Positions 1 to 64,000 of a stretch of DNA of 64,000 bases are shown here, piece after piece; positions within the stretch are counted from its first letter, which is position 1; each line of letters starts with the position of its first letter. A program made the position numbers and the translations under genes. Source of the stretch: Terfezia claveryi (lineage: Eukaryota > Ascomycota > Pezizomycetes > Pezizales > Pezizaceae). The notes under the pieces were generated by a model, which ran no database searches, was not told where the DNA came from, and was given only the letters and a program-made list of their open reading frames with translations. The DNA is taken from NCBI GenBank assembly GCA_015179025.1, contig WHUX01000055.1, positions 186,001 to 250,000 on the forward strand, written 5' to 3'.

Positions 1-441
1 TCTCTATTTGTATTTGTATCTGTATTTGTATTTGTATTTGCGGTGGCAGTTCGTTGCTCAATCTATCGCCTGTTCTAACAGGGCCAAGCAACAAGGGGGG
101 TCGAAGGGCTGACGATGAGTCAGGCATCGCCGTCGGCAGCATCCCCCTCCCCTAGTCTCGATCCCCTCCCCCTTCCGCACCCCCTCCCAAACAAACGCCC
201 CCGTTAACTGATGAGGACGAGGTTTCACATGTTGTGGAGGCGCTCATTGTGTAACACCCCGTCTCTATTTGGGGTGCGATCTTCCAACGGCCCACACCGG
301 GTATGCCGGTGTCTGGGACTTGGCCTGTGGGGCTGATATTCTCGTTTAATACAGCTGCATCCCACCCCTTTCCTCCTCGAGTTCTTCTGCTCTTCATTAT
401 CGCCCCGCGATACAGCCCCTTACATATCATCCCCCAATACC
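1..441. other. 5' flank of the alcohol oxidase gene
   Basis: No convincing gene is present. The first 40 bases are a short degenerate TATTTG tandem repeat. The stretch from about 340 to 441 is pyrimidine-rich, as expected for a fungal 5' leader just before the ATG at 442. Open frames on both strands here lack protein-like composition. Confidence 0.6.
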
Positions 442-2813
442 ATGGCGGAACAAGTCGCACGGCAAGCATTCACCCCCACGCAATGGCGGACCTTCATGGC
501 GATTGCAGACACAATCTTCCCGGCGCAAACCCCAGAGCAAGTCGAAGAGATCCTCGCGGCGCTGCCCCAGGGCCAGGGGAATAAGCCTGCTATCGAACAC
601 TTCCTCGCAAGGAGCGCTTCAGACTGCCGGGAGTTTGCAGATGCATTAGATGACGTTTTTGCGCATAAGATTCCGAGTGATGCGGTGGTCAAGATTAGGA
701 TGGTGTTGGACTTGTTGGAGTGAGTACAGGCAGTACATCGTCTTCTTGCTCTTGATGTTCTCCCAATCCCTACACAACAGCAATCAATAGGTTCTTTGCT
801 AACGCTACTTTTCTCCCTTCCCACAGCGGAGGAATATTCACCTTCCTCCTCACCCGCAGTTTCACTGGCTTCAGCCGCCTCCCCCTCTCCACGCGCACCA
901 CCATCCTCCAAAACTGGTCCCAGTCATGGCTCGGCACCCTCCGCACCCTCCACCGCCAGCTACAGCTAATCTACTCCAATACAATGCTCAAAGCCAACCC
1001 CGTCCTCATCTCCGCCCTCGAATACCCCGAGTTCCCACCCGCATACACCCCACAAGAAAATGACCCTCTACACCCATCCTGCGCTACCTCCGCACCGCCG
1101 TTTCACAAGCCCAACTTCCACGTTCTCGAAGACCCCTCCTCCTCTGGTAATGACCAGGATGTGATCGAGCTTAAATCCGACATCGTCATTGTCGGCTCCG
1201 GCGCAGGCGGGGGTGTCTGCGCAGCTAGACTTGCTCGGGAACTCTGTCCACTTGGATTCACAGTGACTATCCTCGAAAAAGCCGGCTTCTTTTCCCCTGA
1301 AAATATGCCCCTCCCCCAAATTCCCCTCGCTCAAATCAGCCACGACAACTCTGGCGCCATATCTACCAGGGACGGGCAGGGGCTGTGCGTAGCCGGTACA
1401 ACCTGGGGTGGTGGCACAACCATAAACTGGGGAATCTCACTCGAACTGGAACCCCCCATCACCCACGAGTGGAGCAGTAAATACGGACTCAAGGGTGTGT
1501 TGGAGGGCAGGGATTACCAAGACTGCCAGAAGCATGTAAGGGAGAGAATGGGCGTGACGGCACCGGAGGAACGGCATTTTAATAAGGCGAATAGGGTAAT
1601 TTGGGAGGGGGCAAAGAAGGTTGGATTGGATCCTGCACCGCTGCCGCAGAATTGTGGGGGGAGGATGGACGAACATGTGAAGTGTAGTCACTGTAGTAGT
1701 GGGTGCCGGAGCGGGTGTAAGCAGGGGACTGCGAATTCATTCCTGGTGGACGCGGAGAAGGCGGGGGCGAAATGTATTTCGGGGGTGGAGATCACAAACA
1801 TCATCTGGTCTCCTGAATCTACCTCCGAGAAAATCTGCGCAGGGGTAGAAGGATGGATCGTTAACCCCCCTTCCATGAACCCCAGCTCCTCCACCTCGCC
1901 AACGAAACCGAAACGCAAATTCCGCCTCCTCTCCCCCCGTGTAGTCCTCTCCACCGGCGCCCTCCGCACCCCGACCATCCTCCAATCATCCTCCCTCACC
2001 AATCCCTCTATCGGAAAAAATCTCCGTGTCCATCCCTGTCTTCTCGTCTACGGCCTCACGTCCCCCGATCAACCCATGGAACCTTGGGACGGCACCCCGA
2101 CTACCGTCCTCGTCCCCACCACAAACGATAAGTCACTTCCGATGAAATCAAAGTTAATGAGAATGGATCCTCCCCCCAGTATGGCCCTCACGTGCCTTCC
2201 GTGGTATGATGCAACAGAGTATTTGAAGACTGTGTTGTCATATAAACACAGCATCACGCTGTTGACTTTAGTCCGGGATACGGATTCATCCGGGGAGGTT
2301 GGTAAGGGTGGAACACAAACGGCGAGCGGGGAGGTCGGGCCCCCGGATATTGGGTATACCTTTAGCGCCAAAGACCGAGCTACGGCTATCGACGGGATAA
2401 TACTCTCATGCAAGGTTCTCCTCGAGGGGGGGTGTAAATCCGTTGTACCGTGTATCCCCCTCCCGCGTCACCTCGCTAGATTCACCACCCAAGTTGGCGT
2501 GGATTCCCCCACCGCGACTAGCGAGTTTGGAAAATGGGCAGAGGCGGTGCGGAGGTACGGCTGTGGCATGGGGTGGGTTAGTGGGCATCTGATGGGGACG
2601 GCGCGGTGGGGGGGTAAGGCGGGGGATGGGAGTGTGTGTGATGGGGAGAATGGGGGAAGGGTCTGGGGGACAAAGGGCGTTTATGTGGTTGATGGGAGTG
2701 CATTTCCGACGGCGAGTGGCGTCAACCCGATGTTGACGATTATGGGGTTGGCGGAGTGGGCCGGGAGGCGGATTGTAGAGGAGGTGAAGGGGGAGATGGA
2801 CGTGAGTGCTTGA
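442..2813 (+). CDS. Long-chain fatty alcohol oxidase, GMC family (two exons)
   Basis: FAD-dependent oxidase that converts long-chain alcohols to aldehydes, usually membrane- or peroxisome-associated, in omega-oxidation of alkanes and fatty acids. Exons are 442-719 and 827-2813, with a GTGAGT donor at 720 and CAG acceptor at 826; the frame is continuous and gives 754 residues, a usual length for this family. A Rossmann dinucleotide motif GSGAGGG lies near residue 216. A glycine-rich FAD motif (TTWGGGTTINWG) follows at about 285-296. The C-terminal GMC catalytic pair is visible as H680 (GHLMGTAR) and N726 (SGVNPM). The N-terminal region of about 200 residues before the FAD motif distinguishes FAO-type enzymes from shorter GMC oxidases. 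The start is the first ATG after a pyrimidine-rich leader. Family assignment is secure; substrate range is inferred. Confidence 0.93.
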
Positions 2814-3298
2814 GGATGCATGTTGGGAGGAGGTTATTGTTTGTGGTCGGTAAAAAGTTTTAGTTTGGGTAGTGGTGTCGAATGGAATTATGTGCAGTCG
2901 TTAATTATATTATCGATGCCTGTCGTCATGGACAAAAATAAATTGTATTAAGCTATATCTCTTGATGAAGTAAACTTAATATTTCCCGAATGTAACAAAC
3001 CCCGCCGCCCTCTCCCCGCCTTCTCTCTCAATACATACACATACAATCCCCCTCTTCCCTCCCCCCGTTTCAACCCCGCAAAACTAAGAAAGGGGGTAGG
3101 CTAGCAGGGGTTACGGGTTTCGGGGGGCGATATTATTTATACACACACAAACCAAATTACGCAAAACAAGTAGTATACGACACCAGGGCAATATGTTAAA
3201 GAATTTGTTTTGTTTGGCAGGTTGAACACAAAAAAAAAAAAAAAAAAAAAAAGATAAAGCTGTTGCATAAAGTTGAGTTGTGATGAGTCAGCTGCTGG

Positions 3299-3374
3299 GA
3301 AGGGTAAGTAAGTTACCCTGACGTGAGGGCTCCCACCCCCCCCAAAAAAAACTCAGGGTAATGTAACTTACCTT
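3299..3374. repeat. Imperfect inverted repeat around a C/A-rich loop
   Basis: The left arm (3301-3323) reads GTAAGTAAGTTACCCTGACG and the right arm (about 3352-3373) is its imperfect reverse complement, separated by a C-tract and an A-tract. It could be a very small MITE or an RNA hairpin in the 3' region of the oxidase gene. Confidence 0.5.
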
Positions 3375-3427
3375 AGCCACCACCCTGAATCTGACCGCCC
3401 AACCCATGAGAGTTGACGGGGACTAGT

Positions 3428-3430
3428 TAT

Positions 3431-3461
<31 letters not shown>

Positions 3462-3463
3462 AT
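3428..3463. repeat. Trinucleotide microsatellite (GTA/TAG)n
   Basis: About eleven copies of TAG in tandem, followed by a few interrupted copies up to about 3478. Confidence 0.9.
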
Positions 3464-3571
3464 AGTGTAGTAGTAGTGTAAACCGGGGGACTAATCTTTT
3501 TTTTTTTTATATTTATTTTTGTGGTGGGTTTGTGGTTGTAGGTGGGGTGGATCGAGACTAGGGAAGGGGGA

Positions 3572-3656
3572 AGTTATTGAGAACCAGACTAGTTATTGAG
3601 ATAGATAACCAGACTAGAGATAGATTAGTCTGGTCCCTCCTCGGAGGGAGATAGGT
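3572..3656. repeat. Three adjacent ultrashort TAGTCTGG insertions, each between direct repeats
   Basis: Three duplications sit side by side. AGTTATTGAG (3572-3581 and 3591-3600) flanks AACCAGACT. GAGATAGAT (3598-3606 and 3617-3625) flanks AACCAGACTA. The second GAGATAGAT and GAGATAGGT (3648-3656) flank a 22-bp segment that begins TAGTCTGGTCCC. See the family described in the findings. Confidence 0.75.
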
Positions 3657-4181
3657 AGTTGTGTGGGTGGATGTATGTGGGTTAGGTTCTTTGGTTTTCT
3701 TGAGCCCGGCAACGAGTGTCTCGCGGGCTACGTAGCCAAGTACTATTGACGATCAATCTCGGGGGCTCGAAAAATAAAACCGACTTATCAAAACTTAGAT
3801 ACCTCGACTTCTCACGGGAGGCCATATCGTCTCCACTTCTATTTCGTCTCACTTCGAGCGGTTCTTCTTTTCGGTGGTCTACAGTGCAAACTTTATATCT
3901 AGCGGCCCGGCCATTATCTACTCTGCCCAGCTGCCTTATCTACACCCCACCCCACTGTTCTACTTACTAAGCCGTGACTGCTCCTCCCCCACTGCCCCTT
4001 CCCCACTGCCCCTTCCCCACTGCCCCTCTTCTACCGTCTGTTCGACCAACCATTCAGCGCGCCACCACCACTTACTTACCACGGCCTCCACTCTTGTAAC
4101 TTTCAGTTCGAGTTCAGCTGCACTTCGTTCTATCGCCGGCGTCTGAGATTACTGAGACCAACAGGACAAACATAGTTCTAG

Positions 4182-4251
4182 GTACGTTCGTAGCACCCCG
4201 ATGGGACCTTCCCCTCTTCTCACACTAATCGAACCTTCATTTGACTCCTAG
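4182..4251 (+). other. Probable intron in the 5' leader of the 4338 gene
   Basis: A GTACGT donor at 4182, an ACTAATC branch-like sequence near 4224-4230 and a CTCCTAG acceptor ending at 4251 form a standard fungal intron of 70 nt, entirely upstream of the ATG at 4338. Confidence 0.6.
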
Positions 4252-4337
4252 CTTCTAGAACATAGCCTGGCCCGGGCTCTGGCCCACATCTCTACATACA
4301 TCTCGACACCTGTCATCACCACCACAAACTTCACTCA

Positions 4338-7300
4338 ATGGAAGATTTCAAGGCCTTCGCCATCCCTATCCCCACAACCTCCCGTGTGCGTTTCGAACGC
4401 CACCGCTGTGCCTCCCGCCCTCGTCTCCCTGACTCCCTCAAACCCACTCCGACTCTTACTCCCACCCCTATCGTCTCCCTCACTACCGCACGCGTCGCGG
4501 GCCTCCTCTCCTCCTCCGACCTCCAAGACCGTCAACGTCTTGACGAGCTCCAAAGTAACCTCCGTACTCACTCTGAGCACAAGAAGAAAGTCTTCAACTA
4601 CCTCGTTACTGTCAAAAGTAAGCGACAGGAGGAGGAAGGTGGTGAATTTGATATTACTGAAGGTGATGTGACGGAGAATGCGATTGCGGGGAATATGCTT
4701 GATGTCCTTGATACGTTGGATGAGCTGCTTTCTGGAGCGGATCAGAGGTTGATGGAAAATGGGGCTAAGGCAAAGGGGCCAATGATGGAAACTGTTACTG
4801 ACGAGTATGGCGAGATGGTTGGAGATATCAAGATCCGCAACCCACTTCCTGAGTCTCTTCAGAACAAGATGGAAGAGGAGTGTACTAGCAAATCTGAACA
4901 TGGCGTATCTGTGAAACGTACTTTCAAGTTGCCTGCTTGGAAGGCAATGATGGACGAAGTCACTCCTCCAGGAAGCCCCTTCAGCAGAGACTTGTTTGCC
5001 AAAGATCATGTTGAAGGAGAGCCAGTCATGAACCTGGTTCCTGATCACCTCGTTACGAACGACAAAGAGGTCAAAGCCAATGCTGGAACATTTGAGCCAC
5101 GGATGACCAGCAGTGCGGCTGTTAAGGCCATGTTTGAGAGGTTTCTTGGGCCGAGCAAGGCGGTCGAGACTGCCCGGCTTGCTAAGGCTGAGGGTAAAGC
5201 CCAGCTGAAGGCGGGAAAGGTCACTGGGAAGGGCAGCGATTTGGTTCCCCCAGTTCCGCCACGTATCGTTAGGCGGCGACAGCAGAGGCAGAAAGAAGAT
5301 GGAGCTCGTGAAGCCCAGGCAGTAGCTGTGAAATCACAGCCTGCGCAGAGTAAGCCCCCGTTTCACTTTAACGTTCTCTATTCGAGATCTTCTTGTACTA
5401 ATAAACATTCTGCAAAAGCCGAGTCCAGCGGGAGCCCCACTGACCGAGGACGCGAAAGATCTGTATCCACGTTCAGGAAAGCTACACCACCAATGATACA
5501 TCTCGAAGAAACCGATTATGATTATTACCGCGATTTCCTCCACCAGGGAGTTAAGGCTAAGCCTGGAAAGCCACTTTACCCAGTGCCTACCATGTGCTCA
5601 GATGCCACTCTCCGCAAGGCAAGGTCCTGGTCTGGCTCCTCCAGTTTGCCAGGGTTGGAGTTAGCATGTGATAGCCTTTATGTAGAGCCAAACACCTCGA
5701 CTTCTAGCTCTGTCATCTCACGCAATGGTTCCGAGGACGCACAAGCAGATACTTCAGCATCATCAGTCCCTTCTACCGGCTCCCAGCCAGGGAAGACCAG
5801 TCCTGTGGCTGCAATGATTCCCAATGCCGAGTTCAAGACCGGAGGTGGCAGAGAACGATATAAGCCCACCAGTAACGTAGCAACTCTGAATGTCTCGCAC
5901 CAAACCGGAGTCGCCTTCACTGAGACAGAGACCCTCCAAGGCATCCCTCGAAAGGGGGAACAAGCGGTGAGAGATGAAGCCGGCAGAAACCAAAAACGGC
6001 ACAGTGCCACGAGCGAAGAGCCAAACGACGACACACCCATGGATGATCAAGTCGAGATCGAGAACGTCAAACCTTATCCCCTGCTTCGACGCAAAGACCC
6101 CTTTACTACTCCCAAGAAAAACGTCTTCGAAAGTGATGAGGATGGTGGAAGTGTCTACTCACGCCCAACCGGTTTTACCAACACGCAGGGATTCAGACCC
6201 ATGGATTCTCTTGAGGATGAAGAAGATCACTGGGATGTCTCCACTGGTTCTCCATCACTCAGGCGTACTCAACAAATTAGGAGGGGCTCTAGGAGGACTA
6301 GCGTCCCAAACTCTGCTGTTGGGAGGAATTCCGCCGGACGAGATGCAAACTGGGGGGAAGCCATGAAGACATCACCAGCTTCAACAACCAGCTCGACGTC
6401 CAGGATTCCAAAGGAGTTGAGAATGCTAGGCCTAACAATGGAAGAGCTTTTCTTGGACCCCATTAGTGGAGATTTTATCGAGCCTGATAGGTCCATCGGT
6501 GGGACAGCTGAATTGCGCCGGAAATACGAAATTGAGGGCCGCGAGGCGTGGAAACATGGGGAGCTGTCTATGGTGACTTTACAAAATGTACTCAAGGAAA
6601 GGGAAAAGGAGAGGTCTTTGACCGAAGCCATGTTCTCCGAGAGTACGAAACGCATGCCTCCCCCAAAATCAAAACTTCCAAAAGGAGGTAAAAAGACAAG
6701 CCGGATTGGTCACCGTCAGCATTCTACTCCGGCTTCCATTGCCTCCACACTCTTCTCGCTCTCACGCAAGGCTTCAGAGGCGAGTGTCAGTTCGTTCCAG
6801 CCTCCCAAGAAGAGAGTCCCGACTCCGAGTTTGGCTAGCAATGAAACGGATAGAACAAGCGGCATCAGCGCGGGGATGCGCAGGATCTTTGCAGGCAGTT
6901 TTGGCTCGAAATCGTCAGACAGTGTCATGACGAAAAGGTCAATCGATAAATCAATGATCTGTGTGATTGGTGGCAGGACCTTGTCAGGAGCACCATCTAT
7001 GATGAGCGACAGGGCTAGTGGGGAGAGCTTCCTACCCGCAGCAAGTGTCACTTCTTCCACTAGGAGTTCCATGACGAAATCCATTTGCGGGTCGGTCGGG
7101 CCACTTTTCTCAAGACAATCTTCTACAGCTGCAGCAGCTCATGAGAAGGACGGGAATAAGACAGCTAAACCTTCACCAGCAAAGATCGAACCGAGGAAAC
7201 TTCCTTCCCCACCACCGAAACTTGCTCGTCACGCTACAGCCCCTTATGGAAACACAATCAAAGCCCCGATTACAAGAACGGAGGCAAAAGAGAGAAAGGC

Positions 7301-8402
7301 CAGTGTCTTCGACTTTCCCATACCTCCTAACGTCGACCACTATGCTTGCAGCTTAGACGAATCGGCCTCAGTCCCCGCGATCCAGCTTTCCCCACCAGTT
7401 ACCGCATCCGCGAAGCTTTTCGGATATAACCCTCATAATAAACCTACACTCTCCCGTCTACCAACCCCGGCACACCCAGTTGCATTGAAGCGACCACAGA
7501 CCGGTGCTGGGTCTCGGCCCATGAGCCGTGCGAACTCTCGTGCTGGATCGAGATCGAATTCGAGATTGAGTCAGAGAACGACTTCGCGAAATTCGCTGGC
7601 GGGTATTGGTAGACACGGATCTGTGAATTCGCTAACCGCTGGTGGTAGACGCGGATCTGTGTCTAGCATTCTCACTATAAATAGACCGACTTCTAGGGCT
7701 GCTTCGCGCGCTGGGGCAATATCGAGGGCTGGGGCAACTTCGCGGGTCGGGGGAATTACTCGCCAGAAGGGAGTTGCGAATCTAAGGACGTTGGAGAATA
7801 GACAACACCGGCCGCAAGCTAGCGCAGCACCAAAGATGGGGGCTTTGTTGGGTGGTGAGAGCGCTGGGTCTCGTGCTGGAAGTAGGTTGGGCAGTTATGA
7901 CGATGAACGTGCTGCGTCTCGCATCGGAAGCACTAGTAGGATGATGCCAACACCAAAAATGGCTCCGATCATTCGACCAGCATCTCGTTCCGCTGGTTTG
8001 GGGTTCTCTCGGGTTCAAACAAAGTCCGACAGACCTCAAGCAACCCCTAAGCCTGGCAGCTACCACGACAGCCGGGACGAATCTCAAACAAGCACCTATG
8101 CTGACAACGATCAAGCAGAGAGCGGAGATTATACATTTCGAGAGTGGCTCACTCGCGACATCCCACTGGGATCAAGGCTCCCCGCGCCGCATTTGATGAG
8201 CAGCCCTGGAGGGAGATATCCTAAGCCTATGGGAACTGTGGTTGGTGGGGGCAGAAATGGAAAGAGGGGCCCAGGGTTGCTTTCGGGTTCGGGGAGATCA
8301 AGTCCAGCAGTGCAGAGGGTGGGGAGGGGACGGGAGGATAGGGGTGCACAGGGGAAGCAGCAGGGGAAAAATGGTAATGGGAAGAGAGGTGGGGATGCTT
8401 AG
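4338..8402 (+). CDS. Large Ser/Arg-rich low-complexity protein, possible microtubule-associated
   Basis: A single uninterrupted frame of 1354 residues, most of it predicted disordered. No catalytic domain is recognised. The N-terminal 150 residues include a basic region, then a possibly helical acidic segment. An SRIP motif at residues 688-691, in a Ser/Thr-rich basic setting, matches the S-x-I-P motif used by proteins that bind EB1-type plus-end trackers. SRLP copies occur at about 1042 and 1280. Two clusters rich in Ser-Arg dipeptides (about 1055-1130 and 1180-1225) resemble the Gly-Ser-Arg tails of cytoskeletal linkers such as spectraplakins. The microtubule role is inference from these motifs only. 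ATG 4338 is the first in frame and follows the probable leader intron. The antisense frame over its first 700 bases is a shadow. Confidence 0.8.
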   Translation: MEDFKAFAIPIPTTSRVRFERHRCASRPRLPDSLKPTPTLTPTPIVSLTTARVAGLLSSSDLQDRQRLDELQSNLRTHSEHKKKVFNYLVTVKSKRQEEEGGEFDITEGDVTENAIAGNMLDVLDTLDELLSGADQRLMENGAKAKGPMMETVTDEYGEMVGDIKIRNPLPESLQNKMEEECTSKSEHGVSVKRTFKLPAWKAMMDEVTPPGSPFSRDLFAKDHVEGEPVMNLVPDHLVTNDKEVKANAGTFEPRMTSSAAVKAMFERFLGPSKAVETARLAKAEGKAQLKAGKVTGKGSDLVPPVPPRIVRRRQQRQKEDGAREAQAVAVKSQPAQSKPPFHFNVLYSRSSCTNKHSAKAESSGSPTDRGRERSVSTFRKATPPMIHLEETDYDYYRDFLHQGVKAKPGKPLYPVPTMCSDATLRKARSWSGSSSLPGLELACDSLYVEPNTSTSSSVISRNGSEDAQADTSASSVPSTGSQPGKTSPVAAMIPNAEFKTGGGRERYKPTSNVATLNVSHQTGVAFTETETLQGIPRKGEQAVRDEAGRNQKRHSATSEEPNDDTPMDDQVEIENVKPYPLLRRKDPFTTPKKNVFESDEDGGSVYSRPTGFTNTQGFRPMDSLEDEEDHWDVSTGSPSLRRTQQIRRGSRRTSVPNSAVGRNSAGRDANWGEAMKTSPASTTSSTSRIPKELRMLGLTMEELFLDPISGDFIEPDRSIGGTAELRRKYEIEGREAWKHGELSMVTLQNVLKEREKERSLTEAMFSESTKRMPPPKSKLPKGGKKTSRIGHRQHSTPASIASTLFSLSRKASEASVSSFQPPKKRVPTPSLASNETDRTSGISAGMRRIFAGSFGSKSSDSVMTKRSIDKSMICVIGGRTLSGAPSMMSDRASGESFLPAASVTSSTRSSMTKSICGSVGPLFSRQSSTAAAAHEKDGNKTAKPSPAKIEPRKLPSPPPKLARHATAPYGNTIKAPITRTEAKERKASVFDFPIPPNVDHYACSLDESASVPAIQLSPPVTASAKLFGYNPHNKPTLSRLPTPAHPVALKRPQTGAGSRPMSRANSRAGSRSNSRLSQRTTSRNSLAGIGRHGSVNSLTAGGRRGSVSSILTINRPTSRAASRAGAISRAGATSRVGGITRQKGVANLRTLENRQHRPQASAAPKMGALLGGESAGSRAGSRLGSYDDERAASRIGSTSRMMPTPKMAPIIRPASRSAGLGFSRVQTKSDRPQATPKPGSYHDSRDESQTSTYADNDQAESGDYTFREWLTRDIPLGSRLPAPHLMSSPGGRYPKPMGTVVGGGRNGKRGPGLLSGSGRSSPAVQRVGRGREDRGAQGKQQGKNGNGKRGGDA

Positions 8403-8668
8403 ATGGGTGGGGGAGCGGGGAGCGGGGGGTGTTCGGGGGATGGAGAAAAGAAATAAGGAGGTAGCGGGTCGAAATATGATGGGAATTGGATTGAAATCCA
8501 ATATTGCGTGATGGAATCTAAGGGAATGGAATGCAAATGGGCAAATATGGATGGAATCTGATATATTGCAATTTGTTAGCAGGAAAGGAATCGATATCCT
8601 GTTACTCTTGGCAGCAGTACCTAACTAGCTTGGGAGATTTGGCGGATTGAACGTTTTCTTGACGAGGT

Positions 8669-8726
8669 TGGTTACGATTTTATGGTTACGATTTTTACGG
8701 CTACGATTTTTTACGGCTACGATTTA
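8669..8726. repeat. Short tandem repeat, unit about 15 bp
   Basis: Four successive degenerate copies built on GGTTACGATTTT or GGCTACGATTTT, lying 270 bp past the stop codon of the preceding gene. Confidence 0.7.
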
Positions 8727-10276
8727 TGTTGGGCGATGGAAAATTGGTGTGAGAGAATTGATGGGAAATATAGTTGAAATATCTTGATTCGCTTTTTGCT
8801 TGGCTGTATTGAATGGAAAGTATGGAGGGGTAGGGGGAAAGGAAAATGGTTGAGGGAGGTGGTTTGACATGGGGAATAAGTCGAGTTTATGTAGTTGCGG
8901 CTTTGTATGAAAGGAAATAGCTTGAGGCTGAAATTGAAAATTTAATGGTGTTGCTGAAAGTTTGTATAATCATGAAGAAGTTGTTCTATCCAGTATGAGA
9001 TTCATGAACTTCAGATCGGTCAATTGGTTGAACTCTCTAGTTTACATGCAGACTAAACTACGTAACCATCTGTTATATACATACCGGTATGTACATTATA
9101 GTAATAGCCCAAAAGCCAATATCTTTGTTAATCAACAAGTATTAAACAGTTATAACCTACTATCTTACTAGCATATATTACAACTAGGTACTATGTTAAT
9201 TATAGTTTTTATTCCATGACTATATTATTTAACTTTGCATATATGTATATATTTAGAGATGGAAATGTTTGTGAGTAACTAATATATTAGATTTGGCTTT
9301 ATAGTTATATTGAACTATAATATGCAACTGATTCATCTTTTACTAGAAAGTTAATATTAGAACGAATCTTGTTGATGAAAGAGAATGGTGGATTGTGAAT
9401 TAGGTAGGTATTATCTTACTCTTTTGTGGATGAGTTGTACCTACATACTGTGGGTAGATTTACCTCCTAGCTAATTAGATACTCTTTGTCAAGATCAATG
9501 CAGATTTTTGTATACTGTATTTATCTTGATATGAGGGTTTCTATTTATATCGCTTAGAACACCAAGCCGTTCGAAATATTACTGACTTACTAGTATCAGT
9601 ACCCCGTCGGGTCAAAACCAGGACTCTCAGATGTGTTAAATCCAAGCGGATACCTGCTATGGTTGAGTAACATATCCCATAAGCCCACTGCAAAGCGTAA
9701 TAGATTAGTGCGTGCTTAAGGAAACATTCTGATATCAAGGCTTCCCACACTAATATATATATTTGATGATCTTCTTGAAGTCCTACAGAGCCCAGAATCG
9801 ACAGACATACTCATAAAATGCCTTAATATGCATCTCAAGTAGCATTTTGGCTATAGTACTCAATGCTGTGACAAAGAAGCAATTCACTTGGGGAGGGGAA
9901 TTTTATGCGGGGATAAGCTTAAAAATAATGCGCACCCGAGATTACTTGCAGTTGAAACAGCTCTAGCCGGAAAGGGGGGGGGGGGGGGGTGGTACTCAGG
10001 CAGAACATGCTAATAATCTCACTTTCTTATAAAGGAAAAGCAGCACATAAAGAAATCTAGTAGCTCACCTCAGCATATTGATATATCGTCTCTAGCTCTA
10101 CCTAGACCTAGACAACGGCGTAAGACGGCATTGTACACCGGATTTACTGGGAACGGGTAGTATAGTCTACCCCGCGCGCTTGGTGGTTCGTGCCGGAATT
10201 TCTGCGGGGCGTCAAGGGTATTTGTTTCATTTGGATCTTGCAGAATAACTTTATACAAGACTGGGTTCGATGTTTG

Positions 10277-10284
10277 TATAAAAG
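10277..10284 (+). promoter_or_regulatory. TATA box of the LPMO-like gene
   Basis: TATAAAAG lies about 220 bp before the ATG at 10506. The following sequence is a C/T-rich leader. A strong TATA box suits an inducible secreted enzyme; its use is inferred. Confidence 0.5.
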
Positions 10285-10505
10285 AGGGCCTCGGGAACCG
10301 CCCTTAGGGTTTCTTCTGCAGGCTCAGGCAGGCTCAATTCACGAATTCTCTTCTCCTTTCTCTATATTTTCTATTCCCTAGACATCGAACATAGTCCTCT
10401 GGTTAGGATATCTGTTTTAGTTTCATTATATTCAATTCTTACCACCTCTAATTAATTTCCCAACTCCATAATCAATCCCCAAATATATCCCACCTATCCT
10501 CCAAG

Positions 10506-11300
10506 ATGCAACTTACGATAAGCCTGACTACTCTCCTTCTGACCCTCCCCCTCCTCACCTCCGCACACATGATGCTTGACCACCCCTCCGTCTGGGGCCG
10601 CAAATCCCAAGGCTCTAACCTTGAAACCCCTCTCAACCGCAAAACGGGGAAAAACTGGCCCCACCACGGCGCAAATAAAGACACTAGCGAAGTCATGGAG
10701 CTCAAAGCGGGACAGGACGAGAAGCTGCCCATTGTCTGCGGGGAGGCATTGGGGAAACCTAATCCGGCGAAGGTTTGCAAAGCCAAGAGTGGTAGGTTCA
10801 AGTTCAGAGAAACAGTTTCAATAACAGCGCTGATCTATTAATTAAGATATCCACATGGGTGGCGGCTGCGCCCTCTCAATTGCGTACAAAAGTGTCGGAA
10901 AACCTTCCAAGAACGACTTCATTGTCATTAGCGTGAACCACAACTGTCCTCAGCTAGGCCCTTTCACACATTCCTTCCCTATGCCAGAGAACCTCCCCGA
11001 CTGCGAGGCATGTACTTGTGCATGGACTTGGGTTCCCGATGAGAGGTCCTCTGCAGATGAGATGGTGCGTAGGGAAATATATACACCTATCAGTAGTTTA
11101 GGGGATAAGTTTACTAACGTGTAAAGTAGTATATGAATACATTCAACTGCAAAGTCACAGGAGGGAAGAAAGGAAAGATTCAAGGCGGGAAGAAACCTAT
11201 TTATTTCGGTGTGGAAGGGGGAGTGAAGGGAGGGAAGGGGGGGAGGCCAAAGTATAAGACTAAATTCAAGAATGGGGCGCAGAAGTTGACGGTGCAGTAA
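10506..11300 (+). CDS. AA11-like lytic polysaccharide monooxygenase, secreted (three exons)
   Basis: Predicted secreted copper enzyme, related to AA11 monooxygenases that oxidatively cleave chitin. Exons are 10506-10791, 10847-11064 and 11130-11300; introns have GTAGGT/AAG and GTGCGT/TAG ends and an ACTAAC branch at about 11112, giving 224 residues. A signal peptide (1-20) would be cut to leave His21 at the mature N-terminus (HMMLDHP), the first copper ligand. The second ligand is likely H98 in IHMGGGC, matching the His-Gly-Gly-Gly motif of AA11. The block from FPMPENLP to WTW and the EMYMN segment across the last junction (Y169, candidate axial tyrosine) also follow the AA11 pattern. The tail is rich in Gly and Lys. 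Fold assignment is confident; chitin as substrate is inferred, and it could instead act on the fungus's own wall. Confidence 0.85.
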
Positions 11301-13382
11301 GTAGGAGGGCATTGGGTACATGGTAACGTGGTTGTGTTGGGCATAGCCTATAATGTTATGTTGCGGGGCTTACTACTGTCTGATAGTTATATTAGAGCAG
11401 TGGCATTGGGTTTTCTACTGGAACTCTTAGGGTAATCAATTTTAATTGCTTAAATTTGAATAAGATTTTTTTCAAACCAATCGATAGGGTGCCGTATGAG
11501 CGATTGAAATTCGTATATATAATTTGGGTTCCGCAGTTAATACCTACTCAGAATGATGCCTGAATATTGTATTGTAACCATCTTCAAGCTCAGCTAAGCT
11601 TTATATCACTCTATTATTCACTACCTCCACTACCACCTCTATTACATTATATATGAGTTTCATTCTACATATTATAGCCTGTATCTAGATCTTCTCCTCT
11701 TTCGTATCAAAGCCATCCAGAAAAAACCTTTGAAGTTGAACTAAAGCATGCAAATTTTCTCCGAGACTATATACATCAACATCTATCAACTCTAGGTTAT
11801 CTACTGACAGTACTGTTAGACAAGTAGGTAAGTATATATATCTAAAAGGAAACTGTAATCTAGTATACTAACTATGCTAATGCACATCTCTTGTAATATT
11901 TACCGTATTTGGAATAAGGTACTAAATTAAGTAAATATTTTACCTATTCTCGTATTGTAAAACCAACGTCTAGCCATATACTATAGTCTCTACTTCCATG
12001 CCATAGTCTGGCTAGCTATCAAATCATGAGACTAGCTCTCGAGATCTATTGCATTCATATCCAAGAGTAGGTCAAGGTGAGAAATTTGGTCTCGGTCTCG
12101 AGATCTCGGTATATCCTTGTTAGCTACACAGCTTTCAGACCGCGTGGCGGTGTAGGTAAACCTCCAGGACCCAGTATACTAGTACTTTTATTGACATAAT
12201 GCACTATATGTCAATAGCTGTTGTGGATAGTAGCTGGATATTTACTAACTTGATGCCATGGCCATTATAAGCTCTGCATATTTACCATTCAAGTAGCTAT
12301 TTCTTTCCGTTGATTCCGAGTTTAGGTTGATAGAGTTAAGAAAAGAATTATCGGCTCAAGAAAAGACTCAGTGTAGCTTAATTACATACGCGACTTAAAT
12401 TTTTGCCTAAGGAGGTGAAGTATATAAAAGCAGGGAAGAGATTATCCTCGTTTCATATTATAAAATATATAAGAAGCTGAACTTTGAACTATACGTAGGT
12501 CCCTCTACCTAGAGTTTGATGCCCGCCAGACAAGTACTTAATATAGGACCATAAAAAGCTCATAACACTAACTAGATCCCATATCATCAACCAAAAACCT
12601 GCTGTGTATTTCTCACCTAACCCCTCCCCTGACTTATCATTCTCAAGGGATAATAGTTTAGCCTATAGACATTATAGCAAGTCTCAATACCACGTAGAGG
12701 AGGAAGAAAATAGGTTAAGTCTCTAATTTCTCCAGTTTCTCATCTGGGGGATGTCTATTATTAGGAGTACAGTACTACATATATAACAAGACGAACTCCA
12801 TTGACTCATATTCCAGAGCTATTGGGTACTTCACAGATTATTCCTTGCATTTGTGCGTTTCTTTTTTAGCCATCTCTACTGTCTAATTTCTATGAAAAGC
12901 TATTGAGATATACAACATACCGGGTGTTATTACCCAGTACTATTGCATTAGAAGTATATAGCAATGGATTAGGGAGTAGGGCCAAGCCCTATAGCGCATT
13001 ATTTATAAGTACTAGAATGCCAGGTCTAAATTTCTAACCAGACTAGCAAATTTCCTTGGCTAAGTGTCAACCGGCTAGCCCCACCGATACATGATTGGCC
13101 TCTGTATACAACAACTAGTCTGGTTGACAACAAACGTAGTCTGGTTGCATGACCCTCCTCCTGCAACAAACGGGCTAATAGGACATCTGGTCTCGGTTAC
13201 ACAGAGGAATCTAGTTACGCAAAACAATTCTAGAGCTTCTGCTACTCTCCTTTAAACATTTGCAGGCCCTGGCGTCCTGGCGACTGACCGATTCAAGGTC
13301 AACAGTCCCGCGACACCATCCACTCAATATTACCTTGTCACGACCCCTAGTATACCTGTTTATGTGTTGGCCAACTACTCGT
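11301..13382. other. AT-rich intergenic region
   Basis: No gene seen; the few open frames are short and AT-driven. It holds CCAGACTA-type motifs at about 13035-13046 and 13115-13132, and a complete insertion between direct repeats at 13128-13172. Confidence 0.6.
13128..13172. repeat. 27-bp TAGTCTGG insertion between 9-bp direct repeats
   Basis: CAACAAACG at 13128-13136 and again at 13164-13172 flanks a 27-bp segment (13137-13163). The segment starts TAGTCTGGTTGCATGACC and ends in CCTCCTG. Confidence 0.8.
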
Positions 13383-15685
13383 CTACAACACATTCGACCT
13401 CACATTCGACCTCATAAGATCACTTCTCCCGTACCAGCTCGGCAACCCCTCCCATGCCAACTCCGGAAACTCCCTCAGGACCAAATCTATAAAATCTGCT
13501 GCGACGCCTCGTCGAGAACCACTAGCTACTTCTTTCTCCTCCTGGGGAACATGGAACTTCCACAGTCCGCCCTCATCCGGTGGAATATCTCCCACATCCG
13601 CCTCACCAATTCCATAAGCATTTCTGGAGGCTATCCCCTTCTCCTTCTCCTTCTCCTTCCCCACTCCTCGCGGGAAGCTGCTTAATAGGAGAAAAATACG
13701 TTCTTCGATTCTCCTGAGCCAGAAAGCCAACTCCTGAGGGCCCCAGCGCCGACGAAATTCTTCTAACCCACAAAATGCATCCCAGAACGCATCCCTTTGT
13801 AGGGTCTTGCCTAGACTAGCAACTTCTTCTTCCTTCTCTTTGTTTTCCGCCTCCTCCTGGTCCTCCAAGCTCTCGTTCCAGTCTCCAATCTCACCAACAT
13901 CATCATTCTCTTTTCTATCCACATCAACCCCACCGAGACCTCTCTCTGCCCTCCTTCTTACCCTCTGTATATACTCGATTGTGTACTCCCTCTTGCTCAA
14001 CCTCTCTAGAACATATGCCCATAAGCCCCTAACCACTAGCCCATGAGCTAGTCGTCCCTTCGGGTCAATTAGTTCCAAAGGACCCAACGGGCCCATTGGT
14101 TTCTTCCCTTCAGCACGCACATGTTCAGCAGCCATTGCGTCCCACCACAACAAGTCGGCCGAGAGCTGGAATGAGTTGACATGTAGCATTAGGGATCCAT
14201 ATGCTGCGACCTTGCGGGCAGGGGGCAACTGAGCAATTTCTGGCGCCCCAGGTGCAGGAGGAGGCCCAATAGGGAAACAGGGCGCCGGGCCAATCCCAAA
14301 ACGCCAGAAAGAGCGTTCCAAAAGGGTCGGGTCTGGGAATGGGTGAAATTCATCCACCGCTAAGGGCTCTCGTCTTCCCTTATAACAGTCTACGTTCCGA
14401 TCTGGTTCAGCATCATGATTTATTCCGGTAGGCAGATCAATATCGTGCTTGCTACATACTTCCCAAGCCATTGCTCGTGCCTCCTTAAAGCTCCTCACGA
14501 CACTGTCCGGCTGTTGGAAACAAATATGCCTCCAATTATCGAGGTCCATTGGATCTAAATGCATAAACATCCTCACCTCCAGCCACGGGTGTCTTGGTAT
14601 CGAAGGGGGAACACCTTCAACGGTACCATCGAGAGCCAGGCCAGGGCGGATTACGCGAGGTTCATGCTTGGATTTCCGGGGTGCATGTGGAGAATGCAGC
14701 GAATATCTGAGAAGGTGTGTGGAAACAGATAACAGAAGGTTGTCCAGTCGAGATTGCTAAGGTCAGGTTTTAGAGTCACGCCAGGGTTTGAAGACTGGGT
14801 CCCCTCTCGAGCTGCCGTGACATGGCCATGCTCATCCAGGGCCTCGACATCTTCGGAGTTTGAGGTGTCTCGGTTAGGGCTTCTATTGTCGACGTCCTGG
14901 ATTAAATGTGCCCGACATAGCCCTAGTAACCACATTACAAGGTCCCCCCACGCCGTTCCCCCCCACGTCGATCCCCTCCACGCCCACGGGCCCCTGAGCT
15001 CACTTCCTCCGGGCGTAAAAACACACTCACAATCCCCGTCCCAAGTACAACTTCCTTTTCTTGAATCATGCCACAAGAGTTCACCCGTATTATCGGTCCC
15101 GCCCGTCACCCACTCCCCCGCCTGCCTTCCCTTTGCTAAATCCTTCAGCCAGGGGAACCGGCTCTCAAACGCAGCGGCTGATGCCTCAATCACTTTCTCC
15201 TCCGAGTCTGCCGTTTGATCCCTTGTCTCCCTCCAGACCCACCCTTTCTTACTCTGCGCCACTGTCTTTGTCAACTCCCACATTCGCTTCCGCTTCAGCC
15301 AAAAGTCAAGAACCTCGCTTATGTCGTCCTGACCACCCTTCTCCGAGTGAATTTGAATTTTCCGCTGGAGATCTGCTCGGCCTAGAAGCAGGAGTTTCGT
15401 GTTGTGGAGGAAAAGTTCGTGGACGCGGCGAACAATGAGGAACCAGAAGAATTGCATTCGTAGAGTGGCTATTTTATATGGTTCTGCCTGGAAGGGGGGC
15501 AGGTCGGGCCCTAGGGGCTGGACTATCAGGCGTCTCTCACTAGTTGAGGCGGATGAAGAGGCCTGGGATGGTTCGGAAGCTGGAGGTGGGTTAGTAGCTG
15601 GCACGGAAGAAATCACAGCATCGGTGATATCTCTGGAGTGCTGTGGATGACATGCTGCTGCCTGTGGTGTCAACCAAATCAGCAT
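13383..15685 (-). CDS. Unrecognised fungal protein, two exons
   Basis: I do not recognise this protein. The best model joins 15685-14780 to 14666-13383: a GTGACT donor at 14779 and an AAG acceptor at 14667 keep the frame and give 729 residues. The acceptor is weak, so the junction is uncertain. The two halves are in different frames and each is long and well composed, so a shift or intron must lie between about 14780 and 14650. Visible features are a Pro/Ser-rich N-terminus, Trp-rich segments throughout, a hydrophobic GDLVMWLLGL stretch, an acidic Glu-rich region and a Lys-Glu repeat encoded by a CTT/CTC microsatellite near 13636-13661. The C-terminus carries a small tandem duplication (RSNVRSNV). 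The real start may be a downstream Met. Confidence 0.7.
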
Positions 15686-17492
15686 CCTCTTAACGTGTTG
15701 GGGTGGTGGTAGGCCCTACATCCCCCCCTGGTGTCATCGCTAGTACTTGCTACTGCCGCAGTGGGTTGCTGTAGCGATGGCGGCAATTCAGGAGGCATTG
15801 TATGCACCGTCATTGTTTCCATGTGGTTGCGATCAATTTGATAATTGGGCCCTAATCGAGTATAACGTTGAGGTATTCAATATCAATGTAAAAGAGGTGA
15901 GTATATTTCAAATTCTCCCATCTCCAATTTAAATCTCAATAAAGCAGAAGGTGGGGCTTGGCAGGAGGTGAGCAGCTACAGGGGTGTTTCGACAGGGGTG
16001 GGACCAGATCTAAAGATAGGTATAGCGGTGATATTGTCTACCGGTAAGAAGTGGATAGTCGGAGAATTACGTTTTGTTTTTAGATGTAAGATATAAATTA
16101 CTCGTACACGACTCGAATGCTTCAAGGCGAGGCAAAAGTTAAATGTCAGCCAGCACCATAACAGCTGCCTCATCTACGCCAGGCGGCGTATTTTTTTCTA
16201 AAATCAACGGTAAATCTACATAGATTGAAGCGTTGAATCCCAGGGGTGATGCGTATAGGCTCTCCCGGTACATTTCAAATTTCCTCACGGAATATACCTA
16301 AACTCCAATTGGAAACTATTTCGATTATGCTATTGCTGTATACAGCAATAATCAACTATTGTCTTGATGGATATGAGTGCAATTGTCTGTGGGTGCGACG
16401 ACGGCCACAAACTCACAATACTGAGAATACGATATATTAGGTATAATTGTGATGATCTATATAGAGCAAGAGTATAATCTGGTTGTTTTAAACAAGCTAT
16501 CTTATACGGATAGTACGTTTTGTTTATTTTACACTGAGAAAAGTACTAATCTGATATTTCGGAACAATCTCATGAGTCTTACTCATAATGGTTTATAATA
16601 GCTAGGAGATGCTCTTATGCGAAGTTTGAGAGTCTGTATGGTAAACAGGAATATTGTTTTGGAACATATAAAGCTGTCTACTAAGAATTGTAGGTGTTGT
16701 GCAAGCACCTCATCCACAACCTGCCATTGTATAACCTTTCTCACACACCTAAGGTCTATGGACTTCTCATATGTATTCAGCCTTTCGGGGCTATTTATAA
16801 ATTATTTTCCAATTATTGGCATATCCCTATAAAATATGCTACGAGGGGTACGCATCTCCTGCGACTTGCTGCAGGAATAAATCATATATCTAGACAGTGC
16901 ACCAATATAAACACACCAGAAAAGGAAGCTCCCGGAAGCAATTACAGAGTCGTTAGAAAGATCGGGACTTTCATCATAAGTGATGAAAGAACTACTAACA
17001 AGTTAATCACAAGCCAATCACCTGTCTTCCCAGTGTTGGGGATAGAAGGAAGAGATTATCTTCATTATTTTCTTTTGTTCTTTTTGTAATTCTGTTATTC
17101 ATATTTAACTAATGATATGTGGGGCGCATACTATGCTAGGCGGTTCCCCGCCCGTATCTACGTACAAGACCAGATACTCCCCAAAAAGAAAGAAAGAACA
17201 CGATAGAAAAAACCCCAATCAACCCACACGCAGCTAGTGAGGCAAAAGCTCTATCAAAGTCCGCAAGGCAGATAGAAAATTTGCGCGGGAGAAACGTTAG
17301 GTAACCACTTCTCAAAAATCACATGGCAACGTACTCAGTGTATAGTCGCCCTCCCAAATACACACACCGCATCCATATCCCACGTGCACAGCGGACAAGA
17401 CTCTGAAGTAATCGACCTGGCAGTTGAAATGGGCGTTGCTTGTTGTATCTCACCCTGTATTTTACCCCAAGTTCAACACTCATTAGAAGCAA
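15686..17492. other. Intergenic region
   Basis: No gene is supported. Open frames of up to 131 codons (16694-17089) have no recognisable motif and no splice-linked neighbours. Mostly AT-rich. Confidence 0.5.
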
Positions 17493-19954
17493 TCAGCTGT
17501 CCCTCGAAAGCGCATCCAGGCGCCCTTGCACCCTCTTCAATACACTATTCTGAGCCGAGAGGTAAACACTATAGTGCCTGTGAAAGTTGAAGCCTGTAGT
17601 GACCGGATCTTCTCCTGTAATGCGAATTGCTTCGTCCATGAAATCCCGCCACCACCGTTCACGTCGTAAAGCTGCCTCGTGGCCCCCTGCGGCAGGCTCA
17701 TTTTGTGGGATGAGGAGCCTCCTCGTGACAGTCTCACAGGAGAACATAATATGAAGGGTTGTCACGAGGCACTCATCAACTGCACGCACAATCAAACATG
17801 ATTAACATTGATCGATGTAACAACTGCAGAACATCTGCAGCGCCATTGGTGCGGGGAGAGGATCAGACTCACTAGATGCGCAAATATTGCTATTATTCCA
17901 TGTGTTGCAGAGCTCAGCCGCGCCAAGGCCCATGGAAAGGACCGATAGGGCGAGGCCAACTGCTCCAATTACTCCCACCACAGTTTTCGCTGGTATCAGA
18001 CTGCGAATACCACTTTGAACACCCTTTTGAGCAGTGCACACGATGGTCGGGGCGCCTAATCCGATGCCAACCGCTCCTATTAGGTATCCGGTCTGGAACT
18101 GGCTCCATATCGCTTTGTTACAAAGAATTGCCGCCCTACATGCATGTAGAAGTTCATGTGATGTAAAGTAGAGCTTCTTCGCCCGATCCCTCAATTGCTC
18201 ATCCGGTGTTTCAGCTAGTAGAACATACATATCAGCTTTGAGAATTTATGAGATATAAGATGCCACATGTCATAGTTACATGACGCCATTGGGGGAACCA
18301 ACTCCAATCGGTTTCCTCAGCCAGGGCCTTAATTGTGGTTGTGACGTTTTCGAGTTGCCGCGATGCTTGTCTCACATCATTTCTCCAATTTGCTTTGGCT
18401 TGTGCAGAGGGAGGCTGGGTCATATGTTTCCATTCCTATTTACAAGAACTGTCAGTGCATGAGTTGTATATATACGTCAGGTGACTAACGGCAAGCTTAA
18501 AAAATAGACTCTGAGCTGCCTGCAGCACACTTTGTAGTACTGGTGGTTGAAGAGATGTGAAGAGAACACCCTTCCAATTCAGGGAACCTGTCCGTGAATG
18601 TGATAGTCGCAAGATCTGAGCCAATAACAGCAGATTTGAGGTAACCCTACCGATATTATTAACGTTAACAGATTTCTGATCATCTTCACGGAAGTTTCTT
18701 CAATTCGAGTATACGTACCACTCACAGAGGCCCACCAAATTCGATGCGAGGGATGTAGCCCGGGCTGTCAGGGAACTCAAAACTTTCTGACCATCACTGA
18801 TTATTTGGGAGAAAAACGCTGCATCCCAGCATATCGAGAACTCCGTATTCTGGACTGGTTCCAAGCCAAATATATCAAGTGTGGAGAGGTAGTATGAGCA
18901 TGTTCTGTCCTCTCGAGCTTCAACCGAGTGGATCTTCTCGCAAAACCTAAGATTGGCAATACGGGAAGATCCACCACCGGAAGATCCACCACCGGCATCC
19001 GGTCGAAGCTGAAGTCGCACCTGTAGTTTTGCCGTATGGCACAATTAGCTCATGCATATCCTTAATTGATTCTTCTCCAAAAAAAATCCGTACTCGCAGT
19101 CGACCTTGAGATCATAGCGAGGAACAACAACTGAGTTAGCACGCAACTTCGAGCTTAATAAGCTTGAAGCTGTTCATAATTGCCAGTCTGTGCCTAAGAT
19201 GCTTGATACCACAGACTTCCAGGAGAATATGACCTTTTCAGAAAGCCTTACCTTTACCTCCTTAACTGCTTGATCTTGCCTAATTGGCTCATGGCCTGCA
19301 TAGATAAGGGGAGAACTCTCCCTTAATTCTCCGTCTTGCAAGTTAATGAGGTCAGCTCCCAAGTTAAAAAGGGTATCTAAGAAATCATTGATCAAGGTCT
19401 CAACTCCACAACGTCTCAACGCTCGAAGTAACGGTTCGGCTGGATGTTTAACAATAAAGTCAAACTCTGGTTGATGTACTTCCTATAATCTTGTCAAATT
19501 CACCCTTCACCAGAATAGAGTCATAATTAAAAGGACACGTACCTCTGGAGGAACGAAAGGAGGACAATTGTCATGTGTCTCCACAGTGGTAGAGCATTTA
19601 TCTGTTTGCTATTGTCACCGGGTACTGTTAAATTCGCCACCACTATTAGAGTTAGGGCCAAAAGTACACATACCGGGAGAACAACGACCATTTCCAATGG
19701 AAGATGATCACCATTTTTCTCCGTTTTGGTAGAGCATTTCTTATCCCCAACTACGCCAATTGACAGCCTCGTCTGATTCGTTCTCTTTACAGGGTATTGT
19801 CAAATTCAACCTCCATAAGAATAGAGTTGTAGACCAAAAAATCACATACCCAGCGAAAGAAGTCTACTTGAAGAGGAGGACAACCACCATTCTTGTGACT
19901 TATGCTAGAACATTTGTTATCCTGAAGTTCATCAATATACTGGAGCAGGAGCAT
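17493..19954 (-). CDS. Unrecognised multi-exon membrane protein with duplicated N-terminal exons
   Basis: Function unknown. I assembled it from frame-compatible exons: 19954-19850 (ATG), 19772-19674, 19608-19543, 19482-19252, then a poorly resolved part (about 19120-18717), then 18646-18490, 18435-18280, 18235-17873 and 17779-17493 (stop). Donors are GTATGT, GTATGT, GTACGT, GTAAGG and GTGAGT. The first three exons are all phase 0 and repeat a similar Cys-Ser unit with a following Pro or Cys-Pro. Exon 4 is an ordinary globular-looking segment. Two Gly/Ala-rich hydrophobic segments in 18235-17873 (GYLIGAVGIGLGA and GVIGAVGLALSVLSM) look like membrane helices. A Trp/Arg-rich segment (RRERWWRDF) begins the C-terminal part. 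The junction near 18280/18235 is out of phase in the simple model, so a short intron or a defect is possible. It is divergent to the membrane-protein gene at 20466. Confidence 0.65.
19543..19954 (-). repeat. Tandemly duplicated exon-intron units (three copies)
   Basis: Three consecutive exons share a core at the protein level (DNKCS, DKKCST, TDKCST), and the introns after them also match. Each begins GTAYGTG, has a T-tract, then a variant of ACTCTATTCT, then GTGAA or GTTGAATTTGACA. Units start at about 19920, 19745 and 19603. Conservation of both exon and intron shows DNA-level tandem duplication. Confidence 0.75.
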
Positions 19955-20465
19955 GGTGAACGACAGCTCGTGCGCAGTTGAAGGGCGAGCTATTGCGTAA
20001 ATAGTGTTGGGTATGGGAAGGGATAGCGAGAGTCGTTGTGGGCGTGGATATCCTGTTGGCTATTATATAATAGTAAACGGCAGCTGACATTCAATCAAGA
20101 GTGAGGGCACCAGTAATGTGTTCACTCGCACGAAGATAACAGAGCCGCCCTTCAGCTGCTAAAGCTGAGGATAAATAATCAGGAAATGCCGCCGATGCAT
20201 ATCACTTCGGAACCAATAGAAATATACTGTCATAACACCCAATATATCCCACATTACGCATCACGAGTGATTGTAAGGACATCAATTACAAACAACGCTG
20301 CCTAATTCGCTCCAATATTCTTGGCAGACAGCGACGTGGCGGCCGCTTGCCTAAAACAAAAATAAACCCAGCTTACTTTAGAACCTGAGAATATTGTTCT
20401 GACGGCGATACTTATCGGAATGACAGTCAAGAAGTAACTGCAGTACAAACTTGAAGTCACCCTAA
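19955..20465. other. Divergent promoter region between two membrane-protein genes
   Basis: About 510 bp between the ATG codons of two outward-facing genes. A shared promoter is possible; I see no clear TATA box or repeat that proves it. Confidence 0.5.
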
Positions 20466-21336
20466 ATGGATCACGCAAAAAACGTAGATGTCCCTTTCTC
20501 CCAAGAGAAGGAAAAGCTTGGACACGATGACAACGACTCGGCTCCAGATCGCTATTGGGTGGAGCCAACACCGGGATCTCTGCGATATACCCTTCAGCTT
20601 CGGGTGGAGCACTATATTGAACTTCAAAGGGCCGAAATGGACCAAGGTATGTAGAGATGTCTGCACCACAGCACTCAGCACCGACATTGCTTGTTTCATG
20701 GGCGTTACGTATGGTGAACAGCAGGCTTCGTGCTTGCTGATATATATACCGCTTCTGACGATTTTTCTTTAGCACCTATCGACGATGTGAAAAAGAGAGC
20801 CGCACGCAATTTGCTTCTTCAAGATATCGACGCCGTCCAACGCAGGATAGACCATCCACGACGACCCATCTGGAAATACATAATCGGCCTCTTAGTGTAG
20901 GTCCATGATCGATAAGAAAAAACCGTCCTAATAAATAATTCACTGATCATACCATATTTCCCGGTGCAGTGCAGGTGCGCTTGGGCAATTACAGGCCCGC
21001 ATGAATAGAATCGACGAAGTTTTGTCCTCATTTGTGACAACAATCTCCTGGAATCCCACTATTCTGGTTAACACAACAACCTCGGCAACAACCATGGCCA
21101 CAAAGTCCCCAGGTACTATACCACGTAGTGTCGTTCTTCCATGGGCAGCCTGGACAATACTCACCATATTCATTGTGCGATCTGAATTCCGCCAGTGGGT
21201 GACCCGAACGATTTCTTCTTCCCTGAAAACCCTTCAACACGCAGCAATGCTGGGAAATCCGGTACCGCCCTCGGAGCTAGGGAAAATAGAGCGAAGGTGG
21301 CTCTGGTCGTTCCTTCTATGGAAGACTGAGCATTAG
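20466..21336 (+). CDS. Small membrane protein of unknown function (three exons)
   Basis: Not recognised. Exons 20466-20646, 20773-20896 and 20970-21336 are joined by GTATGT/TTTAG and GTAGGT/GCAG introns with matching phases and give 223 residues. The N-terminal 80 residues are charged and probably helical. A first hydrophobic segment (WKYIIGLLVAGALGQLQ) follows at about 95-111. A short segment rich in Thr and Ser then leads to a second hydrophobic helix (VVLPWAAWTILTIFIV), with a basic C-terminal tail. Two membrane helices with a short lumenal loop would fit. Its divergent neighbour also encodes a membrane protein, so joint action is conceivable but unproven. Confidence 0.7.
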
Positions 21337-24168
21337 TCTTGAATTTAATGCCCTTTCTAGATATGGATCTAATATCTTACAATTTCCAAAATATTTGAGC
21401 GATCTAGTACCAAAGAACGTTGAGATGTTTATTTCATAACTAGAAAAAAAAAATATTCCTTTGTTATGATCTTACTCCTCACATTATGTTGAATCGGGGG
21501 CTTGGACTCTGGGCTTTTAGCGCCATCCGGGGATGCCGCTCGAGGAGTTGATTGATAGTCCTGCCACGTAATAAGATCTATTATCTGGGCAATTAAGACT
21601 GGGCGCAGGAAGTAACGACTCGGAAGCTTCATGTTCTTCCATGACCTATAACAAGATTTTGTGACTGGATGGGAGTGATCAGACCTAAATAGGCACCAGC
21701 AGTAATCCAAACGCACTCACCCGTCGCTAACGCTACTGGCTGGATGATACTTACATGTAATATGATCTATCTACATTTCCAGGCCTATTTTAGGGTACTG
21801 TGTGGTCAAGGACATGAATATTGACAATCCCTATATCGTATAGTAGTTATATTTCCATTGGTTCCGAAATTGCGGGATGGAAAAATGCAGACCAGACTTA
21901 ACCGCAATTTGTTTATACCACACGCAGTATTATGCACGCAGATATTAGGAAAGAAAAGCTTAGCATAACGGGGGGAAATTGCCATTACGAACAGCAAGCC
22001 AATAGCTGGTCATAGCCTTCGGCCGATCTCCGGTTATTAGACGAAAAGAATAAAATAGAAAAAGTGGAAAGACAGCCCACATAAGCATAAGAAGGATATT
22101 TCTGAGGTTGTATATTCAATTAGGGCAACACAATGTTCCACAGCAAGTAAGTGCAAGTGATACTGGTGGTACCAGTAAACGTTAGGGAGAATAATGATTG
22201 AGTTTGATAAAAGGCGAATTCCTAGATAGTATGATGAAGCTGTCAAAAAGAGAGATAGGCGTCGATAATTCGAGTGGTGGGTGAAGTGCGGATCTACATG
22301 GAGGGCTTGGACTGGTAATATCAATACATCATCTTTTTCTTAAAGAAAAAAAAACAGAAAAATAAAAACCTGAGTACTCGTATGCGGGCCCAGTGAGGAG
22401 CCCATGACGGGACTGATCAGCTGCACCGTAGACAGGCGCACAGCCGCTTCTCTCCTGAAGATGATCAGCGGGGCTGTCAGCCTAGGCCATAGGCTGAGCA
22501 TGCGTATATCCTGGGCCGCTCGCAGGCAGCACATGCCTCCAGTGGGCAGTACAGCCGCCTGCGGCCAGCATACCCACTACGCTATTAGCTAACCTCTGGG
22601 TCGATTGAGTCATCCTCCAGATCAATTGGGCTATTATCCAGTAGTTCAATTTCTGTCCATTTAGCTAGAGTTGAGAGCCAGGAGGAGCCGACAATTTGTT
22701 ACGTTTGACTTTCTTTTCAGGTTACCGTAGTCATGATCTGCTAACATTTAGTATGACGATAGTTAGTTTAAGTAATCCAACTAATTCTGAAAGTATCGGC
22801 ATTGACAACTGGTACAGGACTTTTGTCAAAATTCATAAGAAACTCGGGTGGTTGATACCTACTGAGCAGTATTAACACTTCCTTTTTTTAAGGAAAAAAT
22901 GCTCAAATGCGATCCTAGTAAGGGGACCATGATGAGCCACTGGAACCTCGGGTGCAGTATTAACTCAGGTGATAGTAGATTACTGTCGAGTAGCTGGAGT
23001 ATCTACAATTTCATCTTCTTAGCCTATAAGTTTAGGCTGGCTAGAGGGTAAAGGTTAACAAGTACACTATACTTAAGTAGTTCATAATAAGAGTGTGAGA
23101 CATATAGCTGTGTTAAGAAAATAACCAGCTAATCACTACATAAAATGGAGGGTTGCGGATACTTTTCCCCAGACACACTGTACTTATTTTCTAAGTTTAA
23201 ACCAGTTTCCATTTAATCTAAATCTAGAAATAAAACAAATAATATACTTAATATACTTAATATCTTTTTGTTTATTCTATTAATTATATAGACCTTTATT
23301 TAGGATAACTGTTTTATTTAAGTTGAATACTCTCTATACTAAAGATTTACTACTTATGTAAGGAAGTCACATTCCATCTCCAGATGAAATGTATCTCCCA
23401 TTACATCCTAACTTATAATATAGTGGAACAAGCTATTACCAGCTCGCCACATGCAATAACTCCTGTATAAGGCCGGCCGGTAAGTAGTAAAAGGTATTAT
23501 AACTCATGTATTTCATTTCTATTAATGAACGTAACTCATTTAGTGGCACTGCCTCACTCAGGAAGTATATGAATGCCTGAATTTCCTCCAGTTGGAGGAG
23601 CGTTCAAGTTGAAGTCAAGCAAGAGACAGCTAGAGACAGATAGATAGCTATATATCAATAATTAAAGTATTGAGCTGCTATATTCTGGACCCTATACGGG
23701 TCTACCTCCCTCTATGTTCTAATAACAAGTTGTAGGCCCAACGGGCTTACCTTCTACAACTAGAGTGACAATAGAACATGCGAGCAAGAAATACTTAAGC
23801 AGAAACTATAGGTTACGTGCACCTATAGTTTGCTGTATAGAACTCCAGTACTGCCGCTAGCAGTAGAGAGTTGTTTGTGAAGCATGACGCCTTACTTTAC
23901 AACTTACCTATTTAACTTAATAATTATCTTTTCTATTACTCTTATATATTACTAGTTTAGTTTTACAGCCTCTTGTATTTTATATTTATATGTATATTAA
24001 ATTCTATTTTTAGAATTATGTAACTTAGATTTCTTTACTTCACCTTTACTGTAAACTTACATTAACATATACATCGGACTTAGAAAATACTGATACCTAG
24101 TTCTATATACCTTTTGATAAGCTTGAATAGACTGTTTAAACTCTATTTCTATAAGCTGCTTGTACTTT
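21337..24168. other. AT-rich intergenic region
   Basis: No gene seen. It includes a diverged SINE 3' end (22330-22408) followed by an unusually GC-rich stretch (about 22385-22570) with small internal hairpins, then strongly AT-rich sequence from about 23180 to 24170. Confidence 0.55.
22330..22408 (-). mobile_element. 3' fragment of the SINE-like family
   Basis: Read on the minus strand it ends GGGCCCGCATACGAGTACTC followed by a degenerate T/A tail. This matches the 3' end of the intact copies at 33696 and 36369 (GGCTGCATAGGAGTACTGAG plus A-tract). Confidence 0.55.
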
Positions 24169-24344
24169 CTACTTATTGTAATAACAAGTCCCTCCAATTC
24201 CCAAAGTCCCACTTTCCCCCAACGTAATTACGACCTCCTTGCCATTCACCTTCATTTTCTTGACTCTGCTATCCTCAACCCCTTTCGCTGGTTCTACCTC
24301 TCTTCTCTCCCTAGTTTCGTCCCATTCCTCTACAGGTATTTGGT
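24169..24344 (-). pseudogene. Open coding-like segment beside a foldback element, possible broken gene
   Basis: A minus-strand frame of about 60 codons ends at 24169 and runs into the left arm of the foldback element. Its composition is protein-like (KVNGKEVVITLGESGTLGIGG). On the far side of the element, about 25175-25085, another minus-strand frame (KLEVEENILEKRGGGAVSGY) is also open. They may be two parts of one gene split by the insertion. I recognise neither. Confidence 0.3.
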
Positions 24345-25064
24345 CTACTACCGCATCCACTGGCGAACAACAGTCATTGTCAGTTTAATGACATAGGTCA
24401 AGCTTATGCAGTAAAGGTGATATCCGAGCACAATGATACCGCGCACACTGAGCTACAACGGTCCAGTTTATTGAAAAAGTGCACTAGGTATCCGAGCGCA
24501 TAAAGAGGTGGATGATACCACGCAAACTGAGCTACAACGGTACCGTTTATTGAGAAGTGCACTAGGTATCTGAGCGCAGATTGGCAAATATGAGGATGAC
24601 GATAGTAGCATTGGAACATCGCCGAATTGCAATTACACATGCAGTGATTATACTCTCAGCCTTAGCCCTCTATGCCGTCATGAACATAAGCGAGATACAA
24701 TTATCAACGCATTCAAGCAGACTGGTATTTCACTTTGTCCGACTGGTAATGATGACCATCAACTGCATGTACGAGGGCTACCTAATCATGTGGTGGGGCC
24801 ATGGGAAAAAGAGTTGGATTCCGATGAAGAGGTTGAATATATTTTGCGGCTGAGGATGTGGTGGTTGAAACCGATGTAAATCCTTAGCGTTACCTAGTGC
24901 ACTTTTTCAATAAACTGGACCGTTATAGCCCAGTTTGCGTGGTATCATCCATGGAGGGGTTGTGCAATCAGACTAGGTATCATTGTGCTCGGATATCACC
25001 CTTACTGCATAAGCTTGACCTCTGTCATTCAAGGACCGTTGTTCGCCAGTGATGCGGTAGTAGC
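24345..25064. mobile_element. Foldback-type element with terminal inverted repeats of about 180-220 bp
   Basis: The left arm (24345 to about 24568) and right arm (about 24890 to 25064) are inverted copies, starting at CTACTACCGCATC / GATGCGGTAGTAG and sharing CAAGCTTATGCAGTA and TGATATCCGAGCACAATG. The left arm contains an internal tandem duplication of about 100 bp. The right arm has instead a 27-bp TAGTCTGG-type insertion. The loop holds an open frame of 101 codons, 24574-24876 with stop 24877-24879, that lacks an early ATG. It includes DTIINAFKQTGISLCPTG, which loosely recalls the C-terminal part of DDE transposases (inference). Confidence 0.75.
24941..24983. repeat. 27-bp insertion with CAGACTA end between 8-bp direct repeats
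   Basis: GGTATCAT at 24941-24948 and 24976-24983 flanks 27 bp (24949-24975) that end in GTGCAATCAGACTA. The insertion sits inside the right arm of the foldback element and is absent at the matching point of the left arm. Confidence 0.75.
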
Positions 25065-25279
25065 TTCCTGACTATCTACCATACCACAAATACCCCCGCT
25101 CTAAAATACCCTGAAACTGCTCCTCCCCCTCTTTTCTCCAATATGTTCTCCTCTACCTCCAGCTTAGGACATTCAAGTATGGGAGACTAAGAAACATGTA
25201 AGTATCTATTTTGGCTGCATTGGAGGTATCATTATGCGGTGCAAATTCTTAATGTATTCGACATGTGACGACCCTTGGC

Positions 25280-25412
25280 TTTTTTTTTTTTTTTTTTTAG
25301 AAAAAACACTCATTACTCTTCGGTCCCAGTAGCGGGACAAAGATGAACCACCCGGAAACCCTGGTGGATTTCAGGACAAGACAAGTTAATCTGTCAGGTC
25401 CGGCGCGTAGAA
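25280..25412 (-). mobile_element. SINE-like copy, minus strand
   Basis: A T-run at 25280-25298 is the poly-A tail of a minus-strand copy. Read on the minus strand it has the family core GACAGATTAACTTG, then AATCCACC, then the conserved hairpin TGTCCC/GGGACC. Homology fades beyond about 25412. No clear target duplication found. Confidence 0.75.
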
Positions 25413-25849
25413 TTTCAGACCAGCAAAAGCTCAAGTGCCTCACGGCATGTAAAAGAAACGTCTCGCATGTGGAAAAGCTCAAAGACCCGGTGATGAAACC
25501 TCTCGCGATTGATGAACCATGGCAGTCTAGATCCGGTCACCTGACTCGCCGCTTTTGGTTGGCAAGCGGAATAAGCCATTGCATAATCCCCCGAGCTACT
25601 GTATATCAACTTTTCCTTTGTTTTAAAACAAAAAACGCTGCTATAATTCATCAGCGTTTACCACATGGGCAGCGTTCACGTGTTGCATTTGTTTGTATCG
25701 GGAAGCTGCTTATTCAGCGGTGTACTGTAGAGATAACATTCACGTTAGTTTAGACCTAGAAACTTCACCCACCTTTCTTAGCTACAGCTACAGAAGTCAT
25801 TACAATAGGCCCAAGGGCTTAGAGCAACTAGACCTCCAGTTCTTCAGGC

Positions 25850-26863
25850 ATGTCCAGCCCACCTCTCCCACAAACAGCCTATAGCTACACCGCCTCTCGT
25901 CCACATTACCAGCGCCCTCTCTCCCCTGCGCCCGGCTACGCCCTCCTCACCTCTCCTCCCATCGCACACCACCCCCCACTCCTTGCAACACTTTCCCTCT
26001 CCCTCCCCCCCACTTCGTTCATCTTCTCCGCCTCGCCCCTCCTCTTCCACCCCCGTAGCTCCCGCATCGCTCTTGTCCACGATACTTCAACGGGCAAGCA
26101 CTTCCTCCCCCGTGGGCGCAAAGACGTCGGCGAGCCCCTCGCCGCATGTGCTCTCCGCGAAGGCTTTGAAGAATCCGGTTTCCGCGGGGAACTGATCCCC
26201 TGGGGTGGTGGGCCGGGGGGGACACTGCAACCCAGGCCACCTGGTTCCTACACAGGCATCGAGCGGTTACAAACAGAGAATAAAGAAGCATTCTGGGTCC
26301 AAGCTCAACCGATGGCGACCCGCAGTGGAATCATCATGTACTTTACATATTACTTCCTCGCCATAATTCCCGAGGACGACCCAGTTCCAGATAAGGGCAA
26401 GGATCGACTTGTTGGTATGCATGAGAGCGGGTATGAAGGAATTTTGGTACCGGTGGAGAAGGCAATTGAACTCTTATCCATGGCCGGCGGCCGCGAGGAT
26501 GGTAGCCTTGCCTTCGTGGCCGAGGAGAAGATGATGCCTGAAGTGAGCGAGTTGGTTCGGTCGGGTAAAATCTGGAAGGAGATGCTTGGGGGTGAGTGGG
26601 AGGATGACAATGAAGATGACCCTGTGTGTGAGGGTGAGGATGAGGATGCGGAGGATGGGGAGAAGGATGTGTGGAAGTCGGGACCTGTTTGGAGGAAGAG
26701 CGATATTCTCCGCATTGACAAAGATACAGCCAAGAGGCTAGAAGAGGAGGGGAAAGGCAGAGTTGTTCCGTGCCCGGTTAATGGGGGTGATGATGGAGTT
26801 GTGCAGGCGAGAGTGGTGTATGAGGCGTGGAGGAGGCTAAAGAAGGTTCATGACTGGAAGTAG
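25850..26863 (+). CDS. Nudix hydrolase domain protein
   Basis: Single-exon gene, 337 residues. The Nudix box is complete at residues 89-111: G89, E95, R103-E104, E107-E108 and G110 match G-x5-E-x7-REUxEExGU, with Gly at the first hydrophobic position. The box follows FLPRGRKD, where the usual proline-glycine substrate loop lies. The family hydrolyses nucleoside diphosphates linked to another moiety, using a divalent metal bound by the box glutamates. The substrate cannot be read from the sequence; diphosphoinositol or dinucleoside polyphosphates are possibilities. The C-terminal third has a strongly acidic stretch (about 245-285). The N-terminal 60 residues are rich in Pro and Ser. Start chosen at the first ATG, after a C/T-rich leader. 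Confidence 0.88.
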   Translation: MSSPPLPQTAYSYTASRPHYQRPLSPAPGYALLTSPPIAHHPPLLATLSLSLPPTSFIFSASPLLFHPRSSRIALVHDTSTGKHFLPRGRKDVGEPLAACALREGFEESGFRGELIPWGGGPGGTLQPRPPGSYTGIERLQTENKEAFWVQAQPMATRSGIIMYFTYYFLAIIPEDDPVPDKGKDRLVGMHESGYEGILVPVEKAIELLSMAGGREDGSLAFVAEEKMMPEVSELVRSGKIWKEMLGGEWEDDNEDDPVCEGEDEDAEDGEKDVWKSGPVWRKSDILRIDKDTAKRLEEEGKGRVVPCPVNGGDDGVVQARVVYEAWRRLKKVHDWK

Positions 26864-27315
26864 GCTGGAGGGATTTGGAACGTTAAGTTCCATTCATGAT
26901 TTACAAGCATATTAGCATAGACTCTGCCAGCCCGAGTTTGGGACTAGGTATGGCTAGAATAGCATAACTCTTTAATTAGCAAGCATAGCATTTTGCCGGT
27001 CCCAACCTGGTGACTGCTAACAATCCAACCGGCATACCTAGTGGCATGAAAAAATATACGGACTGTGGATTTCGGTCAATATTATCCACTTTAATTCTCC
27101 CAGTATTTATGATGGATACCGGCTGTTTTCCTAAGCGCAAGCACATCAAAAGACAACGCAGCAAGAGTTGCACAGTGTTTCAACGTTACCAATTAATCAA
27201 TCTACTGTTTCCCGTATAATTCACTATACAAGCTATGTTGTCTATAATACTAATAAAAAATTTAGGTATCCTAAAGAGATTTCAGTCCTACCGGAGGTTG
27301 CAGAAATGCTGTTGG

Positions 27316-27450
27316 CCTGCGATATCAAGCGAGTCTGACGAGTTCAGCATCCAAAATTAGATACTGTTCTCTATGATTGGTTTCTGCGTTTTGAAAGACA
27401 AGTTTCGATGAGTGGTCACCTGATTAAAGAGAAAGGGGAGGTAGAGTAGG
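27316..27450 (+). pseudogene. Fragment of a pogo/Fot-type transposase DNA-binding domain
   Basis: In one frame the sequence reads HPKLDTVLYDWFLRF followed by SGHLIKEKGE. This fits the second helix-turn-helix of pogo/CENP-B-type transposases (pattern HPxLexaLxxWF...SGxxlxekA). A stop lies just upstream (KRV-stop-RVQHPK) and another ends the frame at about 27450. The rest of the transposase is not seen. Confidence 0.6.
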
Positions 27451-27911
27451 CAGTACAGTGGAGATAGGTGAGGCATATTAGGCATCAGGGGCGGTAGTGG
27501 AGGTACATAGGCAGGACTATGCAGGCGGCGGAGGCTATACAGAGGCAGTTGATCAACGATTTGTTAGCTCAATTTACAACTTTCATAACCCGTGTTCACA
27601 TGATGCCAAGGAAAACCTCTACAAATGGATAACTCCTCTACCTAATAGCATTCGGTCCCGGCGTTATGCTAATATGGACGTGGCCTGTACTAGGAGCAAC
27701 AAATGGAATTTGTGGGAAAGGAAGGGTGAGAAGCTAAGTGACTAGGAAGGAAAGAAAACAACAGGACTGAGAAAGAGGTGATCACAATGAAAGACAAGAT
27801 GAGTACAAAGAGAGCCATAAAATCCCTTTAAAATGTGATTATCTAGATACAGCTATGAATAGTCAATACGAAGGACTGAGGTCACGTACGAGGTGCAACG
27901 ACACCATCAAC

Positions 27912-27950
27912 CTTTTTTTTTTAAAAGTAAAAAACTGAGTACTCGTAATA
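27912..27950 (-). mobile_element. SINE 3' tail fragment
   Basis: On the minus strand it reads TTACGAGTACTCAG then a T/A-rich tail, matching the extreme 3' end of the SINE-like family. Too short to be sure. Confidence 0.4.
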
Positions 27951-28303
27951 AAGTATCTCATTCGTGACGAGTGAACACATGTACATCCTAAGGTGGTTTC
28001 GAGACCAAATTGTCTCCTCCAGGGCCTCTGAGCCGTTCCATGCCCCTTATTCCCCGGGGAATTAACCTCCTCATAATGCGCAAGTAAAACACCCTCAACG
28101 AGACTCATGTGACATAGCCAACTAGTCATTGTGACTGTTTTGATATTTTGGAACCTGTCATATTATTGACTGCCGAGTGGGGGAATATGCAATGCATTGC
28201 ATAGCTGTGATCTCTTTCTAGGGGGATATGGTCAAGCATATGCATACATTTGGTGGCATGCGGAATTTGTCGATGCAACTTACCCTCTTTAGATTGAAAG
28301 TTA

Positions 28304-29014
28304 CAGTCGAACCTCTCTTACTGCATGATGTCCGTCATAGCACTTTTGATGTAGTAAGACAGGTTTATGCGGTAGCGGCGAAAATGAGAAAAAGAGCTGA
28401 TATTAAACTAAATACATGACACACTGACTAAATCCATGATATCCCGACTAAATACATGATATCCCGACCCGTTCCCACCCAAATCGGATCTAAGCCATTT
28501 CTCGAGGTGTGATTGCTGCTTGCGTTTCATATTCAGGTCTGCCATGCGGTTGGTTAGAGTAGTAATAGACTCAATTAGAGCTGAATTTATTTGCTAAATG
28601 GTAGCGATAGAGCTGTGCACGCTCACCGTCTGTTGGATCGGAAGTTTGTATATATGGTACAGATGCCATTGTGCGCTGCCTATGTGAAGAGAAGAAAGTA
28701 AAAGATAAGATGTGGGACTTCTGCTCTTTAAGCTATAACACTGAATCCGAATACCTGCGTTAGTTGCTGTTGACCAGGGTAGAATATCCGACGTTTTCGG
28801 CTGAACTCATACCCTACTATGCGATCTCGGAGTGCCTGTACACACTAATCTGAATTTTGGGAAGGCGCCAACAAGTATGCATGCAATGTTACAGTTATGC
28901 GGTTTTTAGCCCCTTGTGTGTCATTTTTACCAAACAAAAAAACTCGTCAGGAGCTTGGTATGCGTTATCAGAGGATATGCGCTTATATAGGATGCAAACT
29001 CATAGGTTCGACTG
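28304..29014. mobile_element. 711-bp MITE with pogo/Tc1-like termini and TA duplication
   Basis: The termini CAGTCGAACCT (28304-28314) and AGGTTCGACTG (29004-29014) are perfect inverted repeats for 11 bp. Similarity continues inward to TGCAT on both sides. TA lies immediately outside each end, as expected for Tc1/mariner/pogo insertion. No transposase is recognisable inside. A minus-strand coding-like stretch at about 28590-28460 (NMKRKQQSHLEKWLR) is unassigned. Two copies of GACTAAATMCATGATATCCC lie in tandem at about 28427-28466. Confidence 0.75.
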
Positions 29015-29122
29015 TAATGCCAAGAAGCACAAAAGATTTCTCATATTGTTTTCTATTGAGTGGACGTTTGAGCTCGATGACGCACATCAGTCTAAATATA
29101 ACGGAAGAGCTCCGGGGCCTGT

Positions 29123-29960
29123 CACCTTTCCTACAGTAACAGCAATGGTTTGTCATGGACGCCTTGCTTGCATTTGAATGCAGACAAGAGGCTCGTCATG
29201 ACGAGTTCTCATTATCTCGCCATAACCCACGCAACTACCCCATCAACGCGGCTACCATATCAATGCGACTACAGTACCTATAAACACGAATCCCATATCA
29301 ACACAACTACCATAGCAGCGCCAATCCCAAATAATAATAATATTCTTTCAACGCAAGTGCCATAGCTATGCTCCCCAAATTGTTTGACGGGACATGATAT
29401 TATTGATTCGGATTATAGGAAGACCCAGAGCGGCTGCAGGCCTGTGAAGTAGACATCATGAAAGATAGAAGGGAGTTCTAGTGAGCCATAACTTTCGAAA
29501 TATCCGTACAAAAGCTGGTACATTACTTGATCTGTTTATAAATAAACAGCAGATATCACAAACCCGTCCTAAAGCATGTGAATGTGATGATACAGTACTT
29601 GCAGAGTGTGGTGTTGGGATGTATAAATTATTAGGCGATAGGTAAGATTTGATTGAGCTCGAAAGGGGCAACAGTGCGAATTTCCTGGTACTTCACTTGC
29701 GGCTTCAGAAAGTGAATCATGAAGAAGTAATAGATTCAGTTCAAGCTATCTAGGCTGTACGACTGAAAGGATAGATAAATCATGTGGAAGAAACGTTTCA
29801 TGAAGCTTGCAACTTGGAGACAGAAATATAACTCGTCATGACGAGCTAAGGGGGGATTGTGCCAACCAGACTAATGACGAGCCCCTTTTTGTTTACCCAA
29901 AAGGAGCAAGGCGTCCACGACAAGGCCCCCTGCTATTACCTTTCCTCTATAGGAAAGGTG
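29123..29960. mobile_element. 838-bp foldback element
   Basis: The left arm (29123 to about 29206) and right arm (about 29831 to 29960) are inverted copies beginning CACCTTTCCTA and sharing GGACGCCTTGCT and the palindrome CTCGTCATGACGAG. The right arm is longer because it carries extra segments, including a 28-bp TAGTCTGG-type insertion and a short palindrome near 29938-29960. The interior has a coding-like plus-strand stretch at about 29505-29650 (TLLDLFINKQQISQTRPKA) that I do not recognise. Confidence 0.7.
29839..29882. repeat. 28-bp insertion with CCAGACTAA end between 8-bp direct repeats
   Basis: TGACGAGC at 29839-29846 and 29875-29882 flanks 28 bp (29847-29874) reading TAAGGGGGGATTGTGCC then AACCAGACTAA. 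It lies in the right arm of the foldback element and is missing from the left arm. Confidence 0.8.
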
Positions 29961-30441
29961 TCCTATCCCTGTAGATGTGTCGATTGAAAATAAACTTTAC
30001 AAAGGTACAGTAACCAACGAAATTTAGCTAGCGACAGAGGAAATCTAACGACATTGGATTAGTACATGCAGAAGCTGGAAACTTCCAGCTCATCATCTAC
30101 ACCGACTGCAGGTTGGTGTTGATTCTATCCACATACATTGGGCTTAAAATAGACCCCCAAACTGCGAAGCCCCTCAGTTCGGTATCCCACTACCATCAAC
30201 ATCTACCTTAAGCACTCATAAAGAAGCGTCTCCTGCTCTTGTCTCCTAATATTGAGCCACGAGATCACACTTACGAAGCCAGCGAATATCAAATTCGACA
30301 TTACATTTGATATTGCAGCTATAGCTAGATTATTACAATTCACAAGACCACCTACCTATATTATTATTAAATCAGTTAATAATTACTTCTCAATTCCTAC
30401 CATTCTGCACATCTAATCAGACTTCAAAGCTCAATCCAAAA

Positions 30442-32514
30442 ATGTCTGGTGAATTAACAGATAGCTCTGCAGAGGGCCCGGACCCCTCGTCGAGCTCTAC
30501 TGCAGTTCCGCCGCCTGACGTTACGTCCAGTACGAGTAGAGGTCAAAGTTCCGATCCAACCAATCTCAGTACTATACAAACGAGATCTAGTGCCACGCAG
30601 CAGAGGCATGCCCGTCCATACGGAGATCTCGACAGTATGATAGAGACGATAAGCAAACTTGAACCATCCCATGGGGATGGAGGACAGCGAAAAGTTGCGG
30701 TCGATAATACCAAGACCGCCCCACCGCTTGTAGAGCTGGACAGTATATGTATTCGTCATCAGAAAGGAAAAACAGCCAGAGATACCGGCATTGCGGAGGG
30801 GGAGAATCTCAAGGAAAGTCCAATGATTACGAATCCAGATCTCAAACCCCAACGCGATACTCATCTCACAACCACAAGCACCCCTGAAAGGCCAAGCCCA
30901 TCGAAGGATGCAGCTCAACCAGATTTCTCGAAATCCATCGACTTCGCCCAATCCCAGAAAGCAGACCTAATAATTACAATCGGTGGAATCACTGCCCTGG
31001 TTGTATCCAGTGTTGTGTGTCACTTCAGCCCACTGCTTCGGTACATGTGTACTTCAGAGGCGGCAAAGCCGGTTGTTCCGGTTCCGGGACTTGAATGGGA
31101 GAAGTACGAGTATTTAACCCCTAGGGGTTGTACAACAGAACCCGGAATTCCAAACTTGCCCATACTACGTATCAGCTCACAGGAGTGCTGGTCAAAGGAT
31201 AAAGGTGAGATTGTAACCATAACTTTGCACGCAATGCATGGCAATTCAGCAGAGCTACCACTGGAACTCCTTGATCTTCCCCTCATGGGCCGTATTGCAG
31301 AATTTGCCTGGGCATACTCATGTCAGCGTGTCATGATGCCGTGGTTTCGGATCTGGCTGGATCGTCCTGCCCCAATTAATCAACGGCTAGATTGGGATAT
31401 TTTTCGTGACCACGAGAATTCAGATCTCCATTTACAAACATTAGGGGTGCTTGTTGCAGTTGCAATGGTTATGCGGGATACCGCAGCCGTAAAGTCCCTG
31501 TGGAAAATGCTCTTGTTGCTCATTCCCGGGGATGGGGCGTTTGTCTCGCAATTGATAGGTTGTCCAACGAGAATTCTTGGGGAGCTTGAGGGTAAGTACT
31601 GACATCCGTCCTTCTGCCGGATTATGTTTCGTGCCTATCCTGATGTGGCGGACTGAGAAGGTCCACTACTTGCAAAGCGCCAGACTGTTCTTTCTGAAGT
31701 GACATCCGTCCTGCAGCATATTTATGATGTCTACGTTGGAAAATCCAAACCACATCCGACTCCAGAGTACCTTGACCGTATCCTAGTTAACGAAACACAA
31801 TCGCTAGGGTCATGTAGACACCCGCAGCTGGCGTGGTTTCTATGTACACTTGAGGAACGGCTTCCTTCTACAGGTTTTCTGTTGGCAGAAGCGAAACAAA
31901 CTTCCTTGGCGAAGATCTTGGCCAGCTTGTACCAGGTGGCTGGTGAACTCGAAAGCGACCACTCACAGACTGCAAACCGTGAGCCCTGGAAAGATCATAA
32001 CCCTTGCGAGCCATTGGGGGGCAGCTTATCACGCGCCATCCACCGTGTGCAGTCCGCAATTGACTTTCCTGATTGCCTCCTCCAAAGATTTGTTACGCCC
32101 GGGGATTCTCGCCCATTGACCCCGCTTGTAATTTCATCACCTCTGTTGACAGATGTGATTACCAGGTATAGCACCGTATATCGAGAGCATATCCACCAGT
32201 TACATGCGGGTGCCAAACCGAGCAACAATGACTGGATCTTCCGCTGGTGCACCGAATGGCTAAGCGAAGTGCAAGGAATGGCGGGTGAGTTCGATTGGCA
32301 CCTGTGCGTGCCTAAAAGTAACACCCACAAACCCGTGATTACACCACGGACCTTGAGGTCTGCATCACCTCCATTACCACTTCCCAGTTATCTTGATGAT
32401 CAAGGCTCCCAGATAGAAATATTCCAATGGACTGTACGGGTAACAGAGGAGTCATTTGAGGAGAAACGGGTTAGGGATTATGGGTACCGGTTCAGTGGCG
32501 GAATGGGAGAGTGA
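30442..32514 (+). CDS. BTB/POZ-like domain protein (two exons)
   Basis: Exon 1 is 30442-31591 (GTAAGT donor at 31592) and exon 2 most likely 31661-32514, after an AAG acceptor ending at 31660; the frame is kept and gives 667 residues. An acceptor four bases upstream is out of phase, so this choice is favoured, but it is not strongly supported by a branch site. Residues 1-170 are disordered and rich in Ser, Thr and Pro. Residues about 174-330 resemble fungal BTB/POZ proteins: ADLIITIGG, then a VSS...HFSPLLRYM helix, then a later DLPLMGRIAEFAWAYSC segment, as in fungal proteins where the BTB fold is followed by helices with a conserved Trp. Such proteins are usually protein-interaction adaptors; no partner is visible. 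The short repeat TGACATCCGTCCT occurs both in the intron (31600-31612) and in exon 2 (31700-31712). Confidence 0.75.
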
Positions 32515-33681
32515 GTGTCGTCGATAGGGACGAACGAGGTATCACAGATTTCGTAATCTCCCTTATTTCGATGCAGTAGACAGCATGGGTTGGTGGATTC
32601 CTCATAGCCATAAACTGTGCCTGGGAATAATGAGTCTGCACTTACGTGCGTAATTTTGTTTTCATAGGTGTTAGGTCCAGATAATAACAGTCACCCTAGG
32701 TGTAAATGTCATGGTGATATTTTCTATATTTGAACATCACTGTTGAATTCAAGCCCTTCATAAATATATCCACGCCCAGATTTATAACGAGTATCAAATA
32801 GATAGCTCCCCTGTCCTTGAGATATCCTAAAAATAAAAAAAATAAAATATATGTACTGTATCCCCGATACCCCAATAAAATTTAAACAAGCATCAAGGCA
32901 ATCCCCCCTCAGTCCTCTGCCTCGTTTCTAGATATGGGCTACCGGTACCAATTGTATCACATCGGCTTGGTACGGTTAAGCTGATAGTGAGAGATCGAAG
33001 TCTTTGATCCGGCGGTGGCGAGTTTAAAGGGTCTGATCAACGTTGGCATCATATCGACACCTATATAGAAATTTAAATCCAAGGCAATGAGCGGTCTGGA
33101 CGATTCATGAATATCTTCTCAGATCTCACTTTACCCACTGGAAATATGAATTGCAGCACTTCCTCGGTTCCTACAAAGAGTTGCTTTATGAATAGCAAGA
33201 CGTCACTATATCCGTTTATATACAGCTCGACTCCTACAGTCTTCTCACAAAGAAAATTGATTAAAGTATAAACTACTTTTTTTGATGGGAGTTCACATGG
33301 GTATTGTCCTTCTAGTAACTAGATGTATTGTTGCTAGCATAAAAAGCTTTCCCTTTTTGTCCGGAGTCCTCCATAGGCCCCCATCCTACACCACTTGGCA
33401 GTATCGATCCCCGTGAGATTGATCCTGATACTATTCTTGGATATTAACTACCTTGGTCTTAATGGTTCTCTCGGCTTGATTCACATCCTGATTAGACTCT
33501 CTGATTCAGAAAGTCAAGCCCATATTCTGGAGCCAGTGGGCCCCTCAAAATGAATAAGAAAATTGCATGATGAGGGTACAATAATATTTCAACCATTCTA
33601 AGATTATGCTCAGAGGTAATTCATTAGTCACGAATACAGTCAATAAGGAATTAGGAAAAGCCAATGATCTGGTGGTTAACC

Positions 33682-34114
33682 TATCGATTTGTGCTAAAGG
33701 AGGGGGAGGAAACGTACGAGGCCACGGAGGCTTTTTTCGGGCTCTTATTCCGAGAGCTCACTTAGTACACAGTCAATTTGTCACAGTCACGTCTCCACGA
33801 TTATTACGAGTCCCCTTTGTCTACAGTTCTGATTTTAGTTACATATTTTCATAGTTTCACAGCCGGTCCAGGAGGCGAGCTCAGTCAGGCTTTCGAGTCA
33901 TCGGCTAAGTCCGTTAGTGACAGCACGGGGCAGCCCCTTTTGGTTTTTTTTTTTTTTTTTTTTTTTTTTGTGTATCTAGTTTGCGCGGGTCTGGCAGATT
34001 AACTTGCCTCACCCTTGAATCCACCGGGCTTCCGCGTGGCTCCTCATAGCCCCCCTACGGGGCTGCATAGGAGTACTGAGTATTTAAAAAAAAAAAAAAA
34101 TATCGATTTGTGCT
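33682..34114 (+). mobile_element. SINE-like retroposon, longest copy, with 14-bp target-site duplication
   Basis: TATCGATTTGTGCT at 33682-33695 recurs at 34101-34114, directly after a poly-A tail, so the element is 33696-34100 (405 bp). Inside are a sequence that loosely resembles tRNA-type promoter boxes (GCTCAGTCAGG then CTTTCGAGTC at about 33881-33902), a long T-run at about 33944-33969, the core GCAGATTAACTTGCC, and the hairpin AGCCCC/GGGGCT at 34048-34064. No coding capacity. Confidence 0.85.
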
Positions 34115-34203
34115 TATTTTTTGACTTATTGAGACCTTATCCCTTGGGCTGAACTGGTCCTCATACAAAAATCATAGGTTTGGGCCAGACGCCCAACGAG
34201 CGG

Positions 34204-34312
34204 CTTGTGTCAACCAGACTACTCCAGCCCGCTCTCTGACATTTCTCCAAACCGGTGATTCACCAATCTTGAAGGAGCACTGGCTGCAACAACCTAGACT
34301 GGTTGGAACAAC
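34204..34312. repeat. Pair of inverted CAACCAGACTA motifs
   Basis: TTGTGTCAACCAGACTA at about 34206 and CTAGACTGGTTGGAACAAC at about 34294 face each other across about 70 bp. The right one lies between near-identical CAACAAC / GAACAAC. Probably related to the TAGTCTGG family. Confidence 0.5.
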
Positions 34313-35338
34313 ACCCTAACTCATAACATGACCAATGGTTTAACCGTCCAGATAATTAAAAATCGTCAGGATAATGAGTATCCTGTTCGCAGCGGTCCCT
34401 TAACAGACCGCTTGCCATTAGCGCGGTAGGTACCTGCAAGTGACGTCCCAAAATACCCACGGTGCCCTCCAGCTTCATATATTGTTCCTCACACTAGCAG
34501 CTCCAAGCTCCCTCAAGGCCTCCTACCCTCTCTAAGTCCCATAGATATATAGCCCGATATACATCACTTTCTACTCTATCTCCCATGAGTACTAAGCAGC
34601 CCTCCGGCTTCCCATCAGCAAGCCTAGGCGCTTAAATTGCACATCTAGCTGTCACTGACCTCTAGGCATATTGCTTGAATGTCAGAAGAGTCCATGCGAG
34701 GAGAGGAATCTTAACTCGAAGTGAACTATTCTGCCAGTGCACTTGCCAGGTTTTACAGCTGTGTAACTTGGACTGGAGACCAAGTCATTCTAGGTCCAAC
34801 TTTGCAGCTGGATCAGAGAAGTCGTTTGTTTATTATGTGAAGACTAAAGTATAAAACTCTGCCTTCCCAACGCACCCATAGCCGCTCTGAAGGAGTAACC
34901 CCTATCAGCCATGAAGACTAAGTAGGTTTCTCAAGCATCTTCATCGACTGCCCGCAGAAACGCAACCATAGCTGACTAGACCATCGGCCCCCTTCTACAC
35001 CTCATCATTCCACAGGACTAGTCCTACAGTCCTTCTTAGGGTTCTTTCCTATATTCTCTTGCGTGCATATGAGCTAGAGCTCTTCGAATAGTTGAAATCC
35101 AAGTCTGTCTTGATTTCTAAACCCGCCACAGGGCTTGAGACTAAGTGACCTCTAGAATGTTGTTTTTTTCTATTGTGGGAATCCGAAACTGGTTAACCAA
35201 CAGAGGTGTGCTGTAACCAAATTTGCCGTAAATGCCATAGCCAAGGACTAGTCGTGGGGAACGGAGTCAGCAGAGATGAGAGGTGGCTGCATCAGCGACC
35301 ACGAAATAAGGCTGACACCTGGGTGAATATGCCACGGT

Positions 35339-35840
35339 CATGGATGCGGAGCTCCTGGGTCTAGCCAAAGCGTAGGAAAGCTCAAATACAGGGCTCTGGA
35401 CAGCCAGGCGGTAATCGCGACGGCGGCAGAGCTCGTCGATAGATCAACCGAGGGACTTGATAGAGAGAGGAGCTGGTGAAGGAACAAATCGAGAGGATGG
35501 GGAAAGGGTGATGTGGGTGAAGGGTGACTCCGGGGTGAAGGGGAACGAGGAAGCTGATGCGATGGCGAGACGGGAGCGCCTGGAGACGGGAGGCCTGTAT
35601 AGGGAAACGTCTCAGGCCTGAGATTGTCATACCGGTTGGGCCCCCCAGGCATTCATGATCCACTCACAGCCGAAGCATATCGATTAGAACAACAGGGCTT
35701 TCAAGAGCCTAACGTATCTAAAGACGGATCAGGGTCCCCGAAGGGCGTGGTGGCACCTGATAGGGAAAGTAGAGGGCCACTTCTGCGTATATGGCAAGAC
35801 CCAGAACGCAGCGCACATACTAGAGTTGCCCGTGGGTTAG
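35339..35840 (+). pseudogene. LINE (non-LTR retrotransposon) remnant: RNase H and C-terminal zinc-binding part
   Basis: Fragments appear in changing frames: MDAELLGLAKA (35340, then stop), LDSQAVIATAAELVD (about 35396), and WVKGDSGVKGNEEADAMARR (about 35514). These match the RNase H motifs A-E-x-x-A, D-S-Q-A-(V/I) and W-V-x-G-H-x-G-v-x-G-N-E-x-A-D-x-x-A; the usual His is Asp here. Downstream, CVYGKTQNAAHILE at about 35783 resembles the C-terminal Cys/His segment of such LINEs. Stops and shifts show it is dead. No reverse transcriptase part is recognisable upstream. Confidence 0.75.
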
Positions 35841-36353
35841 GGAGGAAAAGGGGAGGAACTGGAGAGGCAGAGATGTGGAATTTTCTGAGTCCCTAAGGGG
35901 CCCGTTTCGAAAACATTTCTCTTGCTTGGTACGACTTCCTGTCCTTATCCTTTCCTTTGGTGTGTGATCCTATACTGTCGAGGGGTATCTGGTATTGTAC
36001 GTAGATAGGGGGCAGTGAACGGCCCAGAAGTTGGATTATCCAGCCGATTACCCACTCGGGGATGCGCTCCCTCGTCATAAACTAGATAGTTAAAATCCGA
36101 GTACTAAGTTACCAAAAAAAGGTATGGCTGGGAATTAATGGATTCAAATGGAAGAACATGCTAGAACGAGAATAAGCTGAAGAGAGCTTTGAAGGTAAAC
36201 TTTCGTTGAGGCTGGGGATGATGTGGAGCAGCTTATGTGTGTCCCAGTTCATTGCTACCAGTAGTTTGAACGAGTTGAACACGGATCCGAATCTTGAGGC
36301 GGGCAAGAGATTCCGGGGGCTGCTTAAGGCCATCCATTACCAAGACAGCTCTT

Positions 36354-36654
36354 AAAAGCTGTAGTTTTCGAGTCCCCCTTTGTTAGTCTTTTCAGTTCAT
36401 CTCTTTTCCGCGAGTCCTTCAGCTCGTCAAGTTTGGGTTGAGGCTCAGTCAGGCCTTCGGGTCATCGGCTAAAGTCCGTTAATGACAGCATGGGGCCTCG
36501 TCTATGTTTGTATGCTTAGTTTGCGTGGGGTTGGCAGATTAACTTGCCTTTCCCTTGAATCCACCGGGTTTCCGTGTGGCTCCTCATAGCCCCCTAACGG
36601 GGCTACATAGGAGTAACAAGTATTAAAAAAAAAAAAAAAAAAAGCTGTAGTTTT
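36354..36654 (+). mobile_element. SINE-like retroposon with 15-bp target-site duplication
   Basis: AAAAGCTGTAGTTTT at 36354-36368 is repeated at 36640-36654, after the poly-A tail, so the element is about 36369-36639. It starts at the CGAGTCCCC block that is internal to the longer copy (33807), so it is shorter at the 5' end by about 110 bp. It shares the core GCAGATTAACTTGCC and hairpin AGCCCC/GGGGCT. Confidence 0.88.
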
Positions 36655-37407
36655 ACCTACGATATTCCAATTGAACGAGCAAAGAAGGGTTTCGTAATGC
36701 AAATTTCAAAAATCAACATTTCAGTAAGCACTACAGTACCACATGGAGCTCGAGCTCGAGATATAGACTAATGAATACGACGATGGATTTCAGGTGAGAT
36801 AACAGAATCAACACAATTGTGGGACAGTGGGATGCATTTATGGAACCTACTACTATACTCCCTTAGTGATTGTACAAGCACCATGCGGCACACAGACCAG
36901 TTTGAATGAAGCTTTGAAGCCCCAGTGGCCCAGACCTTGCAACTTATCACATACGAAGCCTTTTAGGCACCCCTTTTGACGATCTAGATTGTGGGTACTT
37001 TATCGGCAAGCCATAAGTTTTATGATTGGCTCCCGTCTCCTTTATAGGTGATGTTTACTCTGAAACAGGCTAAAGCCCTAGTAAAACAAGGTTCTGTCAA
37101 GAATCCTCCTTCCAACCGCCTCTTGTAGCTCTTTTATTTTATCATCCCGCTGTCCCTCTCCCAGCATTTCAAAGGCATGGGCAGAGTTCCATCACCCTGA
37201 GCAGCTCCTTAGATCTGCGTCGTTACCCTCAAGCCTGTCGCTTCTAAGCGTTTTTACAAGGGAAGTACTTAACTATTAATAATTATAATTAAGGTGGCCC
37301 CGTCAGATACTTCTTAGCCGCTTCCATTCATTCCATTCCAGAGCCCTCTAACACTATGTACCAGCGGCAAGCTCGCCCTCCAGGAACCCACTGCTGTACA
37401 CTCCACC

Positions 37408-37484
37408 TTTCCGAGTTTCCGGGTGGCTCACCACGGTCCCCTTACTGGGACCGCATACGAGTAATATTTTTTTAAAAAAAAAAA
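37408..37484 (+). mobile_element. SINE-like 3' fragment
   Basis: Contains GTTTCCGGGTGGCTCACC, the hairpin GGTCCCC/GGGACC, CGCATACGAGTAAT and an A-rich tail, as in the other copies. The 5' part is missing. No clear target duplication. Confidence 0.7.
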
Positions 37485-40400
37485 TAATAAATAAAAATAC
37501 ACCTTTGCAGGCCAATACGATTGCTACTGCAGTCGCTCAACATTTGCCATAGCTTAGGAGACCTCTGTCATTTCTAGCCCTGTTTGTTACGACAGTCTCC
37601 CAATACTATTGATAAATCATTGGAGGTCTCTCCTTAGCATGACATTAATGCAGTAAATCTTTGTCAAAAAGGACAAGAAAATTGGTGAATCAACTTCCCC
37701 CAGGCCATACCCGCGGGTGCTGGAACTTGAAGGCCATGTGTTGTTGATTATGTAGTTCCCTTCCTTCTTGTACGTCTAGCCTTTCCAAGATCTATCTGCT
37801 TCAGACTTATTTTACTCCTATCATAGCGTCGCTGGCTGATATCAGGAGCTTGCAGAACTATGAGAAGAGAACCAGAGGGGAAGGCGACCCAAAATAAGAA
37901 TATAATGCGATTGCGGAATGGCTCTACGAAAACATAAGTAATCACGGGTGGTCAACGAAATTATTGCATCCAGTGGTGCCAACTTCGCATAGTCACTACC
38001 TCCCATTGCAACATACATATATCCTTTATCTGGAATCGAGATGATCTCCATGCAACTGGATTTCGCTACTCGGCGCCTATTGGTTCCCAAAGGTGATGCA
38101 TACGGCTTCCTTTACTGCCGTTTATGTAGCACTCTCACCTCAACGGTCTGCAGAAGGTGCAGGATGAATCTTACATTGAAATGTACATGTACAGGTAGGT
38201 TCCCCACTTCTCTCTCCAGATCTAAGACAACAAGAGTACATAAATGTCAAGAAGTTTTTTTGCTACTTCTTTAGGACGTACAGTACCTAACTACTTAGAC
38301 TCTAGAACCCCATGCATAGAAGGTTTGTGCTGGCAGTAGGTACTCACTTCCTTCTCTTACTTGAGTTTACGTGGGCCGAATGGGGAAAATGGAATACCAT
38401 ACACTGAACACATGGCACCGCTAGCTTACAACTGCGATCTAGTTGATTCATCTGAACGCCTGAAAAATTTGAGATGCCACAGCATAAGCTGACCAGTGAC
38501 GGTAGAGTACGTACACGACCCAGTAGGTCATCACTGCTAAATCATATCTGTCAGGAAGCAGCAACCAAAGTTTCTAACCAGTATCCACGAAAACTATCGA
38601 GAGGTCGCCACCAGTTCGCCGAATCACCACATAAGAAGTAAAGATGATTCGTGCAGTTTGGTTCCTTGCTAATGCTCCTGCACACCATTTCTCAACTCAG
38701 AGCTCCTGATCCTGTTTTATACCCACACCACAGAAGTCTAGCTGTCCTCCCCGCGTCCAATTCCCCGGGCACTCCACATTCCCCACATATCGGACGAACT
38801 CAACATCGGAGCGTATCAATGCATTAGCGTTATTGTTAAGGCAAGATCAATAATCCAATAAGTGGATCGACCAAGCTCGCAATACACTTCATACTGCATA
38901 ACAGGCACGCCCCGGTAAGGAATACGCCTCCCTATTGGATCTTGAAACACAAGATTTCAATGCCATCAATTGCCGATATCTCCATGTGACAGTTGATCAA
39001 AGTACCGATACTTACTTAGAGCACATGGATATTTGTTGAGAATGAAGCCCCCGTGTTTCTACAGATTTCGTATGTGCAGACGCGGCCTCCACTCCAGTTG
39101 ATCTAGATGGGCTTTTTGTACATCAATGGCATTGTTATGCCTGGACTCTTATTATGCGGACTTACCATCAGATGTCCTCTGGATCTAGCTCTGGATCTTG
39201 TTCCGCATGAATGATCAACATCCTCCTCCACATTGCAAGCTCGAAGCTAACGCACAATCAAGTTCGCGAAAAACAAACCTGGCTCCACTCTTCTATTTTC
39301 ACGTCATCTGAGCTCTCTAAATCACAAACACAGGCATGCGACTTCAGTTTAATCGGGATCCGCGCGGATCTCTTGGCATATGCGGGCTACTGTGTGAAAC
39401 ACAGGACCATAGCATCAGGTGAACAGCTTGGTGAAACAAATATGTACCATGGCTTGAGAAGTCAGCCCAAGGGGAGTTAAAGTCATGCATCAGCTTCGTC
39501 TGATTCGCTCTAGCGTTTTTCATATGAGGCGGGTTCGAGATACCGGTGCATTTGCCGAGTAAGAATGAAAGTCCGCTAAACCCGACTTTCACTAACCTCA
39601 CACGCCTTATTCTCACACGCAAAAGATGTGCTGAATTGATAACAGGGCCAATTGCTGTGTCGAGCTGAGTCCCAATACTGCTTAGGGCCACTCTAATTCT
39701 TTCTCTCCCAGCCGATGAGCTTTGCTAAAAGGAACTCGAGTTCGAATGGGGAACCGCCTGCATCGACTGTGCATTAGCCTTTTAATTATCTGCAATGCCA
39801 TGTCACCATCCTTTCCTCCTTTCATATGCATACCAGGCGATTAACTAATCCTTCCCTGGTATATCCGCCCCATAAAATAGCAAAGTAAACATTCTACTAT
39901 GCACGTGGTCACTTTCGACCAATTATTGCCGTTTGACCACTTACATACCGCAGTCCTGTGAAACGCACATGAGATTGGAGGCTGTGAACATGTCCAAGGC
40001 TAAATTTCTCACCCCTCATATTACAAGCTCAGCTAATAGGCAGTCAAGAGTTCCTTCTGGTAATCAAGATTCTATGGAGGGCTAGAGTATTCTTTTTAGT
40101 ACTCTTTTACATATAAGAACGAGATACTTCGGTAACGATTGGTTGCAGGGCCTTTCAAACGCCACGGTGACCAAGCCAGAAGCACAATTACTCATTCATT
40201 TAGAAAAATTAACAATACAAGCACTGACTGATTGCGTTCTTTGTATGTAGTGGACGAAGGCTCAGACCTCCGTTAGAGCCGTATGCATGCTCGATATAGC
40301 AAGCAAGAGCAAACGAATCGGAGCTCTATATACCTCCCGCGCAAGTCAATAGTGTTTCCTTCGTTTTGCCACGCATGGTGATGAAACATGAGTGGATTAC

Positions 40401-42019
40401 CCTCTAAAGTGCTTACCGTACCTCTTTCAGCCAGGGGGACAACGTTCCTACCGAACTCATTTGTCCTCATCTAGGCACGTTATAGAACTCTCTCATTCCA
40501 AGATAGAAGGATTGGTTGCAGTTATCTCACAGAGGAATGCAAAAGCTTAAAATTTGAGAGTTTCGTCCGATCCCACGATTGTGTGCTTTTGTTGCGGGAT
40601 TTTGGTGAACAATGGCCAATATCGCTACGCTGATATCCATTCAACAGAGTATAATTAGTCCTACGCTGTACCTATAGTAAAGTAAAGAGGCGTGGGAGTG
40701 GGGACAATGGGGATCTTGCCGTGAGGTCAAACATCGGGATTTGAATCGAAACGGGATGCGAAATCGAAAGAGGTTGGGTTTATCTCTAATTTTCACATGC
40801 AAATATAAAAAATTTCCTAGGCGGAGTCGAAATAGTTGGCTAGTCCAAACTTGTTTGGAGGCAGTATCTACAAGTTTGTTTTCCCGCCCTCAACAAATGA
40901 GTCGCCGGCTCCCAGCTTCCGACCACAGCTGTGTTCGAATTTGTTTATGCTACTTCTTCACATGCATATCCAGCCTTGAATACCAACCACAATTAACCAC
41001 AGCTACAGAAATATTCCATGATATTGTCAGCTCCTCAGAGAAATTTAGAGAGTCACGGTCAAATCTCACCCAGGTAACGTCATCCTCACTGCCACCCTGA
41101 TGGCTATGGGGATGATGTAGTGTTAATCTATCCCCACTTAAGACCGATGAGTTAGCCATGTTAAAAATAATGCCGCAGCATGGCAGGTACTATGTTTATA
41201 TTTCTAGGCAAATAAGGATTAAGTTATATGACGGGTCGAAAGGGTATAGAAGGAGAAAATCCAATTTGTTTAAAATGATACAACTCAAAATGCATATGTG
41301 AAGAACATTAGTTTCCTACTTTAATGATTGCATTCAGCCTTCTTGATGTGGTAGATAGTAAATTCCCAAAACATCGGATATCTCTCCCCAAAAATAAACC
41401 TCCAAGCCTTTCCATTCATCCCATCTCTTCTCCTCGGTACCGCCATATTAGCACATTTATTTTCGCACCGTTGCACCATGACGTGTAAATATTTCCAGTA
41501 TTAAAACTCACTCCCGCTAATGTATGTATATTTGTTTTCCAATAGCCACATCTCACGATCGATCTTTTGTATGATACCAATATATACGACACCTCCTCCT
41601 CTCGGCTCCGCTACACACGTTTCACGCCCACCTCGATCCCTCAGTGAACATTGCACATGTGTAAACGTGTAAACAAACCGGTAATATCTAGTATAATATC
41701 GGCAACCTCGAAAGGAAGCACACCAAAATAAAATATAGTTCAGGGTTTGACCGTCACTAGGATCTAATACTACTACCCAATATCTTGCCGTGCAGGCAGC
41801 CCTGGTTCTCCTACCATTAAAGTTTAGGGCCCTACATGCTTTCCATCGATGTCGCCGTGGACACGATATCACGAATTTCTATATCGATCTGAGATTGGGA
41901 AATCTCGAGACATGTAGGTATACAAATACGGATAGGCAGGAGGTGTTCCTGTAGCCCTAGGAGCCAAGTTCACTACTCTACAGTTAAAGCTAGTCTATAT
42001 CCGTATGTATTATATTCAC

Positions 42020-42087
42020 TAGCAGCTCCTCCTATGGAGGGTGTTGTACCAACAGACTATTAGCAGCTATAGTCTGGTTGACACAAG
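42020..42087. repeat. 33-bp insertion with CAGACTA(T) end between 8-bp direct repeats, plus an inverted TAGTCTGG motif
   Basis: TAGCAGCT at 42020-42027 and 42061-42068 flanks 33 bp (42028-42060) reading CCTCCTATGGAGG then GTGTTGTACCAACAGACTAT. A facing TAGTCTGGTTGACACAAG follows at 42070-42087, so the pair could also form a hairpin. Confidence 0.75.
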
Positions 42088-43168
42088 TAGCTGCTACTAT
42101 AGGCACAGCTCAGCAGTATACGTAGAGAAGGTGAGGCGAGCGAAGATATATATATAATACAAGTATGTAGTTAAGTACTGGTGTTGCCTTAGGAGCTCCA
42201 CTTTATTGCAGGTAAGGTAAGGCGTACTGTAGTAAATTACGGTAATGTCACTAAGGATACATCAATGTAAAAAACGTGGGCACGGTACGATTACACGCCT
42301 AACTGTGGAATGGCGATCGATCTGAATATATGCAAGATTCACGTGGGTCAATAAGTTATATGCGTACCAGTGGTAGTTGTGCTATGCCATAACCCACAGC
42401 AACAACCGTACAGGGAACATAGACAGGATCGATAAAAGTGAAAAAGTAAACAGCCCTCCGCACCCTCCTCTACCCCTTCCAGTGCTGCAACAAAACCCTC
42501 CCCACATACATATATATGCATGCCCTCCGGCCTTGCCCCTTTTCTTCACTTCCCATCCCCACGAGCACCTCAGTATAATCTCAATACATAAATCAAGTAC
42601 AGAAGGAAGGTATTTGATGTATAATCATTCAGATCGATGACTTCGACGAGCTTTGCTAGTCAAGACTGAATTCACATAAACATAAACATTCGCGTAGGCA
42701 CACGCACGAAGCAAACCAAAACAAATCGTAGAATGCCAACAAGAGCGATGGGAGATGGTTAATCGTAACAGCGTAAGCAAAGGGAGATCTTGAGATGTAG
42801 CGCAGTCGGCACTCGTGGTGCAGTTGTAAATTCAATATAAATACCCACAAAAACGCGCATTGTAGATAATGATCGATAAAGAAAAAAGGATGGACATAAA
42901 AAAGAGAGAAAGACCTGTATGTATATCCGGTGAGCTGTAAGGGAGGGAGCCTGATAGAGAAACTATCCAACATATCGTACTCAATAAGGAACGGAAAAGG
43001 CCAAACCAAGATAACAGAGCATGTAGGTGAAATATAATGTAGCAAGACAATATCGCGAAATTCCAAATCAGTAGACGCGCAGACAGCACCATAAATGTCA
43101 AAACCCCACGAACTCCTGAAGCTTAAGCTTATATCCCCACATTCCTTGTAGAATGACAGCCAGAATAA

Positions 43169-45308
43169 TCAGGCCGTGTGTCGGTTTTGCAAAACCGGAG
43201 GCGGTGTAAAATACTCATTACGGCTATAGTGGTACGGAGTAGCCGGATGCACCGTCGATACACCACTAATGCTTGGGCTCCTCATTCCATGATTCATTGA
43301 CACAAATGCATCTTGAGGGACCTTCGGCGAACTATGTGGCGATGCCGAATGATGATGGCTTGAGCTATGGCGCGATGAGTGGCTTCTAGTTGGCGATTGT
43401 TGTGGATGGACTGAAGACGCTCCAGAGGAGTGAGAGAAGTGATGTGACATATGTGTTGGAGAGGCGTAGTATGAAGAGGTTGAAGAGGGGTAGTGGTTAT
43501 AGGCTGGTGATCCGGATGAGGTGGAAATTCCCGCCTGCCTGAATTCTCCTGAAGGGAGAGGTGGCGAATTGGTCAAGTTCGCTGTTTCCAGGGGATGATG
43601 AGAGGTAGTTTTTCGGCGAGGAAGATGCCCTGGCATCGGCACTGTATACGCATAACTTCCTGCTGCAGCTGCTACTGCCGCAGCATGAGCCTCTGCAGCA
43701 GCTGCGGCATCAGGTTCATCGCGTACATAAACCTTGAACGCGTACTCCCTCCAGCCAGGACCGCGATCACTACTATATAGGCCACATCGTTAGTGAAAAG
43801 GTATATTTTGGGTGGGTTAATTCTCCTCACCTGTCGGTAGAACTCCTCATGAGAGGGGGAGCCTTTCCATCAGGGCCCATCGGCGTTCCGGGGTAATTCG
43901 GACTAGAATATCCAGAGTCTTCACGTGAATATAAGCGTTGCGCCTTCAATGGGTCCTGGCTAGAGACGCTATGTCTTCGCCGGGGTGATGTAGAGGAGCT
44001 TGCAGGTGGTGGTCCACTTCTGTAAGGAGTGTGGATTGGAATTGGTCGACTAGAAGAGTGGAGGTGATCGCCTCTGACAGGAGAAACCGACTCCTTGCGA
44101 TGAGAGGGGCTATGTGATGATTTTCGCTCTCGCGATGATGTTGGAGAATCTTTTGGTGACGTTTCTCGCCTCTGAGCGCTACCTCGTCGACTTTCCGTGC
44201 CCTTCGGGTGAATATCATCCATATTGAACCCATCTAGTTCCTCCGATCCTTGCGCACACCCGTGTTCACGAGCTTCTTTATTTTTCCTGAGCTTTTGCTG
44301 CATTTCGTACTCGTAACGTAAGCGATCTCTCTCTAAATTTTCTCTCTCTGGCCCTCCACGTTCCCTTTCCGTCGTTTTTCCATTAGGATCTCCATACCGC
44401 CTCGCATTTCTCACCCGCTGGAGCTTTTCCTCTTCGGCCCGCTTCTCTTCTTCATATTTTTGTTGATGAAGCTTGTAAGCGTCCGAAGTAGGTGGAGGAC
44501 TTGTATCTGGTCTAACACTATGCTTCCTTTCCTTCTCTTTTGACGAATCCCGGCTGTGACTGTGCTCCTTTAAGTCCCGGGCCTCTTTATGCTCCTTATA
44601 TTCCTTGTACTCTTTGTGTATCCTCTCTCTATCCCGGGAGGATTCCTTTTCGCGGGGCTTCTCTTTATCGTGGGGTAATTCTCGATCTCGATGAAAGTCG
44701 CTTTCGCAAGTAGGCATTTCTCGAGGAATATCCCTCTCTTTAGGCAACTCACGCTCATGAGGAACTTCTCTTTCCTTAGGCACCTCGCGTTCCCGGGGAA
44801 CTTCCTTCTCCCGAAAAAACTCCTTTTCTCGGGGAACTTCCTTTTCTCGAGGGATTTCCGCTTCTCGAGGAATTTCCTTTTCCTTCGGCACCTCCTGCCT
44901 GTGATACTCTTCATGCTCATAATCCCGCCTTGCCGATCCACCACCCCCACGCCGTTGTGCCCTCTCCCTAGACTTCTCCTTCCGACCTTCTTCAGACGTA
45001 TCCTTTGTTTCTGCCTTTGCCGCAGGATCCGCTGCTGGAGTTGCGCTTGTCGGTCGGCTTTCCGACTCGGCTTGCCTTTGCATATCCAAATCGTACTTTC
45101 GCTTCTTCTTTGGATCCGAAAGTAGCTCGTATGCCTCCATAACCTTTTGGTACTGCTGTGCCTTCTCCTCCTTTTGTGACTCGTCATGTACCTTGTCGGG
45201 ATGACATTTAAGCATCAGCTTCTTGTATGCACTGCGAATCTCGGCGGCTGTGGCCTCCGAGGTGAGTCCTAATGCCTTGTACGGATCTGGAATAGATGAG
45301 ATAGCCAT
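43169..45308 (-). CDS. J-domain (DnaJ/Hsp40-like) protein with long charged repeat tail (two exons)
   Basis: Exons are 45308-43831 and 43772-43169, joined through a GTGAGG donor and a TATAG acceptor 58 nt apart (CTAAC branch), giving 693 residues. A J domain at about residues 8-75 has the HPD motif at 36-38, needed to stimulate Hsp70 ATPase. No Gly/Phe region or zinc-finger is seen, so it is a class C J-protein. Residues about 130-220 form a tandem series of a hexapeptide like P-R-E-K-E-V. The rest is Lys/Glu-rich, then Ser-rich with SPxR and Ser-Pro sites. An alanine-rich run and a His/Ser-rich tail lie in exon 2. Charged tails of this sort occur in nuclear, splicing-linked J-proteins; that location is inferred. 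Confidence 0.9.
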
Positions 45309-48300
45309 GGTTGTGCTTCCGGGATATATAGTCTAGATCTAAAATAAATATAAAAACAACCAACTCCGCTCAAGTGGAGAGGGGAAAGGTATTTGGGTGA
45401 TACAGCTTGTCGGGTTTCCTGAGGGAACCGCAGCTAATGTCGTGATTCTAGGTTAGATACTATCCCCTACCGACTTGGCTCGGGAATTTTATCAAAAGCT
45501 TTGGAGACACCTGATGTCGCTAGTAAATCAAGGAGTGGAAAATGAAATATGATCAACCCCCAAAGCTAGTATTGAGATCAATGAAAGTCGAGTGGTGTTG
45601 GTGAGATGGTATCCAAGTAGCTATGGACAAAAGCCGAATTAATAAAGCTCTCTCGTCCTGGTGCCTTGTTCTCTTAAGATGAAAAAGCGTTATTTTCCAA
45701 CGAACAGCAGATGCAGATTGGAGCGGTTTGAGTGTAAGCGCCGAAGGTGTTCGAGTTAAGCAAATAAATCGAACCGACGTTCTTCACGGGAATACGAAAG
45801 AAAGTTCTGGACAGGCTCGGGACACCGTCGCCGTCGTAATGCCTTTTGTTGTTGGGAATTCTGAATTAACTAAGACATAAAGATTCAGCTTCTGTGGCAA
45901 AGCGGACGACGACAGCGAACGGAGTCGTAATAGCTACCGCGGGGGGGGACTCACCTCAAACTCTGCCTACCAACAGCAACGAGGCGGCAGCAGGGTTGGT
46001 CAAGTTGCAAAGGAGAATAGGCAACCGCAAAATTCCGCGGGTGCAGCCCGTGTCGAAGCCGGTTTGACTGTACGGGGGTGGTTAATTGCGTGAGTTCGTT
46101 ACGATCGTGCTAGAAGCAGAGGTCGCTGCTTGCTTCGTGCACTGCCTGTCTCCCTGCTGCTAATGCTAATGCTAAGTAATGAGGACTGAAGGGACGAGTG
46201 AGAGAGGGATAGAGTGGGAGGGCGAGGGTTGATGTGGTAAATTGTGGGAGATGAGGAACGGTATGGGGTGTATGTATGTATGAGTACGGGTGAGGTCTCG
46301 TATGGATGTGCACTGCAACGCTGAGCGAGTTTGGGCCCAGGGCTGTGGAAAAACGGACACTTCTACAGCACGATCTTCGACCCCCACCGCCAACGAGAAT
46401 CGAGGTACGCCGGCAACCAGTACTATTCGGCTACTGGTGTCGCTGACCTGCTCCACCCCCAGTGGAGGAGCAATGGGGTCATGCTCGACTGCGTGCGGAG
46501 CAGCAAGAATCACAGGGTCTGAACTTTGCTCCGACCAGGTCACTTCTTCCGGCCATGCGAGTGCAAGCGACCTAGTTGGCTCGAAACGCTGCCATGGTCT
46601 GATAGGATACAGAATACGGTGAAAGAAGGACAGACTTTGTGGGGGAGGGGAAAACTTGGGGGCGTTGACTTGAAAGATCCCCGCAGTTTACCACCTATTC
46701 AGCTTGACGTTCGTCGCGGACGGCTTCACAGAACAAACAAGAAATCATGCCTGACGCTCCCTTACACACAAACACTGTGAATTTGGGCCCGATCAGGACA
46801 ACATAACGCTTCCCTTCAGAGGAGAATCTATGTAACATCGAGTCAAAGTGCAAGTCCTGTGATCACACAAGGGCTTTGCAAGGGCGAGATGGCTGGAAGA
46901 AGGAAAGCTTCTAGACATGGACACATGAATCGTTTCCTTGTCCTTTTTTTGTTTCCCACATGGATTATGCGGTCTGGTTGCAAGGAATAATTGGATCATA
47001 GCCCACGTCCATAAACAAATCTGCAAGTTTACACCGGGGGAGGGTGATGATTGGTTTTTGACAGTTTTGGAGTTTTGAAGTGGTAGGTAGGTAAGGAAGG
47101 AATCAGAAGAAGACAAACGTCAACACGGCTGACTAGGCGTGCACGGTGTGTGTGCACTACATACACCCACCAATGGCCACTGAGGGAACCCGCCTTTGGT
47201 CGGCAGCGACGAAAAGCAAGGAAGGTTTCTAACCACCATCATTCACCTCCCTACTACCTACATGCATATGCTTGCGGACAACGCATCACTACTGGCCATC
47301 GCGATCTTAACCCGGAGGAAAAGGGATTGGCAAATGTAAGGTTACATGTGTCATGCAATTTGGAAACCCCCTCGAGTAAGCGGTAAAATCTTCAAAAGAT
47401 TGAAGTATAAATCTACCTACAGCGATTGAGCACCTGAACAAAAGTGGGGAGCTACGGAATCTTTCCATGACACCACGCCCTCCAGTCGGTATCAGGGAAT
47501 ATCTCGCTCGCTGAGATGGAGACTGAGGGCGCGTATCGGATCCTGCCGCTCGCGCTCATAAATAATGGCACTATGCGATTACAAAACCTTGAGAAATATG
47601 AAGTATGCAGGTTCAACCCACTACACCATGCAAGTTTTTATTACTACTACTATGTTCCAACTTTAAGTAGTCACGGTTAGTAGAGTACCTATATCATGCA
47701 CTCTGCCAACTCAGTGAATCCACTTTAAACCTTTCCAAGCCGTGATTGGCTCAATAGCCTGAACTTGCGGGGGTATCAGCAACATGTATGTACTGTAGAA
47801 TGCTCTACATATGCACGCGGAGTTTGCACTTGTCCCTCCATACACTTGATTGGGACGAGACATGGGCATGGTCATGGTATCTAGCTGATCCACCGTGACA
47901 GAAAGACCCTGGATTCGAATGGCTGATTGATGATTCTCAGCCGTGAAACCCTAGTCCGGTCCAGAGTCTTGAAGAAACCTCGAAGTGAGACTAGGGAAAT
48001 AAGAAACTACGCCATTTATACGGCAGCAGACCGTTAAGTATAATTTTTAGGATTACGTTGTGCAGGGCTTGGATATCGGAAGGGAAACTTTCGACCGTTG
48101 TTTCTCTTCCCCGCACCAGCACACACGTGCCGCACCATGATACCTGGTGGAACTGGAAGGTCCTGACTCCGCTGCTGGTATTCCCGAGAGCTGCTGACTA
48201 CATACCATATCTCCCGACATTTGATCTGCTTTTGGGTAGGTATCACACTGCGAGGGGTAGTGCAACCAGACTACATATTATGTAGCTATCCGCCATGATT

Positions 48301-51300
48301 ATACCGTAGTCACCATTCTCCGGTCCCCTGCGTGCCACTAACCAAAATGCCACCAGATGCCTCATCGCAACGTCTTGAGTCTGTTGTAATGGAGGCTATC
48401 TTGGTAATCGGGCTGTAATCGTGGCTCAACCTTGGCGGATTGGCAGTTGCATTGTCCCTTATGCAGTTCAGTCATGAATGTCACAAGCGCCAACCTATTT
48501 CATCGCAGGCGTTCATATTCTGCCGAATAGCAATTGTGTTGTATTTTATCAAGGAAATGTGGATCACATTGCCGGTGGGGCGCGGGGATTTCACCCACGC
48601 AAGGGGAAGTGATCAGGCTCGGACTAGGCGCAGGAGACTAATCCTAAGTAGGGAGGAGAAAGTCACCGATGAACTTAGTCTGGATGGCACGATGAACTCG
48701 AGTCTTACTGGATGCCTCAGTGGTGATACATATTGTGTATCACAACTATGCATGTCTGCATTTAAAGGCTTAACAACGCTTGACGGAACAAATCCAACGA
48801 AACAAGAAGAAGGGAGTCCCCTAGTTTATGTGCAGTGCCGCACTCTCGAGATCAGCACCTTAAAGTAGCAGGCTCTATGATTTGCGGACCGGGGAAGGCG
48901 AACACTTTACCAATTGTTTCACACGCCATCCCGAACCCCAGCTGCCTATATCCCCCGTGTTGGTCCGTGCTCCGTATCATGTTTCCCTCTGAAGGCCAAC
49001 AGGCGACGATCCGCGTCCACCCGGCATAGATTGTCTTGATTATGCAAGGCCGGTGCATACGTGAATGCATGAAAAACATCGAGTGAAACAAATTCAAGTA
49101 GTTACTGTAATATGTATCACAAAAACAAACTTTTTGCAACAAAAAAAGGAACATAAACAGCGCATGCGCCGGCGCAATTTTCAATATATTATTTAAATTA
49201 GTATAACTGTAAGTTTTGCACCTGGCATCTTCTCCACCAATCGTCAACTGCTAACATGCATAGACGTGTACAGCTGAGAATTTTTAGTCTCGAACCTATT
49301 ACTTTCCACCGCATAAGCCATCCGTATCCAGGGCAATCAAATATTTCAGCATGAGCACTCGTTGAGAAGGTAGGTAACCGGTGTGTCAATCACTTGGTGG
49401 ATACACAAGCTGATGTTCATCTTGTTCTGTATTCGTAGAAGATTCCGTATCGGTGTGTACCGCAAGAAACATATTATCAACGTTGAATTTGGGATAGCCT
49501 ACCGTGGTTGTGGTAGCAAGGGATAGGGAAGCTGTGTATTTACCAACCTCGATGGATGGTGTGCACCCTGAGTCTGAATCTTGAAAGATAACAAAATGGG
49601 CATGCGGTCCTACTACAGTACATACCTAAGCGGGGTGCATCGGCTGTCTCTGGGAATAAGCTTGCCGACCAAACAAAACCATTCCAAGATGCCGCTTTGA
49701 GGAAATCAGGCCAGAAAGAAATTATTATGAATTTGGGAGCTACCAGTAGGTAATTTTCCCCACCCTTCGTACTAAATTTTGTGGCCAGTCCCCACACACT
49801 CTTATCCACTCTGCTACACTTCACGTGAGAGTCCCGAAAATGTTAAATATTTTGACTGGTAATAAATTCTCAAACCCAAGGCCGTATGGAAATTTCAAAT
49901 TATTGACGGTCACGAGCCCCCACGGCCACGAAAGCATCGCAACTACAGGCTAGAATAGACGCAATATCGAATCTACAGGCAGGCGGTATTTCTAGTCATT
50001 GCCGACACCTTCACCTTATACCGCTTGCGTGAAGCATAAGAGCTCAAGACTTGATGCAAGACATGTCATGAAGCATTGCATGACATTACATTTAACACAG
50101 AGGACTTCAAATTGTTACTCTCTATCCATACTTATAATACTTACATTCTTGCATCTACCGTACATGTATGCAAGTAATGTTGGCCGACTACCGAGGATTC
50201 CATCCAGTCATGTAATTCTCCTGCCTGACCGGTTGATGAGTTGTGAAGTACCTAGAGTTTTTTGACCACTTGCTTAGCTGCCTATAACCTTTATGTATAT
50301 ACGCGAGGACGAGGCACAGAATCAAGGCACAACCGTCGATATGCGCGGACCGCATTGCAGGCGGACGTGGTAGGCAGTTCTGACTGGCTGTCGGGAGGGA
50401 TATCTATTGGGTTGTTATCCGGGGAAGCATGCCGACCGGAAGGTTTGCGGCTCAAAATGGAGGGCCTTCGGGAAAATTATTTATCTCCGATCTGTAACAC
50501 ACATGATGATGTGATAAGTGCGCTTACACTACCTAGCAGCAGATTTCATTCAATTCGACAATTCGAAAGCAGAGCCTCGAGATAATTTTTGGGATTACAA
50601 TTATCGAGCACAATTATAGAGCACATCCAGCCTAGTCTACCCCGGCACCGACTTACCTGATTCACCAACCAAACTATACTCATTTCAACCTCAACATCTA
50701 AACACCCTGCTGGAGTGCCGTGACCACCCCGCACACAGTCGATTCATCATCACGGCACAATCTACCGCTCTGGGCAACCGCAACGCACAGCCGAGAGCGA
50801 ACCCCGCATTTATCAATGCAATCAAAGGAGATCAACATCTAGTACGTCGGCGGCGTATCGGATGAAACCTTCTAAAGCAGGGCGAGAACGTCATTGTTTT
50901 CTGTTTTGGGGTACGCAGGGTCCTGGAGTGGACCTGCGCGGTCATGTGGTTGGATTGAATGGGTAAAGAAACATGTAATTTAATCCGGTATATGTATACG
51001 GCATGGACTCTGTCCGCTCGTGGATTGAAGAAACCCCACATCTGACGTGATACCACTCGCGTATCTACCAGCACCGGAGATGGCAATGAGGTAGGCATGT
51101 GAGGTATTCAAACTACATCAATTTGTCTGGAGTATATGAAAATTTCGCATTCATCGAGAGTTTGAATTTCCCTGGAGCCCATGCATAAAATCTGCTAGCG
51201 TAAAACGATTTCAATTGGTACTGATCGTGGCGGCCATTGTGTGGTCGATACATTATCTGATATTAATTTTGCATTGGTGCACTCTGCCGCTATGCGGGAC

Positions 51301-53391
51301 AACGCATCCAGCTTCATTGTCCATTTATATGTATATTTCTACGGGAATAATTGTCAACTGAGGGGCCTATGAGTCTTTTGCCAGTTGGTCGTGTGCTTAC
51401 CGTGGTGAGTTGTTGCTTATAATTAATTTAGACGCTGGTCATGCAAATTAGAACTTTTGAAACATATACATAGCATGAATCTTCTACGACTCAATCTAGA
51501 GTTACTGCTCAAATGGGTAGTGTACGACTTAAACGTGTATGTGCAGCATTTGATTTTCAATGATTCTGACTGCCTTCAGGACCTACTGTAGTTTGACAAA
51601 CATTTCTGCCCACTCGGTGGTTGTTCATTATGAAAGTCTGGCCGGCTTTGATGGCTTTGATGTAAACATGTTTTATAATTTTGCATAAGACTAGCTGCTT
51701 GATCGAAGTGTTCTGGCGTGCCTCGCAATTGAAAACTCCCCTTAGTAATCTTTCACTTGTAAGTATGTTTGCTATTATTAATTTCATTAATATTCTGTTT
51801 ATTTGGAACCCCGGCATTGTAAAGAAACGGGAGATCTATGAGAACTGGTGAATGCACGATATCTCAATTAGCTGATGTCCGTTTGAAGGAAAGTTAATTA
51901 TAAGTATAATTGAGGTGTATATGGTACTTCAATTGTCGTTGTAAAACCCGCGGCGGATTCGACGTATGTTCGGAGCTGCATGTAATGTTACTGCTTGTAC
52001 AGCAATACATGTCGGACGCAATTATACTACCTAGGTGTATTCTAAGTTGCTCGTCATGTGATACATGTGATAAACATTCCATTTCGGTATGACATAAGTG
52101 AGATTGTATATTCACTGTGCATGCTTACAATGGTCGCCGTACTGCCAAACAGCAATTATACATAGCGTTAGATATATGCCTACTCATTACTTATATTCGG
52201 CTGGGGGAGACAAATACACTCAATATATTGGCAAACATTCAGTTCCTTCAGATTCCAACTTCACTTGCTTGGTCTGTGGTATGAACACTACATCCCTCCT
52301 TCACTAAGATACCATGATTTCCAATTGCGGATCTTTTGGACATCCTGATTCTTCGTGAGTTGTACAGTGGAGGACGTTCTTACAGGGGGCCTGGAGGCGT
52401 TACATGTATGGATATAGTACAGCACTCTATCCGGGTATATATGATAGATATATGATGGGTACGATGCAATATATTAGCCCCTTGTTCTAGCACTGATCGA
52501 CTTTTACAACGTTTTCATATGTGGGAGGTGGGAAGATCGACTCGAGTATTTAACCTAGTAGGTGGATACGATACTTAGAAGACATTCTGGGATAGTCCTG
52601 ATCCGCGTCCTGGTATCTCTTCTCCGACGACCAGCATAAAGGTTCTGCAGCAGGAACATAGATATATGCATAGAAAGTCTACATGTGCCTGCATATGCTT
52701 GAAGCATTCACTACCGTACGGAGTATTTGCTTATCATTATGAATGTGGGATGTGAGTTATTAAGCAATAGACATAAAATCGATGCATCTATCCCATTGTT
52801 GACGCGTCATTACCCTAAAGCCAAGGCACCGCATCCTTGATCCCTTGTCTCTTGTCTCTGCACCATCGCACCGCATCCCATTCCAAACTCGAAATAGTTA
52901 TTGGCTCGCTCTTCTCCTGCAGCTGGAAAGTGCGAAGCTCAAGCTTGAGATACCCTATACTGTCGCATCCCAGTGAGACTTCCCAAAGACGATAAGCTCC
53001 CGCAGAGAAACGAGGGAATTGGGGCGAATCGATGCGATTAATTTACCCTGTTATTGAACGAATTCGAACCGTGAAGATCAGGCGCACCTGATACCACGGA
53101 TTAATCTTGTTTTGAGATCAAGGTGCTCTAGGTACCTTGCTCCGGTTCGGCAGAGTTTGAAGACACGCTATCCGTACGATACGCAGCTTCATCACCCAGT
53201 CGACCGCCTTGTCGTAAGTAAGTTCGAGGATATTCGGATTCCGACCCCAGTCACGAGCAGGACAAGGAATAACACTCCACCGTTCCTCCCTCCGCCGGAT
53301 CCGTGAGCAGGAGGCCCTTGAAACAGGACCTCCAGAAGCCTCATACCCGCAACCTACCGTTCTACGGCAGGCTCGAACACACCCGCTCAAG
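45309..53391. other. Long intergenic region
   Basis: I find no supported gene. The first kilobase is the probable promoter and leader of the J-protein gene. Frames at 46172-46543 (minus) and 46331-46522 (plus) overlap each other and cannot both be real; neither has a known motif. A TAGTCTGG insertion (48667-48698) and a solo CAACCAGACTA motif (48263-48273) lie here. The rest is unremarkable. Confidence 0.5.
48667..48698. repeat. 14-bp TAGTCTGG insertion between 9-bp direct repeats
   Basis: CGATGAACT at 48667-48675 and 48690-48698 flanks TAGTCTGGATGGCA (48676-48689). Confidence 0.75.
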
Positions 53392-56300
53392 ATGCGGTCG
53401 CAGCTATTCCCGTTCACGCCCATCCCTACAACCCTCCTCGCGTTAACAACGTACATCATCATCACTACTGTCCTACTTGTGATACACTTTGTACCTCCCC
53501 GGAATTTCCCATCTGTGTCTAGGCAGGATGATATGAGAATATCGGTTGTGGACGCATGGCATGATTTACAACATATCACGGGGGACTGGGGGTACCATCC
53601 GTATAATTCTTATGCGAATGATAGGGTTAAGGAATATCTCATTACGAGAATCCATGAGATACTGCGGAATAATAAGATTGGGGTAGAAGCGAGGAATTGG
53701 GAATGGGAAGGGGATGGCGTCAAGGTCCAAGTAGTGGACGATATAGTTTCAAATATCACGTTTGCTGCTGAGTCGAAAGGGGTAACGGTTTACTTTGAGG
53801 GGACGAATTTTATGGTCATTGTCAAAGGAACGAGGTCTGCACCGGTATTGATTGCGAATGATAAAGAAGGGGAAGAAGAGAAGGAGAGATTGGGTGCGGT
53901 GTTGGTTAATGCACATTATGATAGTGTGTCGACCGGTTATGGTGCTACGGATGATGGCACTGCGGTTGTTACGTTGTTGCAGTTGATATCTTACTTCACA
54001 AATCCGAATATCCCCACGGAGAAGAGGCCGAGGAGGGATATCATGTTCTTGTTTAACAACGGTGAGGAGGATTACTTAGTGAGTAGATGTTGCTGGGAAC
54101 CACCTGTGGAGAATATACGCTGATGATTGAAGCAGAACGGTGCCAGGGCTTTTGCAGTAAGCCCATTGGGCAAAATGCCAAGTGGGTGATTCATTATCCT
54201 CCCTCCTATGGCACCCCTCGAAGTTGACATTGTAATCGTTAGAATTATTTTACAATCTTGAAGGTGCTGGAGCCGGGGGCCGTGCCACGCTTTTCCGAAG
54301 CACAGACACCGAGGTAACCGAATTCTATAGGAAGAATGTCCGTAGACCATTCGGTAGTAGCGTCAGTGCCGATGGCTTCAAGAAGGGCCTGGTCAAGAGT
54401 CAGACGGACTACAAGGTTTTCACGGAGGATTTGGGGTTGCGAGGTTTGGACGTGGCTTTCTGGAGGCCGAGGAGCAGGTATCATACCGAGGATGACGATG
54501 TTAAGCATAGTGAGTGGCAGTAGTCCTTATTCATGTTTGTGACGGTGTTGACGCGATTACGGCCGGTTATAGCAAGTCGAGAGTCAGTGTGGCATATGCT
54601 GTCGGGTGCGATTGAGGTTGTGGAAGGCATGGCAAGGGATACGAAGAGGAGCTTTGAGGAGCCCTTCGAAGTTGGTGGAACTGACAGCGTGTGGTTTGAT
54701 AGTCAGTGTTCTTGCTCTAATATTCCACCAGTGCTAATTCGTGGACAGTGTTCGGCCGTGCATTCGTTCTTCTCCGACTCCACATCCTCTTTGCCATCAG
54801 CGTCACAATCGCAACTGTCACCCCTCTCGTATTATTGTTCACAGTGTACCTCCTACACAGAAAAAATAAGCTCTATATGTTTTCCAATTCAACCCTGCAC
54901 GGAAAATGCGTACATGGCTGGAAGGGTTTTTTTGCATATCCTATTGCATTCACTCTTGCCACATGCGCCGTCGTCGGGACTGCATATCTATTTGTCAAAG
55001 TCAACCCTATGATTATATACGGGAGCTTGTATGTGGTCTGGGCCTGCTTCCTGAGTGAATGGTTCTTAATCGCATGGGTAGTCTGCAAGATTGGACAGTG
55101 GTGGAGGGGAAGTGCGTTGACTAGGGGGTATACCTTTGGGTGGATGTGGCTTGGGTGGTGGGTGCTACTGATATATATATGTTATCTGGAGGATAGGAAG
55201 GGAATATCATCTGGGTATTTCGTTTTATTCAATTACGCCGGAGCATTCATTGCATTTTGGATTTCACTCCTGGAACAGTTCGCCTTGCCGCCGAAGGATG
55301 CCGATAATCATGCAGCTGCAAACAACCAGCCACTCTCACCCTCGCATGAGAATCCGAATAATTATATTGATGGTGGGAGGGTAATCTCCTATAATCCGAA
55401 CGCCAATCTTCTGGAACCGGATGAACCGCGTTCTCCACCAACCGAGCACTCACCACTTCTCAGTTCATCCCGCCGCGGATCTGCAAATTCCTCTGTTGCT
55501 ACTCGGGGACGCAGGCCGTGGCGCCCCTCTTTCAGGAGATATGTAGATGCAGATGATGGGGCATCGAGTCATCTTACGGAGCCTGACTCAGATGCTAGCG
55601 AAGGGGATCAAGCAATCTTGAGGAAGGGGGTGTATAAGTACGAGCAGCGCTGGAGCCGGGAACTACCGATAGGTTGGGGCACTTGGGTAGTGCAGTGGCT
55701 CGTTAGCGTGCCAGTGCAGATAATATTAGTCGGACAAATTGGGTTGTTTCTGGGCGAAGCGTTGGGGATGACGGGGGCGGACGGCAGTGATATTCTGACT
55801 GGTGAGTCTGAATTTCTCTGTGATTTCTTTATTTTTTGATTGGTGGATGCAAGTGGAATGCTTTGTTCCTTCTACTAAGGCGGGGTGTCGGTCGTTTTCG
55901 GGCGTCGGTCGGGCGGCAGTCGGTCGTTTGTGCATGGGGGTGCATGCATATGGTCTGCGGGATACCTGATTCGTACAGTCCACACATCCAAGCTTATTAA
56001 CCCTTCCCCATTATATATACCCTCTTCGCCTTCTCTTATAACCTCCACATCTGCCCCGAATCAGTATCACTAACTACAGCGCCATTTACAGTCTACCTCG
56101 GCATAGCAACATTCTCGATCCTCTACCTTCTTCCCCTCGCTCCCTACCTACACCGCATCACCCACCACCTCGCATACGCTTGCATTGTCCTCTTTCCGGT
56201 GACCCTATTTTACAACCTCTCCGCCTTCCCATTCACAGATGAAGCTCGACTGAAGGTTTACTTCCAACAAGACTACTCCCTTCGCAATGGAACGAATATC

Positions 56301-57038
56301 GTTAGTTTGGTTGGGGTGGAGAAGTATATCAAGATGATTATTGAGAATGAGCTTCCGAGCGCGAAAGGGAAGGAGGTTATTTGTAAGGAGGACTTGCTGA
56401 GATTAGGGTTGAGTAGATGTAGTTGGGAGGGATTACCGCCGAACGTAGCGGGGGGGGAGAGAGAGGAGTGGGTGGAGTTTACGACTGTGAGGGCAGTGGC
56501 GAAAAGACAGGCTATATTTGAGATTAGGGGAAGGGAGACGAGGGCGTGTAAGATGCTGTTTGATAAACCGGTTGTGGGGTTGAAGGTTGATGGGGTTAAG
56601 GTCAACCCTGGAATCTCTACAGTGGGGAAAACAGACGGCCCTCACCGCCACCCCCACATCGACTCCACTCCTTACTCCACACCCCACCACTACCCAGGCC
56701 ACTACCGTGGGCAACTTCCCCCCACCACCTCTCCGCGGAAACCTCCATATGAGGACCGCTCCCCAATATACCCCGGCGGTACAACAGAGCTCCGGCTATG
56801 GAGTCGCGACTGGGATAGGGGATGGAGGGTGGAGCTTTCGTGGGAGGAGGCGAATACTACGAGTACTTCTATGGAGGAGGACAAGTTGGGAGGGAAGGTG
56901 GTTTGCTTGTGGGCCGACGTTAACGAGAAGGGGACGGTGCCGGCGTGGGATGAGGTTTTTGCGTTCATGCCGAAATGGGCAGTGGGAAGTAAGTTGAGTG
57001 ATGGGTTGATGGAGGGGTGGTGGGGTTTTGAGGTTTAG
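53392..57038 (+). CDS. PFF1: Vacuolar membrane zinc aminopeptidase-like protease, M28 family (Pff1-type, six exons)
   Basis: Multi-pass vacuolar membrane protein with an N-terminal M28 metallopeptidase domain. Exons: 53392-54078, 54136-54181, 54243-54509, 54573-54701, 54749-55801 and 56092-57038 (the last may start at 56080). All phases agree and give about 1042 or 1046 residues, normal for the family. After a membrane anchor (about 15-35), zinc and catalytic motifs are HYDS (H175), ATDDGTA (D187) and NGEED (E225-E226). Later exons carry LRGLDVAFW and RYHTEDDD, the usual third zinc-site region (H in RYHT). Exon 5 holds several membrane helices, and a Ser-rich disordered loop of about 100 residues interrupts them. 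Exon 6 has two further helices and a lumenal domain. Intron 4 is only 47 nt. Substrates are not known for certain in the family. Confidence 0.92.
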
Positions 57039-57104
57039 GTTGTTATCATTGAGGAGAAGGAGAAGGAGGATGAGGATGAGGAGGGGTGGGGTGAGAGTGG
57101 AGTG

Positions 57105-57247
57105 GGAGGGAGCGAGCGAGGTAGTTAGGGTTAGGTAGGGGCAGGGGGAAGAAGGAGGGAGTGAGCGAGGTAGTTAGGGATAGGTAAGGGACGGGTATAA
57201 TGATGGGAGAGGGAGGGAGCGAGTGAGGTAGTTAGGGTAGGCAGGGG
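57105..57247. repeat. Minisatellite, about three copies, G-rich
   Basis: Three copies of a unit of about 50-60 bp, each starting GGGAGYGAGYGAGGTAGTTAGGG. The repeat lies in the 3' region of the protease gene. TTAGGG is the usual fungal telomere unit, but here it occurs once or twice per unit and is not a telomere tract. Confidence 0.8.
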
Positions 57248-57596
57248 AGGATATAATGCCGGGCAAAAGGGGGGGGGAAAAGTTGGAAGGAATGTGGGAG
57301 CTAGACGGTTTGGGCTTGCTCGAGATGGGGAGGATAGTGAGGTTTATAGTTATAATCATGGACACCGCTGCTATGGTGGTTGTTTTGTGTATTCAAGCAC
57401 GATGGGCGGATATGGGATGTATCATGCTGATTTTTTTTGCGTAGTTGCAAGCTTAGTTTAGAGCATCGATACTGCTAACTGTAATTGGAGACGTGGTTTT
57501 ATTGTGTATTTTTTGCTATGGAAATGTGATTTTTTTATCTAAGTGGGTGAATTGCTAAGTTTGCGTGAGCTCTAGTTCTAGGCTAGTTCTAGGCCA

Positions 57597-58460
57597 TTGA
57601 GAGAGCACAGACCAATGGACTGCGACAAGGTGGAGCTTCATGGGGTAAAATCAAGAAGCATAGTGGGGTTGCAAAGTCAACTGCTCGTTATACGGCCGAC
57701 AAGGAAAAGGTACGACCCAATGGAAAAAGCTTTCCACGACATCAACCACGCAAGACCACCAAACGAGAAGACAGAGCAATATTAACCAGTCTCAAACAAG
57801 CAACCTATGATGAGCTGCGACAGGATATAGACCCCAATATAAACTGAGTTTGCGGCCTGGAGCCTCGGGATTGGACAGCAGAGCAGTCATATGGAGTGAT
57901 GAGTGCAGTGTGCGTACAAACAGTGGTGAGCGGCGGAAATGAGGTTTCAGAACAAAGGCATGAAAAATGGGATAAGGTTTAGAGATCAAAGGCAAAAGAC
58001 CTTCAAAACCAGTTGGCCAAATGGTCTTGGATGCTTTCTCTGGCAGTCAGAAACACTATTAGTAGTGCTATAAGGGGATCCTGAGTCAAAGGAGGGGTGT
58101 TCTTTGGGAAGCACTATGGGGGAGTTCAGAACTCCCTCATATGATGCTAGATGATACCTATATCTTCATGCAAGACAATGCGGAAATACATGAGTATACT
58201 ACTATCCAGAAATGGTTTCAGGAGATGGGGTAATAGGTGATGAAGTGGCCTCCTTGCTCGCCGGACTTGAATCCAATTGAGCAAGTCTGGGTAAAGCGCA
58301 AGAAGGTGCTTCACCAAAGGAGATTTCTTGCATGACCGCAGGGGCCTCCAGTGGTCATTGGAAAGCACTGTGCAGTTGCTGGGAGGAAATCCCTGATGAA
58401 TTCTTTGACAAACCTTATTGAGAGCAGTCATTAAGGCAGATGGGTGGTATACCAAGTACT
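57597..58460 (+). pseudogene. Degenerate Tc1/mariner transposase (DD34E)
   Basis: Broken by many stops and shifts. Recognisable pieces in order are ARPPNEKTEQ (57769-57780), IWSDECSVRTNSGERR (about 57890-57940, first catalytic Asp), IFMQDNAEIH (about 58163, second Asp) and KWPPCSPDLNPIEQVW (about 58240-58290, Glu). Counting codons across two stops, exactly 34 residues separate the second Asp from the Glu, the Tc1-type spacing. GRWVVYQV at about 58439, next to the usual C-terminal GWxTKY position, closes it. Terminal inverted repeats were not found. Confidence 0.85.
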
Positions 58461-60074
58461 AGGATTTTTTTCATTTTTTTCATTTGACATACGTTCCAAG
58501 GCACTCTTATATACTCTTTTTGATTTTTATGTATCTAGCTTGAGGTATTCAAAAATATATGTCAGGTTGACGGTCCCTCGCTGCCGAAATTGTGCGAACA
58601 AGGATGGCACGTTCTTGTATAAGCAAGTATGTATTTGATCAGCTTAAAACTACCTGGACGGTTGAATGTTGCGTGTTGAATGTTGCGTGTTGAATGGTCA
58701 ACAGGATATAATGGAGGATGGTACCGGGCACGAAAGGCTACGTATACTGGGCTTCATAATCTGGATTATCTTCTGGATAGGGGGTGAAGGACAACAAATG
58801 GTGGAATAGGGATTGGAATCGAGTACGCTCGGTTGGGATATAAATGGCACTTTAATGACCATTCAAGGGTGGGCATGAACATGGCTAGTAATTGAAGGAG
58901 GAAGTGGTTCTGGCATGGGAATGTTGACATCATTTTCTTAGGGTGTTTGGCTCTTTCCTTCTGTAGAAAATCTATAAGTTTTCTATACGATCCATGAATG
59001 AATGGAGTTTCAGAAGTCCCAAATTTACTAACGGATGTTGAATCAACAGGCCATGTTATAAAATTTGAAGGACTTAAATTTTTATGTTGTTTTAATAATA
59101 TAAAACACGATCGATTTGACTGCCTAGATCGTCGTACTCCTTATAATTCATAACCAGGAGACTACAGAATCTCTCAAATTTCATAAAGGCAAAAACCCTT
59201 GGATTCTATAACATTTCAAGACGGTTTTGATATATTTAAAACTTTCTATGTCAAAACCTTTTAAATTTATAGAATTCAAGTGATCTTTACAAATGTAGGA
59301 ATTTAGTTTTATTGTTATATCTAAACCAAGTAGAGATAATTTTAATAATTTTAGAATACCTATGTCGTAAAGATGAGAACCTTCATATCTTAATCTACTG
59401 GATTCGTCTTTCTTATCATTATTAAGAAGTGGTTTGAAATGTTTTATAATGTCACACACTTGGATATTGGACGAGCTGGAGGAGAAGGAGGGAAAAAAAA
59501 AAAAAAGCACCCTAAATATATTGTTGATTTCATATCCCTAAAGTGTATATAAAGAGGAGAGGGTAAGCCTAAGAGGCTGAATATCTATTGATTTCAACAA
59601 GATATACTTAGAAGCCTTTAACAGTACTAAATAAATTTTTAAAATTCTTGTAATTTATTTTGCGAAGCGGGAAGAAGAGACATCGATATATTTGATTGGA
59701 AGTCTCAATTTAAATCTAGCAGATTCATATTTGCATCAAAAAATTCCTGGATTTTGAGTACTCCTCAGGATTTAAATCCTGTGGACGATTTCTAGGTATG
59801 ATAACTGGCGTTTCTCAAGGGGATGGAATTTTGAGGGTTCAATATAATTTATCATTAATTTACATTCCCAGGATGACCCTGATATTTTTCCTTACAGTAA
59901 GACCTAGGAAAAATTCAAAAGAAGAAATGAAGATAATCCTGGATAACAAACTGAAGTAAGGTTGGCTAATTGGGCAAGCTAGCATAGGTAAAATGTACTC
60001 CTAAATTACAACTAGAATAGCTTGTTATTATATGTATTGAGTTCGGGGATTCCCTTCTTTCCCATACCCAATAT
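58461..60074. other. AT-rich region without a supported gene
   Basis: Contains a 14-bp tandem repeat (58661-58697). It is AT-rich, especially 59000-59520. A minus-strand frame of 109 codons (59181-59510) ends in poly-T-derived Phe/Ser and is not recognised; its Leu/Ile/Lys-rich composition follows the base bias. Confidence 0.5.
58661..58697. repeat. 14-bp tandem repeat, 2.6 copies
   Basis: GTTGAATGTTGCGT is repeated perfectly twice, followed by a partial third copy. Confidence 0.9.
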
Positions 60075-61100
60075 CTAGCACTCAGTGCAATGACTGAGGG
60101 AAATAGAGAAGCCATGATCAAACAATGCTTCAAGTGTCAGTAAGTTTACTATTCGATTTACCATCGCTAGCAAATCTGCCTCGCCCTGGGAGAAGCCGAC
60201 AACAATCTGGATAATCATTTTGAGTAAAAGTCGAAGTTTCAAGAGTCGTAAACATTGGCTCGCTGATTCCATCGCTTCAGACCCTGGATGAAGACTGAAC
60301 TAGAAACCTAGTGACAGCTGTAATCACCATCTTCACCCACTTAACGGATCTGGTTGAAATCTTACTGGCAGCATTATTGATGTCAATTGCCATGAGTTTT
60401 TGATCTTTTGGCCCTCAATAAAGATCCTCCATTGTTCGAGGTGCGGTTCAGAGTATGCCTTCTGGAACTGTCGTAGCTGCTCGTTTTCCGCTCTCACACG
60501 GTCGTCGCCCCGTTTCTGAAGTTGCAATGAGCTCCTGTACGACACAATTGCGGCTACAGATGTGGAGGGAACACGAGCAATATTCTCTGTGACCTCCTCG
60601 TATTCCGCATAATCTGTGATGCTGTTATGCTACACGCAAATGAATCAAGCGATTCAAATCCTGTACATAGCCGCTCGAGTGACTTACTTCGATGTCATAA
60701 GCAAAGTCAACCCAATGTACCCTTATGTGCCTCAAAGGTTGTACTAATCATTTCAGCTTCCTTTTCTTTCCCTAGAGCCCACTTCCAACTACGCCAGTGG
60801 AACGACATCTTGGGAATCGGGTTTAGTTGAAGGAGCATTGTAGAAACCTCGTTAGCAACATTAAGATGGTAACCGGAGAGTCTCGGACATCATTGATAGA
60901 AAATATAAATTTTTCTTGCTAAAGCGGGAAGCGCTATCGATTCGGATTTGATCAGACCACCATTGGAAACCCAACAACACTAGATGTAACTGACAGTGCA
61001 AACTCAACCATTATGGCGCTTCATTTCCTTGGGTCTTTGCAACTCAGGGTTTATGATCCAGGAAAGAAACGGCTGAGTACTTACCAGGTAGATCAGGAGT
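60075..61100 (-). CDS. Partial multi-exon gene of unknown function (or young pseudogene)
   Basis: Not recognised. Coding-like segments with matching splice signals on the minus strand are: about 61130-61086, ending at a GTAAGT donor (61084); 60847-60721, beginning MLLQLNPIPKMSFHWRSWKW a few codons in; a short WVDFAYDIE segment ending at 60688 with a GTAAGT donor; and 60629 to about 60334 after a GTGTAG acceptor, rich in charged helix (QKRGDDRVRAENEQLRQF). A last candidate segment is 60272-60075. The link between 60721 and the WVDFAYDIE segment is out of frame, so either a junction is missed or the gene carries a frameshift. The first exon was not found. The 60629 exon looks like a coiled region of a soluble protein. 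Confidence 0.45.
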
Positions 61101-61141
61101 TCACATTCGTTGTTTTCAGGGCCGTCCTCAGCCTCGCCAAG

Positions 61142-62011
61142 TTAGTGCCTGCTGCTGCAGGAGTGTCTAATGTTTTGTTTTCCCCTTAATCCGTTACTTT
61201 GTATCCTGCGGGAAGTTAGGAGACAGAAGTAATTGATATTGTCGGTAATACAGCTGTTGCTCAGCCTCCATTGGTATATGAATAGGTATACTCTGGATGG
61301 GCAAGAACTAATAAAGAAAATGGCTATTAAGGTTTTTAGCTCATTGAAATGTTTACGGACTTTTCCTACCCCACTCAAATTTACCTGTACATACAGCGCG
61401 TGGGGGAAAGTTATTGTGCACCAATCTGCAGATGTAGTTTAAGTACCATACCTCCTTGTTGCTATGGTACCGGTACCTGTTAAGCATGGACTGTAGCTTG
61501 GCAACCCGTCAACGATTACCTATTCAGGTACTGAGTAATTTCACGTGCTTATCACTTTTTTTCATAAGTTTTTCATTATAGATTTAATCAACCCGAGCAG
61601 AGATACAAGCACGGATTTCTAGACAAAATTGAATTCAGTATGTAACAAAATCCGGATTAAGTTATATTCCGGGTTGGTCACGGGCTCTGCTATACTAATT
61701 GGACTGCCTGCACGTTTTAGGCCTCCTGGGATTTCCAAAAGGATGGGTTAGTCTTATGAAACTATCATCATATCATAACATTTATGTCTCTTTGTATACG
61801 TAGTTATAAATAGCTCATACATCTTAGTCTCATACATCTTAGTTCATATAATAAAAGTTTTTCTGGGGGTTGCATATTCGTACTGTGTACACAAATCAAT
61901 CATTCAAATCGATCCTGCCAAGTCAAATCTTGTCATGTATGTATGAATGTTAAACAATCACATGGTTGCAAATGATAAGAATCAATTTATCTGGTTGACA
62001 TTAAATCTAAA
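61142..62011. other. Region upstream of the Sin3-like fragment
   Basis: No supported gene. The sequence is AT-rich; it may still hold upstream exons of the minus-strand gene at 60075-61100, but I could not connect any. Confidence 0.4.
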
Positions 62012-63031
62012 ATGGGCCAGTCAACCCTTCAATGTCTCTCAGTCGCTCACCCGTCGGTTGCTCCACTTCCAGGCATGCAGAAAGGTGCAATCAGTCACGG
62101 TCCACCTCCACCACAGCAAACTGCCAGTAATCCTCCGCCTGAAGGACCGTCTCAAGGCTCCCCGCCTCACACTGGCATGCCACAAGCTGGAAGCGGCCAG
62201 CCCATGGGGGGGCTACCTGGAGCATCAGGAGGAATACCTCAAAGGCCCGTGCCTCCTCAGCAAAATGGTCCACTGACCCCACCCGCCCCTCCCCATGCAA
62301 CGACAGTGCCGCATATGATTTCCGCCCTGAATCCTCCGAATGGCCTAGGGGGCCCACCAATCTCTCCTGCACCTCTGCAGCATTCTTCTATAATTACCAA
62401 TACTCAACAGCTACAGGCCGCTCCGACATCGGCCAATGGACGTGTTGCTCCGGTCCTGAATGTGGGATACCTTTTTCATTCACTCAATATCACCCAACCC
62501 CTCTCCGGTAGAGCACAGCCACGGCTAGCTTGTCATATCTCTGCACATCATCCCTACGATGATGACCCACCTTTTCCAGGTGCGGTAGCGACAGAGCTGG
62601 CAGCAAGTGCCGGTATAATTTCTGGTATGCATGGTGCTTACAACCCTCGTACTGTAAAGGATGCACTAGCCTATCTCGATCAGATCAAGTTGCAATGTGC
62701 GAATCAACCCGAGGTTTACAATGAGTTTTTAGACATCATGAACGACTTTAAGGCGCAAGTGTAAGTTTAAAGCTTCGTGTTGCGTTGGCCCGCTGCAGTG
62801 CGAGGATGCACAGCGGCCACATTTGGCTCAGCCTTTTTGCATAGCTAACGTTAGGACAGGATTGACACACCTTGCGTTATTGAAAAGATTTCAACTTTGT
62901 TTTCTGGACATTGTGGTCTAATACGTGGTTTTAATCTATTTCTGCCTGCTGGATACAGTATTGAGTGCTCTGATGACCACAGAGATACCTATATTCGTGT
63001 TACTACACCACAGGGAATTACACATCAGTGA
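62012..63031 (+). pseudogene. Truncated Sin3-like copy: Pro-rich N-terminus and PAH1 domain only
   Basis: Two segments, 62012-62760 and 62860-63031, are joined by a GTAAGT/ACAG intron (99 nt, GCTAACG branch) and would encode 306 residues. The C-terminal 100 residues match the first paired amphipathic helix domain of Sin3: [50 protein letters not shown], then [14 protein letters not shown] and IRVTTPQG. Full Sin3 corepressors are several times longer, with further PAH domains and a histone-deacetylase interaction region; none follow here, and a stop at 63029 ends the frame just after PAH1. Near the start the better Sin3-like reading (GPVNPSMSLSRSP) is in another frame, suggesting an indel at about 62055. 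The retained intron means a DNA-level partial duplication. It could still make a short PAH1 protein. Confidence 0.75.
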
Positions 63032-64000
63032 CGTCGGTTTGCTCCTTAGTTAGTGCATTTGTTTTTACTAATCTTGAGCATTATCTTTTCTGCGTCGGAA
63101 GCAAGGACAGGATCATGGGTGAGAGGGATATATGGGTCACCAGACTGTTATATAGAGTGTTTGCACATTGAAAGCTTGATGATCAGGAAACGCAAGATCT
63201 GGTTCACAGATTCTGGTGAAACGGCAAGCCAAGCTTGACCTGGGGCCGGCGGAGGGAGTTAGAATTAGAAGGTTGCAACCCTCCAGCATTACTCCGTAGT
63301 CCTTTTCTATGCCCTGTATCAATCTTATCCATGTCCGTCTCTCTCAGTACGTGTGCGTATCCGTTATAAGCATATTTACCCCGTCCTGGAAATTATGCTG
63401 GTAACAGGAGTTTACTGTAGTCTGGCCACAATAGGGCATGCCTACAGGTATTCTTTTCTTTTGTGAACCAGTACTCGTATTTAAATTATCTGTTCATGAC
63501 GACACTTGATCGTGGCTGGCTCGTCATGGTCCCCTTTGGGGCCGCATACTAGAAATGAGCATATATTTTTTTTTTTTAAAAAAAAAGGCCCTAAGAACGA
63601 GGCCGGCAGCCTTGATTTCATTGACAATGTTGTAAAATTATTTATCTGGAAAGGCCGTACTCTTGCCCTGTGAAGGATTGCAAGTACTAACGAAACTTTA
63701 CCTGGAACTGGTAACACAGTCTAAAGGTACTGATAGTCAAGCATATACAATAAGTAATAATAGAGAAGATATGAAAAGAAACTATCAAGATTATTATGTA
63801 GCTATTGTGGAGCATATTATCATAATCTGCCAACCTATCTGCAGCATTCGGTGGAAGATAGACATGTCGAAGGAATTTTTTTTTGCGTGCAGAGGATACA
63901 TTGTTTGCACATAATATGAGTACTAGGGCAGGTCGATAGTGTCTAATGTGGTCGTCTCGCATATCGTGGAAGAATCCAGCAGAAAATGGTATAGTGCTAT
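63032..64000. other. Region downstream of the Sin3-like fragment
   Basis: No gene is supported. It contains a SINE 3' fragment (63512-63587) and a TAGTCTGG motif near 63420 without a clear duplication. Confidence 0.5.
63512..63587 (+). mobile_element. SINE-like 3' fragment
   Basis: Contains GTGGCTGGCTCGTCATGG, the hairpin GGTCCCC/GGGGCC, GCATACTAGAAATGAG and a T/A tail, as in the other family members. Confidence 0.65.

Follow-up and report, generated by a model that had tools for sequence, protein, structure and literature searches.

A genome-wide family of micro-insertions derived from a 31-34-bp unit in the truffle Terfezia claveryi

The genome of the truffle Terfezia claveryi contains thousands of micro-insertions derived from a discrete 31-34-bp unit with one constant end. 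We confirmed that the family is real and genome-wide: the 72.6-Mb genome has 5960 occurrences of its 11-bp outer end, CAACCAGACTA, and 57 of the reversed control. We infer that the unit acts as an extremely small retroposon; the best explanation, which we put forward tentatively, is that copying of a hairpin-bearing template of about 32 nt, beginning at its 3' end, takes place into a cut with a 9-nt stagger. The open-licence literature searched yielded no account of an element of this kind, and a literal search of that literature with the 11-mer gave only unrelated titles among the matches listed.

In the window, that is, the whole 64,000-nucleotide stretch of DNA that was analysed, a preliminary description had listed eight very short insertions sharing a constant end and flanked by direct repeats. 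All eight are repeat-flanked, with a 9-bp direct repeat carrying at most one mismatch, and a ninth example, absent from that description, lies at 42061-42096. In these nine the repeat abuts the CAGACTA end and is exact in five and differs by one mismatch in four; the inserts measure 10 to 32 bp. The copies in the window and four extra ends are as follows:

3573-3600, plus strand: insert AACCAGACTA at 3582-3591, exact 9-bp repeats GTTATTGAG
3598-3625, plus strand: insert AACCAGACTA at 3607-3616, exact 9-bp repeats GAGATAGAT
3617-3656, minus strand: 22-bp insert TAGTCTGGTCCCTCCTCGGAGG at 3626-3647, repeats GAGATAGAT and GAGATAGGT, one mismatch
13128-13172, minus strand: 27-bp insert at 13137-13163, exact 9-bp repeats CAACAAACG
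24941-24984, plus strand: 26-bp insert at 24950-24975 in a foldback arm, repeats GGTATCATC and GGTATCATT, one mismatch
29838-29882, plus strand: 27-bp insert at 29847-29873, exact 9-bp repeats ATGACGAGC
42019-42068, plus strand: 32-bp near-full-length insert CCTCCTATGGAGG...CAGACTA at 42028-42059, repeats CTAGCAGCT and TTAGCAGCT, one mismatch
42061-42096, minus strand: 18-bp insert at 42070-42087 adjoining the insert at 42028-42059, repeats TAGCAGCTA and TAGCTGCTA, one mismatch
48667-48698, minus strand: 14-bp insert TAGTCTGGATGGCA at 48676-48689, exact 9-bp repeats CGATGAACT
13038-13045, plus strand: extra CCAGACTA end, no 9-bp repeat, an offset 7-bp repeat
13116-13123, minus strand: extra TAGTCTGG end, no 9-bp repeat
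34214-34221, plus strand: extra CCAGACTA end (TTGTGTCAACCAGACTA), no repeat
48266-48273, plus strand: extra CCAGACTA end (GCGAGGGGTAGTGCAACCAGACTA), no repeat

The outer end TAGTCTGG is found 13 times in the window, where 1.99 occurrences are expected and the highest count in 100 dinucleotide shuffles was 6. The window has 17 CAGACTA sites, and 9 of them are accompanied by a 9-bp repeat (at most one mismatch, insert of 7-34 bp), whereas under the same criteria 300 random 7-mers had one at 39 of 2832 sites (1.4%). We also collected 104 unselected CAACCAGACTA sites from the window, from C1:1-200000 and from a further 60 stretches of C1; those close to stretch ends and identical ones were dropped before counting. 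The repeat was exact at 38 of these sites and had at most one mismatch at 53, while random positions gave 0.6% and 2.4%, respectively. The other 51 sites show no repeat at this threshold, which counts against copying from a template.

The unit can be written as a 5' hairpin (for example CCTC-TAC-GAGG or CCTCC-TGT-GGAGG), a few nucleotides, TGTGCCAACC and AGACTA-3', with a TGCAACC variant in some of its several subfamilies. Its outer (3') end, ...CCAGACTA, is constant: GGGTGTTGTGCCAACCAGACTA is present in 398 copies and GGGTGTTGTGCCAACC in 482, approximately as expected at 3% point mutation per base. The inner end is sharp, full-length copies stopping at the base of the small hairpin (CCTC-loop-GAGG), which indicates a discrete unit of 31-34 bp, and copies either are complete or have lost sequence from the 5' (inner) side. 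The end previously called variable does vary, but in detail it forms a truncation series of this unit; that the inserts are too short to hold two ordinary transposon ends was borne out. The full unit starts with CCTC and ends with ACTA and so has no two terminal inverted repeats (TIRs). Among 64 unselected inserts flanked by a repeat of no more than one mismatch, 29 measured 7-15 bp, 4 measured 18-23 bp, 25 measured 25-34 bp and 6 measured 35-40 bp, the commonest length being 15 bp (10 of 64). The insert at 3626-3647 keeps the hairpin and the outer end, with the middle of the unit gone.

Sixty full-hairpin copies were taken in list order, with some skipped, from 219 pattern matches. A 9-bp repeat was present in 49 with at most two mismatches and in 46 with at most one, and 11 copies had no short repeat; in 41 of the 49 the left repeat began within 1 nt of the hairpin's first base, and in 32 it abutted it exactly. 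At one mismatch or fewer, the repeat is thus intact in 46 of 60 full-hairpin copies against 53 of 104 unselected ones. A first comparison of full length with intact repeat (10/10 against 43/94) was set aside because the full-unit library had been built from repeat-bearing inserts. When loop orientation was counted in the 97 non-nested rows of 100 listed out of the 219 matches, four of five loop types occurred one way only (CCTCTACGAG 36:0, others 7:0, 5:0 and 4:0), and TGT/ACA gave 11:6. Four loop types in a single orientation argue that the copies are not remnants of a symmetric palindrome. Reverse-loop forms (GTAGAGGG) are present elsewhere, at L032, L047 and two two-ended loci, and speak against copying from a template. 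Folding z-scores of 17 unit variants ran from -1.2 to +1.0, with no energy signal above shuffles; there is a weak second hairpin around TGC, and the search pattern itself included the CCTC/GAGG pairing. Rfam held no credible match to the unit, only microRNA-like matches and one snoRNA match below gathering score. No tRNA-like gene was found in the window, and a 31-34-bp unit cannot fit both the A and the B box of a SINE-type pol III promoter.

The flanking repeats had been described as 8-10 bp long; their length is instead fixed at 9, with 30 of 49 clear cases exactly 9 bp and the rest 7, 8 or 10-13 bp, as expected from chance extension or decay. The target sites have a weak palindromic character (r 0.87 between half-sites) and show a mild excess of agreement with the Tn5 9-bp motif (3.02 of 7 positions against 2.54; z 3.9). 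Four insert-free paralogous sites support insertion, and the earlier view of target-site-duplicated insertions with one common constant end is upheld. Two insertions had been placed in a single foldback arm; that at 24941-24984 was confirmed, the other arm being empty, but the second was not. The copied piece seems to be part of the event, since bare 9-bp tandem duplications are few: 264 kb held 6 of them, and 13, 9 and 2 of 7, 8 and 10 bp, while one resampled control gave 0 of 9 bp and 5, 3 and 0 of the other lengths. Empty 9-bp duplications as a by-product were discarded, their number being in line with those of the 7-, 8- and 10-bp classes. Copies are clustered (50 of 100 lie within 600 bp of another copy, 10.1 expected), nested insertions occur, and two pairs of full-length copies sit inside duplicated stretches that are 98-99% identical over about 100 bp.

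In the mechanism that we tentatively favour, the putative template would be an RNA of about 32 nt, or another single strand, with a 5' hairpin. Copying would begin at the 3' end of the template and extend a 3'-OH at a 9-nt staggered break; where it ran off the 5' end of the template, the sharp 31-34-bp copies would result, while early stops, or a template cut near the hairpin loops, would give the short ones. Filling in of the stagger would create the 9-bp duplication, priming from both 3'-OH ends of one break would create head-to-head pairs, and different master templates would account for the subfamilies. Two points of background count against template copying: a stagger fixed at 9 bp together with a symmetric target is more like a DDE transposase than a LINE endonuclease, and reverse transcriptase usually stops elsewhere than near loops. 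A LINE parent was set aside on eight 3' regions sampled from 71 LINE endonuclease-domain matches: six end in poly(A) and two have no clear end. None of the six resolved regions thus belongs to a reverse transcriptase whose 3' end matches the unit, a further point against template copying. In a search for reverse transcriptase domains, 150 of 2308 candidates were scored, and these candidates are probably LTR elements.

Forms with two outward-facing outer ends are a minority, with 136 pattern loci against 5960 ends, and about half of the loci examined are clean; a second outer end of at least three bases was seen in seven unselected events. Among the 50 loci listed of the 136, 26 consist of a prefix plus a suffix of template types with at most two bases between them, and one template type suffices to cover most of the listed two-ended forms. 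Two clear joins of different template types were found, one among the 50 listed loci and one at a locus chosen for its mixed look. That a single template type covers most two-ended forms disfavours fully independent priming, unless one template dominates at a time. The two-ended forms of 40-56 bp suggested a palindromic MITE as parent, which was rejected on the one-way loop types and on the 136 two-ended loci against 5960 ends.

It is rather unlikely that the inserts are excision scars, each the solo end of a DNA transposon that makes 9-bp duplications, has TIRs beginning with TAGTCTGG and is excised by a very widely staggered cut. The outer strand would be cut at the transposon edge and the inner strand 31-34 nt further in, at the hairpin, after which one overhang would be lost at the double-strand border and the other filled in and joined; the excision stagger of the P element is 17 nt, and a longer one is needed here. 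A DDE transposase fits the fixed 9-bp duplication and the palindromic target, the cut site would explain the sharp 31-34 limit, and the coverage of most two-ended forms by one template type is in keeping with such cuts. The lower frequency of the repeat in unselected than in full-hairpin copies is what end trimming would give, and the clustering resembles local hopping. However, a TIR pair TAGTCTGG...CCAGACTA with matching duplication, the longer parent envisaged in the preliminary description, was not found in 264 kb except as a 34-bp head-to-head form, nor did any exact 9-bp repeat lie 60 bp to 8 kb upstream of a AACCAGACTA end in the same 264 kb; the repeat is at short distance in 49 of the 60 full-hairpin copies, while a longer insert could lie at the other 11 and at the 51 of 104 unselected copies with no such repeat. 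Beyond the 264 kb, about 90-350 bp upstream of copies were read, and shared upstream flanks, where inspected, traced to repeats of the host, to duplicated stretches or to further copies of the unit. Thousands of scars with no fossil parents would be odd, and two-ended scars should be common, against the 136 loci and seven unselected events found. A profile search for the P transposase PF21787 gave no match, and its controls gave none either. Among 21 MULE matches, three regions were read (L117, L118 and L119). L119 is a complete MULE with a 9-bp duplication, but its TIR, CGGACTGACT..., differs from the unit ends, which argues against scars; as far as the 3 of 21 matches that were read show, a MULE is not the parent, the ends of L117 and L118 lying beyond the regions read. 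The outer end of the unit is also present in both arms of a MULE. Muta1, a MULE whose duplications are 8-9 bp long, is reported to undergo mostly precise excision from donor sites that have the duplication (PMC5225508), which speaks against an origin as scars. Of the two alternatives raised earlier, units moved by something else or a strange excision scar, we lean towards the first.

We consider it unlikely that the family arises by tagmentation in vivo, in which a DDE transposase-like enzyme with a 9-bp stagger would join a tiny end piece of 31-34 nt to one, rarely both, target strands. The transferred strand would be 5'-hairpin...CCAGACTA-3'OH, which puts the constant end precisely at the 3'-OH used by an enzyme of this type for joining, and gap filling up to the 5' end of the piece would yield the duplication, the copy and its sharp limit. 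The symmetric target bias and the mild Tn5-motif excess point the same way. Yet a dimer loaded with two ends should yield mostly two-ended products, and a one-ended product with a perfect duplication requires that the second strand be cut but not joined.

Solo ends or end-joining products of a hAT-like element, as first proposed, would share one constant end and target duplications but are very improbable, the duplication being 9 bp rather than the 8 of hAT and no parent with such ends having been seen in 264 kb. That adaptor or tagmentation sequence was retained in the assembly is scarcely credible: a 9-bp duplication with a constant end does look like a tagmentation junction, and Tn5 libraries also give 9-bp duplications, but left and right repeats differ by one or two mismatches in 9 of the 41 full-hairpin copies whose repeat lies at the hairpin and by one in 23 of 64 unselected repeat-bearing inserts (some by chance), and the subfamilies, nested insertions, copy pairs in duplicated stretches and outer ends in both arms of a MULE also stand against it.

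With SINEs and 5'-truncated non-LTR retroposons the truffle unit shares a constant 3' end, a sharp full-length 5' end, frequent 5' truncation, target-site duplications, subfamilies and occasional inverted forms. SINEs are about 80-500 bp long, whereas the truffle unit has 31-34 bp, no poly(A) or simple-repeat tail and no room for a pol III promoter; its duplication is fixed at 9 rather than variable, its target is palindromic, and no partner LINE shares its 3' end among the six resolved. P-type excision footprints likewise leave short stretches of one or both transposon ends between target duplications, but the P element has a duplication of 8 and a footprint of 17 nt, while the truffle inserts have a duplication of 9, reach 34 nt and are mostly one-ended, and no parent was found in the regions searched. 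MULEs make 9-bp duplications, as L119 does in the same genome; unlike MITEs and MULEs, the full truffle unit lacks terminal inverted repeats, its shortened copies also bear duplications, and it is shorter than any MITE known to us. Bacterial REP/BIME sequences resemble it as numerous hairpin units of 20-40 nt that carry a conserved flank and stand alone or in inverted pairs, but the truffle family is nuclear and fungal, with 9-bp target duplications and an inner-end truncation series. GC clusters, double-hairpin elements and palindromic repeats of fungal mitochondria are also short mobile hairpin-bearing or palindromic sequences, whereas the truffle family lies in nuclear-type contigs and has 9-bp duplications and one constant end.

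If the inserts were scars instead, they would be a record of thousands of jumps by a transposon with an unusually wide cut. Nearly evenly balanced, in our judgement, is the broader reading in which a hairpin-bearing strand of 31-34 nt is the whole unit of a nuclear mobile element and enters palindromic target cuts with a 9-nt stagger through its 3' end, sometimes at both cut ends; such an element would be the smallest known eukaryotic mobile unit and of its own kind, between retroposons and DDE transposons. The polarity, the fixed stagger and the double-ended forms make the mechanism testable. At no more than about 34 bp when single, the truffle unit may be smaller than any other mobile unit so far seen in nuclear genomes. 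If so, it would expose a blind spot of transposable element annotation, as insertions of 31-34 bp are too short for the usual repeat finders and would be read as small indels, and it would show how little sequence a mobilising enzyme needs.

This DNA almost certainly carries a genuine inserted unit of unusually small size. The preliminary description listed eight short inserts with a constant TAGTCTGG end and flanking direct repeats; all eight indeed carry a 9-bp repeat (at most one mismatch), and we found one more in the window:

42061-42096, ninth micro-insertion, additional to the earlier eight, with a 9-bp repeat at the CAGACTA end

In these nine inserts the 9-bp repeat lies exactly at the CAGACTA end, and it is exact in five and has one mismatch in four. 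TAGTCTGG occurs at 13 sites in the window against 1.99 expected, and none of the 13 is inside the 15 window ORFs of at least 180 aa. Among named proteins, the best match of a DnaJ-like protein in the window (contig C501) is from Terfezia boudieri (98% identity, covering 31% of the query); three unnamed proteins outscore it (81-85% over 98%). This one protein suggests a desert truffle as the probable host. The expected excess of flanking repeats over other sequences was borne out in the window, where 9-bp repeats accompany 9 of 17 CAGACTA ends versus 39 of 2832 sites of 300 random 7-mers. Genome-wide (72.6 Mb), CAACCAGACTA is present in 5960 copies versus 57 for the reversed control, and the outer, constant end is conserved as GGGTGTTGTGCCAACC (482 copies) and GGGTGTTGTGCCAACCAGACTA (398 copies).

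Among 104 CAACCAGACTA sites not chosen for having repeats, a 9-bp repeat is perfect at 38 and has at most one mismatch at 53, versus 0.6% and 2.4%, respectively, of 20,000 random positions. The repeats had been described as 8-10 bp long, a range that narrows to 9 bp at the CAGACTA end: of the 116 AACCAGACTA sites in the window, in 200 kb of contig C1 and in 60 more stretches of C1, with some two-ended loci entering once per strand, 49 show a clear repeat, which is 9 bp long in 30, 10 in 7, 11 in 2, 13 in 1, and 7, 8 or 12 in three each.

The hairpin-form pattern CCTC..GAGG..TGTGCCAACCAGACTA matched 219 times, with a few matches nested, and its hairpins include the variants CCTCTACGAGG, CCTCC-TGT-GGAGG, CCTCC-AAA-GGAGG and CCTCTC-TAC-GAGAGG; the CCTC/GAGG pairing in these 219 is not independent evidence, because it is part of the search pattern. 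A variant outside this search is CCCG-TTTGG-CGGG, and folding z-scores of the unit gave no signal. Sixty matches were read with their flanks, of which 58 are independent, since L147/L167 and L136/L179 are duplicated stretches. A 9-bp repeat was present in 49 of the 60 with at most two mismatches and in 46 with at most one, a higher retention than at the unselected sites, and 11 had no repeat. In 41 of the 49, the first hairpin C lies no more than one base from where the left repeat stops (directly adjoining in 32), and because the repeat abuts the hairpin start, the complete unit is 31-34 bp. Loops are directional: their orientation, in 97 non-nested rows among the matches listed, was 36:0, 7:0, 5:0 and 4:0 for four types and 11:6 for a fifth, though other copies (L032, L047 and two two-ended loci) carry the reverse loop (GTAGAGGG).

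Insert lengths in 64 unselected copies with a repeat (at most one mismatch) were 7-15 bp in 29, 18-23 in 4 and 25-34 in 25, with a further 6 of 35-40 bp that include two-ended forms and probably chance repeats; 15 bp is the single most frequent length (n=10). Several inner, variable ends fall at a hairpin loop or one base before it (CTGTGGAGG, TGTGGAGG, CTACGAGAGG). Two-ended forms are head-to-head pairs with both outer ends facing outward: TAGTCTGGTTG faces CAACCAGACTA at 136 loci 1-31 bp apart, and at 75 loci, neighbouring copies included, at 32-60 bp. Among the 1-31-bp loci listed, 26 of 50 consist of a prefix and a suffix of typed templates with at most two bases between them; a single template type suffices for nearly all of these, and two different types are clearly joined in one of the 26 and in one picked from the 32-60-bp set. 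A 9-bp repeat surrounds two-ended loci including L038, L039, L061, L076 and L095, and seven unselected events have a second outer end of at least three bases.

Copies lie within 60 bp of another in 22 of 100 listed C1 copies versus 1.0 expected, 12 of the 22 being accounted for by two-ended loci, and within 600 bp in 50 of 100 versus 10.1. Micro-insertions are also nested in one another, with their own repeats (stretch L034). A GTA microsatellite (window 3431-3477) precedes three clustered micro-insertions by about 100 bp.

A longer parent with these ends, as the preliminary description envisaged, did not emerge from the 264 kb formed by the window and C1:1-200000: the only TAGTCTGG...CCAGACTA pair there whose duplication matches is a 34-bp form, and AACCAGACTA ends lack a perfect 9-bp repeat in the interval from 60 bp to 8 kb upstream. 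In the 60 full-hairpin copies, the 100-350 bp read per copy contain no exact repeat at a distance above 60 bp; for copies outside the 264 kb about 90-350 bp of upstream sequence were read, so a low-copy parent could escape. That the micro-insertions are excision scars is accordingly less likely, no long form having been found in the sequence read, but far from implausible.

Published work on the MULE Muta1 describes mostly precise excision if the donor carries the duplication (PMC5225508). The stretch L119 (contig C61, 1461-4096), about 2.6 kb with a 90-bp perfect TIR and the 9-bp duplication TTGTTGAGG, is apparently a complete MULE; it does not look like the parent, its ends differing from those of the unit despite the 9-bp duplication. 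Two MULE regions, L117 and L118, have inverted arms of great length, with exact stretches reaching 324 and 460 bp, and both arms contain unit outer ends or similar sequences, which suggests inter-arm homogenisation. LINE 3' regions ended in poly(A) in six of eight sampled, and the other two gave no defined end. Two poly(A)-ended window repeats (33967-34100 and 36507-36640, 87% alike) have tails resembling LINE 3' tails at L049, L050 and L052.

Four paralogous sites without the insert were found, which supports insertion:

other arm of the window foldback-like element
L159 versus L087, with a good match on one side only
diverged tandem paralogue within L042
C1:65390 copy versus C1:65890 copy

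The foldback-like element (window 24384-25032) has 57-58-bp inverted arms, 93-95% complementary; related sequences lie in L055 and on C1 (near 125.6-125.9 kb and 142.2-142.5 kb).

A weak palindrome is seen in the 9-bp target (92 unique exact events): position 1 disfavours T (13) and position 9 disfavours A (12), and the most frequent base is T at positions 2 and 3 (34, 33) and A at 7 (33). The half-site correlation is 0.87 (0 of 2000 random genomic sets as high; column permutation p 0.019), and 0.44 and 0.54 when the data are split at random into halves. In an earlier set of 83 events, the overall deviation from background was not significant by itself (p 0.07). A Tn5 motif is mildly enriched at targets (z 3.9). 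A transposase-like cutter is favoured because the stagger is fixed and the target palindromic. Joining of the unit itself by a DDE transposase-like enzyme is a less likely reading, about as probable as excision scars. Our tentative preference is that a short template may be copied into a staggered break, starting at the template's 3' end, a reading favoured because of the polarity, the sharp template end, the truncation and the two-ended forms.
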